This document shows, one piece after another, positions 1 through 41,543 of a DNA stretch of 41,543 nt. The notes beneath the pieces were generated by a model that was given only the letters and a program-made list of their open reading frames with translations, was not told the DNA's origin and did not search any database. Made by a program: the position numbers and the translations under genes. This DNA comes from Sandaracinobacteroides hominis (lineage in GTDB: Bacteria; Pseudomonadota; Alphaproteobacteria; Sphingomonadales; Sphingomonadaceae). The stretch is taken from positions 1 through 41,543 of the forward strand of contig NZ_JADCUC010000010.1 in NCBI RefSeq assembly GCF_016464365.1, read 5' to 3'. Every line of letters starts with the position of its first letter. Positions within the stretch are counted from its first letter, which is position 1.

Positions 1-130
1 AGCGACAGACCATCGAACATCGGCGCTTGCAGCACCGCAAGTTCGCCGCCTAACATCAACCCCCTGACGAGGTCCGCACTCCGCTAATCTACGCCGCGAG
101 TTGTGCCGAATGTTCTGACGACGGACAACC
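1..130. other. Unassigned left edge, rearranged upstream of receptor gene
   Basis: No gene could be recognised here. The receptor reading frame is closed by an in-frame TGA at 116-118, and receptor-like protein (GGYGRATVDTEGAY) only begins near 131. The intact gene should continue with plug-domain coding sequence to the left, so the join near 119-131 looks like a recombination or deletion point. One frame (3-53) could be the last 16 codons of another gene ending KFAA, but that is too short to identify. Confidence 0.4.
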
Positions 131-178
131 AGCGGTGGTTACGGCCGGGCCACGGTCGATACCGAAGGCGCCTATCGC

Positions 179-1798
179 GTGGAGGGCGATGTCTCTCATG
201 CACTGGATTCCGAAGGTCGCTTCCGCGTCCGAGGCGTCGGTGTCTACGAGCACAGCAACTCGTTCATCGACTATGTCGATGGCAACAAGGGCCTCGTTTA
301 TGCTGCGATAGACATGGACCTGACGCCCACCACGACCGTGAGCGCAGCGATTTCCTACCAGAAGGCAAAGGATCGGCCGTTTCCGGACTATCTCCCCCGC
401 TATTCCAACGGCGACCCGTTGCCGGTTGGTCGCGAAACCTTCCTGGGTGCCTCGTGGAACCGCCGTACCGTCGAGACGACGCAGATATTCGGCGAAGTCA
501 CCCAGAAGCTGAGCGATGACTGGAAGCTCAAGGTCGGCATCAACCACCTCGATTCCAGCCGGGATTCGAAGACACTACAGGCCTCCGGTGCGGTCAATCC
601 GGCGCTCAATGTCACGAATGCGCTGGCGGCCGCCAACGAACTTTCCACAAAACAGACGAGCATCGATGCCAATGTGGAGGGCCAGTTCCAACTGTTCGGG
701 CGCGAGCAGGATGTGCAGTTCGGTGGCAATTGGCGCAAGCTCGCCAACGATCTGCTGAATGGCAGCCGATCGACGCCGCTTGGCATCAATGTGCTGAACT
801 TCGATCCCTCAGCTTTCCCTGAGCCGGATATCCAGCCCAACCAGGGCAGCGAGACCACGGACACCACCCAATATGGCCTATTTGCCGCCGTGCGCCTGTC
901 GCCCGTCGACCGTCTGCACCTGATCCTGGGCAGCCGCGTCAGCTGGTATGAAACCGTCTATGATTTCAAATATCTGCCGTTCCCCGGCCTGATCGATGAC
1001 CATCAGGAATTTCGCAGGAATGGCGAGTTCACACCCTATGCCGGCGTGACCTTTGATTTCAGCGAAGCCTTCACTGCCTACGCCAGCTATACGGAGGCCT
1101 TCCAGCCGCAAAGTGCTCGGCAGCGGGATGGATCGTTCATCGCGCCACTCACCGGGCAGAACTACGAGTTGGGCGTGAAGGGCAGCTTTGCGGGCGGCGC
1201 CCTGCTGGCGTCGGCCGCCCTATATCGGGTGAAGCAGGTGAACCGGGCACAGGAAGACCCGGCCTTTTCTTGCGCCGAAGCCGATGCGCAGGTGCCACCG
1301 ATGACGGGCCGCTGCTTCATTGCCGCCGGCGAAGTGCGCACACAGGGCGTGGAAATGGAACTGACCGGCCGCCCGACGCCAAATTGGCTGATCGCCGGCG
1401 GCTACACCTACGCCTCGAACAAGGTGCTGCGCGATCGCGACGGCGACGACACGCCGACCAACGCCGAGGGCAAACCTTTCTCCAGCTTTACGCCGGAACA
1501 TATGCTTCGGCTGTGGAGCAACTATCGGTTCGAAGGCGCGCTGGACGGTCTATCTGTCGGCGGTAATTTCAGCTATCAAAGCCGCTGGCGGCAGGTGAAC
1601 ACCGCCACCTACAGTCAGGCGCCCTATGCGCTTGTGGGCCTGTATGCCGGATATGATGTTACGCCGAACCTGACGTTGGCGGTCAACATCCATAATCTGT
1701 TCGACAAGACCTATTTCGCCTCGATGAGCAGCACTTCCTTCGGCAACCGCTATGGGGCTCCGCGAAGCGCCCTGTTCACGGTGCGCGGGCGTTTCTAG
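179..1798 (+). CDS. TonB-dependent siderophore receptor, 5'-truncated
   Basis: This is the outer-membrane beta-barrel of a ferri-siderophore receptor (FhuE/FpvA-like family); such receptors import iron chelates using TonB-ExbBD energy. What is visible is the barrel only: alternating amphipathic strands, YTEAFQPQ, the NYELGVKG strand, VRTQGVEMELTG, the C-terminal NIHNLFDKTYFAS signature and a terminal aromatic residue (GRF) typical of outer-membrane proteins. The signal peptide, N-terminal signalling domain and TonB-box/plug domain are missing. Full-length members have about 700-800 residues against 539 here. The start given is a GTG; homologous sequence extends about 16 codons upstream to about 131, then hits a stop, so the gene is probably a non-functional remnant. 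It is followed after 11 nt by the DUF3649 gene, the usual iron-operon order. Siderophore specificity cannot be read from the sequence. Confidence 0.85.
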   Translation: MEGDVSHALDSEGRFRVRGVGVYEHSNSFIDYVDGNKGLVYAAIDMDLTPTTTVSAAISYQKAKDRPFPDYLPRYSNGDPLPVGRETFLGASWNRRTVETTQIFGEVTQKLSDDWKLKVGINHLDSSRDSKTLQASGAVNPALNVTNALAAANELSTKQTSIDANVEGQFQLFGREQDVQFGGNWRKLANDLLNGSRSTPLGINVLNFDPSAFPEPDIQPNQGSETTDTTQYGLFAAVRLSPVDRLHLILGSRVSWYETVYDFKYLPFPGLIDDHQEFRRNGEFTPYAGVTFDFSEAFTAYASYTEAFQPQSARQRDGSFIAPLTGQNYELGVKGSFAGGALLASAALYRVKQVNRAQEDPAFSCAEADAQVPPMTGRCFIAAGEVRTQGVEMELTGRPTPNWLIAGGYTYASNKVLRDRDGDDTPTNAEGKPFSSFTPEHMLRLWSNYRFEGALDGLSVGGNFSYQSRWRQVNTATYSQAPYALVGLYAGYDVTPNLTLAVNIHNLFDKTYFASMSSTSFGNRYGAPRSALFTVRGRF

Positions 1799-1809
1799 GG
1801 GCTGGCGGG

Positions 1810-2094
1810 ATGCGGCTTCCCGCCCGTGAATCCGCTTGGAGCGTGGCGGCGCGCGTCGCCGCCGCGCTTCTCGGCGGCTATATGCTGGCGGCTGCATCGG
1901 TTGCGCTGCTCTCCCGCCTGCTGATCCCGTGGCTGGGCAAGGTGGATGCCGTGTGGCTGGGCACGATGCCGGGCGCGTTGATCTTTGCGACCGGCATTGT
2001 CATCGCCTTTTCCGCGCGCAGTGCTGGCAGAGCCTGGTTCTGGCTCGTGTCTCTCACTGCCGGAATGGCGGCAACATGGCTGTTGCTCGCATGA
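1810..2094 (+). CDS. DUF3649-type small membrane protein of iron-uptake operon
   Basis: A 94-residue, strongly hydrophobic protein with about three predicted membrane segments (ALLGGYMLAAASVALLSRLL, the MPGALIFATGIVIAF region, and the C-terminal WFWLVSLTAGMAATWLLLA). It matches the short DUF3649 proteins usually found between a TonB-dependent siderophore receptor and a PepSY protein. Its function in iron uptake is presumed from context only. The start ATG follows a GGCGGG stretch 11 nt after the receptor stop codon. Its stop overlaps the start of the next gene (ATGA at 2091-2094), indicating translational coupling in one operon. Confidence 0.75.
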   Translation: MRLPARESAWSVAARVAAALLGGYMLAAASVALLSRLLIPWLGKVDAVWLGTMPGALIFATGIVIAFSARSAGRAWFWLVSLTAGMAATWLLLA

Positions 2095-3674
2095 GCAGTT
2101 TCCGGCCTCGCATGGGTTGGCTCCACAACTGGAGCGGGCTGGTTTTCGGTTGGCTGTTCTTCCTGATCTTCGTAACCGGAAGCTGCGGCTATCTGCGGCA
2201 CGACATCACCCTGTGGATGACGCCGGAGCTTCGCGGCCTTGCGGATGCTGCTATTCCTCCGGGCGAGGCCGCGGACAAGGCCGCCAGCTGGCTGGCTGCG
2301 AATGCTTCCGGTGCCGAAGCCTGGACGATCAGCCTGCCCGACGAAAAAAGCCCGGCGCTTCGTGTGTCATGGGAAGGGAAATCGGCAGGCGAGCAACTGC
2401 TGGATCCGACGACTGGCCGTAAGCTCAAAACACCGCCACGCGAAACAGGCGGTGGCGATTTCCTCTATCGGCTCCACAGTGATCTGCATTTCGTGCCGGC
2501 CATCGTGGGGCGTATCCTCGTCAGCCTGCTAGGCGTATTGCTTTTGGTGATCCTGTTCAGCGGGCTGGTCGCGCATCGCCATATCCTGCGCAATATGTTC
2601 CGTCTGAGACGCGGGCGTGGATGGCGCACGCGGCTGGATTTGCACAACGCATCGGGTGTGCTTGTACTACCATTCCATCTGTTCGTGCTACTGAGCGGGC
2701 TTGTGACCGTGATGCTACTGCTCCAGCCTTGGGGGATGGTCTCCGTCTATGGTGCAGGCGGCCTCGGAGCCTTCTCGAAGGAGGCGTTCCCGCAGACGGC
2801 CGTTGCAGCGCCTTCCCACGCAATTGTCCCGTCCACGCCAATGCTTTCACCTCTCGTCGAAACTGCGCGGACGCGCTGGCATGTGGAACAGGTGGGCGAA
2901 ATCCATGTGCACCAGCCGGGCAGGGCAGGGATGACCGTAACCGTCGCGCATCCGATCCATGGACTTCTGGCCATGCGCAAGCCGGCTGTCACCTTCGACC
3001 CGGTGGATGGGCAGGTGCTTGCCTCTGTCGACGAAAACCTGTCCCCTATTGCGTTGTTCCACAGCCAGTTTTTCGGCCTGCATGTGGCGCACTTTGCTGG
3101 TCCTGCACTGCGCCTCCTGTTCTTCGCGCTTGGGATGGTCGGGGCCTTCATGGTGGCCTCCGGCTTGTTGCTGTGGACAGACAAGCGTTGGCATGGCGCA
3201 AAGTCGGTCACAACGGTTGATCGGTTGAACGCCGCCGTCATCGCCGGCTTACCATTGGCGATCGGCGCTTATTTCTGGGCAAACCGGTTGTTGCCAGTTT
3301 CGATGGAGGCGCGCGCGGGAGCCGAGGCGGACGTGATGTTCGCTGCATGGGGAGCAGCGTTCGTCGTCGCCTTGCTCACGCCACCACGCGTCGCGTGGAC
3401 TGCGCTGTTCGCCTTGGGGGGGGCGGCCTTGCTGGGCGCCGGGCTGGCCGACATATTCGGCAATCCTCCCGTCTGGAAGTTGGACGTGCTGCTGATCGCC
3501 TGCGGCATCCTGCTGCTATCACTTGGCGCACGCGTGCGGATTCATGGACGGGGAGCACGCATCGAGGCCAGCCGGACCATTGCAGCACCGTCACAACGGC
3601 CGTGGCGCAAAAGATTGGCGTGGTCGAGACGGCTGCGGAATTCTTCAACCGGCGCTCCGAGGGCTACACGCTAG
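2091..3674 (+). CDS. PepSY domain membrane protein (PiuB-like), altered C-terminus
   Basis: A 527-residue inner-membrane PepSY-TM protein of the PiuB-like family that accompanies siderophore receptors; some members are thought to reduce or release iron from imported chelates. Visible features are the N-terminal WLHNWSGLVFGWLFFLIFVTG segment with the family's early His, RLHSDLHF after the first PepSY domain, the LDLHNASGVLVLPFHLF transmembrane helix, a second PepSY region (VTFDPVDGQVLAS), FHSQFFGLHVAHFAGPALRLLFF, and further C-terminal helices. ATG 2091 was chosen because it overlaps the DUF3649 stop (ATGA). After about residue 495 (IHGRGARIEAS) the protein becomes low-complexity and Arg-rich. 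At the same point another frame starts to look like a real protein (3603-3775), so the native C-terminus was probably replaced at a junction near 3570-3600. Confidence 0.8.
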   Translation: MSSFRPRMGWLHNWSGLVFGWLFFLIFVTGSCGYLRHDITLWMTPELRGLADAAIPPGEAADKAASWLAANASGAEAWTISLPDEKSPALRVSWEGKSAGEQLLDPTTGRKLKTPPRETGGGDFLYRLHSDLHFVPAIVGRILVSLLGVLLLVILFSGLVAHRHILRNMFRLRRGRGWRTRLDLHNASGVLVLPFHLFVLLSGLVTVMLLLQPWGMVSVYGAGGLGAFSKEAFPQTAVAAPSHAIVPSTPMLSPLVETARTRWHVEQVGEIHVHQPGRAGMTVTVAHPIHGLLAMRKPAVTFDPVDGQVLASVDENLSPIALFHSQFFGLHVAHFAGPALRLLFFALGMVGAFMVASGLLLWTDKRWHGAKSVTTVDRLNAAVIAGLPLAIGAYFWANRLLPVSMEARAGAEADVMFAAWGAAFVVALLTPPRVAWTALFALGGAALLGAGLADIFGNPPVWKLDVLLIACGILLLSLGARVRIHGRGARIEASRTIAAPSQRPWRKRLAWSRRLRNSSTGAPRATR

Positions 3675-3775
3675 ATGATCTCGACCGCGTTCTTGACAAG
3701 GTGCCTAATCGGCCGCCCGAACCCGACGACGAATTGCCGGAAGGCTGGACGCCCGAACGCCTCCGTCACACCTAA
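3603..3775 (+). pseudogene. C-terminal fragment of an unknown protein
   Basis: In a frame different from the PepSY gene that it overlaps, about 57 codons read like genuine protein: VETAAEFFNRRSEGYTLDDL followed by an acidic, Pro-rich tail (RPPEPDDELPEGW). The frame upstream of 3600 is implausible, and there is no ATG or ribosome-binding site. I read it as the 3' remnant of a gene fused to the PepSY gene by recombination. The composition (short amphipathic helix, acidic tail) resembles small DNA-binding or antitoxin proteins, but I do not recognise the family. Confidence 0.35.
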
Positions 3776-3908
3776 GCATGGGGGCGATATGGTCAGGTTG
3801 ACTGGAACCGGCGCTGGTTGACCCGAAACCCCAGAACCTGTGCAACTGAACCTGTTCTGCCATTTACTGTGACGAGATCTGTCCGTGCGGGATTCACGGC
3901 CTGCCCTA

Positions 3909-3934
3909 TATGTGATAATGTCCTTTATCACATA
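3909..3934. promoter_or_regulatory. Perfect 10-bp palindrome upstream of recombinase operon
   Basis: TATGTGATAA and TTATCACATA form a perfect inverted repeat with a 6-nt spacer. It ends 13 nt before the start codon at 3948, directly upstream of a strong AAGGAGG ribosome-binding site (3937-3943). The left arm contains a GATAAT hexamer preceded by TG, an extended -10-like element. This fits an autoregulatory operator over the promoter of the 3948-5254 operon. The bound protein is unknown. Confidence 0.6.
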
Positions 3935-3947
3935 CTAAGGAGGATGT

Positions 3948-4295
3948 ATGGCGAGGCGTCTGACCACCAATTCGCAGATCGATGCTTTCATCCAGAAAGT
4001 AACTGCCGACGCGTTGCACCACGCGCAGGGCGTTGCTGGCATAATAGGGCCATTCGAACAGGCTGTCCGGGCGTGCTTGAATCTGGCCATTGATACGGTC
4101 AAGGTGATGGAGCGCAACGGCGTTCTCGGGCGAACTTGCTGGATTGTGATTGGCGGAAACCGGTGGGCATTTTCCTATAGCCACCAGTCACGCGCAATCG
4201 AACTCAGGCTAGGAAGCACGCAAGGCCCGGTGCGTTTTCGGTTCGACAACTCCACGACACCAGCCTCCCTTGCCGAGCAGGTTGCTTGCCTATGA
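3948..4295 (+). CDS. Hypothetical protein coupled to tyrosine recombinase
   Basis: A 115-residue soluble protein of unknown function. The start is firm: AAGGAGG lies 4 nt before ATG. The N-terminal half is helical (QIDAFIQKVTADALHHAQGV), and the C-terminal half has strand-like segments with an aromatic core (WIVIGGNRWAFSYS). Its stop overlaps the start of the recombinase gene (ATGA at 4292-4295), so the two are translationally coupled. It may be an accessory or directionality protein for the recombinase, but this is inference from gene order only. Confidence 0.65.
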   Translation: MARRLTTNSQIDAFIQKVTADALHHAQGVAGIIGPFEQAVRACLNLAIDTVKVMERNGVLGRTCWIVIGGNRWAFSYSHQSRAIELRLGSTQGPVRFRFDNSTTPASLAEQVACL

Positions 4296-5254
4296 ACCAG
4301 CTCACCCTCCGGCTCTCGCCCGTGCCGGCGTTGCCGGCCCTGATCGCAGTGGCCGACGAGCGCACCCAGCTTCGCTTTCTTGAGTTCTTCGGCGTCACCA
4401 TTCGCAACCCGCATACGCGACGTGCCTATATGCGCGCCGCGGGCGATTTCCTGGCCTGGGTCGAAGCGCGCGGCATCGTATCGCTCGCCGGTGTGCAGCC
4501 GCTTCACGTCGCGGCCTGGGTCGAGGCGTTGGGGCGCGAGCTGGCCGCGCCCAGCGTCAAGCAGCAGCTCGCGGCCGTGCGGAGCCTGTTCGACTGGCTG
4601 GTGACGGGTCAAGTGGTGCCGGTGAACCCCGCCGCATCGGTGCGCGGGCCGGCGCATAGTGTGCGGCGCGGCAAGACGGCTGTTCTTGCGCCCGACGAGG
4701 CGCGCACCTTGCTCGACAGGATCGACATAGGCACCGCCGTGGGCTTGCGCGACCGCGCGCTTATCGGCCTCATGGTCTATTCGTTCGCCCGGATCGGTGC
4801 GGCGGTGACCATGATCGTTGACGATGCTTTCGTGCAGAATCGTCGCCTGTGGGTTCGCCTGCATGAGAAAGGCGGCAAGCGCCACGAAATGCCGTGCCAC
4901 CACAATCTAGAGGAATATCTGTTGGCCTATATCGAAGGGTGTGGGTTGCGCGAGGACCGCAAGGGGCCGCTGTTCCGCACGATCGGTCGCAACACCAAGC
5001 GGCTGACTGCCACCCGCCTGCCCCAGCAAAGCGCTTTTGCCATGGTGCGGCGGCGCGCGGCGGCGGCCGGGATCGGGACGGCGATCGGCAATCACTCTTT
5101 CCGCGCCACTGGGATCACGGCCTATCTGAGAAACGGCGGGACCTTGGAGGCGGCTGCGACGATGGCGAACCACAGCTCAACGCGCACCACCCAGCTCTAT
5201 GACCGACGCCCTGATGACGTGACGCTGGACGAGGTGGAGCGAGTGTTGATCTAA
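4292..5254 (+). CDS. Tyrosine recombinase / site-specific integrase
   Basis: A 320-residue tyrosine recombinase of XerC/D-like architecture that cuts and rejoins DNA at specific sites. Residues about 24-110 form the SAM-like core-binding domain (HTRRAYMRAAGDFLAWV). The catalytic domain shows Arg167 (FARIGAA), Lys193 (HEKGGKRH), His268-x-x-Arg271 (HSFRATG), His294 (MANHSS) and the nucleophile Tyr303 (QLYDRR). All catalytic residues are present, so it should be active. ATG 4292 is preferred over the upstream TTG at 4286 because of the ATGA overlap with the preceding gene. Such plasmid- and ICE-borne recombinases act in multimer resolution or cassette integration. No matching att site could be identified. 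Confidence 0.88.
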   Translation: MNQLTLRLSPVPALPALIAVADERTQLRFLEFFGVTIRNPHTRRAYMRAAGDFLAWVEARGIVSLAGVQPLHVAAWVEALGRELAAPSVKQQLAAVRSLFDWLVTGQVVPVNPAASVRGPAHSVRRGKTAVLAPDEARTLLDRIDIGTAVGLRDRALIGLMVYSFARIGAAVTMIVDDAFVQNRRLWVRLHEKGGKRHEMPCHHNLEEYLLAYIEGCGLREDRKGPLFRTIGRNTKRLTATRLPQQSAFAMVRRRAAAAGIGTAIGNHSFRATGITAYLRNGGTLEAAATMANHSSTRTTQLYDRRPDDVTLDEVERVLI

Positions 5255-5884
5255 GGGGCGAGCGCCGGCGCACAGGCCCAGCAATCGTCCTGCCACTGGA
5301 GTCCGACCTGCTGCGCGCTGGCGGTGACCAGACAAGCGGGTGCTGTTTCTGCGCGACGAGTTCGCAGTGCTCGGCCGTCTCGATCCTGTCGAGCGCGCGA
5401 TGGGGCTGATGGAGGGCTATCGGCCGAGAGAGGTGCGGTCGTGTAATACTGATCGCTTCGGCAACCGTGCTCACCGGCCAGATGGGGTTAGGTGGCCAAA
5501 GCACCTGACTGACCAGCTCAGCCAACAATGCGCTGGGAGGGACTACACCTAACGCACCGGAAAAACTTGTCATTCTTACATATTTTCAATGACATATCAG
5601 TCATCAAGACACGTCGCGCCGATGTGCAAAATTGGCACATCCCCGTGTGCAAGTTTTGCACATACGAATAACTATTTGAATTCACACCGATAAATCTCAT
5701 ATCGGGTATGTCGGGATAGGCACATGTTTTGCACATATATTGGGGTCTGGACTGACCTGCGGGCCGTTTGTTGGTCCATGCGGCCGGGGCAGTTGCGTCT
5801 GTCCCGCCTGCGGCAGCGCACTCCGCCGCACGTTCTCAGCTCGGCTTCAACAGCAGCCTCGCCGCCGGCCGACAGTGGTTGGAA
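5255..5884. other. Gene-poor stretch with dyad motifs and possible gene relic
   Basis: No convincing intact gene. At 5340-5552 one frame reads briefly like protein (VLFLRDEFAVLGRLDPVERA) but has no ribosome-binding site and degenerates; it may be a decayed gene. From about 5560 to 5740 the base composition becomes AT-richer than the surroundings and contains the TGTGCAA/TTGCACA dyads described separately. The remainder (5740-5884) is GC-rich with nothing recognisable. Confidence 0.4.
5623..5735. repeat. TGTGCAA-N3-TTGCACA dyad sites
   Basis: 5646-5662 is a perfect dyad, TGTGCAA-GTT-TTGCACA. 5623-5639 has the same layout with one mismatch (TGTGCAA-AAT-TGGCACA), and 5729-5735 is a single TTGCACA half-site. 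Sites of the same flavour (GTGCATAAATTTGC) recur at 6277-6382 around the promoter region of the RHH-like gene. They look like binding sites for one regulator, plausibly that RHH protein. Confidence 0.5.
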
Positions 5885-6217
5885 TCATTCGCCAGAACGA
5901 CCCATGTCCTTCTTACGTTCCTGCATGACAGTGTAGTGGTCTTTGACGGCCTGGTAGGCTGCGGGGCTTTGATGGTATTTCAGAAGACCGTTAACGGCGA
6001 GGATGAGGTACTCTATTCGGTCGTTCGTGACGCGGACGGTTTGCTCGATGGATGCCAGTGGATCGCATTCCGGATCTTGGTATTTGTCACGCACAATCTC
6101 GTCCTGGATTAATTGCCGGATGAGCTCAGCGGTACTGATGCGGCGGGCTTTGGCGATCTTGGTGAATTCGGCATACGCAGGCGCGGGGAGCCATGCCTGT
6201 ACCAGTTTACGTTCCAT
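5885..6217 (-). CDS. Small ribbon-helix-helix-like protein
   Basis: A 110-residue basic protein. Residues about 1-45 (KLVQAWLPAPAYAEFTKIAK then ISTAELIRQLIQDEI) have the beta-strand, helix, helix pattern of CopG/MetJ-type ribbon-helix-helix DNA-binding domains. The C-terminal half is a helical segment (VTNDRIEYLILAVNGLLKYH) that may oligomerise. Such proteins on mobile elements are autorepressors, antitoxins or relaxosome accessory proteins; nothing here decides which. The upstream region (6218-6460) carries inverted copies of a 16-bp motif suited to autoregulation. Coding potential exceeds that of the antisense frame. Confidence 0.65.
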   Translation of the reverse strand: MERKLVQAWLPAPAYAEFTKIAKARRISTAELIRQLIQDEIVRDKYQDPECDPLASIEQTVRVTNDRIEYLILAVNGLLKYHQSPAAYQAVKDHYTVMQERKKDMGRSGE

Positions 6218-6276
6218 CCATCAGTTCTTCCGAAGGGCTGGCAGGATCGTTCGACCTCAAGAAAGCAGCGTGAGAA

Positions 6277-6382
6277 TTGTGCATAAACTTGCGATTTTCA
6301 AGCTGCATACAAATGTAATACAATGAAGAGGAACACAGAATAATATCAATTACTTGAACGAATTATGCAAATTTATGCACAA
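6277..6382. repeat. Inverted 16-bp motif pair upstream of RHH-like gene
   Basis: TTGTGCATAAACTTGC at 6277-6292 is matched at 15 of 16 bases by the reverse complement of 6367-6382 (GCAAATTTATGCACAA). The arms are about 74 bp apart in an AT-rich region, with further partial copies (CTGCATACAAATG near 6304, GTATGCAAATACG near 6391). The position, 60-165 bp upstream of the minus-strand gene start at 6217, suggests operators or an iteron-like control region. Confidence 0.55.
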
Positions 6383-6546
6383 CTCGGGCAGTATGCAAAT
6401 ACGACTATCTGATTGATATTGAACGAAGAAATACAAGAACTCGGTGCGTAAGGTGTGTCATTTTTTCTCACATTATGGGAAAAATTGGGGCGGAGATCGG
6501 CTCTGGCTTCCGCTCCCTGGCACGGCGATAACCCATCGGGCCCTGC

Positions 6547-6833
6547 TGACCTGACCTCCAGTTTTCATCCGGTTTAGGTTAGAGCTTGGCGATGGCTTGA
6601 TCCGACACCATTCTCCGGACCACCCGGGGTTAGAGTTTCCCGGCCAGTGTCACGGTGACGGGCTGGTTGCGTCACCGGGATTCATCAGCGTGATCGGGGG
6701 CTTGTCGCCGATGGCACCGTGCGGCCGATCCTCGTTGTAGTATCTGCGCCACTCCTCCAATTTTTCGCGGGCATCTGCAAGCGTCAGGAAACCAGTGGGC
6801 GTTCAGACATTCAGCCTGAAACTTGCCATTGAA
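6547..6833 (-). mobile_element. IS3-family insertion sequence remnant (3' end)
   Basis: The minus strand encodes the C-terminal tail of an IS3-family (IS407-like) transposase: FNGKFQAECLNAHWF, then after a one-base frameshift ADAREKLEEWRRYYNEDRPH, ending GDATSPSP with a stop at 6650-6652. The terminal inverted repeat appears to begin TGACCTGACCTCCAG at 6547. Transposase homology stops near 6834, where Tn3 no. 1 begins, so the IS was probably cut by that insertion and its 5' part lost. Confidence 0.75.
6650..6833 (-). pseudogene. IS3-family transposase OrfB fragment, frameshifted
   Basis: About 60 codons of the rve/integrase domain C-terminus remain. They include the glutamate-containing end of the DDE region (LEEWRRYYNEDRPHGAIGDK), the last part of the catalytic domain. 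An extra base near 6790 breaks NAHWF from LTLADA; removing one C restores the family consensus. There is no start, and the upstream two thirds are absent, so the fragment is inactive. Confidence 0.75.
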
Positions 6834-6871
6834 GAGGGCATCGCGTGGAAGGTACGCCAGACAACGCTAAG
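6834..6871 (+). repeat. Candidate left inverted repeat of Tn3 no. 1
   Basis: This 38-bp stretch starts GAGGGCATCG and ends ACGCTAAG, the family-typical inner end of Tn3 inverted repeats. It is exactly the usual length and sits where IS3 homology ends. The terminal GAGGG rather than GGGG is atypical. The right partner is lost, so pairing cannot be checked. Confidence 0.45.
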
Positions 6872-6902
6872 CGAGAACATTTCAAGAACCGCATGATGGC
6901 CG

Positions 6903-8276
6903 TTACCGCCGGAGGTCGCTAAGCCCCAGTTCTTCCCACATCCATGTAAAGTCATAGGTGCCCATCGGATCGGCGGTGCCCGATTTTGCCGCGCCATTTT
7001 CGATATATTTGAGCCAGTCGGCTACCTTTACCCGCCCCGCCTTTGTACAGGCCAGAACGCGTGGCGTCTTGTGGCTGAGGGCTGGGACCGGCTCATCGAG
7101 CGTTTTCGTATATTCACGGGTCAGCATATCGTGAACGATACGCTCCATTTCATGCGGTGGAATATCCAGCGCCTCGTCCTGTGGCGTGCGGGCGGCATCG
7201 TCGGCCATAACCTGATCGAGCGTCCGGATTTCGGCCATAGGCGCGCTCACGCAATCACCAAGCCATTCGCCCATCTGGGTAATTGCTCGCTCCGCGCGGG
7301 CGGCACTGTTTACCTCGACGATCAGCTTGCGCCCTGCCAGTTCCACATTGGCAAAAACCGGCGTGCCGTCATCCATGGTCGTGACGAAGGCCCGCTTGCC
7401 TTTGGTCGCTTGCGGCTTCTTGTTCTTCGTCGCTGGTGCCAGCCAGTTCCAGAAACTGTCGCTGGCAGGTTCCAGCCATTGTGCCGCGTTCAGCCTTCGG
7501 ATCAGGCTCTTGCCGACCACGCCTTTCGCCAGCGGAAAAACGATACGGTGGAACACCAGGTCATCGCCGTCGGCGTTGACCATATCCGGCGCGCTGCCGG
7601 GCATGGCCTTGCCCAGACAGTCGAGCAGCCACATGTTCGTGAACATCGGTCCCGATGCTCCCAGAAGCGCGTCCCGATCGGACGGGTCCGATTCCGCAGT
7701 GTCCTGAGTTTCGTCGGCAAGTCGGGAAAATGCCTCGACCACTCGCACGGCGCCCTCAGCGCTGAACGGCAACAGCGCTCCGGAAATGCCATGGCGCCCG
7801 TTCACGTCGACAACCCTTGCGGCGATCTTGTCCCAGTTGACCAGGGTCTGGGTTGCACCGTGTTCGCGCACCGTCACCGGAGCAACGTCGCGCAGCAGAT
7901 CGCGCAAGGTCATCGACTGACCAGGCACGACTTCGCTGACCTCATAGAGCGACATGACCGTATCGCGTAACGCGCGCATATAGGCCTTGTTCGGCGCCTT
8001 TTCGTTCCAGCCCCGGCGCTTGAGATAGTCATCGACCAGATTGCGACCGTCGGGTTCCAGTTCCTGCGTAAGCAGATCTTCAAAGGCGCAGCCCCATAGC
8101 GGCCCTTGCCAGTGATCGCCAATTATCTCGAATATGGCGTCAGGCTCGAGTCCGGTCGCTTCGCTCGCCGGATCGAGATGCGCGGACAGCATTTCGGCCA
8201 ATGCCTCATCCCATGGCGCGCGATCCGCATATTTCATCAGGCCGGAAAGATCGTGAGCCGATTTCGATCTGGACAT
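6903..8276 (-). CDS. Tn3 passenger protein with MbcA/DUF2384-like C-terminal motif
   Basis: A 457-residue soluble protein of unknown function. The C-terminal about 70 residues (LDEPVPALSHKTPR, then GRVKVADWLKYIE, ending YDFTWMWEELGL) resemble a tail I associate with SEC-C/YecA-like and antitoxin Xre/MbcA/ParS-type (DUF2384) annotations. The rest shows helices and no motif I can name. Its ATG follows the tnpR stop directly (TGAATG), so it is translationally coupled to the resolvase and is a genuine cargo gene. Roles in regulation or stability of the transposon are possible but unproven. Codon use matches the neighbouring Tn3 genes. Confidence 0.7.
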   Translation of the reverse strand: MSRSKSAHDLSGLMKYADRAPWDEALAEMLSAHLDPASEATGLEPDAIFEIIGDHWQGPLWGCAFEDLLTQELEPDGRNLVDDYLKRRGWNEKAPNKAYMRALRDTVMSLYEVSEVVPGQSMTLRDLLRDVAPVTVREHGATQTLVNWDKIAARVVDVNGRHGISGALLPFSAEGAVRVVEAFSRLADETQDTAESDPSDRDALLGASGPMFTNMWLLDCLGKAMPGSAPDMVNADGDDLVFHRIVFPLAKGVVGKSLIRRLNAAQWLEPASDSFWNWLAPATKNKKPQATKGKRAFVTTMDDGTPVFANVELAGRKLIVEVNSAARAERAITQMGEWLGDCVSAPMAEIRTLDQVMADDAARTPQDEALDIPPHEMERIVHDMLTREYTKTLDEPVPALSHKTPRVLACTKAGRVKVADWLKYIENGAAKSGTADPMGTYDFTWMWEELGLSDLRR

Positions 8277-8846
8277 TCAGATGGGCCTTTCCACGCCGAG
8301 GCGGCGCATTTCTCGATAGATGGTCGATCGGCCGATGCCGAGTTGTCGTGCTGCTTCTGTCGGCGAGATGCTCGCTTCGACCAGTTTGATGGCGGCATGT
8401 ACCTTGGACATGTCGAGCGGCTGACGGCCGGGCAACTTGCCTTTGGCGCGCGCGGCGGCGATCCCATCCCTGGTTCGCTCGGAGATCAGTCTCCGCTCGA
8501 AATGGGCGATGGCCCCGAACACATGGAAGATGAGTTCGCCGGCGGCCGACGATGTGTCGATCTTTTCCTCAAGACTCAGGAGCGCGATGCCCTGGCCGCG
8601 TAGCGTCTCGACCGTGGTGAGCAATTCGGCGAGCGAGCGCCCAAGCCGATCGAGGCGGACCACCGCCAGCGTGTCGCCCTTGCGGGCATAGGCGATCAGT
8701 TCGGTCAGACCGGGCCGCTCCATGCTCTTGCCCGACATGACGTCGGTGAACACCTTGATCGCGCCGGCCTCCTCCAGACGCATGGTCTGTCCAGCCACGT
8801 CCTGATCGCCGGTGCTGACGCGGGCATAACCCAGAATATCGCCCAT
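8277..8846 (-). CDS. tnpR: Tn3-family resolvase (serine recombinase)
   Basis: A 189-residue serine resolvase that separates cointegrates at res. The N-terminal catalytic domain starts ILGYARVST with Ser11 as nucleophile, followed by DRLGRSLAELL and the GELIFHVFGAIAHFERRLI helix. The C-terminal helix-turn-helix (SPTEAARQLGIGRSTIYREM) binds the res subsites. ATG 8846 was chosen over an upstream in-frame start because it places the ARVST motif at the family position and leaves the res region (8847-8986) non-coding. It is transcribed divergently from tnpA and coupled to the passenger gene downstream. Confidence 0.92.
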   Translation of the reverse strand: MGDILGYARVSTGDQDVAGQTMRLEEAGAIKVFTDVMSGKSMERPGLTELIAYARKGDTLAVVRLDRLGRSLAELLTTVETLRGQGIALLSLEEKIDTSSAAGELIFHVFGAIAHFERRLISERTRDGIAAARAKGKLPGRQPLDMSKVHAAIKLVEASISPTEAARQLGIGRSTIYREMRRLGVERPI

Positions 8847-8872
8847 CCCGTGCGTCTCCCAAACGGTCGTTC

Positions 8873-8977
8873 TGTGGACGATCTGAAGGGCGATCGCTTC
8901 GCCCCATCCATATCCGTCCACATACTATGTCTCTTTACTCATGGCTGTCCATAGGCCCAGATGACCTTTTGTGGACG
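8873..8977. promoter_or_regulatory. Putative res site of Tn3 no. 1
   Basis: Between divergent tnpR and tnpA, the half-site TGTGGACG occurs at 8873-8880 and 8970-8977 and inverted (CGTCCACA) at 8915-8922, with a partial TGTCCA at 8946-8951. Spaced inverted half-sites in this intergenic gap are what resolvase dimers bind in Tn3-type res sites; they also overlap both promoters, allowing repression by TnpR. Confidence 0.6.
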
Positions 8978-8986
8978 GGAATCGGA

Positions 8987-11704
8987 ATGACGAAGCGTAA
9001 GCATCAACTCCTGACCGAGAGCGAACGCGATCAGATCCTCGCCATCCCGAGCGAGCGCGACCATCTAGCCCGGCTCTACACCTTCGAGCCTTCGGACATC
9101 GAGATCATCGGCGCACGACGGGAGCGACGGAACCAGTTGGGTGTCGCGCTGCAACTCGCGCTCTTGCGGCACCCGGGCATCACACTGGCGCAGTTGATAC
9201 AGGACAAGGGAGCGATACCCCATGATCTCGCCGCCTTCGTCGCGGAACAACTTGGTCTACACGTAACCGACCTGGCCAACTATGCAGCGCGGGATCAGAC
9301 GATGACGGACCATGCCCGCGAGCTGGCGATGCGAGCGGGCCTTCGTGGACCAACCCGCGCCGACATTCCCTTCATGATCGAAGCGGCCGCGAAAACGGCA
9401 TGGGCGACCGACAAGGGGATGACGATAGCGATCGGCGTTGTCACCGCCCTTCGCGAGGCCCGGATTCTACTGCCGTCCATCTCCACCATCGAACGCGCCA
9501 GTAGTGCGGGACGCGCGCGTGCCCGCAAGCAGGCTGCCTACGCCCTGATCGCTGATCTTAGCGCCGAACAGGTCCACGCCCTCGACCAGGTCTTTGACGA
9601 CGCCGGCGGCATGAGCCAACTCGCTTCGCTCAAGACCATTCCCGTTGCGCCCAGGCCCGATCACATCCGCCAGATTCTCGACCGCCTGCGGCAAGTGCGG
9701 AAGATCGGCATCTCCCCGGACGTGGCTGGCCGCATCCATGCCGACCGATTTCGGCAATATGTCAGGGAAGGCCGCGCTTCGCCTGCCTATATGATCGAGC
9801 GATATATTCCCTCCCGACGGCGCGCTACGCTGGTTGCGTTCCTGCTCGACCTCGAGGAACGACTGACCGATAACGCCTTGGAGATGGCGGACAAGCTGAT
9901 CGGCAGCATCTTCACCCGCGCGAAGAACGCCCAGGCGCGCAGCTATGCCACCACGTCAAAGAATGTGGCGCGGCTGATGCTGATCTTTCGCAGGACAATC
10001 GACGCATTGACCGATGCGGTCGATACCGGCGAAGATCCAATGGAGGCCCTGGACGCATCGGTCGGGTGGAACACCCTCCTGAAGGCGAGGCCAGAAGTGG
10101 CGACAATCGCGGAAACCGCCAACCTTGATCCGCTGACGGTGGCGGCCGACCGCTATGCGACGTTGCGCAAGTTCGCCCCCGACCTGCTTGAGGCGCTCCA
10201 GTTCAGGGCCGGAAAGGGCAGTGCAAAAACGATCGCCGCCATCGAGATGCTGCGCGACCTCAACAGGTCGGGCAAACGCGATCTGCCTGCCGACGCTCCG
10301 ATGCCCTTCCGCAAGGAATGGCGGAAAATCGTCGTGGGCGATGACGGCAAGATCAACCGGCGTCTCTGGGAAATCGCGACGATCGCGCATCTGCGCAACA
10401 AGCTGCGTTCCGGGGATGTCTGGGTGGAGCGATCGGCAGGATACCGCCGGTTCGACAGCTACCTGCTCAGCGAACCCCAGGCGAAGCCGATCGTGTCGGC
10501 TCTCGGTCTGCCACCCACAGCCGGCGAATGGCTCGAACAGCGGGGCCGCGAACTTGACTGGCGGCTTAAGAAATTTGCCCAGCGCCTGAAGCGCGACGCT
10601 CTGGAGGGTGTGCGATATCGCGACGACCGCCTCCAGATATCCCCCGTTCGCACGATCGCGACGCCCGACGCCGAAGCGCTGGCCGACCGGCTCGATGCCA
10701 TGATGCCACGCATCCGCATCACCGAGCTACTGCATGAGGTGGCGCAGGAAACCGGCTTTCTTGCGGCGTTCACCAACCTGCGTACCGGCGAGCCGTGTCC
10801 CAATGAAAACGCGCTGCTCGCCACGATCCTCGCCGATGCGACCAATCTCGGCCTGTCGCGCATGGCGGCGGCGAGTCAGGGCGTCACGCGCGATCAGCTC
10901 CTCTGGACCCATGACGCCTATATCCGCGACGACAGCTACCGCGCGGCGCTGGCCCTCCTCATCAACGCGCACCACCGCCTGCCATTCTCACGAGTATGGG
11001 GCGACGGCACCACGTCCAGTTCCGATGGCCAGTTCTTCAGGGCCGCGAAGCGCGGCGCGTCGGGCGGCGATATCAACGCCCGCTATGGCGTCGATCATGG
11101 CTTCAGCTTCTACACCCATAATTCTGATCAGCGCGCGCCCTACCACGTCAAAGTGATCTCGGCCGCGACGCATGAGGCGCCCTATGTCCTCGACGGCCTC
11201 ACCAGCCACGGCACCGATCTCAGGATCGTCGAGCATTACACCGACACCGGCGGGGCGACCGATCATGTCTTCGCCCTGTGCGCGATGCTGGGATTTCGCT
11301 TCTGCCCGCGCCTGCGCGACTTCCCCGACAGGCGGCTCGCGCCGATCGCGCCGGTCACGGCCTATCCGTCCATCACCCCGCTGTTGGGCAAGCGTATCCG
11401 CACCGACATCATCGGTGAGCAATGGGAAGACGTGCTGCGCCTCGTAGGGTCGATCAAGGCCGGCCATGTCGCGCCATCGGTCATGCTGCGAAAGCTCGCT
11501 GCCTACGAACGGCAGAACCAGCTCGATGTCGCGCTACAGGAAATCGGCAAGATCGAGCGGACGCTGTTCATGCTGGACTGGCTAGAAAATCCCGATCTGC
11601 GCCGGCGATGCCATGCCGGTCTCAACAACAGCGAGCAGCGCCATGCCCTGACGCAGGCGATCTACACATTCCGCCAGGGCCGCATCATCGGGGTCAGTAC
11701 ATAG
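8987..11704 (+). CDS. tnpA: Tn3-family transposase, C-terminally truncated
   Basis: About 901 residues of a Tn3-family DDE transposase that would normally have about 990-1000. The N-terminal DUF4158-like domain (KHQLLTESERDQIL) is intact. The catalytic region shows the first Asp in TTSSSDGQFF, the second in TDHVFALCAMLGFRF and the Glu in LNNSEQRHAL. At 11690 homology stops: the last four codons (GVST) and the TAG come from the inverted repeat of Tn3 no. 2. The conserved ending (NLVxxAIVLWNT and LSPLGWxHINLTGDY) is absent, so the enzyme is probably inactive. ATG 8987 was chosen over 8927 because it begins the family-typical MTKRKHQLL and clears the res region. Confidence 0.9.
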   Translation: MTKRKHQLLTESERDQILAIPSERDHLARLYTFEPSDIEIIGARRERRNQLGVALQLALLRHPGITLAQLIQDKGAIPHDLAAFVAEQLGLHVTDLANYAARDQTMTDHARELAMRAGLRGPTRADIPFMIEAAAKTAWATDKGMTIAIGVVTALREARILLPSISTIERASSAGRARARKQAAYALIADLSAEQVHALDQVFDDAGGMSQLASLKTIPVAPRPDHIRQILDRLRQVRKIGISPDVAGRIHADRFRQYVREGRASPAYMIERYIPSRRRATLVAFLLDLEERLTDNALEMADKLIGSIFTRAKNAQARSYATTSKNVARLMLIFRRTIDALTDAVDTGEDPMEALDASVGWNTLLKARPEVATIAETANLDPLTVAADRYATLRKFAPDLLEALQFRAGKGSAKTIAAIEMLRDLNRSGKRDLPADAPMPFRKEWRKIVVGDDGKINRRLWEIATIAHLRNKLRSGDVWVERSAGYRRFDSYLLSEPQAKPIVSALGLPPTAGEWLEQRGRELDWRLKKFAQRLKRDALEGVRYRDDRLQISPVRTIATPDAEALADRLDAMMPRIRITELLHEVAQETGFLAAFTNLRTGEPCPNENALLATILADATNLGLSRMAAASQGVTRDQLLWTHDAYIRDDSYRAALALLINAHHRLPFSRVWGDGTTSSSDGQFFRAAKRGASGGDINARYGVDHGFSFYTHNSDQRAPYHVKVISAATHEAPYVLDGLTSHGTDLRIVEHYTDTGGATDHVFALCAMLGFRFCPRLRDFPDRRLAPIAPVTAYPSITPLLGKRIRTDIIGEQWEDVLRLVGSIKAGHVAPSVMLRKLAAYERQNQLDVALQEIGKIERTLFMLDWLENPDLRRRCHAGLNNSEQRHALTQAIYTFRQGRIIGVST

Positions 11705-11727
11705 AACGGACCCAGATATACGCTAAG
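11690..11727 (+). repeat. Left 38-bp inverted repeat of Tn3 no. 2
   Basis: It begins GGGGTCAGTACATAG and ends ATATACGCTAAG. It differs from the right copy only at positions 5 and 7. It is inserted in the tnpA of Tn3 no. 1 after its GRII codons and supplies that gene's new stop codon. Confidence 0.9.
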
Positions 11728-11743
11728 CGCCGACAGCCCCGCT

Positions 11744-11768
11744 CAGGTGTCGGCAAACACCTGTTTTT
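11744..11768 (+). terminator. Rho-independent-like terminator near left end
   Basis: CAGGTGT and ACACCTG form a 7-bp stem with a 6-nt loop followed by TTTTT. It would stop transcription entering Tn3 no. 2 from the truncated tnpA. The same sequence (20 of 25 bases) recurs inverted near 33805-33831 upstream of the second resolvase, so it may instead be a transposon-specific element. Confidence 0.5.
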
Positions 11769-11951
11769 CGTACATCCGTAAGAAATGGCGTGGTTTAGGA
11801 CAGTGCTGCCGTTCCAAATTGATAGATCGGATGGCAGGTCCTGTCTGGAGCCGACATACATCGTTTGCCTGACTGGCATCACAGATCGGCAGAAAGTGGG
11901 CCGATTGTTGACCGTCCTCTTTTGGGGAGAAATCGGCTAAAGCTGCCGTCA

Positions 11952-12005
11952 AGCAGCTGACTCTTAATCAGCGGGTCCTAGGTTCGAGCCCTAGTGCGTC
12001 CACCA
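11952..12005 (+). tRNA. 3' half of tRNA-Lys (CTT), att-like fragment
   Basis: Anticodon stem GCTGA/TCAGC with loop CTCTTAA (anticodon CTT, Lys), T-arm CTAGG-TTCGAGC-CCTAG, and acceptor strand TGCGTCC with discriminator A and encoded CCA. The 5' half (acceptor GGACGCA and D-arm) is missing: the upstream bases do not pair with the acceptor strand. It is therefore not a functional tRNA but the piece typically left or carried by an element that integrates into the 3' end of a tRNA gene. Confidence 0.75.
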
Positions 12006-12538
12006 CATTTCCCTTTTTCGTAAATCAGATACTGAGCTTGCGAGATCGGGCTATTGAGAGCATTTTTTGCTAAGCAGCTCTCTACGTAGCGGAGCGCTAA
12101 TTCGGCGCTGCAGTGCAGTGAACGGTTCATGGCCTGCGCTCTGTCGAACTGAGCTTGAGCGAGTAATCGGCTCACCTTCCCGCCAGCGGCGCACGCTGGG
12201 ATGGCAGCTCGGAAACTCAGGCAGCGCGGTGTCGTGCTGACAGCTAGGCCGCCCGAGCTTCGATCCAGAGCGCCCGATGGACAAGAATGACGCCCTTGGC
12301 TGGATGCCCTGCCAGCTCGGATACGCCCCATAGACGGTAAGAACGGTCAGACGGTTATTCGTGGAGGCTAAGAGCAGATTGGGGCCAGGGGCGTGATAGG
12401 CCTGGTGCTCGAACCGTCAGTCGCGCAGCACCCGCTCGATAGCGGTGTCGACACTGGTCCGATCACCGCACCGCTGAGCGCCTACCGCCGATCCGGTTTG
12501 CGTTCTGTTCCTTCGAGCGATAATATCGTCATCTGACG

Positions 12539-13369
12539 CTAAAGCATCTCGAGTGGACGGGGCTCGCGTGGCCTGGGAAATTCCGCATCGAGTGTCGCAA
12601 TGTCGGCGTCGGAGAGCACGATATCTGCGGCCGCGCGGTTCTCCCGCACATGTGCAATCGAACTCGCTTTCGGGATGGCGATAAGGCCATCGTGGCGCAA
12701 CGTCCAGGCAAGTGCGACCTGCGCAGGGGTTGCGCCAACCTGGGCCGCTACTTTGTCGAGGGCGGGATGGCTTGAGAGGCGTCCCTGCTCGACGGGACTA
12801 TACGCCATCACTGGCACTTTGTGCTGGGCGAGCCACGGCAACAGGTCCAACTCAGGGCCTCGACGGACGAGATTGTAGAGGATCTGATCGGTCACGCAGC
12901 CATCCCCACCGGCAGCGACAAGCTCGTCCATATCGTCAGTATCGAGGTTGCTGACACCCCAATGCCGAATCTTTCCTGCCGACTTCAGCGCCTCCATTGC
13001 CTCTATCGTTTCGGCGAGCGGCACCGATCCCCGCCAGTGGAGCAGGTAGAGGTCGAGCCGATCGGTGCCGAGCCGCTTCAGGCTCGCCTCGCACGCACCG
13101 GCAAGGCGGGAGCGCGATGCGTTCTGTGGATACGCCTTGCTGACGAGGAACAACTGGTCGCGACGATCGCCGAGCGCTTCGCAGATCAGCGTTTCCGCGG
13201 CGCCATCGCCGTACATTTCGGCCGTATCGATGAGCGTCATGCCCAGTTCGACACCGGCGCGTAGCGCGGCGATCTCATCGGATCGGCGCTCGGGACGTTC
13301 GCCCATCTTCCAGGTGCCTTGACCCATCGAAGGAACCACTTCCCCGCCGGGCAATGTCACGTGTTTCAT
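12539..13369 (-). CDS. Aldo/keto reductase
   Basis: A 276-residue NADPH-dependent aldo/keto reductase that reduces aldehydes and ketones, including methylglyoxal-like dicarbonyls, to alcohols in the cytosol. The catalytic tetrad is visible: Asp48 and Tyr53 (IDTAEMYGDG), Lys78 (LVSKAYP), His111 (YLLHWRG). The nucleotide-binding end shows YSPVEQGRL and AIPKASSIAHVREN. It resembles the YeaE-type bacterial reductases that act on methylglyoxal. ATG 13369 starts MKHVTLPGG, the usual N-terminus; the open frame upstream is antisense-like. It lies 76 bp downstream of the tetR gene in the same direction, so probably shares its promoter and control. Confidence 0.88.
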   Translation of the reverse strand: MKHVTLPGGEVVPSMGQGTWKMGERPERRSDEIAALRAGVELGMTLIDTAEMYGDGAAETLICEALGDRRDQLFLVSKAYPQNASRSRLAGACEASLKRLGTDRLDLYLLHWRGSVPLAETIEAMEALKSAGKIRHWGVSNLDTDDMDELVAAGGDGCVTDQILYNLVRRGPELDLLPWLAQHKVPVMAYSPVEQGRLSSHPALDKVAAQVGATPAQVALAWTLRHDGLIAIPKASSIAHVRENRAAADIVLSDADIATLDAEFPRPREPRPLEML

Positions 13370-13445
13370 GTGCTTTCGTCCTATGAGATGAGTTCGACTG
13401 TTCGGTCGCCGGAGGCGCGATTGGCAGATGACCACAATGTAACGA

Positions 13446-14066
13446 TCATATCGCGGCCGGCCATCGATCGAGTGCCATTTTGGCGATGGAGAGCAGTTCG
13501 TTGATCGTAGCGCCGTCGCGCGCCTGAACGGACATGCCTTCCATGACCGTATTGATGAATTTGCCCAGCACGGCCGGATCGGTGTTGGCCGCAAGCTCGC
13601 CCTGCGCGGCGCCGCGTTGCAGACGCTCGATCAGGAGGGCCTCCGCCGCGATACGCTTGTCGCGCAGCAGGCATTCGATGTCGGCGGACGCCGGCGAAAC
13701 GGCTGCCGCTGCCGAATACATGAAGCAGCCGGCCGGCGTTCCAGGCTCCGAGAATGATGACGCCGCCCGTTCCAGCAGGCCTTTGACGGCCTCGTAGGTG
13801 GACAACGCCGGATCGTTGATGGGTGCATAGAGGTGGACGCTGAACGTCGCGGCGTAGCGCTCGATCACCGCCGCAAACAGCCCCGCTTTGTTGTCAAACG
13901 CTGCATAGAGACTGGCGGCGGCGACGCCAGTCTCCGCCACCAGATCGGCCATCGATGTCGCCTCGTAGCCGCGCTGCCAGAACAGCCGCACCGCCTTGTC
14001 GAGCGCAGCGTCAGTGTCGAACACACGAGGGCGACCTGCGCGGCGACGGGCTTTCGTCTCTGTCAT
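13446..14066 (-). CDS. TetR/AcrR family regulator
   Basis: A 206-residue repressor. The N-terminal helix-turn-helix is clear (LDKAVRLFWQRGYEATSMAD followed by GVAAASLYAAFDNKAGLFAA), and the C-terminal ligand domain contains a single Cys (PAGCFMYSAAAAV), a possible electrophile sensor as in NemR-like regulators, though that is inference. It is divergent from the quinone oxidoreductase gene, with 96 bp between them carrying two direct-repeat operators, and upstream of the aldo/keto reductase. Likely de-repressed by reactive carbonyls or quinones. Confidence 0.88.
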   Translation of the reverse strand: MTETKARRRAGRPRVFDTDAALDKAVRLFWQRGYEATSMADLVAETGVAAASLYAAFDNKAGLFAAVIERYAATFSVHLYAPINDPALSTYEAVKGLLERAASSFSEPGTPAGCFMYSAAAAVSPASADIECLLRDKRIAAEALLIERLQRGAAQGELAANTDPAVLGKFINTVMEGMSVQARDGATINELLSIAKMALDRWPAAI

Positions 14067-14083
14067 CTCTGGTGCACGATATG

Positions 14084-14149
14084 GAACGATCGATAAATAA
14101 TATCTTGAAACGAGTGGTTCCCTCCCTTACAGAACGATCACTAAATAAT
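14084..14149. promoter_or_regulatory. Direct-repeat operator pair for the TetR regulator
   Basis: GAACGATCGATAAATAAT (14084-14101) is repeated as GAACGATCACTAAATAAT (14132-14149), 16 of 18 identical, spaced 48 bp in the divergent promoter region. The second copy abuts the ribosome-binding site AAGGAG (14151-14156) of the oxidoreductase gene; the first lies close to the tetR start. This suits simultaneous control of both directions. Confidence 0.65.
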
Positions 14150-14162
14150 CAAGGAGTCTCCA

Positions 14163-16363
<2,201 letters not shown>

Positions 16364-16757
16364 CCCGCCGATCCGAAGCGGCGCGAGGCGCTCGGATCGA
16401 CAACTCGGCCGTCATCATGGCCCGACCCCGGCCATGATGACGCGCGCTCTGGCAAATGGGCAACGCGTCGCGATGCGGTAACAAGCGCCGAAGTGCGGTC
16501 GTTACATGCCGATAGCGGCACGGACCAGGGCCGCCTGGCCCAGGCGCTTACCAGCGGAGTGTGTGTGGCCTCGTCGCGCGACCCAACGGGAAAAATGGTT
16601 TTGTCGGAACCTTTGTCTGATGCTGGAGAAATATTTCAAAATTGCCGAACATCGGGCCAGCGTGGCCGTTGGATGTATTGAGTTGGAAATGCATTCATCT
16701 GTTACCCGACTGTGATGAACCACGGGCCGCACGGGCGTATAGGGCAGGAATACTGAA
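16364..16757. other. Intergenic region between frmA and uvrA-like gene
   Basis: It holds the perfect hairpin at 16410-16442 and, further right, short GC-rich dyads (AGGGCCGCCTGGCCC near 16529). No gene is supported: the open frames here lack ribosome-binding sites. The promoter of the uvrA-like gene should lie here, but no clear -35/-10 pair or SOS box was identified. Confidence 0.5.
16410..16442 (+). terminator. Perfect 13-bp hairpin after frmA
   Basis: CGTCATCATGGCC and GGCCATGATGACG are exact inverted arms with a 7-nt loop, 46 bp after the frmA stop codon. No T-run follows, so it is a hairpin-type or Rho-assisted terminator at best, or an mRNA-stabilising structure. Confidence 0.5.
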
Positions 16758-19418
16758 TTGAAGAGCAAGGATATTCACGCGACGACGCAGGCCACCGATC
16801 ATGGGCATAGGGGGCCGCCCGCTTGCGTGCAGGTTCGCGGCGCGCGCCAGAATAACCTCAAGAATGTTGACGTCGATGTACCGCGCGACGCCTTCGTGGT
16901 GTTCACCGGCATATCGGGCTCGGGCAAGTCATCGCTCGCGTTCGGCACCCTTTATGCCGAAGCCCAGCGGCGTTATCTGGAATCGGTTGCGCCCTATGCC
17001 CGTCGCCTGATCGACCAGGCCGGCGTGCCGGAGGTCGATGCGATCGACGGTTTGCCGCCTGCGATCGCGTTGCAGCAGCAGCGCGGATCGGCCAACGCGC
17101 GATCCTCGGTCGGCAGCGTGACGACGCTCTCCAGCCTGGTGCGGATGCTCTTTTCGCGCGTCGGCGAATATCCGCGCCATCAACCCATGCTCTATGCGGA
17201 GGATTTCTCCCCCAACACGGTCGCCGGCGCCTGCCCGACCTGTCACGGCATCGGGCGCGTCTATGACGCGACCGAAGAAACGATGGTGCCCGACGACACG
17301 CTGACGATCCGGGAACGCGCAGTCGCCGCTTGGCCGGCGGCATGGCATGGCCAGAACCTGCGCGATATCCTCGTGTCGCTCGGCTATGACGTCGACACGC
17401 CGTGGCGCGATCTGCCGAAGAAGGATCGCGACTGGATTCTCTTTACCGACGAGGCGCCGACGGTGCCGGTCTATGCGGGCCTGACGCCCGAACAGACCCG
17501 CGTGGCGCTGAAACGCCGCATGGAACCGAGCTATCAGGGCACCTTCACCGGCGCGCGCCGCTATGTGCTGGAAACCTTCGCCAACACGAAAAGCGCGCTG
17601 ATGAAGAAGCGCGTCTCGCAATACATCATTGGACGCGATTGCCAGACCTGCGACGGCAAGCGGCTGAAGCGCGAAGCCCTGTCCGTGAAGTTCGCGGGCC
17701 TCGACATCGCCGAGTTCGGCGATCTGACGGTGTTGAAACTCCGGGACTTGCTCACGCCCGTCGCGCATGGCGAATATGGGGGCGCCGCGGCGGTCCCGAA
17801 GGGCCATGTCCTCGGCAAGGCGGCCCGCGATGCGGCGGTCGAACGGCGGGTCGCGGCAGGAGGTTCGGCGCACAAGGCTGCGCCCGACGTGCGCCGCACG
17901 CCCAATCTTTCCGATGAAAAGCGGATCGCCGCCCAACGCCTTGCCTGCGAATTGATCGAGCGGTTAGAGCCGCTGATCGATCTTGGCCTTGGCTACATTT
18001 CGCTCGACCGCAGCACGCCGACGCTCTCCTCCGGGGAGCTGCAGCGCTTGCGGCTTGCCACGCAATTGTCGTCACAGCTTTTCGGCGTGGTCTATGTGCT
18101 TGACGAGCCATCGGCAGGGTTGCACCCGGCAGATGGCGAAGCCTTGCTCACCATCCTCGAGCGTCTCAAGGCGGCGGGCAACTCCCTGTTCGTCGTCGAA
18201 CATGATCTCGACGTGATCCGCCGCGCGGAATGGCTCGTCGATGTCGGGCCGGGAGCCGGGGAAAAGGGCGGCGAAGTCCTCTACAGCGGGCCGATAGAGG
18301 GGCTTGCCGACGTCGAGACTTCGATCACCCGCCGCTACCTGTTCGCAGAGCCGCTCCGCAGTGAGCGCACACCGCGCGATCCCAAGGCATGGCTACGCCT
18401 GGAAGGGATCAGGCGGAACAATCTTCATGGTCTCGACGTCGAGTTTCCCATCGGCTGCTTCACCGCTGTCACCGGCGTTTCGGGATCGGGCAAATCCAGT
18501 CTTGTCAGTCAGGCGCTGCCCGAGCTCGTCACGGAACACCTCGGCGGCTCTCCCGTGGCCGAGGAGGAGGATATCGATCCGCTGCTCGATGTTGCGCAGA
18601 ACGACACTGAAGGACGCATTGTCGCAGGCATGGAGCACGTTCGCAGGCTGGTGCGGGTCGATCAGAAACCGATCGGCCGCACGCCGCGGTCGAACCTGTC
18701 CACCTACAGCGGCATGTTCGACCATGTGCGACGGATCTTCGCTGATACGCCGCTCGCCCGCCGGCGGCACTACAGCCCGGGAAGGTTCTCGTTCAACGTC
18801 GCGCAAGGCCGCTGCCCTGTGTGCGAGGGCGAGGGATACGTCATGGTGGAGCTGCTGTTCCTGCCGAGCGTTTTTGCCACGTGCTCGACCTGTTATGGCT
18901 CTCGCTACAACCCGCAAACGCTCGAAGTCGAATGGAACGGGCGCAATATCGCCCAGGTGCTCGAACTGACGGTCGACGATGCGTGCGATTTCTTCGCTGG
19001 CGAGGCATCCGTGATGCGCTCCCTCGCCGTGTTGCGGGAGATCGGTCTTGGCTATCTGAGGCTCGGTCAGCCTGCAACCGAGCTGTCTGGCGGGGAGGCG
19101 CAGCGCATCAAGCTGGCGACTGAACTGCAACGCGCTCAACGCGGCAACACGATCTACATCCTCGACGAGCCAACTTCGGGGCTTCACCCCTCCGATGGCG
19201 ACCGGCTGATGCAACACCTGCAGGGCCTCGTAGACGCCGGCAATACCGTCGTAGTCGTCGAACATGACATGCGCGCCATCGCCCAGACGGACTGGGTCAT
19301 CGACCTGGGACCGGGGGCCGGGGAAGATGGGGGCCGTATCGTTGCCAGCGGCGTCCCTGGCGTCGTTGCGGAAGCGGAAGGCAGTCTCACCGCCCGCTAT
19401 CTCAAGGCGGCGCTGTAG
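16758..19418 (+). CDS. UvrA2-like excinuclease ATPase
   Basis: An 886-residue tandem ABC ATPase of the UvrA family, UvrA2/short branch (canonical UvrA has about 940-950 residues). First ATPase: Walker [13 protein letters not shown] (51-62), signature [15 protein letters not shown], Walker [14 protein letters not shown]. Second: [41 protein letters not shown]. Zinc pairs CPTC/CQTC and CPVC/CSTC are present. UvrA recognises helix-distorting DNA adducts. UvrA2 proteins usually lack the UvrB-interaction part and are tied to tolerance of DNA-damaging agents and drug export. The start is a TTG preceded by CAGGAA, with no better alternative. Lying between two formaldehyde dehydrogenase loci, it may act on aldehyde-derived DNA adducts; this is inference. 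Confidence 0.88.
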
Positions 19419-19575
19419 GTCGTAAATCTGGCCGAACGCACGTTCGATCAGGTGTATCTCACCCACACGTTGGAATGGCTCGAATCTGTAAGCGGGAGCC
19501 GGCGATGTGTCACCGCGGTTGACGCGGCTTAGGGTTTGAGCGCCCGTCAGGTGCGCCGTGTTCGTGTGATACGCG

Positions 19576-19612
19576 GCGTGGCGGACAGCCAATCGCTGGC
19601 CATCCGCCACGC
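19576..19612. terminator. Bidirectional hairpin between convergent genes
   Basis: GCGTGGCGGA and TCCGCCACGC form a perfect 10-bp stem, and the loop holds a second CAGC/GCTG stem. It sits between the ends of the uvrA-like gene (plus) and the pfpI gene (minus), where a shared terminator is expected. No clear T-run is present. Confidence 0.5.
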
Positions 19613-19674
19613 TTGCTTTGTGCGGACCTTCTCCAAGGAGAGGGCCCTCACATGGTTCGTCGAAACGCCCCGTT

Positions 19675-20244
19675 TTAATTCCCTGCTGCGAGCGCTGCGC
19701 CCACGCCTTCTGCGATTTCCTCAACGAGTTTGGCACAGAAGGCGGGCAAATCATTGGGATCGCGGCTGGTAACAAGGCCGTTGTCGACCACGACTTCCTC
19801 ATTGGTCCATGCACCGCCGGCGTTCTCGATATCGACCTTCAGCGTCGGGTAGGACGTCAAGGTGCGACCCTCAAGCACGCCCGCCTCGATCAATGTCCAG
19901 GGTGCATGGCATATAGCCGCAACAGGTTTTTTCTGATCGAAGAAAGCCCGGATGAAAGCAATTGCCTCGACGCTGCCGCGCAGCTTGTCGGCACCGACAG
20001 TTCCCCCGGGCACAACAAGTCCGTCGAAATCGTCGGCTTTGACCTCGGAAAACGTCTTGTCGATAGTATAGCTGCCGCCCTCGTCAAGATCGCTATTGAC
20101 TGTGCGAGCCTTGCCCGGTTCAAAACTGACCACGGTCACTTTGCCACCAGCGTCCTCGACAGCTTGCTTGGGCTTCGAGAATTCTGGTTCTTCCGTCCCG
20201 CGGGGTGCGATCAGAATGGCAACTGATTTGCCTTCTAAAGTCAT
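19675..20244 (-). CDS. PfpI/DJ-1 family protein
   Basis: A 189-residue type-1 glutamine-amidotransferase-fold protein of the PfpI/YhbO group, which includes proposed deglycases or glyoxalases protecting proteins and nucleotides from methylglyoxal. The nucleophile elbow is AAICHAPW with Cys112 and His113; the acidic partner is in RGTEEPEF (Glu18/19). Length fits the family. It is 31 bp downstream of the glutathione-independent formaldehyde dehydrogenase gene, hence a two-gene operon. Confidence 0.88.
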   Translation of the reverse strand: MTLEGKSVAILIAPRGTEEPEFSKPKQAVEDAGGKVTVVSFEPGKARTVNSDLDEGGSYTIDKTFSEVKADDFDGLVVPGGTVGADKLRGSVEAIAFIRAFFDQKKPVAAICHAPWTLIEAGVLEGRTLTSYPTLKVDIENAGGAWTNEEVVVDNGLVTSRDPNDLPAFCAKLVEEIAEGVGAALAAGN

Positions 20245-20275
20245 AATTTATTTCCTATTCCGTCGAAGACTAAGG

Positions 20276-21415
20276 TCAGGTGCCCGGTTTGAGCACGACC
20301 TTCGTCCAACCAGCATCGCGCTCGTCGAAATGCTTGTAGGCGTCTGGTGCCTGATCAAGCGGCAGTCGGTGCGAGATGATTTGGGCAGGATTGGCCCGGC
20401 CTTGCTCGATAAGCTTCATCAATCGCCGGTTGTAGTGCTTTACATTGCACTGGCCGGTGCCGATCTTCTGGCCCTTGAACCAGAAGTTGCCGAAGTCGAA
20501 CGCCATCTTGCCTTCCTTCTGAAGATCGTCGGGCGCGTTCGGGTCTTCCGGAATGAACACGCCGACGACGCCGATTCCGCCAGTGGCCTTCGTGCTTTTG
20601 ACGAGGCAGTTCATCGTGTAATTGCTACGCTCCTTGCCGTGGCGATCGCAACACTGATACCCGACCGCCTCGACCCCCCGGTCAGTCCCGAGGCCGCCGG
20701 TCGCGTCAAGGATCTGCTGGGCGGGATCGCCCTTGCGCATGTCGATCGGAATAGCGCCTATCGCCTCGGCCAGTTTCAGGCGGTCATCGTGAGAATCGAC
20801 CACGAAGATCTGAGAGGCACCGCGGATTTCGGCTGAGTGCGCGGCCATCAAACCAACCGGACCGGCGCCGTAGATCGCAATGCTTTCTCCAGGCAGGAAA
20901 CCTGACAGTTCGACGCCATGCCAACCCGTCGGGAAAATGTCGGAGAGCATGACATAGTCATCCTCCTTCTCCTCAGCGTCCTCAGGCAGCTTCAGACAAT
21001 TGAAGTCCGCATAAGGAACGCGCATCAACTCGGCCTGACCACCTTGCCACGGACCCATCTCGGCAAAGCCATACGCTGCGCCGGCGGTTCCAGGGTTGGT
21101 GGTGAGGCAGAAACCCGTCAAACCGCGTTCGCAATTTTCGCAGAAACCGCAACCGACATTGAACGGCATGCACACGCGATCGCCCTTCTTGATACGATCT
21201 ACCGCAGAGCCGACCTCGATGACCTCGCCAAGGTTTTCGTGACCGAAGACCCTGCCCTTCTCGAAGCTGGTACGGCCCTCATACATGTGAAGGTCCGACC
21301 CGCAGATATTGGTCGTGGTCAGCCGGATGATAACATCGGTCTGCTTTTCGATCTTGGGATCATCGATGGTGCTGACAGAAACATCTTTGGGCCCGTTGTA
21401 CACGACAGCTTTCAC
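20276..21415 (-). CDS. fdhA: Glutathione-independent formaldehyde dehydrogenase
   Basis: A 379-residue zinc MDR enzyme closely resembling the Pseudomonas FdhA type, which dismutates or oxidises formaldehyde with tightly bound NAD and without glutathione. Landmarks: MKAVVYNGPKDVSV, catalytic zinc CGSDLHMYEG and GHENLGEV, structural zinc cluster in CGFCENCERGLTGFC, AAYGFAEMGPWQGGQAE, and Rossmann motif YGAGPVGLMAA. Length is near the family's about 390-400. It is the first gene of an operon with the PfpI protein. About 306 bp of upstream non-coding sequence likely holds its promoter. Confidence 0.9.
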   Translation of the reverse strand: MKAVVYNGPKDVSVSTIDDPKIEKQTDVIIRLTTTNICGSDLHMYEGRTSFEKGRVFGHENLGEVIEVGSAVDRIKKGDRVCMPFNVGCGFCENCERGLTGFCLTTNPGTAGAAYGFAEMGPWQGGQAELMRVPYADFNCLKLPEDAEEKEDDYVMLSDIFPTGWHGVELSGFLPGESIAIYGAGPVGLMAAHSAEIRGASQIFVVDSHDDRLKLAEAIGAIPIDMRKGDPAQQILDATGGLGTDRGVEAVGYQCCDRHGKERSNYTMNCLVKSTKATGGIGVVGVFIPEDPNAPDDLQKEGKMAFDFGNFWFKGQKIGTGQCNVKHYNRRLMKLIEQGRANPAQIISHRLPLDQAPDAYKHFDERDAGWTKVVLKPGT

Positions 21416-21721
21416 GGATCTTTTCCTTTCGCAGCTCTTCTCAACGCGTCATCAAATCGACAGCTTGGTGATCCGGTCCATCGCAACGGCGGACGACATC
21501 GCACCCTTCCAAGTGATCTCAGTTTCCTGAACCTTCTGCCATCTGAGAGGTTCCTACCCGTATGGCCGTCCCGGGATCGATTTATTGCGGTTTTCTGAAT
21601 AACTGGGCCAGAACAGCCGAATAACGCGCTAAATGGAGGCGACCCGCGCCGCGCGGGAGGCACGCCCGGCGCCCGGCGCCCGAGCGCCGCCGCCGACTGA
21701 GCCGGCACCGCGCTCCAAGGC
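21416..21721. other. Intergenic region upstream of fdhA
   Basis: No gene is supported. The part near 21640-21720 is extremely GC-rich with repeated GGCGCCCGGCGCCCG-like words that can fold; it may serve as a terminator region for the heme-binding-like gene ending at 21722. The fdhA promoter is expected between 21416 and about 21600 but was not resolved. Confidence 0.45.
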
Positions 21722-22141
21722 TCAGCCGCGCGCGAACGCCTGCGCCGCTGCCTCGGCCACGCCCTGGTCCTGCTTACCGGTGCCGCCCGACACGCCCACC
21801 GCGCCGATAACCGTATCGCCCTCCTTGATCGGCACGCCCCCGGCAAAGATCATCACCTTGCCGTCGTTGGAGGCATGGATGCCGTAGAAGTCGGCGCCCG
21901 GCTGGGCGAGCTTCGCCAGCGCCTTGGTCTCGACGTCGAACGCGCGCGCCGTCCACGCCTTGCTTATCGCGATGTCGACGCTGCCGCGCCACGCATCGTC
22001 CATCCGCGCGAACGCCAGGAGGCAGCCGCCCGCGTCCACCACCGCGATGTTCGACGGGCTGCCGATCCGCTCGGCCTCCGCGATGCCCGCATCGATGATC
22101 GTCCGCGTGTCGTTCAGGTCGAGTGTCTGGATGGTGTGCAT
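21722..22141 (-). CDS. GlcG/HbpS-like heme-binding family protein
   Basis: A 139-residue protein of the GlcG/HbpS (DUF336) family: IIDAGIAEAERIGSPSNIAV, DAGGCLLAFARMD, SVDIAISKAWTA, GGVPIKEGDTVIGAVGVSGG and QDQGVAEAAA are characteristic. Some members bind heme or cobalamin; others accompany dehydrogenases with no known activity. ATG 22141 begins MHTIQTLDL; the longer open frame upstream is GC-rich nonsense overlapping the spacer to the ABM gene. It probably belongs to the minus-strand transcription unit starting at the DJ-1 or SDR gene. Confidence 0.85.
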   Translation of the reverse strand: MHTIQTLDLNDTRTIIDAGIAEAERIGSPSNIAVVDAGGCLLAFARMDDAWRGSVDIAISKAWTARAFDVETKALAKLAQPGADFYGIHASNDGKVMIFAGGVPIKEGDTVIGAVGVSGGTGKQDQGVAEAAAQAFARG

Positions 22142-22244
22142 GGCGTGTCTCCTTGACCAGTTCGGAGAAAGCTGTTCAGCGCACGCCGCCGCGCGCGGGT
22201 CCCCCCGCGGGCGAGAGCGACGCGCTAGGGTGCCGACCGCTCCG

Positions 22245-22538
22245 CTATTTCGCGGCCAGCAGGGTGAACTTGTGAATCTGCGGCGGTTCGGAAAACAGTT
22301 CGTCTGCCTTGTCCATGAGTGCGGCGGCAACCTTGCCGTCGAGATGGGCCTGCCGATCCTCCTCTGTGTCGAACGTATCGAAGATCGCGTACGCACCGGG
22401 ACCTTCCTCGATCGCGTACCAGGTCTGAGTGCCCGGCTCAGCTTGAACGAGCGGCAATGCCGAGGTCAGGAAATCGGCGACATCGCGCTCTTTTCCGGGC
22501 TTGGCCTTCAGCGGTACATACAGGGCAAGTTTGGGCAT
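22245..22538 (-). CDS. ABM-domain (YgiN-like) quinol monooxygenase
   Basis: A 97-residue ferredoxin-like-fold protein of the antibiotic biosynthesis monooxygenase family: KPGKERDVADFLTSALP, the central WYAIEEGPGAYAIFDTF strands, and HLDGKVAAALMDKADELF. Small stand-alone members such as YgiN act on quinols without cofactor. Its position beside an SDR and near quinone and enone reductases suggests a role in quinone or lipid-peroxide detoxification, though the substrate is unknown. It lies 111 bp downstream of the SDR gene on the same strand. Confidence 0.85.
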   Translation of the reverse strand: MPKLALYVPLKAKPGKERDVADFLTSALPLVQAEPGTQTWYAIEEGPGAYAIFDTFDTEEDRQAHLDGKVAAALMDKADELFSEPPQIHKFTLLAAK

Positions 22539-22649
22539 AAATGACTCCTCAAGTGAAACGAACAGATATTAGTCGGCAAAGTAACGGACGAGCGGGCCGG
22601 TACGTTCCCCATGAGGCGGAGCACACGCGGCCCCGCCTCCTCGTCGAAA

Positions 22650-23390
22650 TCAGAACTCCTGTGCGGTCGGCCGGATGACGATCGCGTTGACGTCGACGTC
22701 ATCAGGTTGTTCGACAGCGAACGCGATAGCACGCGCCACCGATGCCGCCGGGATGGCCTGCTTGTAGAAGTCCAGTACCGTCTCGGCAGCCGTGCCGGAT
22801 GTCGTGAACTTCAGATCGCTTTCGACAGCTCCGGGCTCGATGGACGTGACCCGGACCTTTTCCCCCACCTCGTGGCGCAAGCCCTCGCTGATCGCGCTGA
22901 CGGCGAACTTGGTGCCGGAGTAGACCGTGCCGCCCGGTGCGAAGACCTTGATGCCCGCAACCGAGCTCAAGTTGATGATGTGACCGCTGCCCTGCTCGAG
23001 AAAGCCGGGAAGGGCCGCAGCGATGCCGTAAAGCGTACCCTTTAGATTTACGTCGATCATCTGGTCCCACTCGGCGGTGTTGACCTCGGCCATCGGACGG
23101 ATCGGCATCAGCCCGGCGTTGTTGATCAGTACGTCGAGGCGGCCGAAGTCGGCAATGATTGTGGCGACGACGGACTGGACCGCCGATTTATCGGTCACGT
23201 CCAGCGCGTAGCTACGTGCCGTGCCGCCAGTTGCGGCGATGTCCGCGACGACCTCGTCGAGCCTGTCCTTGCGCCGCGCGGCGATCGCCACCTTGGCGCC
23301 GCGTTCCGCGAGAAGACGCGCGGTTTCCGCGCCGATGCCGCTGCTGCCGCCGGTGATGAGAACGACCTTGCCTTCGATACCCTTGGTCAT
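22650..23390 (-). CDS. Short-chain dehydrogenase/reductase
   Basis: A 246-residue classical SDR. Cofactor motif ITGGSSGIG (12-20), NNAG (90-93), and catalytic Ser142/143, Tyr157 and Lys161 (YSGTK) are all present; IEPGAVESDL follows. An Arg pair after strand two (AARRKDRL) suggests NADPH. It probably reduces carbonyls; the substrate is not predictable. An AAGGAA ribosome-binding site precedes ATG 23390. It sits 76 bp after the lipoprotein gene in the same direction. Confidence 0.9.
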   Translation of the reverse strand: MTKGIEGKVVLITGGSSGIGAETARLLAERGAKVAIAARRKDRLDEVVADIAATGGTARSYALDVTDKSAVQSVVATIIADFGRLDVLINNAGLMPIRPMAEVNTAEWDQMIDVNLKGTLYGIAAALPGFLEQGSGHIINLSSVAGIKVFAPGGTVYSGTKFAVSAISEGLRHEVGEKVRVTSIEPGAVESDLKFTTSGTAAETVLDFYKQAIPAASVARAIAFAVEQPDDVDVNAIVIRPTAQEF

Positions 23391-23466
23391 TTCTGTATTC
23401 CTTCAAGTCAGTTGTTGATTTTTCGCCGGATCGCGGCCCCGCGCGAGCCCGCCCGGCCTGATGGGT

Positions 23467-24618
23467 TCACCGCGAGCGCAACAGGACGGGAGCGGCGCCG
23501 ACCTTGATGCGGAGCAGCTCGTAGGGCTTGCGGCGCAGGTCCCGCCCGCCGTGGAAGCCGGGCTGGCGGTGGAGCTGGTTGGCGGTGAAGTAGAGGTAGC
23601 CGTCGGTGCCGATCGATAGCGTGTCGGGCCAGCTGATGCGCGGGTCGCTGACCACCGTCGTCCAGCGGCCCTGGTCGAGCACGCGGATCGCGTTGTTCTC
23701 GTAATCGCCGGCGAACACGCGGTCCTTGTCGTCCTCGGCTATCCCGTCCGAGGCGCCTTTGCGCCCCAGGCTGCGGACCGCGCGGCCTAACGCCTCCTCG
23801 GACACCGCGGGATCGCGCAGCATCGCCGTGGGCACCGCGTGCAGCGTGCGGCCCGACAGTGGCCCGTAATACAGCAGGCTGCCGTCGGCGCTGAGCGCAA
23901 TCGCGTCGCTTGCGATCGTGACCGGCGTCGCGGGGCCGTCGGCCGGGCGGTTCATGAGCACCGCGCCGTCGACGACCGGGGTGAAGCCGGGCTCGGGGTT
24001 GGTCGTCGCATGGTTCGACAGGCGCCGGATCGCACGCCCGCTGGCGATATCGACGACGATGATGCCGCCGACGCCGTCGTTGCTGCTGTCGGTGATGTAG
24101 GCGACGCCCTCGGCGCCCTGACGCAGATCGAAGCGCACATCGTTGAGGTAGGTCGTGGGCAGCACCACGCTGGGCGGCAGGACGATCGTCTTCACCACCC
24201 GGTTGGTCGCAAGATCGATCGCCACCAGCTTTGCACCGCCGGCCCGTGGTTGAGAGAATTTGGGCGCCGCCGTGTCGAGCACCCACAGGCGATCGGCGCC
24301 GTCTGCCACCACGCTCTGCACCGAGATGAAATGCCCCGCCGGGTCGGCCGGATCGGGCCGGTTGGTCGCGGCGTCGGGATAAGGCACCGCCTTGCCGTCG
24401 ACCAGCTCGGCAACCGTGAACGGCGCGTTGTCGCCCCATTGCGGGAAGTTGACGAAGATGCGCCCGTTGGGGGCGACGGTCACGCCAGTCGGCATCGCGC
24501 CATCGAAGGTCGCGACCTGTTCGATCCGGGGCGCGGATGCACCCTCCCGGGTCGTCGCGCAGGCGGCAAGCGAGAGGGCAGCGCCAGCGGCCAGAAGCAG
24601 TTTGACGGAGATTTTCAT
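23467..24618 (-). CDS. Lipoprotein of the SMP-30/yellow (MRJP-like) beta-propeller type
   Basis: A 383-residue exported protein. The signal peptide ends in lipobox LAAC (Cys20), so it is predicted to be a lipid-anchored periplasmic protein. The rest is a beta-propeller of the major royal jelly/yellow family (GVTVAPNGRIFVNFPQWGDN, SVQSVVADGADRLWVLDT, YLNDVRFDL, AYITDSS, SLLYYGPLSGRTLHAVP). Bacterial members are of uncertain activity; some are compared with lactonases. Its ATG overlaps the stop of the OYE gene (TGA within ATGA, 24615-24618), so it is translationally coupled to a cytosolic reductase, an unusual pairing. Confidence 0.85.
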   Translation of the reverse strand: MKISVKLLLAAGAALSLAACATTREGASAPRIEQVATFDGAMPTGVTVAPNGRIFVNFPQWGDNAPFTVAELVDGKAVPYPDAATNRPDPADPAGHFISVQSVVADGADRLWVLDTAAPKFSQPRAGGAKLVAIDLATNRVVKTIVLPPSVVLPTTYLNDVRFDLRQGAEGVAYITDSSNDGVGGIIVVDIASGRAIRRLSNHATTNPEPGFTPVVDGAVLMNRPADGPATPVTIASDAIALSADGSLLYYGPLSGRTLHAVPTAMLRDPAVSEEALGRAVRSLGRKGASDGIAEDDKDRVFAGDYENNAIRVLDQGRWTTVVSDPRISWPDTLSIGTDGYLYFTANQLHRQPGFHGGRDLRRKPYELLRIKVGAAPVLLRSR

Positions 24619-25727
24619 GGCGTCATTTCCTTGAGAATGCGGCCCACTTCGTGAGGCTCGGACCGGAAATATTGCGGGGGCGCCTTGACCGATGCACCAA
24701 GCGCGGCGGCGGCGTGCCAGGCCCAACGCGGATCCCACAGCGCAGCGCGGGCAATCGCTATGGCGTCGGCATGCCCGTCTTCTAGGATGCGCTCCGCCTG
24801 GTGCGGATCGGTGATCAAGCCGACAGCGATTACAGGCATAGCGACCGCGTCCTTGACCGTGCGGGCCAGCGGTACCTGATAGCCGGGGCCGACCGGGATC
24901 TGCTGGCGCGGGTCGAGCCCGCCGCCGGAGACGTGGATCGCCGCGCAACCGCGCCGCTCCAGTTCCTGCGCAAACCTTGCGGTTTCTTCCGCGGTCCAGC
25001 CGCCTTCAACCCAGTCAGTCCCGGAAACGCGAACGGTCACCGGGCGGTCGGCCGGAAACGATTCGCGCACGACATCGAACACTTCGAGCGGGAACCGCAT
25101 CCGGTTGTCGAGACTGCCGCCGTATTCGTCGCCGCGCCGGTTGGAGATCAGCGAAAGAAACTCGTGGAGCAGATAGCCATGCGCGGCGTGGATCTGGACG
25201 GCTTCGATGCCGAGCCTGCCGGCGCGCCGGGCGGCATCCGCGAACGCCTCCCGGATGAGGGCAAGCCCTGACTTGTCCAGTTCGACAGGGGGATGGTCGT
25301 CCGGAGCGAAGGGAACAGCGCTCGGCGCCATGGTCTGCCAACCGTTCTCCGCATCGGGGGCGATCTGCGCTCCGCCGTGCCACGGCTTGGCGCAGCTCGC
25401 CTTGCGGCCAGCATGGGCCAGCTGGATGATCAGCGGCATGTCCGACCAGCGACGCACGCTTTCGAGCACGCTTCGCATCGCCGCTTCGGTGCGGTCATCG
25501 TACAGGCCGACGTCGCCGTAGGTGATGCGCCCTTCCGGGCTGACAGCGGTCGCCTCTATCGTCAGCGCGCCCGCGCCCGACAGCGCCAACTGGCCGAGAT
25601 GCATCCGGTGCCAATCGGTCATCGCGCCGTCCTCGGCCGAATACTGGCACATCGGCGCGATGACGATGCGGTTGGCGAGCCGCAGCCCGCCAACCTCAAT
25701 CGGTTCGAACAGATGCGCCATCACCAT
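24615..25727 (-). CDS. Old yellow enzyme (NemA/YqjM-like) ene-reductase
   Basis: A 370-residue FMN-dependent NADH:flavin oxidoreductase of the thermophilic-like YqjM subgroup that reduces activated C=C bonds, quinones, N-ethylmaleimide and nitro compounds. Features: [14 protein letters not shown] with the redox-tuning Cys27, [49 protein letters not shown], and the FMN phosphate-binding [12 protein letters not shown]. The start may be the ATG at 25727 or the in-frame ATG at 25721; both overlap the glyoxalase stop. The glyoxalase-OYE adjacency mirrors E. coli nemA-gloA. Confidence 0.9.
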
Positions 25728-26176
25728 TCGCCCGTGTTGGGCATGGAGGCCCAGGGTTCGGCCGGAGCCTTGTGTTCGCCCTTCTGCAGCAGTTCGATCG
25801 AGATCCCGTCCGGCGAGCGGACGAACGCCATGTATCCGTCACGCGGGGGGCGATTGATCGTCACGCCGCCCGCCTGCAGCCGCGCGCACGTCTCGTAGAT
25901 GTCGTCGACCCCGTAGGCGAGGTGGCCGAAGTTGCGGCCCCCGGTATAAGTCTCGGCAGGGCTGCCGTCCTCGGGCGGCCAGTTGTACGTCAGCTCGACC
26001 TCGGCATCGCCTTGCTCGCCGTCGCCGCGGAAATCCTCATCGGCGGCAAGGTAGATCAGCGTGTAACGCCCGGCCTGGTTCTCCATGCGCCGGGTCTCCT
26101 TGAGACCCAGCAGCGTGAAGAAACGGATCGCCGCCTCGGGATCGGCGACGCGCAGCATGGTGTGGAGATAGCGCAT
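25721..26176 (-). CDS. gloA: Glyoxalase I (lactoylglutathione lyase)
   Basis: A 151-residue VOC-fold metalloenzyme that isomerises the methylglyoxal-glutathione hemithioacetal to S-lactoylglutathione. The start ([10 protein letters not shown], His5) and the order of metal ligands match glyoxalase I: His5, Glu61 (EVELTYNW), His85 (FGHLAYGV), Glu128 (GISIELLQ). The glutathione-binding area includes TLIYLAADE. It lies 2 nt after the DJ-1-like gene and overlaps the OYE gene, so it is within a tightly coupled operon. Confidence 0.92.
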
Positions 26177-26178
26177 GA

Positions 26179-26874
26179 TCAGGCGACCTTGTCCTTGAGG
26201 GCTTCCATCACGAGCTCTGCGGTGAGGGTAGCGCTGGCGGGGTTCTGGCCGGTCACCAGATTGCCGTCGCGCAGGGCGAAGGGGGCAAAATCGGGGCCGC
26301 CCTCGTGCTTGCCGCCGAGTTCCTTGAGACGCGTTTCGAGGAGGAACGGCACCGCCTGATCGAGACCGACCGCGCGTTCCTCGCTGTCCGTGAAGCCCGC
26401 GACACGGCGGCCGGCGACGAAGGGCGTGCCATCGGCCTTCGTCGCCGAGACCAGCCCTGCCGGTCCATGGCAGACGGCGGCGACGATCTTGCCTTCGCGG
26501 TCGAAGCGTTCGACCAGGCGGGCCAGTTCGTCACTGACGGGGTAATCGAACATGGTGCCGTGGCCGCCCGGCAGGAACAGCGCGTCGTAGCCGGCGGGAT
26601 CGATGCTTGTGAATACAAGGGTGCTGGCAACCTCGGCCTTCAGGGCCTCGTCCTTCAGATAGCGCTCGACCGAAGCGTCGTTCTCGCCGTCGGCGTTGAC
26701 GCTACGCTGGTCGACGGGGATGGCGCCACCCTTGATCGAGGCCAGCGTAACCTCGGCGCCCGCATCGCGGAACGCGTAGTACGGGGTGGTAAGTTCCTCG
26801 AGCCAGACGCCCGTCGGTTCGGTGCCGGGAGTCATGCGGTCGGCGGAGGTGGCCACCATGAGAATGCGGGTCAT
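26179..26874 (-). CDS. DJ-1/Hsp31-like protein (putative glyoxalase III)
   Basis: A 231-residue class-I glutamine-amidotransferase-like protein of the Hsp31/GATase1 group, which hydrates methylglyoxal to lactate without glutathione. [28 protein letters not shown] with the acidic partner Glu26/27, [13 protein letters not shown] and nucleophile AAVCHGPAG (Cys135-His136) are visible. AAAGGAC lies 12 nt before ATG 26874. In frame upstream, codons to 27030 encode a Tat/Sec-like signal peptide (NRRQLLQALTALLVAGAAPA), so an exported longer form is possible. It is first gene of the gloA-OYE-lipoprotein operon and divergent from lysR. Confidence 0.88.
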
Positions 26875-27066
26875 CGTCAGTTGTCCTTTTCTAGTGATGT
26901 CGGGAACACGAGCAAACGCACCCGCCGGCGCCGCGCCCGCCACCAGGAGAGCGGTGAGGGCTTGGAGCAATTGGCGGCGATTTTGCTTCGATCGTTCCTT
27001 TCGGCGGCTTAGATACGCAGGGAACGGCATCATGAAATCCAGCGGGAATGGCGGACGGCCATAAAT

Positions 27067-27082
27067 CCGGTTATGGAACCGG
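27067..27082. promoter_or_regulatory. CCGGTT-N4-AACCGG dyad in divergent promoter
   Basis: This perfect 6-bp dyad lies immediately before the lysR start (27084) in the spacer shared with the divergent detoxification operon. LysR regulators bind such short interrupted dyads and often repress themselves. Its closeness to the start codon suggests an autoregulatory site, but its size leaves room for chance. Confidence 0.45.
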
Positions 27083-27083
27083 A

Positions 27084-27962
27084 ATGTCCCTCCTGCAGTT
27101 GCGCACCTTCGTCGAAGTCTACCGCCGTCGTTCACTGAGCGAGGCGGCCCGGGCAATCGGCATCACCCAACCGGCTGCGTCGCAGCACATCGCATCGCTC
27201 GAGGCGCAATTGGGCCGTCCCTTGTTCGATCGCCATTCGCGGGGTGTTCGACCAACAGCGATTGCCGACGATCTCGCGGCTTCGATCGGAAGCAGCCTCG
27301 ACACGGCGGAATCGGCACTGGCCAGCGCGCGGGCCCGATCGTCGCGCATCTCGGGCACGGTCCACATCGCCGCGCCGTCGGACCTACTGGGAGAGATGAT
27401 CGCGCCCCGACTGGCGCCGCTGCTGGATGCGGGGCTAGACCTGCGCCTGCATATCGGCGGGCGCGAGGCGCTCTATGCCTTGCTGCTCGAAGACAAGGTG
27501 CACCTAGCCGTCACCGCCTCGCAGCCCGAAGATCCGCGGTTGGCCTTTCATGCGCTGGGCGAAGAGCACCTGCGCGCCGTAGCCTCGCCCGCCGTGGCCA
27601 TGCGGATTGCCGAATTGCCGCTTGCCGACGGGCTCAACCGGACGGCCCACCTCGCCTACGACCTCGACCGACCGCTGCTGCGTACCTGGCTCCATGCAAA
27701 CCAGATCGAGCTGACGAGCCAGCCCGCGTTGACCGCGCCCGATCTGAGGGTGCTACGGTCGGGATTGTGCGCGGGTCTCGGCTGGACGGTGATGCCCGGC
27801 TATCTCACCCGCAGCGAACGCGCTGCCTGCACGCTGATCGAGATACCTGCCCCGGTCACGGTGCCGCGCAACGCTTACTACCTCGTCTGGGCACGCTCAT
27901 CGCTGCGACACCCGCGCGTGGCCATGGCTCGGGACGCCCTGATTGCTGCACTCCGAAAATAA
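27084..27962 (+). CDS. LysR family transcriptional regulator
   Basis: A 292-residue LysR-type regulator. The N-terminal winged helix is clear (LQLRTFVEVYRRRSLSEAAR and ITQPAASQHIASLEAQLGRP), followed by a periplasmic-binding-like effector domain (ISGTVHIAAPSDLLGEMIAP, GLGWTVMPGYL). It is divergent from the DJ-1/gloA/OYE operon and therefore its likely activator, replacing the TetR-type NemR that controls nemA-gloA in E. coli. ATG 27084 starts MSLLQLRTF, the usual family N-terminus; the upstream extension is spurious. The inducer is unknown, presumably an electrophile. Confidence 0.9.
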   Translation: MSLLQLRTFVEVYRRRSLSEAARAIGITQPAASQHIASLEAQLGRPLFDRHSRGVRPTAIADDLAASIGSSLDTAESALASARARSSRISGTVHIAAPSDLLGEMIAPRLAPLLDAGLDLRLHIGGREALYALLLEDKVHLAVTASQPEDPRLAFHALGEEHLRAVASPAVAMRIAELPLADGLNRTAHLAYDLDRPLLRTWLHANQIELTSQPALTAPDLRVLRSGLCAGLGWTVMPGYLTRSERAACTLIEIPAPVTVPRNAYYLVWARSSLRHPRVAMARDALIAALRK

Positions 27963-28257
27963 TGGTGGCCACGCCTGTTGGGCCGTGAGCGCAATGTCGG
28001 GTCTGAACCAGTTGAGCGCTGGCGAAACGAATGGCGGCTTTCGGGATCGTCGGCTACAAGGCCGAACGTCCGAATTTAGGGCCCATTGCTGCCAGACGGT
28101 TTCACGGCGACCGAGCGGCAGGTTTTGGTAGAAGCTGTCGTTGAAAGCGCGACCGGCGAACGACGCATCTTGGTCGACACGAGCCCCACAGCAAGTCCTG
28201 CGCATCCTCGTCGGCAAGCGTTCTGCAGATGGCCAATTTGGCCATAGGAGAACGATC
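27963..28257. other. Spacer between detoxification block and recombinase
   Basis: No gene is supported in this 295-bp interval; the frames on both strands are short or lack start signals. A ribosome-binding site for the recombinase (AGGAG, 28246-28250) lies at its right end. A change in gene content from metabolic to mobile and defence genes occurs here, so it may contain an old element boundary. Confidence 0.4.
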
Positions 28258-28890
28258 ATGGAGATGCCTGAAACAGAACTTACCGCCACCAAGCGCCCGG
28301 TCTGGAATGCCGGAAGGACCGTGGGTGCAAAGCGGGCTTTGAAACCGAAGCAGATTTGGGAGATCCGTTTCTACCTCAATCAGCGCCGCCGCCTGCGAGA
28401 TCGGGCGCTGTTCGATCTGGCGATCGACAGCAAGCTTCGGGGCTGCGACCTCGTGCAGATGAAGATCGGCGACCTTGTCAGCGGTGGCCAGATCCGAACG
28501 CGGGCAATCGTCATGCAGCAGAAAACAGGACGGCCCGTTCAATTCGAACTGCTGCCAGATGCTCGGGCCAGCTTGCTGGCGTGGCTCGAACGCCGGGGCG
28601 GCACAGTGGACGATTATGTGTTCCCGAGCCGGGTCGATCACAATGGGCACCTGAGCACACGGCAGTACGCTCGGCTTGTCGACGAATGGGTGACAGGCGT
28701 CGGCCTGATGCGGAGCGAGTATGGTACGCACTCACTTCGCCGAACGAAGGCATCGATCATCTACAGAGCGACCGGCAATCTGCGGGCTGTCCAGATTCTT
28801 CTCGGCCATAGCAAGATCGAGAACACGGTGCGTTATCTTGGAATCGACGTGGAAGACGCACTCGCACTTGCCGAGAACACCGAGATCTGA
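28258..28890 (+). CDS. Minimal tyrosine recombinase (phage-integrase family)
   Basis: A 210-residue tyrosine recombinase with catalytic domain but no full core-binding domain. Arg61 (SKLRGCDL), Lys89 (QQKTGRP), His158-x-x-Arg161 (THSLRRT), His184 (LLGHSKIENT) and Tyr193 (VRYLGI) are all present, so it may be active. Short integrases of this kind are common in proteobacterial mobile regions, often without a visible element attached. ATG 28258 follows AGGAG by 7 nt; the upstream frame extension is not convincing. A 14-bp hairpin follows. It could relate to the tRNA-Lys fragment at 11952, but nothing in the sequence links them directly. Confidence 0.85.
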   Translation: MEMPETELTATKRPVWNAGRTVGAKRALKPKQIWEIRFYLNQRRRLRDRALFDLAIDSKLRGCDLVQMKIGDLVSGGQIRTRAIVMQQKTGRPVQFELLPDARASLLAWLERRGGTVDDYVFPSRVDHNGHLSTRQYARLVDEWVTGVGLMRSEYGTHSLRRTKASIIYRATGNLRAVQILLGHSKIENTVRYLGIDVEDALALAENTEI

Positions 28891-28898
28891 ACCTGCTG

Positions 28899-28932
28899 GC
28901 GCCCGTGCCCGGGGCGTGCCGGGCACGGGCGC
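28899..28932 (+). terminator. Perfect 14-bp hairpin after recombinase
   Basis: GCGCCCGTGCCCGG and CCGGGCACGGGCGC are exact inverted arms with a 6-nt loop, starting 8 bp after the recombinase stop codon. It is very GC-rich and is followed by TGGGACATTG, not a T-run. It is probably a terminator and possibly also a recombination-related dyad. Confidence 0.6.
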
Positions 28933-29131
28933 TGGGACATTGCCGTCGTTCTGTCACGACGTGTTCAACGGCAACTTTTTGCCAAAAGGCGACGCTCAAT
29001 GCTCGCTGGACTGGCCACGCACAGGGGCTGCAATAGGGCTGGCAGCGGACTAGTGGCTTTTGGACAAGAATTTCTGAATGCAGTCGATCAAAGGATCGTC
29101 TGTTTGAGGATTCGTGGTAGGGATCTCTGTC

Positions 29132-29752
29132 ATGCCGGTCTATTTCATTCACCAGATCAGCACGGGTGAGCCACGCCTTAAGATAGGGCGTGCCAAGGAT
29201 ATTTGCCGGCGCCGAGACATATTACAGACCGGAAATCCTGAAACTCTCGTTTTGGTCGGCTGGATCAATACAAATGCAGAGAGCGCACTCGAAGCGCAGC
29301 TGCACCGGAAATATAGCGCGCGGCGCACCGCCGGAGAGTGGTTTCGGCTCGAGCCCGCGGAGATTCTGGAAGACCTTAAATGGGCTGGCAGCAACGGCTT
29401 CGTCGCCCGCAATGCCGATGCCTTCGAGATTGTCGCTCATGACCGCGACGCGCTCCCCGAGCATCTGGGCGTGTGGGAATGGTCGGACCTCGAGCTCGAC
29501 GAATGCTGTCCCTTCTGCGGCTCGCTATGCGGCATGCATTTCCAGGAGGCCTCGCAAGCCTATTATTGCATCAGCTGTAGGCGGCTCAGCGACTTTGCCG
29601 AGCAGGTTCCCGACTTCGACTGCGAGGAAGACTATCTCGCCTGGAAGGCCGACAATCCCGAGCCGTTGCCGACCGGCATGGACCGCTTCGTCATCCTCGG
29701 CCCATCGCCCGACTTTCCCGAACATCTGCAGCGCAACCGGCGCCTGCGCTAG
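29132..29752 (+). CDS. GIY-YIG/T5orf172-type nuclease-like protein with zinc ribbon
   Basis: A 206-residue protein. Residues 1-80 match the T5orf172/Mug113 branch of GIY-YIG nucleases: VYFIHQ (Tyr4), LKIGRAKDICRRRDILQTG with KIG at 17-19 and a basic Arg, and GEWFRL with the metal-binding Glu69. The second half carries a putative zinc ribbon (CCPFCG near 125-130 and YYCISC near 144-149). Members of this branch occur near phage- and defence-related genes; the DNA target is unknown. ATG 29132 was preferred over a GTG six codons upstream. It precedes the ietAS pair with a 248-bp gap. Confidence 0.8.
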   Translation: MPVYFIHQISTGEPRLKIGRAKDICRRRDILQTGNPETLVLVGWINTNAESALEAQLHRKYSARRTAGEWFRLEPAEILEDLKWAGSNGFVARNADAFEIVAHDRDALPEHLGVWEWSDLELDECCPFCGSLCGMHFQEASQAYYCISCRRLSDFAEQVPDFDCEEDYLAWKADNPEPLPTGMDRFVILGPSPDFPEHLQRNRRLR

Positions 29753-30000
29753 CTGCCCCTTGGCGCATCGAGGCCGCGCTTGTGCCTGCAGTCGGTCGCC
29801 CCATGGTTCCGGCTACCAGCCGGCGCGGCAAGGCTGGCCGATCGTCTCTCGTTGTTGAACGCGTTGTCATAGCGCCGGAAAGAGGATAGATCGCGATACG
29901 ACTTGGGGGCAGTCGAGCTAAAGCGCGTCTTCCGAGCGTTGCCGCAACAGACAGCGCGAGTGGAAAACATGGTGTACCAGAGCGATTCGAGTTCGGAACA
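29753..30000. promoter_or_regulatory. Upstream region of the ietAS operon
   Basis: 248 bp without a gene. It should hold the ietAS promoter; a TTGAAC hexamer near 29854 could serve as -35, but no good -10 is seen. No strong ribosome-binding site precedes ietA. Confidence 0.35.
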
Positions 30001-30975
30001 ATGACTAAGGCCACGCATATCGTCGCCTTGCTCCAAAGTCATTTCGACGGGGACGATGAGCATTTCATGACGGTCGCCATGCAGGCGGCCGCTAATGAGG
30101 CGCGCCTGGGCCACGGCAAGGTCGCGCAGCAGTTGCGCGACATGGTCGACGAGGCGCGCGCGCGCAAAAAGATCAAAGGCCGCGCGGTGCCGATGGTTCA
30201 GCCGCGCGGCGAGCTCGCCAATCTGGTCGCGGCCAAATATGTCGACACCCGGATCTCGAGCATGGTCCTGCCCGACCATCTTCGCGATCGTCTCGAGCGC
30301 GTGATCCTCGAACAGCGCCAGGCCTTTCGGCTGCGTCAGCATGGCCTGCAGCCGCGCCGCAAGCTGCTGCTGATTGGTCCTCCGGGCGCGGGCAAGACCA
30401 TGACCGCAGCCGCCATGGCCGGCGAGCTTAAGCTCCCGCTCTTCTCGGTGCTGCTCGACGGTCTCCTGACCAAGTTCATGGGCGAGACCGCCTCGAAGCT
30501 GCGCGCAGTCTTCTCGGCCATGGTCGAGACGCGCGGCGTCTATTTCTTCGACGAGTTCGATGCGATCGGCGCGCGGCGCAGCGAGCGCAACGATGTTGGC
30601 GAGATCCGCCGCGTGCTCAACTCCTTCCTCCAATTTCTAGAGGAGGACGACAGTGAAGGTCTCATTGTCGCCGCGACGAACCATCCCGAGCTGCTCGACC
30701 CGGCCCTGTTCCGCCGGTTCGACGACGTGATCGAATATGCCCTGCCGAGCGCCGATGTGGCCCGCGCCATCCTCGAGGGGCGCTTGTCCACCTTCGACAC
30801 CGGATCGCTCGAATGGGACCGGGCGACAAAGGAGATCGAGGGCTTGAGCCAAGCCGATCTCTCCAGGATCGCCGACGAGGCAGCCAAGCGCACGCTGCTA
30901 GGCGGACGCGAAAGCGTCGAGACCGATGATCTTCTGGCCGCCATCGCGGAGCGCAAGGCGGCGGCGCGTCGGTAA
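30001..30975 (+). CDS. ietA: IetA-like AAA ATPase (antitoxin/defence component)
   Basis: A 324-residue AAA+ ATPase. Walker A GPPGAGKT (126-133), Walker B YFFDEF (181-186), sensor-1 Asn227 (AATNHPE) and arginine finger in LFRRFDD (238-239). The N-terminal helical region (EARLGHGKVAQQLRDMVDEA) is typical of the IetA group. In the Agrobacterium Ti-plasmid ietA-ietS locus the ATPase counteracts the protease, giving plasmid stability and incompatibility; homologous ATPase-protease pairs are also reported as anti-phage systems. The protease gene starts 2 nt after this stop codon. The start at 30001 is supported by N-terminal similarity rather than by a ribosome-binding site. Confidence 0.85.
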   Translation: MTKATHIVALLQSHFDGDDEHFMTVAMQAAANEARLGHGKVAQQLRDMVDEARARKKIKGRAVPMVQPRGELANLVAAKYVDTRISSMVLPDHLRDRLERVILEQRQAFRLRQHGLQPRRKLLLIGPPGAGKTMTAAAMAGELKLPLFSVLLDGLLTKFMGETASKLRAVFSAMVETRGVYFFDEFDAIGARRSERNDVGEIRRVLNSFLQFLEEDDSEGLIVAATNHPELLDPALFRRFDDVIEYALPSADVARAILEGRLSTFDTGSLEWDRATKEIEGLSQADLSRIADEAAKRTLLGGRESVETDDLLAAIAERKAAARR

Positions 30976-30977
30976 CG

Positions 30978-33476
30978 ATGGCAGACGAGGACGCGCGGCC
31001 GCACCCGCATATCTATCTCCGGTCCAACGGTGCACGCCAGGGCTACACCGCCCATCAGGGCGGCGGAGATGGCGGTGGCGGTCCGCCGCAGCGCAACCGG
31101 GCCGATCACGCCAATGCCTTGACCCAGGCCCTGACCCAGGTCGTGCAGCAGGGCGAGACGATCCTCGCCAATCGCGAAGCCAATGTCGCTGCCGGCACCA
31201 AGGGTTTCTACATCGAATTTACGCTGCCTGAAGCCCAGGCCGACATCGTCGACAAGCTGGAGAACCGGCGCGGCAAGTTTCCGATTGAGCTGGTCAATGT
31301 CCGCGCCGCCGACGCCGGCCAGGTCTTCGCGACCGTCTTCGTCCCCGAGAAGCAGAAGGACTATTATCTCAAGAAGGTCGCTGCCTACCGCGATGAGGAC
31401 AGCGTCAAAGAGAAGATCCGCGAAGACGGCACGGTCGAGGAGGTTCGCAAGCCAAAGAACCAGCTGCTCGTCGCATCGATCGAAACGGCCCGCCTCGCGG
31501 TCGCGCGGTCATTCTACACCGACCAGCCCGATCTTTTCCCCGCTCCGGGCCAGGCGGCATGGTGGGAAATCTGGCTCCGCAAAGGAACGCGGCCCGCCTT
31601 CGACACCGCGGCGCTGGCTCTGGAGCTTGGCGTGCGCGAGCACAGTCTGGAGTTCGCCGAACGCGAGGTCGTGATCGCGCGCAGCACGCCCGAGCAGCTC
31701 GGGCGCGTTGTCGCCCACACCGACAGCGTCGCCGAAATCCGCCTCGCACGCGATACGCCGTCCTTCTTCATGGGCATGCATGGCGCGGAACAACGGGCCT
31801 GGAGCGCCGATCTCGCCGGACGGCTCGTCCCTTGCGCCGACGACGCCCCGGCGGTCTGCCTACTCGATTCCGGGACGACCATGGGCCACGCCCTCATCGC
31901 TCCTTATCTCAACGCTGCGGACCAGCAGGCCTTCGACGCCGGATGGAGTGTCGAGGATTCTAGCAATCAAGTCCATGGCGGGCACGGCACGCAGATGTCC
32001 GGGACGGCGCTCTACGGCGACCTCATGGAGGTGCTCGATGGCAATGGCCCGGTGGAGGTTCGCCACCGCCTGGAATCGGTCAAGATCCTGCCCGACCACG
32101 GTGCTAACGATCCTGATCTCTACGGCGCCATCACCGCCCAATCGATCGCGCGGGCCGAGATCGTCGCTCCCAACCGCCCGCGTGCCATCTGCCTCGCCAT
32201 TACGAGCTTTGGCGATCATTGGCGCGGACGCCCCTCCTCCTGGTCGGCCAAGCTCGACGCCATGACCTTCGGGCGCGACGAGGTCCAGCGTTTCATGGCT
32301 GTCGCCGCAGGCAATATTGGAGGCCAGATCGTCGCAGCGGACTATCCCACCCGCAACGACACCATGCCGATCGAAAACCCGGCCCAAGCCTGGAATGTGC
32401 TGACCGTCGGCGCCTTCACCGAGCGCACCGTCATCACAGATCCCGCCTTTGCCGGATGGAGTGCGCTCGGCCTTGCCGGCGACATCATGCCGCGCAGCCG
32501 TACCTCGGTGAGCTGGCACCGCGAATGGCCTTTGAAGCCGGACGTTGTCTTCGAAGGCGGCAATATCGGTCATGACCCTGCCACCGGGAACGGCGATCAT
32601 GTCGATGATCTTGCCCTGCTCACCACCTATCGCATTACCGCCGAGCGCCCGTTCACGACGACCGGGGACACGAGCGCGGCGACGGCGCTCGCGGCCCGGA
32701 TGGGCGCGCAGATCCTGGCGGAGAAGCCAGCACTGTGGCCGGAGACCGTGCGCGGCCTCATCGTCCATTCAGCTGAATGGACTCCGGCGATGCGTGCGAA
32801 CCAAGGCGCGATCGGCAAACCCGCCCTGCTACGCCGTTATGGGTTCGGCGTCCCTTCACTAGCAAGAGCGCTGGGCAGCCTCGACCACGACGTGACGATC
32901 GTCGCCGAGGAGATGCTCGTCCCATTCAAGATGAAGAGCGGCAAGGCGGTCACTGACGAACTCGCCGTCCATGCTCTGCCTTGGCCGCGCGAGACGCTGC
33001 TGGCGCTCGGCGAAGCGCAGGTCCAACTGCGGATCACACTCAGCTATTTCATCGAACCCAATCCTGGTGAGCGGGGCCTGTCGCGCCGCCATGTCTATGC
33101 CAGCCACGGCCTTCGCTTCGACCTCAAACATGCCGACGAACAGCTCGACGTGTTCTTGCGTCGACGCACCTCGGAAGCCGGAGCACGGCCGCCGGCGCGC
33201 ACCGCGCCGGACACCGGCTGGACCGTCGGTCCCCAGCTGCGCAGCCGCGGCTCGCTTCATGCCGATATCTGGGAAGGCATGGCGACCGAACTCGCCGCCC
33301 GCGATGCGATCATCGTCTATCCGACCGGGGGCTGGTGGCGCGAGAACGTCGCCCAGGGACATGTCGGTGAAGCGGTGCGATACAGCCTGATCGCCAGCAT
33401 TAGGGCCGCTCCAGGAGCGGAGCTATATGCTGAGGTCAAGGCGCAAATCGTCCCCGAAGTTATTATCGAAGCGTAG
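30978..33476 (+). CDS. ietS: IetS-like subtilisin (S8) protease
   Basis: An 832-residue S8-family serine protease. Catalytic triad: Asp297 (VCLLDSGTT), His336 (GGHGTQMSG), Ser566 (TTGDTSAATA); oxyanion Asn446 (AAGNIGG). The first about 280 residues form an extension without a signal peptide, so it acts inside the cell; the C-terminal about 200 residues form strand-rich domains. In the known IetAS systems the protease is the toxic effector. Partner and gene order (ATPase first, 2-nt gap) match. It is intact and well suited to stabilise the transposon's replicon or abort phage infection; the protein target is unknown. Confidence 0.88.
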   Translation: MADEDARPHPHIYLRSNGARQGYTAHQGGGDGGGGPPQRNRADHANALTQALTQVVQQGETILANREANVAAGTKGFYIEFTLPEAQADIVDKLENRRGKFPIELVNVRAADAGQVFATVFVPEKQKDYYLKKVAAYRDEDSVKEKIREDGTVEEVRKPKNQLLVASIETARLAVARSFYTDQPDLFPAPGQAAWWEIWLRKGTRPAFDTAALALELGVREHSLEFAEREVVIARSTPEQLGRVVAHTDSVAEIRLARDTPSFFMGMHGAEQRAWSADLAGRLVPCADDAPAVCLLDSGTTMGHALIAPYLNAADQQAFDAGWSVEDSSNQVHGGHGTQMSGTALYGDLMEVLDGNGPVEVRHRLESVKILPDHGANDPDLYGAITAQSIARAEIVAPNRPRAICLAITSFGDHWRGRPSSWSAKLDAMTFGRDEVQRFMAVAAGNIGGQIVAADYPTRNDTMPIENPAQAWNVLTVGAFTERTVITDPAFAGWSALGLAGDIMPRSRTSVSWHREWPLKPDVVFEGGNIGHDPATGNGDHVDDLALLTTYRITAERPFTTTGDTSAATALAARMGAQILAEKPALWPETVRGLIVHSAEWTPAMRANQGAIGKPALLRRYGFGVPSLARALGSLDHDVTIVAEEMLVPFKMKSGKAVTDELAVHALPWPRETLLALGEAQVQLRITLSYFIEPNPGERGLSRRHVYASHGLRFDLKHADEQLDVFLRRRTSEAGARPPARTAPDTGWTVGPQLRSRGSLHADIWEGMATELAARDAIIVYPTGGWWRENVAQGHVGEAVRYSLIASIRAAPGAELYAEVKAQIVPEVIIEA

Positions 33477-33935
33477 CGCAGCTATCCGCGTTCGCGTCAC
33501 CTACGGGCAGCTTTCAGGGTCGATTGGGGAAACTTGAAATGGCCGCATTGATGGCGCCTTCCGGACGGTCCGGTTCGGAGTGTCATACTGGCAAGTTTTG
33601 TCAGGAGCCGACGTTCGCGGTGGCTGATCTGACCGACCGGGTTTGGTCGGCACCTGCCGTCCCGACTAGGAAGGTCGATTGAGAACGATGGTCCCCGTAA
33701 CGCCGAACCACGGCCACGGGACGGGCTTTCCCAAATCCTGTTCCCGATTGCCTTTTCCCGAAATGGTGTCGGATCGACGGAAAAATGGGACGCTGTAACC
33801 TGCCGAGAAACACATGTTTTCGGACACCCTTGGGTGATCCCTCGGCTTTGGTCGGCAATCCTGCGCCTGAATAGTCGACAAACCCTGTCGCTTTGACGTA
33901 GTGTACGACAAAGTGGTTTTGAGGGTTTGTCGTAC
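33477..33935. other. Non-coding region upstream of second resolvase
   Basis: 459 bp without a supportable gene. It contains resolvase-site-like dyads at the right end and, at 33805-33831, an inverted diverged copy of the sequence found at 11745-11770 just inside the left end. Open frames on the minus strand lack starts and are not protein-like. Confidence 0.5.
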
Positions 33936-33936
33936 A
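33873..33936. promoter_or_regulatory. Putative res subsites of Tn3 no. 2
   Basis: TGTACGACAAA (33902-33912) and TTTGTCGTACA (33926-33936) form a perfect 11-bp inverted repeat with a 13-bp spacer, ending at the resolvase start codon. A looser dyad (GTCGACAAACCCTGTCGC, from about 33874) lies just upstream. This matches the expected arrangement of resolvase-binding subsites beside tnpR and implies autorepression. Confidence 0.65.
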
Positions 33937-34520
33937 TGCTGGTCGGATATATGCGAGTGTCATCGGCCGATGATCGCCAAACTGTCGATCTTCAGCGCGA
34001 CGCTCTGGTCGCGGCGGGTGTCGATCCGCGTAATTTGCATACTGATAAGGCATCGGGAGCACGCGACGATCGACCGGGCCTGAAGGACTGCCTCGATTAT
34101 TTGAGTGCGGGTGATACGCTGATCGTGTGGAAACTCGATCGGCTTGGGCGATCGTTGCCGCATTTGCTGGCGATCGTCTCTGACCTAAAGGCGCGTGGCA
34201 TCGCGTTCCGTTCGCTGACTGAGCAGATGGATACGAACACGCCGCACGGCGAACTGCTATTTTCGCTGTTCGGCGCGCTGGCGCAATATGAGCGCGCGCT
34301 GACGCGCGAGCGGGTGATGGCGGGACTGGCGGCTGCAAAGCGTCGAGGGCGCCAGGGTGGACGGCCTCCCATGATCGACACTGAGACCCTTGAACGGATT
34401 ACTGCCGCGCTTGATGGCGGAGCAAGCAAGGCATCCGTTTGTCGCACCTTCAAGGTGCCGCGTTCGACCTTGATTGGCACTCTTGCCCGGATCGGTTGGG
34501 CGCCGCCCGCTAGAGCCTAA
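33936..34520 (+). CDS. tnpR: Tn3-family resolvase (serine recombinase)
   Basis: A 194-residue serine resolvase. MLVGYMRVSS carries the nucleophile Ser9; DRPGLKDCLDYLSAGDTLIV, KLDRLGRSLPHLL and GELLFSLFGALAQYERALTR follow. The C-terminal helix-turn-helix is DGGASKASVCRTFKVPRSTL. ATG 33936 lies at the end of a perfect res dyad; an upstream TTG start would read through that site. tnpA follows 4 nt downstream in the same orientation, unlike the divergent arrangement in Tn3 no. 1. It is not closely similar to the first resolvase, so the two transposons belong to different lineages. Confidence 0.92.
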   Translation: MLVGYMRVSSADDRQTVDLQRDALVAAGVDPRNLHTDKASGARDDRPGLKDCLDYLSAGDTLIVWKLDRLGRSLPHLLAIVSDLKARGIAFRSLTEQMDTNTPHGELLFSLFGALAQYERALTRERVMAGLAAAKRRGRQGGRPPMIDTETLERITAALDGGASKASVCRTFKVPRSTLIGTLARIGWAPPARA

Positions 34521-34524
34521 CCCG

Positions 34525-37503
34525 ATGCCTCGTCGCGCCGTGCTGTCGGACGAGCAACGCATGGCGTTGCTCGCACTTCCCGATGATGAAACCACGCTCG
34601 TTCAGCACTGGACGTTGAGTGAGGATGACCTGGCTATCATCGTGCGCCGCAGGCGACCGCATAATCGTCTGGGTTTCGCGATCCAGCTATGCGCGCTGCG
34701 CTATCCCGGCCGTTTGCTGCGCCCGGGCGAATTGATCCCCGATACGCCGCTCGCGTTCGTCGCCGAGCAATTGCAGATCGCGCCCGAGGTGCTGGCCGAT
34801 TATGCGACGCGCGGCCCGACCCGGTACGAACAGCTCGATGCGCTGCGCGAGGGCTTTGGGTTCACACAGTTCAGCCGGCCATTGCGAGCGGCGTTGCAGG
34901 AATGGCTGCTGCCGATTGGGCTGACGACGACCAGCGGGGCTGGGCTGGCACGGTCGCTACTAGGCGAGTGCCGACGACGGCGCATCATCGTACCTGGCAT
35001 CAGTTCGGTCGAACGGATGGTTGCGCAGGCGTTGCTCGACGCCGAGCGCCACGTCGCCGAGCATCTGACCCGAGGGCTGGAGACTGGGCAACGCCGTCTG
35101 CTTGACGCCCTTCTTCTGCCTCACGCCGGCACGAACCTCAGCGGCCTCGGATGGGTGCGGCAGCCGCCCGGCAAGCCCGGTCGCAAGACGTTCGCCGTCA
35201 TCATCCGGCGGCTAGCTCTGCTGCGCGATATCGGGATCGATCCCGATATCGCGGCAGGCATACATCCCGAACGCCTGCGACGCCTCTGTCAGGAAGGGGC
35301 TCGGCTGACGGCGCAACATGTCCGGACGCTGCAAGCAACGCGGCGCCGTGCGACGCTGGCGGCAACCGTACTCGAAACCATCGTCACGCTTACCGACGAT
35401 GCGGTGCTGATGTTCGACCGCCTGCTGGGTCAGATGTTTCGGCGCGAGCAGAACGGTGCAGACACAGCGCTCAAGCGCGACCGGCGCACCATCAATGGTA
35501 AAATCCGGCTACTCGCCCGGCTCGGCGATGCCCTGCTCACTGCCAAAGTGTCGGGCGGCGACATCGGCGCCGCGGTCGAGGCCGTAGTTGGATGGGACGA
35601 TCTCGGCCGTGAAGTCGATGAAGCCCGCAAGCTGATCCGCCCCGATGCCGTCGATCCCGTTACGATCGCCGCTACCAACTACCCCGTCCTCCGACAGGTC
35701 GGTCCCTTGTTCATCGCCTCGTTCACGTTCGGAGCGGTCCCGGCCTGCCATACGCTCGCGCGAGCAGTCGCTATCATGCGCGACCTTCATCTCGGTCGCC
35801 TGAAAAAACTGCCGCCGGATACGCCGGTTGCCTTCATTCGGCAGGCCTGGCGTCGCGCGATCGGCCCCGGCATTCCCGATCGCAGAGTTTATGAATTTTG
35901 CGTCCTGGTCGAGCTTCGGGACAGGCTTCGTGCCGGCGACATGTGGGTCGAGGGAAGCAGACGCTATCGTGCCGTCGAGCAACAGCTTATTCCTGGCCCG
36001 GTATTCGCCACCATGCGGGCAGCCGGCCCTTTGCCGATTCCGGCACCTGATACGGCCGATGCCTGGCTAGCCGAACGGCGTACCCGGCTCGCCCGTAGAT
36101 TGGCAGAGGTCGAGCGAAAAGCGGAGACGGATACGCTGGAAGATGTACAACTCAGCCTCGGCAAGCTGCGGATTTCGCCGTTGAAGGCGGTCACGCCGGC
36201 TGAAGCGGATAGCGCCCTTGCGCCGCTTTACGCCCATCTTCCCGCGATCCGCATCACCGATCTCCTTGCTGAAGTCGATCGATGGACCGGATTCAGCCAG
36301 TGCTTTACGCATCTGCAAAGCGGTCGGGTTGCCGATGAACCCCGCGCTATCCTCACGGCGGTGCTCGCCGATGCAACCAATCTTGGTCATACGCGCATGG
36401 CTGAAGCCTGCAATCTCGTGACCCAACGCCAACTCAGCTGGCTCGCCTCGTGGCATTTACGCGAGGAAACCTACGGTCGGGCTCTCGCCAGGTTGGTCGA
36501 TGCCCAGCACACCGCGCCACTCGCCGCCCTGTTTGGGGCCGGGACATCGTCCAGTTCGGATGGTCAGAACTTCCCGCTCGATCGCCGTGCCCAGGCGACC
36601 GGTGCGGTCAATCCGCACAAGGGCGCGGAGCCTGCCGTCTCCTTCTACAGCCATGTCTCGGATCGCTACGCGCCGTTTCATTCCACCGTCATCTCCGCAT
36701 CCGCGAGCGAGGCGGCGCAGGTGCTGGACGGGCTGCTCCATCACGGTGCTGATCTGCACATCGAGGAGCATCACGTCGATGGTGGGGGCATTTCCGACCA
36801 TGTATTTGCGCTATGCCATCTACTCGGATTCCGGTTTGCGCCGCGCATACCGAATATCTCCGCGCGCCGGCTTTACCTGTTTGACGGCATCGAACCCGGC
36901 CCCGATATTGCGCCGCTCCTCGCGGGCAAGGTCGATGAGAGCCTGATCGCTGCCCATTGGGACGACGTGCTGCGCTTGGGCACCTCGATCCGCACCGGCG
37001 TCGTGAGTGCGTCAATCATGCTGGAACGGCTTGGCTCCTATCCCCGCGCCAATGGCCTGGCCTTGGCACTGCGCGAGATCGGCCGCGTCGAGCGCACCCT
37101 GTTCACGCTCGATTGGATCGAACAACCCGAACAGCGGCGTCGCGCGACCCGCGAACTCAACAAGGGTGAGGCCGAAAATGCGCTGAAACGCGCCATCTTT
37201 TTCCACCGGATCGGCCGTATCCGCGATCACGCATTGCAAGCCCAGACCCATCGAGCGAGCGCACTCAACCTCGTCGCCGGTGCTATCGTCCTCTGGAATA
37301 CGACCTACATGCAAGCCGCCCGCATGCATCTTGCCAGTCTAGGCCGGTCGATCCCGCCGGACCTGCTGCAACACCTTTCGCCGCTCGGATGGCAGCACAT
37401 CAACCTCACCGGCGATTATCTTTGGACCGACCCCGATGCACCATCGCCGGCCCTCAGGCCGCTTCGCCAGATGCACGCCGTCGAAGGCCCGGCGAAACCT
37501 TAG
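34525..37503 (+). CDS. tnpA: Tn3-family transposase, full length
   Basis: A 992-residue replicative DDE transposase of normal length. The N-terminal DUF4158-like domain begins PRRAVLSDEQRMALLALP. Catalytic residues are the Asp in GTSSSSDGQNF, the Asp in ISDHVFALCHLLGFRF and the Glu in LNKGEAENALKRA. The conserved ending NLVAGAIVLWNTTYMQ and HLSPLGWQHINLTGDYLW is present. Its TAG stop lies inside the right inverted repeat, tying gene and element end together. No frameshift is seen, so it should be functional and able to mobilise DNA between the two matching inverted repeats. Confidence 0.95.
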   Translation: MPRRAVLSDEQRMALLALPDDETTLVQHWTLSEDDLAIIVRRRRPHNRLGFAIQLCALRYPGRLLRPGELIPDTPLAFVAEQLQIAPEVLADYATRGPTRYEQLDALREGFGFTQFSRPLRAALQEWLLPIGLTTTSGAGLARSLLGECRRRRIIVPGISSVERMVAQALLDAERHVAEHLTRGLETGQRRLLDALLLPHAGTNLSGLGWVRQPPGKPGRKTFAVIIRRLALLRDIGIDPDIAAGIHPERLRRLCQEGARLTAQHVRTLQATRRRATLAATVLETIVTLTDDAVLMFDRLLGQMFRREQNGADTALKRDRRTINGKIRLLARLGDALLTAKVSGGDIGAAVEAVVGWDDLGREVDEARKLIRPDAVDPVTIAATNYPVLRQVGPLFIASFTFGAVPACHTLARAVAIMRDLHLGRLKKLPPDTPVAFIRQAWRRAIGPGIPDRRVYEFCVLVELRDRLRAGDMWVEGSRRYRAVEQQLIPGPVFATMRAAGPLPIPAPDTADAWLAERRTRLARRLAEVERKAETDTLEDVQLSLGKLRISPLKAVTPAEADSALAPLYAHLPAIRITDLLAEVDRWTGFSQCFTHLQSGRVADEPRAILTAVLADATNLGHTRMAEACNLVTQRQLSWLASWHLREETYGRALARLVDAQHTAPLAALFGAGTSSSSDGQNFPLDRRAQATGAVNPHKGAEPAVSFYSHVSDRYAPFHSTVISASASEAAQVLDGLLHHGADLHIEEHHVDGGGISDHVFALCHLLGFRFAPRIPNISARRLYLFDGIEPGPDIAPLLAGKVDESLIAAHWDDVLRLGTSIRTGVVSASIMLERLGSYPRANGLALALREIGRVERTLFTLDWIEQPEQRRRATRELNKGEAENALKRAIFFHRIGRIRDHALQAQTHRASALNLVAGAIVLWNTTYMQAARMHLASLGRSIPPDLLQHLSPLGWQHINLTGDYLWTDPDAPSPALRPLRQMHAVEGPAKP

Positions 37504-37536
37504 CGTATATCTGGGTCCGTTCTATGTACCGCCCCC
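37499..37536 (-). repeat. Right 38-bp inverted repeat of Tn3 no. 2
   Basis: It reads CTTAGCGTATAT inward to CCGCCCCC outermost and is the reverse complement of the left repeat with two mismatches. It contains the tnpA stop codon (37501-37503) and an ATG (37524) that opens the radC remnant frame. Confidence 0.92.
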
Positions 37537-38051
37537 ATGCCGGCAGCATCGGCGCCGCTATATCCTGGCCGGAACCGAAACTCCGCAGCTTCGGTGCATC
37601 CGACAAGGAAATACAGCTTTTGCGCATGGTCGGTTCAGCCGTTTCTCTGGCGCTGCGGCGCACTCCCGCCGATCGCCCGCGGTTGTCCACGCTCTCGACC
37701 GTTGTCGACTACCTGCACGCCCAGATGGCCTACCAACAGGTCGAGGAATTTCGCGTCCTCTTTCTGGACGCGCACCTTCGTCTCATTCATGACGAGAAGA
37801 TGACCAGCGGGTCCGTCACCTGCGTCAACATTCACCCGAGGACGGTGATCACCCGAGCCCTGGAAGTGAATGCTTCCCACATCATGCTCGCCCACAACCA
37901 CCCTTCAGGCGACCCGACACCCAGCCACTCCGACATCCAACTCACCCGAAAAATTCGTGATGTTGGAAATGTCCTTGATGTGAAACTCATCGATCACATC
38001 ATTCTGGCAACGTCCGGACACGCCAGCTTGCGAGCACTTGGACACATCTGA
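37524..38051 (+). pseudogene. radC: RadC (JAB/MPN domain) gene, 5' end lost
   Basis: About 170 codons of a RadC-family protein remain, including the complete MPN domain with JAMM motif HNHPSGDPTPSHSD (HxHx7Sx2D) and the ending DHIILATSGHASLRALG. The N-terminal helix-hairpin-helix part (roughly 60-70 residues) is absent because the Tn3 right inverted repeat abuts the gene. The ATG at 37524 lies in the repeat and is in frame, so a shortened protein beginning MYRPHAGS could be made. RadC-like genes are common on plasmids and ICEs; their role is unresolved. Confidence 0.85.
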
Positions 38052-38125
38052 CAACAGCATCCCATCCGAGAACCCCAAGATTCGGAAAGCTCGGCCTGGT
38101 GAACAGGGAAGGGCGGCCAAGCCTC

Positions 38126-38461
38126 TCACTTCTGCTCCAGCCGCTCACAATTCCACTCTTTTGAAAGAATAAATGCGCGCTCGGTCAAAACCGAGCCGCG
38201 CCCGGACAAGACAAAACCCGAAAAATACTGAAGATCATACACGTCCTTCTCGGCGCCCTGTGGAATAAATCCCATGCCCGTGCCAAATCTGCTTTCTCCC
38301 TTCCAATCTTCGTGGAGATCATTGGGGTTCGGACTTTTCAGCACGCGGGCAGTTCCATCAATCGGATGACAAATCCACTTTGCATCGCTCAAATCTGCAA
38401 TGGTTCCCACAACAGGTGCCCCAACCATCAAAAGCGCAAACCCCAAAACACCGAAACCCAT
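38126..38461 (-). CDS. Small hypothetical membrane protein
   Basis: A 111-residue protein with one N-terminal membrane segment (GVLGFALLMVGAPVVGTIAD) followed by a soluble domain of unknown family (KWICHPIDGTARVLKSPN, then GMGFIPQGAEKDVYDLQYF). ATG 38461 is chosen because GGGGGAG lies 6 nt upstream; the longer in-frame start has no such site. Codon use is less GC-rich than in the cargo genes. It is convergent with the radC remnant. I do not recognise the family. Confidence 0.65.
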   Translation of the reverse strand: MGFGVLGFALLMVGAPVVGTIADLSDAKWICHPIDGTARVLKSPNPNDLHEDWKGESRFGTGMGFIPQGAEKDVYDLQYFSGFVLSGRGSVLTERAFILSKEWNCERLEQK

Positions 38462-38637
38462 CGCAACTCCCCCAAATTCCGGACTTCCCAAAGATCCGAT
38501 AATCGAATTTATGTTAAATCTCAACGTGTTATGCATTCTCATATAACAGAAAAGCTGCACCCATCCCATACAAAGGGGAGGGGGCATTCGCCTGTGACCC
38601 CCACTCGATAACCGAGCGGGACCTCAGGAGCGAAAAC

Positions 38638-39087
38638 ATGTTTCAACTCACCGAAGAACAACAGCGCGGCATCGCGAACTTCGACACAACGGATCCTGAA
38701 CGCGCAGCGAAAGAATTCCTCTCCAACAAAGAGAAACTCTTCAACTGCCTGCAGGCAGCGGACATCAGCCTTGTCATCGTCAACTACGACGGAGGCGGAG
38801 ACGAAGGAAATATTGACGAAATCCAGTATCTGAAGGGCGGAGACGAAGCTGAGGCGCCTGACGCAAAGCTCAACTACAGCGATGACCTCGGTAAGCCGTC
38901 CCCCAACATCGATCTGGGTGATTTCATCACCCGGCTGACCTTCGACTTCATTTTCACAATCCACGGTGGCTGGGAAAACGGCGAGGGGGCTCACGGAACG
39001 ATCGAATTCGCCACCGAAACCCAAACCATCCAAATGACCCAAAACGCTCGGGTGATCGAATACGACACCAGCGTCACCGATCTCTAA
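38638..39087 (+). CDS. DUF6878 family protein
   Basis: A 149-residue acidic soluble protein. Residues about 35-65 (ISLVIVNYDGGGDEGNIDEI) and the C-terminal HGGWENGEGAHGTIEFATET with NARVIEYDTSVTDL match the DUF6878 pattern, a family seen on alphaproteobacterial plasmids and ICEs, often next to radC. Function unknown. CAGGAG precedes the ATG by 7 nt. It is followed 13 nt later by the DUF6915 gene, and together with the methyltransferase gene forms an operon. Confidence 0.78.
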   Translation: MFQLTEEQQRGIANFDTTDPERAAKEFLSNKEKLFNCLQAADISLVIVNYDGGGDEGNIDEIQYLKGGDEAEAPDAKLNYSDDLGKPSPNIDLGDFITRLTFDFIFTIHGGWENGEGAHGTIEFATETQTIQMTQNARVIEYDTSVTDL

Positions 39088-39100
39088 AGGCGAGGGAATC

Positions 39101-39502
39101 ATGGGACATTGCTACCACCACGCCCTCTCCTCAGTCCGCAAATTCGGCGGACGCCCGGAGGATTATGTTCCGCTGCACAACTGGTTCGACGAGTCGAAAT
39201 CCCACGTCGCCGACTTCCGGCACCGGGCGCTCCGTCACCACACAGAAGGCATCTTCATGCTCGAACGCATCTTCGGTGTGACGATCACCAACAGCGACGG
39301 AAAGGAAGTACCCGTACGCCTAATCGGCGAGCAACACGTCATGGAAGACATGGGAGGTCGTATCCCAAGCTTCGTTGATTGGGCGCGCGCCATCACGCCA
39401 CAAACGTGGATGATGCGCGCGCAACGCCTCGATCAAAGCAGCGTAGAGATCATAGCCAACCCAACATCCAGCCCCGGCGATCCGGCGGACCAGGACCAAT
39501 GA
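39101..39502 (+). CDS. DUF6915 family protein
   Basis: A 133-residue protein matching the DUF6915 family: GHCYHHALSSVRKFGGRPED, PLHNWFDESKSHVADFRHRA, LRHHTEGIFMLERIFG, and the VRLIGEQHVMEDMGG region. The many conserved His and acidic residues suggest metal binding, but no activity is known. GGCGAGGG precedes the ATG, and its stop overlaps the methyltransferase start (ATGA at 39499-39502). The last 15 residues are low-complexity and specific to this copy. Confidence 0.78.
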   Translation: MGHCYHHALSSVRKFGGRPEDYVPLHNWFDESKSHVADFRHRALRHHTEGIFMLERIFGVTITNSDGKEVPVRLIGEQHVMEDMGGRIPSFVDWARAITPQTWMMRAQRLDQSSVEIIANPTSSPGDPADQDQ

Positions 39503-40797
39503 GCCGCCTGCAAAATAGCAGCCCGGGCAACCAGGCCTCGCAAAGGCAAAAAGAAAAGCGCCTCGCAGCAGGCCTGCTCCAAAAAGCTGAAGAAGCGAAT
39601 AGTTGGCCGGGCTATACCCCGACGCGAACCCAGATCCTCATCCCACTGCTTTCAAGCATCGCCAGTGCCGGCGTTCAAAACCCAGCCAAAGCAGCCGAAG
39701 CCGTTGCAGATCTCCTGGGCATCCCAGACAACATTCGCAGCGCGACAAAAAGCTTCAACGGTAGGCCCTCGAACCTCTGGCACCGGACAGTGCGTTGGGC
39801 GATGCAAGATGCCCGCAGACTGGGATGGCTTACCTCTGAGCAACGCGGGAAATGGACACTCACCGATCCGGGAAACGAAGCGCTCGGACGGATAAAACAC
39901 GGAATCTGCGTAACGATTTTTCGAACCAGCCTCGGAAAGGCGATCGCCGCAGTCGCACAGTCCGCCTCGACCATCATTGAACATGGAACGGTGCAAGCCA
40001 TCTTCACCTCCCCGCTATTCCCGCTGACTTCGGAAAACATGAAATCCTACGGAACCATGCGCCCCGCCGAATGGATTCCATGGATGCTTGAAATGCTCGC
40101 CAGCTGGCTCCCCGTCGTCCAAGACGACGGAATAATCGCGTTGCACCTCGGCGCCACCCACTACCAGGGCATGCCCGCCATCTCTAACTACCGGGAAAGA
40201 TTCATCCTCTCGGCGCAAGACGACCTCGGGCTTTTCCGCATGCCGGATCTCTTCTGGGAAAACCCATCCCGCCTGCCCAACCTTCAGTGGGGAGCGGTGC
40301 GCGGAATGACACCAAGACCTACCGTCGACCCCATCTACCTGCTGTCCAAAACTCCATTTCCCTACATGAACGCAGGCGCCTGCAGGGACGATCGACCCAG
40401 CCAACCGGAACAAGCCCGTCGAGGCAAGGAAGCCCGCGCCTCCGGGCTGATCTTCGGACCGGGCAGCTTTGCCGGCCAGAAAACCACCTTCCCTTCCGCG
40501 CTAATCCGTGCCGGCGGATCGAGCGGCGCTGAAACATGGCGAAAAAACCTCGCCGCGGCAGGCCTGACAGCCCACCCATGTCCTATGCCTGTCGCTATCC
40601 CGAAGTTCGTCATCGAGATGACGACCCGTCCGAACGACCTGGTCTTCGATCCATTCCTCGGATCAGGCTCTACAGCAGCTGCTGCTCAACAGCTCGGCCG
40701 CAGATGGATCGGTACAGACCATCATCGGCAATATCTGCACGGCGCTGCCTGTCGACCGGAGTTTCAGCACGCAGCCGGATTCGAAGTCCTTCCCTGA
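39499..40797 (+). CDS. DNA methyltransferase, beta-class, with variant catalytic motif
   Basis: A 432-residue site-specific DNA amino-methyltransferase. Residues about 40-135 resemble a winged-helix region. The target-binding motif IV appears as TSPLFPL (170-176), where TSPPY/F is expected for N4-cytosine enzymes; the SAM-binding motif I DPFLGSGST (384-392) lies near the C-terminus, so the IV-before-I order fits the beta class. IGTD follows. No restriction endonuclease gene is adjacent, so it looks like a solitary (orphan) enzyme or an anti-restriction modifier of a mobile element. The Pro-to-Leu change in motif IV may weaken or alter activity. ATG 39499 overlaps the previous stop. Confidence 0.8.
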   Translation: MSRLQNSSPGNQASQRQKEKRLAAGLLQKAEEANSWPGYTPTRTQILIPLLSSIASAGVQNPAKAAEAVADLLGIPDNIRSATKSFNGRPSNLWHRTVRWAMQDARRLGWLTSEQRGKWTLTDPGNEALGRIKHGICVTIFRTSLGKAIAAVAQSASTIIEHGTVQAIFTSPLFPLTSENMKSYGTMRPAEWIPWMLEMLASWLPVVQDDGIIALHLGATHYQGMPAISNYRERFILSAQDDLGLFRMPDLFWENPSRLPNLQWGAVRGMTPRPTVDPIYLLSKTPFPYMNAGACRDDRPSQPEQARRGKEARASGLIFGPGSFAGQKTTFPSALIRAGGSSGAETWRKNLAAAGLTAHPCPMPVAIPKFVIEMTTRPNDLVFDPFLGSGSTAAAAQQLGRRWIGTDHHRQYLHGAACRPEFQHAAGFEVLP

Positions 40798-40855
40798 GGA
40801 CGCAGCAAGAGAGGAAAGAGGGCGGGCCTCCAGCGACCATCGCAGGAGCCAAAAG

Positions 40856-41434
40856 ATGAGCATCACTTTCCGCATCGCAGACAGCGCAACCCCCATGCCA
40901 GTGCCGTCCGCCGCAATGAGCCTCGACACCTTCCGCGCCATCATCGAGCTGCTGACAACGGCCGAAAAACGCCAACGTCAGTCCCTCATGACCTGGCATT
41001 ACGGTCACCCTACCTACTACGAACCTGGCGACGCGATCTGCGTTACCGTCATCGCCAGCGCCATACCGCTTGCCGCACTTTGCGCGCCAACCGGTCAAGA
41101 CGCTGCTTTCATCGCGATCGCCGACGAAGCCCAATGGAACAAGCGGCAAATCGAATTTCGGCTAACGCAAGGATCCTCGACGATCCATGCAAGCGTTTCT
41201 GAAGATCAGGACAGCGTGCCGGCGCTCGAGGTCAGCTCGCAAAATGGATACGCCATCCTGCACGCCCTCGGCCTGTCCGAAACCTCCATTGGCAGCATCA
41301 CGCTTCGCCAATTGCGCGCCACCTTCCGAGCCCACCAGTTCCGGATCGAAGGCCTGTTCAAATACCTCCCAGGCATCACCGCTTTCAGCGAGTTCGACGG
41401 AGATCCTGACAGAACGCGAATGGAGTGGTCCTGA
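40856..41434 (+). CDS. Hypothetical protein at right edge
   Basis: A 192-residue soluble protein with no motif I recognise. It has an N-terminal region MSITFRIADSATPMPVP, helices around FRAIIELLTTAEKRQRQSLM, and strand-rich central parts. It lies 58 bp after the methyltransferase on the same strand with AGGAG about 10 nt before the ATG, so it is probably the last visible gene of that operon. The frame is open with normal codon use. Confidence 0.65.
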   Translation: MSITFRIADSATPMPVPSAAMSLDTFRAIIELLTTAEKRQRQSLMTWHYGHPTYYEPGDAICVTVIASAIPLAALCAPTGQDAAFIAIADEAQWNKRQIEFRLTQGSSTIHASVSEDQDSVPALEVSSQNGYAILHALGLSETSIGSITLRQLRATFRAHQFRIEGLFKYLPGITAFSEFDGDPDRTRMEWS

Positions 41435-41467
41435 CCCTCCCTCCCCTCGGACCCCATTCGCAGAGGC

Positions 41468-41543
41468 GGGGGGGGGGGGGGGCCGCCCCCCCCCCCCAAA
41501 AACAACAACAAGACAAAGACCCACCACCCCAAAAAAAAAAAAA
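41468..41543. other. Homopolymer tail, likely sequencing or assembly artefact
   Basis: A run of 15 G, then CCG, then 12 C, followed by A/C-rich sequence ending in 13 A. The G and C runs are inverted complements. This is unlike the rest of the window and typical of a contig end built from low-quality reads; it should not be interpreted biologically. Confidence 0.7.

Follow-up and report, generated by a model that had tools for sequence, protein, structure and literature searches.

A mosaic cargo between two resolvase sites in a Tn3-family transposon of Sandaracinobacteroides hominis

Results

The 25.8-kb unit is one Tn3-family transposon

Positions 11690–37536 of the window (the whole 41,543-nucleotide stretch of S. 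hominis contig NZ_JADCUC010000010.1 that we analysed) form a 25.8-kb unit bounded by 38-bp inverted repeats. These two ends belong together and mark one Tn3-family transposon, a relative of ISMpo10. The account that we consider probably correct is a Tn3 unit with a slot in which passengers would be exchanged by its resolvase TnpR, a mosaic cargo in this slot, and a rearranged insertion site. The ends and the transposition genes are:

11690–11727 (+), left inverted repeat (IRL), 38 bp, identical in the ERG5 element
33936–34520 (+), tnpR, serine resolvase of 194 aa (open frame, domain match)
34525–37503 (+), tnpA, Tn3 transposase of 992 aa (open frame, domain match)
37499–37536 (−), right inverted repeat (IRR), 38 bp, matching the sequence of siblings

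The first-pass annotation had placed the two repeats here, and we found them at these positions, identical at 36 of 38 bases and in the orientation of Tn3 ends: facing each other, with GGGG outward and TAAG inward. By chance, about 6 × 10−10 equally good pairs would be expected in the window. Querying the 3.53-Mb genome with the inner 32 bp, allowing up to three mismatches, returned two matches only, IRL and IRR. The tnpR-tnpA pair is intact, as had also been proposed, in that both frames are open and TnpA contains the complete Tn3 DDE domain (PF01526, 1–389 of 389, 462 bits). The unit thus combines a full-length TnpA, ends of about 38 bp and a serine resolvase with an adjacent predicted res, which are the criteria of the Tn3 family.

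The same asymmetric pair of ends, GGGGTCAG on the left and GGGGGCGG on the right, is common to the element on plasmid pCADAB1 of Sphingomonas sp. ERG5 (NC_022235.1), to G400, which is the ERG5 element, and to 3R27E2-A. The right part is 99.6–99.8% identical in all three; positions 33808–37537 are 99.8% identical to pCADAB1. As in other paste-and-copy transposons of the Tn3 family, the two 38-bp ends would be the sites of TnpA action, and TnpR would resolve cointegrates at res, just upstream of tnpR. The unit may still be able to move. We found no second location for it in the genome scan, the family samples or the compared loci.

The cargo is composed of blocks with separate relatives

Between IRL and IRR lie about 22 kb of cargo, in which family matches agree with the proposed carbonyl/electrophile detoxification island and ATPase–protease pair (IetAS-like). 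The cargo is a mosaic of this island, a tRNA-Lys attachment fragment, a tyrosine-recombinase fragment, a T5orf172 gene and the IetAS-like pair:

11793–12011 (+), attachment-site-like fragment, which comes after an integrase-like ORF in G200
11888–28092 (unstranded), carbonyl/formaldehyde detoxification island, common with gaps to Sphingomonadales plasmids (plasmid alignment)
12539–13594 (−), aldo/keto reductase ORF (PF00248)
13446–14066 (−), TetR-type regulator ORF (domain match)
14163–15152 (+), zinc-binding dehydrogenase/quinone oxidoreductase-like (family match)
15254–16363 (+), S-(hydroxymethyl)glutathione dehydrogenase (AdhC/FrmA), 724 bits against a cut-off of 544, start codon set by comparison with a relative
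16758–19418 (+), UvrA-like excinuclease subunit (family match)
19675–20244 (−), DJ-1/PfpI family protein (domain match)
20276–21415 (−), zinc alcohol dehydrogenase, relatives annotated as glutathione-independent formaldehyde dehydrogenase
21722–22396 (−), HbpS-like ORF, domain in the C-terminal part (domain match)
22650–23390 (−), short-chain dehydrogenase (domain match)
23467–24948 (−), L-dopachrome-tautomerase-related (MRJP) ORF (family match, relatives)
24615–25727 (−), Old-yellow-enzyme type NADH:flavin oxidoreductase (domain match)
25721–26176 (−), glyoxalase/VOC family protein (domain match)
26179–27156 (−), DJ-1/PfpI (HchA-like) ORF (domain and family match)
27048–27962 (+), LysR-type regulator (domain match)
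28141–28890 (+), tyrosine recombinase, within a block of other origin
29114–29752 (+), T5orf172/MUG113 (GIY-YIG-type) protein (domain match)
30001–30975 (+), IetA-like AAA ATPase, Walker A motif GPPGAGKT intact
30978–33476 (+), IetS-like subtilase (S8; Pfam domain match)

Largely the same island, in the same gene order and at 93–97% DNA identity, is found on plasmids of four other Sphingomonadales: Qipengyuania HL-TH1, Sphingopyxis terrae YC-JH3, Sphingobium xenophagum C1 and Croceicoccus marinus OT19. The enclosing pair of ends was absent around all four (match plus 8 kb on each side); in S. terrae YC-JH3, a single related left-type end lies directly beside the island, pointing the opposite way. 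The islands also differ in content. A frmR gene is annotated in HL-TH1, YC-JH3 and C1 and is missing in S. hominis and, by alignment, in Croceicoccus, while the HbpS gene of the S. hominis island is missing in HL-TH1, YC-JH3 and C1 (by alignment, the ORF is absent from L017, L018 and L019). S. xenophagum C1 lacks the left-edge reductase and S. terrae YC-JH3 part of it, both with IS insertions in their islands, and most of the formaldehyde dehydrogenase gene is missing from the Croceicoccus island. In all, 146 records matched the cargo query in some part, and none covered 80% of it.

An island special to this transposon is ruled out by its presence on many plasmids. The first-pass annotation had expected a distinctive new passenger set, which does not hold with the island on other plasmids and the blocks having separate relatives. 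It had also named same-order cargo without Tn3 ends in sphingomonad chromosomes as evidence against a single unit; the plasmid islands come close to this, on plasmids rather than chromosomes. A limited literature search found no published account of the island, which its predicted enzymes suggest would protect against carbonyls.

The attachment-site-like fragment contains 54 bp (11952–12005) identical to the 3' end of the host tRNA-Lys(CTT). We rejected this tRNA gene as the current site of insertion: its complete copy lies on contig 12, with no island seen in the 3 kb around it. On the other side of the island, block 28171–28973 is 91.6% identical to N. resinovorum pSA3.

The IetAS-like pair (30001–33476) is a block separate from the island, with relatives of its own. 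The IetAS system, as modelled in PADLOC and, under the names IteA/IteS, in NCBIfam, likewise consists of an adjacent AAA ATPase and S8 protease. The PADLOC models matched both genes (IetA, 1.2 × 10−68; IetS, 3.2 × 10−27). As the scores are far below the NCBIfam equivalog cut-offs (IteA, 189.6 of 510 bits; IteS, 38.3 of 900 bits), we named the pair IetAS-like rather than IetAS. Simple patterns for the subtilase triad of IetS and the Walker B motif of IetA gave no match, nor did a search of solved structures with the IetS sequence. By eye, Asp, His and Ser are present in IetS in S8-like settings. The two genes are likely an anti-phage pair. The junction from IetS through res to tnpR was matched only in S. 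hominis among 397 family genomes, a sample drawn from a larger group with two candidates scored per genome. The cargo was likewise unmatched among 92 compared loci with related ends, most of them of 8 kb or less. The proposed check for the same ends elsewhere succeeded for ERG5 and 3R27E2-A, with other cargo, and gave no overlapping cargo in these loci and genomes. The carbonyl island and the IetAS-like pair were seen together only in the S. hominis unit.

Two copies of resolvase site I bound the cargo

The cargo is flanked by two direct copies of resolvase site I, the left one 21 bp inside IRL and the other in res:

11749–11773 (+), left resolvase site-I-like palindrome centred on 11760, bounding the slot on the left; the counterpart of res site I in two cargo-free relatives
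33802–33826 (+), res site I centred on 33813, bounding the slot on the right (site scan)
33876–33936 (+), inverted repeats, observed as such and read by us as res sites II and III

We compared this arrangement with related units. A genome scan for related ends gave 89 stretches, from which 80 loci (L060–L139) were classified. Facing ends with at most six mismatches formed 16 end pairs in 172 records; with RIT328, split over two loci and added by hand, there were 17 places and 11 distinct elements, NIC1 counting twice in that its outer and inner pairs use one right end. Six of the 11 (the S. hominis unit, ERG5/G400, G401, Leaf21, RIT328 and Sphingobium wenxiniae) contained two direct sites with up to three mismatches; the mismatch counts are low partly by construction, since the pattern was drawn by eye from the same sites. 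Shuffled windows had a mean of 0.32 hits and a maximum of three at the same mismatch level. In the site scan of 20 chosen loci, the left site was present in 15; the left-end comparison comprised 24 rows, 20 of them distinct over 120 bp.

In the other five distinct elements the two-site slot was not seen, so it belongs to one left-end type and not to the whole group. ISMpo10, a name taken from the record annotation, occurs at six places (>99% identical) and has the same order of tnpR, tnpA and right end at about 85% DNA identity. It differs from the S. hominis unit in its length of 4.9 kb, its cargo (DUF417/MarR), the absence of a left site I and another left-end sequence inside IRL, which makes our unit a relative and not a copy. 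The outer NIC1 unit, like ISMpo10, has a different left-end sequence without the left site. Neither site is present in G399, and the 1.2-kb L095 unit contains one site only, which points the other way. The 3R27E2-A unit has the left site only, and its homology to the window begins only inside tnpR.

Among siblings with different cargo, homology ends within about 5 bp of the site I centre. On the left, comparison with the ERG5 type, L064 and L117 gave 0, 0 and 1 mismatches over the 75 bp that end 4 bp beyond the centre, after which 32, 34 and 29 of 50 positions mismatched. On the right, the ERG5 element, which holds a tripartite efflux system with TetR (about 5 kb) in the same two-site slot, differed at 45 of 60 positions to the left of a point 5 bp before the centre and at 0 of 120 from that point rightward. 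ERG5, L072 and L090 have one common cargo edge, so the independent breaks number three per side. The pattern suggests that some related units swap cargo at the site of their own resolvase. In loaded members of this left-end type the passengers interrupt site I, which gives the order IRL, site I, cargo, site I, II, III, tnpR, tnpA, IRR. In the simplest interpretation, TnpR would exchange or insert passenger blocks at site I, and related backbones would thereby have come to carry genes for efflux, chromate, arsenic, iron uptake or defence.

A serious competitor, which we nevertheless consider unlikely, is that the left site serves only as a control site bound by resolvase; the cargo would have entered by homologous recombination, IS or nested transposons, and the breaks would reflect conserved binding sites. 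One clean resolvase reaction is not expected to leave differing central dinucleotides, and those of S. hominis are CC in the left site and CA in the right. Nearly all left sites keep their right arm, ISMpo10 carries cargo genes of its own without a left site, and Tn5401 has extra recombinase-binding sites near its ends, according to an excerpt of PMC7157771. Against a mere control site, the cargo-free left ends L104 and L112 run from IRL through the same site, again 21 bp inside, to II, III and the start of tnpR, so that there it is res site I itself. The left end, moreover, accompanies the tnpRA backbone and not the cargo, which requires two breaks. On this evidence we infer that cargo was exchanged by TnpR at site I.

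The unit stands at a rearranged junction

Both flanks appear to have been cut:

6834–11689 (+), left flank, older Tn3-family element truncated by IRL (AntQ-1 pl4 comparison)
37539–38051 (+), right flank, radC-like ORF whose homology begins at the junction

The older element has an end repeat near 6834–6879, tnpR at 8277–8921 (−) and tnpA from 8927. This tnpA, which AntQ-1 pl4 carries uninterrupted, has lost the final part of the DDE domain together with the element's right end. We searched the genome for the missing end (40 of 62 candidates scored); the sole hits were a 46-bp end repeat belonging to the same element and a stretch of a different tnpA at 72%. On the right, the radC-like ORF lacks about 90 N-terminal residues relative to S. 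meliloti RadC and was probably cut by the unit. The right flank had no plasmid relative close over its full length. The genes flanking the unit differ between its left and right sides. From the cut tnpA and the probably cut radC, we conclude that the unit stands at a rearranged junction.

The 5-bp duplication that had been anticipated is absent from the S. hominis copy, where TCATC on the left faces ATGCC on the right; it does occur at eight of the 17 related places, among them, as a perfect AGATC, at the 3R27E2-A unit. Target duplication is a property of an insertion, not of an element, and its absence weakens the claim that the S. hominis copy stands at its original landing site. Adjacent deletion is a known outcome of Tn3 transposition. 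Either such a deletion, caused by intramolecular transposition, or a recombination event involving two copies would have joined the two cut flanks. The unequal genes on either side and the lacking duplication could also mean that the repeats do not delimit a single transposon but derive from two separate insertions, or from two copies. This is improbable, because siblings have the same asymmetric end pair, one of them with its perfect duplication. A hybrid of two copies of the same element is possible as part of the preferred explanation, the single unit at a rearranged site.

The cargo might, in another scenario, have entered res as a res-hunting Tn5053/Tn402-type transposon that later eroded. 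In G403, a TnsB/TnsC-like gene pair, presumably TniA/TniB of a Tn402-like element, lies beside res in the same backbone. Insertions of Tn5053/Tn402-type transposons into res have been published. We regard this route as very improbable, as the scanned cargo ORFs include no TnsB/TnsC-like pair and such an entry would not be expected to produce a second site I. An assembly error at one end (the genome is a draft of 21 contigs, and contig 2 ends within a tnpA repeat) can be all but set aside: at 38 bp the repeat falls short of ordinary read length, each of the two ends has one match in the genome, and the sequences on the two flanks are not related to each other.

Discussion

The Tn5501/TnTsp1/Tn4662a group provides a precedent: its passengers are exchanged with the break falling at res site I, as described in an excerpt of PMC7157771. 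In Tn5501/TnTsp1, as in our unit, homology between differently loaded relatives breaks at the centre of res site I. According to the same excerpt, that group exchanges the whole left end including IRL at one res, whereas in S. hominis the left end remains attached to the backbone and the cargo has a further site I at its border, which adds a second break.

Defence genes lie behind related ends elsewhere, as CBASS with type IIG restriction and as a retron-type gene. The systems behind these ends are IetAS-like, CBASS with type IIG and perhaps retron III-A; in L133, a 155-aa ORF beside the PRTase gene, without a Pfam match, is what we take to be the start of the RT. The S. wenxiniae unit, with ends but no tnpA, resembles the non-autonomous TIME/IS101-type Tn3 derivatives, which have ends and in some cases res (excerpt of PMC13367494; PMC4133298). 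Those are miniature, whereas the cargo of the wenxiniae unit amounts to about 11.6 kb and is mostly made up of defence genes. Among the titles and abstract openings listed in a limited literature search, none described Tn3 units with defence cargo, and one paper concerned Tn7-like elements. The latter combine defence with other cargo, as an excerpt of PMC8649781 reports, and differ from the S. hominis unit in transposase family and mechanism.

More broadly, though we hold this only tentatively, one left-end type of ISMpo10-related transposons in sphingomonads may be a platform that exchanges cassettes through TnpR. Blocks bounded by resolvase half-sites would be gained, lost and substituted at res site I, with a hybrid site left on each side. 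It may also collect defence systems, including a transposase-free unit that would have moved in trans with a 5-bp duplication.

The molecular route by which toxin–antitoxin passengers came to lie next to res in the Tn3 family is stated to be unclear in the excerpted part of PMC7157771. The two-site slot, its cargo-free relatives and its differently loaded siblings make a related question testable by a simple resolvase assay. Defence genes also occur in Tn3-type units, beyond the Tn7-type units in which such genes are well described (excerpt of PMC8649781).

Ends, flanks and relatives of the transposon

The 25.8-kb unit at 11690-37536 had been read as a Tn3-family transposon in the first-pass annotation, and it is indeed a real member of that known family: its two ends agree at 36 of 38 positions, where chance would give about 6e-10 such pairs per window, and tnpR and tnpA have open, complete reading frames. 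The features discussed here are the following.

11690-11727, Tn3-end orientation, left 38-bp repeat (IRL)
11749-11773, palindrome just inside IRL, the left site I
11888-28092, carbonyl/formaldehyde island
28171-28973, tyrosine-recombinase piece, common to N. resinovorum pSA3
33802-33826, site I of the resolvase site res
37499-37536, Tn3-end orientation, right 38-bp repeat (IRR)

A search of the whole S. hominis genome with the inner 32 bp (≤3 mismatches) returned only IRL and IRR; the window contig and contig 5 also carry end repeats from other Tn3 elements, which are more distantly related. Positions 33808-37537 are 99.8% identical to pCADAB1 of Sphingomonas sp. ERG5, where a different unit of 8.8 kb with tripartite efflux cargo lies between a window-type left end (GGGGTCAG...; 87 bp compared, 97.7% identical) and a window-type right end (GGGGGCGG...). 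Two further places have this asymmetric pair, a Rhizorhabdus MAG (G400), which holds the ERG5 unit, and Sphingomonadaceae 3R27E2-A (G397). The proposed check, a search for the same repeats around overlapping cargo elsewhere with 5-bp duplications, gave a perfect duplication at 3R27E2-A, AGATC, around different cargo (chromate genes); the window copy has no duplication. IRL and IRR of the window belong to one element.

An older Tn3 element (6834-11689) is cut within its tnpA by IRL. Sphingobium AntQ-1 carries the same tnpA uninterrupted (...CATCATC/GACCGCAGCC...), at the point where the window reads ...CATCATC/GGGGTCAG. A search of the rest of the S. hominis genome did not find the lost part of the gene. 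On the right, homology of a radC-like ORF begins at the IRR junction, and its S. meliloti counterpart extends about 90 residues further at the N-terminus. With only 39% identity the N-terminus cannot be placed exactly, and alignments of two other S. hominis RadC paralogues begin at residues 70 and 78. A transposon that joins two different targets is an outcome of Tn3 intramolecular transposition (adjacent deletion) or of recombination between two copies, and the window flanks probably arose by one of these routes.

Left of the older element, 179-5254 encodes a TonB-dependent receptor, a PepSY protein and a tyrosine recombinase; the right flank (39379-40797) holds a DNA methylase fused to an Mrr N-terminal domain, with a DUF6878 gene adjoining. 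At G000:C2 44632-45159 and 50574-51065 (locus L006) in S. hominis, two copies of a further Tn3 end, GGGGGCGCTACATAGGACGGGCAC..., with tnpA fragments lie downstream and share one direction, the second running off the contig.

A search for the inner repeat, with each species represented by a single genome, yielded 89 stretches; 80 of the 89 loci, mostly from sphingomonads, were examined. Counting facing ends with ≤6 mismatches over all compared records, and adding RIT328 separately, gave 17 places with both ends, representing 11 distinct elements including the window unit. Of the 17 places, eight have a 5-bp duplication, so such units do generate 5-bp duplications when they move.

Duplications flanking related units
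3R27E2-A: AGATC
RIT328: ACCTT
G399 (compared genome): TACTC
S. wenxiniae: AGAGA
Outer NIC1 unit: AGATC
Three copies of ISMpo10 (related 4.9-kb Tn3 element): TACCT; GTATT; TGATC

The nine places without one are the window, ERG5, G400, G401, Leaf21, locus L095 and three ISMpo10 places, among them the inner NIC1 pair. In Sphingomonas sp. NIC1 (L021 4280-11662), a full ISMpo10 is accompanied, 2.5 kb outside it, by a second copy of its left end, and the duplication surrounds the outer pair, with none around the inner pair.

The cargo is a mosaic

The window cargo is a mosaic. Its island encodes an aldo/keto reductase, TetR, a quinone-oxidoreductase-like protein, S-(hydroxymethyl)glutathione dehydrogenase, UvrA, two DJ-1 proteins, a zinc dehydrogenase (formaldehyde dehydrogenase by annotation elsewhere), HbpS-like, SDR, MRJP-type, old-yellow-enzyme and glyoxalase proteins, and LysR. 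Plasmids of Qipengyuania, Sphingopyxis terrae, Sphingobium xenophagum and Croceicoccus carry largely the same genes with their order conserved, at 93-97% identity, and in the stretches compared (match plus 8 kb per side) none of these four islands is enclosed by a pair of window-type ends. The carbonyl cargo is an island that other plasmids also carry. The pairing had been suggested as a distinctive new passenger set; a coherent new set is not supported, as the island is known from plasmids of these four other Sphingomonadales. The combined cargo was found nowhere else in the genomes and loci compared below.

In the alignments, HbpS is missing from Qipengyuania, S. terrae and S. xenophagum, in all of which frmR is annotated; S. 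xenophagum lacks the left-edge reductase, and most of the formaldehyde dehydrogenase gene is absent from Croceicoccus. The frmR repressor gene, which relatives have at the point corresponding to window 15187-15191, is missing from the window and Croceicoccus, so the window formaldehyde dehydrogenase gene may be deregulated. On S. terrae pStJH (L018 27633-27775), a left-type end that includes site I lies, inverted, directly against the right edge of the island, which may therefore have been the passenger of a related transposon there too.

At the left cargo edge, 54 bp (11952-12005) are identical to the 3' end of S. hominis tRNA-Lys(CTT). The 219-bp piece that contains them (11793-12011) lies directly after an integrase-like ORF in genome G200 (L055 13266-14727) and so looks like an attachment site; with ParB-type genes nearby, the G200 arrangement suggests an integrative plasmid.

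Sequences 74-78% identical to the IetAS-like block occur elsewhere, and its last 1.7 kb is 99.8% identical to an N. capsulatum plasmid remnant ending at 33649. Positions 33660-33801 match, at ~75-77%, the region upstream of tnpR in Sphingomonas NY01. The IetAS-like pair is an acquisition separate from the carbonyl island. Across a 397-genome family sample, with two candidates scored per genome, S. hominis alone matched the IetS-res-tnpR junction, and the window cargo was unmatched in 92 loci with related ends, most of which hold ≤8 kb.

Two resolvase sites bound a proposed passenger slot

The palindrome just inside IRL is of the same kind and direction as res site I. In Sphingobium Ant17 (L104; tnpR broken) and Novosphingobium 17-62-19 (L112), the IRL-adjoining site is followed directly by sites II and III and tnpR; these cargo-free left ends identify the left site as res site I of the empty element. 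At the left border, the match between the window and siblings whose backbone is nearly the same extends 4 bp beyond the site centre, with 0 (ERG5-type), 0 (L064) and 1 (L117) mismatches in 75 bp and 32, 34 and 29 in the next 50 bp. At the right border, 45/60 positions differ from ERG5 beyond 5 bp left of the centre and 0/120 from there rightward; the less close L154 and L054 give 47/60 and 40/60, then 11/120 and 10/120.

Both sites, in direct orientation at ≤3 mismatches, occur in six of the 11 distinct elements (the window unit, ERG5/G400, G401, Leaf21, RIT328 and S. wenxiniae). Shuffled windows at that threshold gave a mean of 0.32 hits (maximum 3), the pattern having been drawn by eye from these same sites. 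The 3R27E2-A unit has the left site only, L095 a single site in opposite orientation, and G399 neither; the left site is absent from ISMpo10 and the outer NIC1 unit, which have another left-end sequence.

Exchange of the Tn3 left part at res site I has been published for toxin-antitoxin modules (PMC7157771). There the left part is swapped, whereas here the left end stays with the backbone and the cargo changes. Both cargo borders lie close to the centre of a site I. The fixed left end and the position of the borders fit a reading in which TnpR catalyses the insertion or replacement of a block flanked by half-sites. The central dinucleotides differ, however (CC in the left site, CA in the right), which calls for drift or at least one additional step, and the presence of cargo in ISMpo10 despite its lack of a left site counts against TnpR exchange. 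Both observations favour the alternative that the left site is a mere binding site near IRL, which we regard as rather unlikely.

Defence genes behind related ends

The cargo of related units was read from chosen ORFs. The Sphingobium wenxiniae unit (L056 6674-18505; G196:C22, corresponding to NZ_VLKK01000022.1), whose 5-bp duplication is perfect, carries a CBASS set (phospholipase, E2, cyclase), a type IIG restriction enzyme and a T5orf172 gene. It terminates in a res, with 3 mismatches in site I and with sites II and III assigned by eye, and in IRR, and no relative of the window tnpR or tnpA was found inside. In Novosphingobium sp. Rr 2-17 (L133 784-2179), a retron III-A type PRTase gene lies directly behind a decayed left end. 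Further cargos include chromate, arsenic and iron uptake genes, an amino-acid racemase-type enzyme, an aldo/keto reductase, a mobilisation protein and transporters. Sphingobium sp. CECT 9361 (G403; L156 3044-6759) has TnsB/TnsC-like genes, which we take to be probably Tn402-type, at the res of the same backbone.

A two-site passenger slot in one left-end type, its contents changed by the exchange mechanism inferred here, is new to us, as is the repeated occurrence of defence genes behind related ends.
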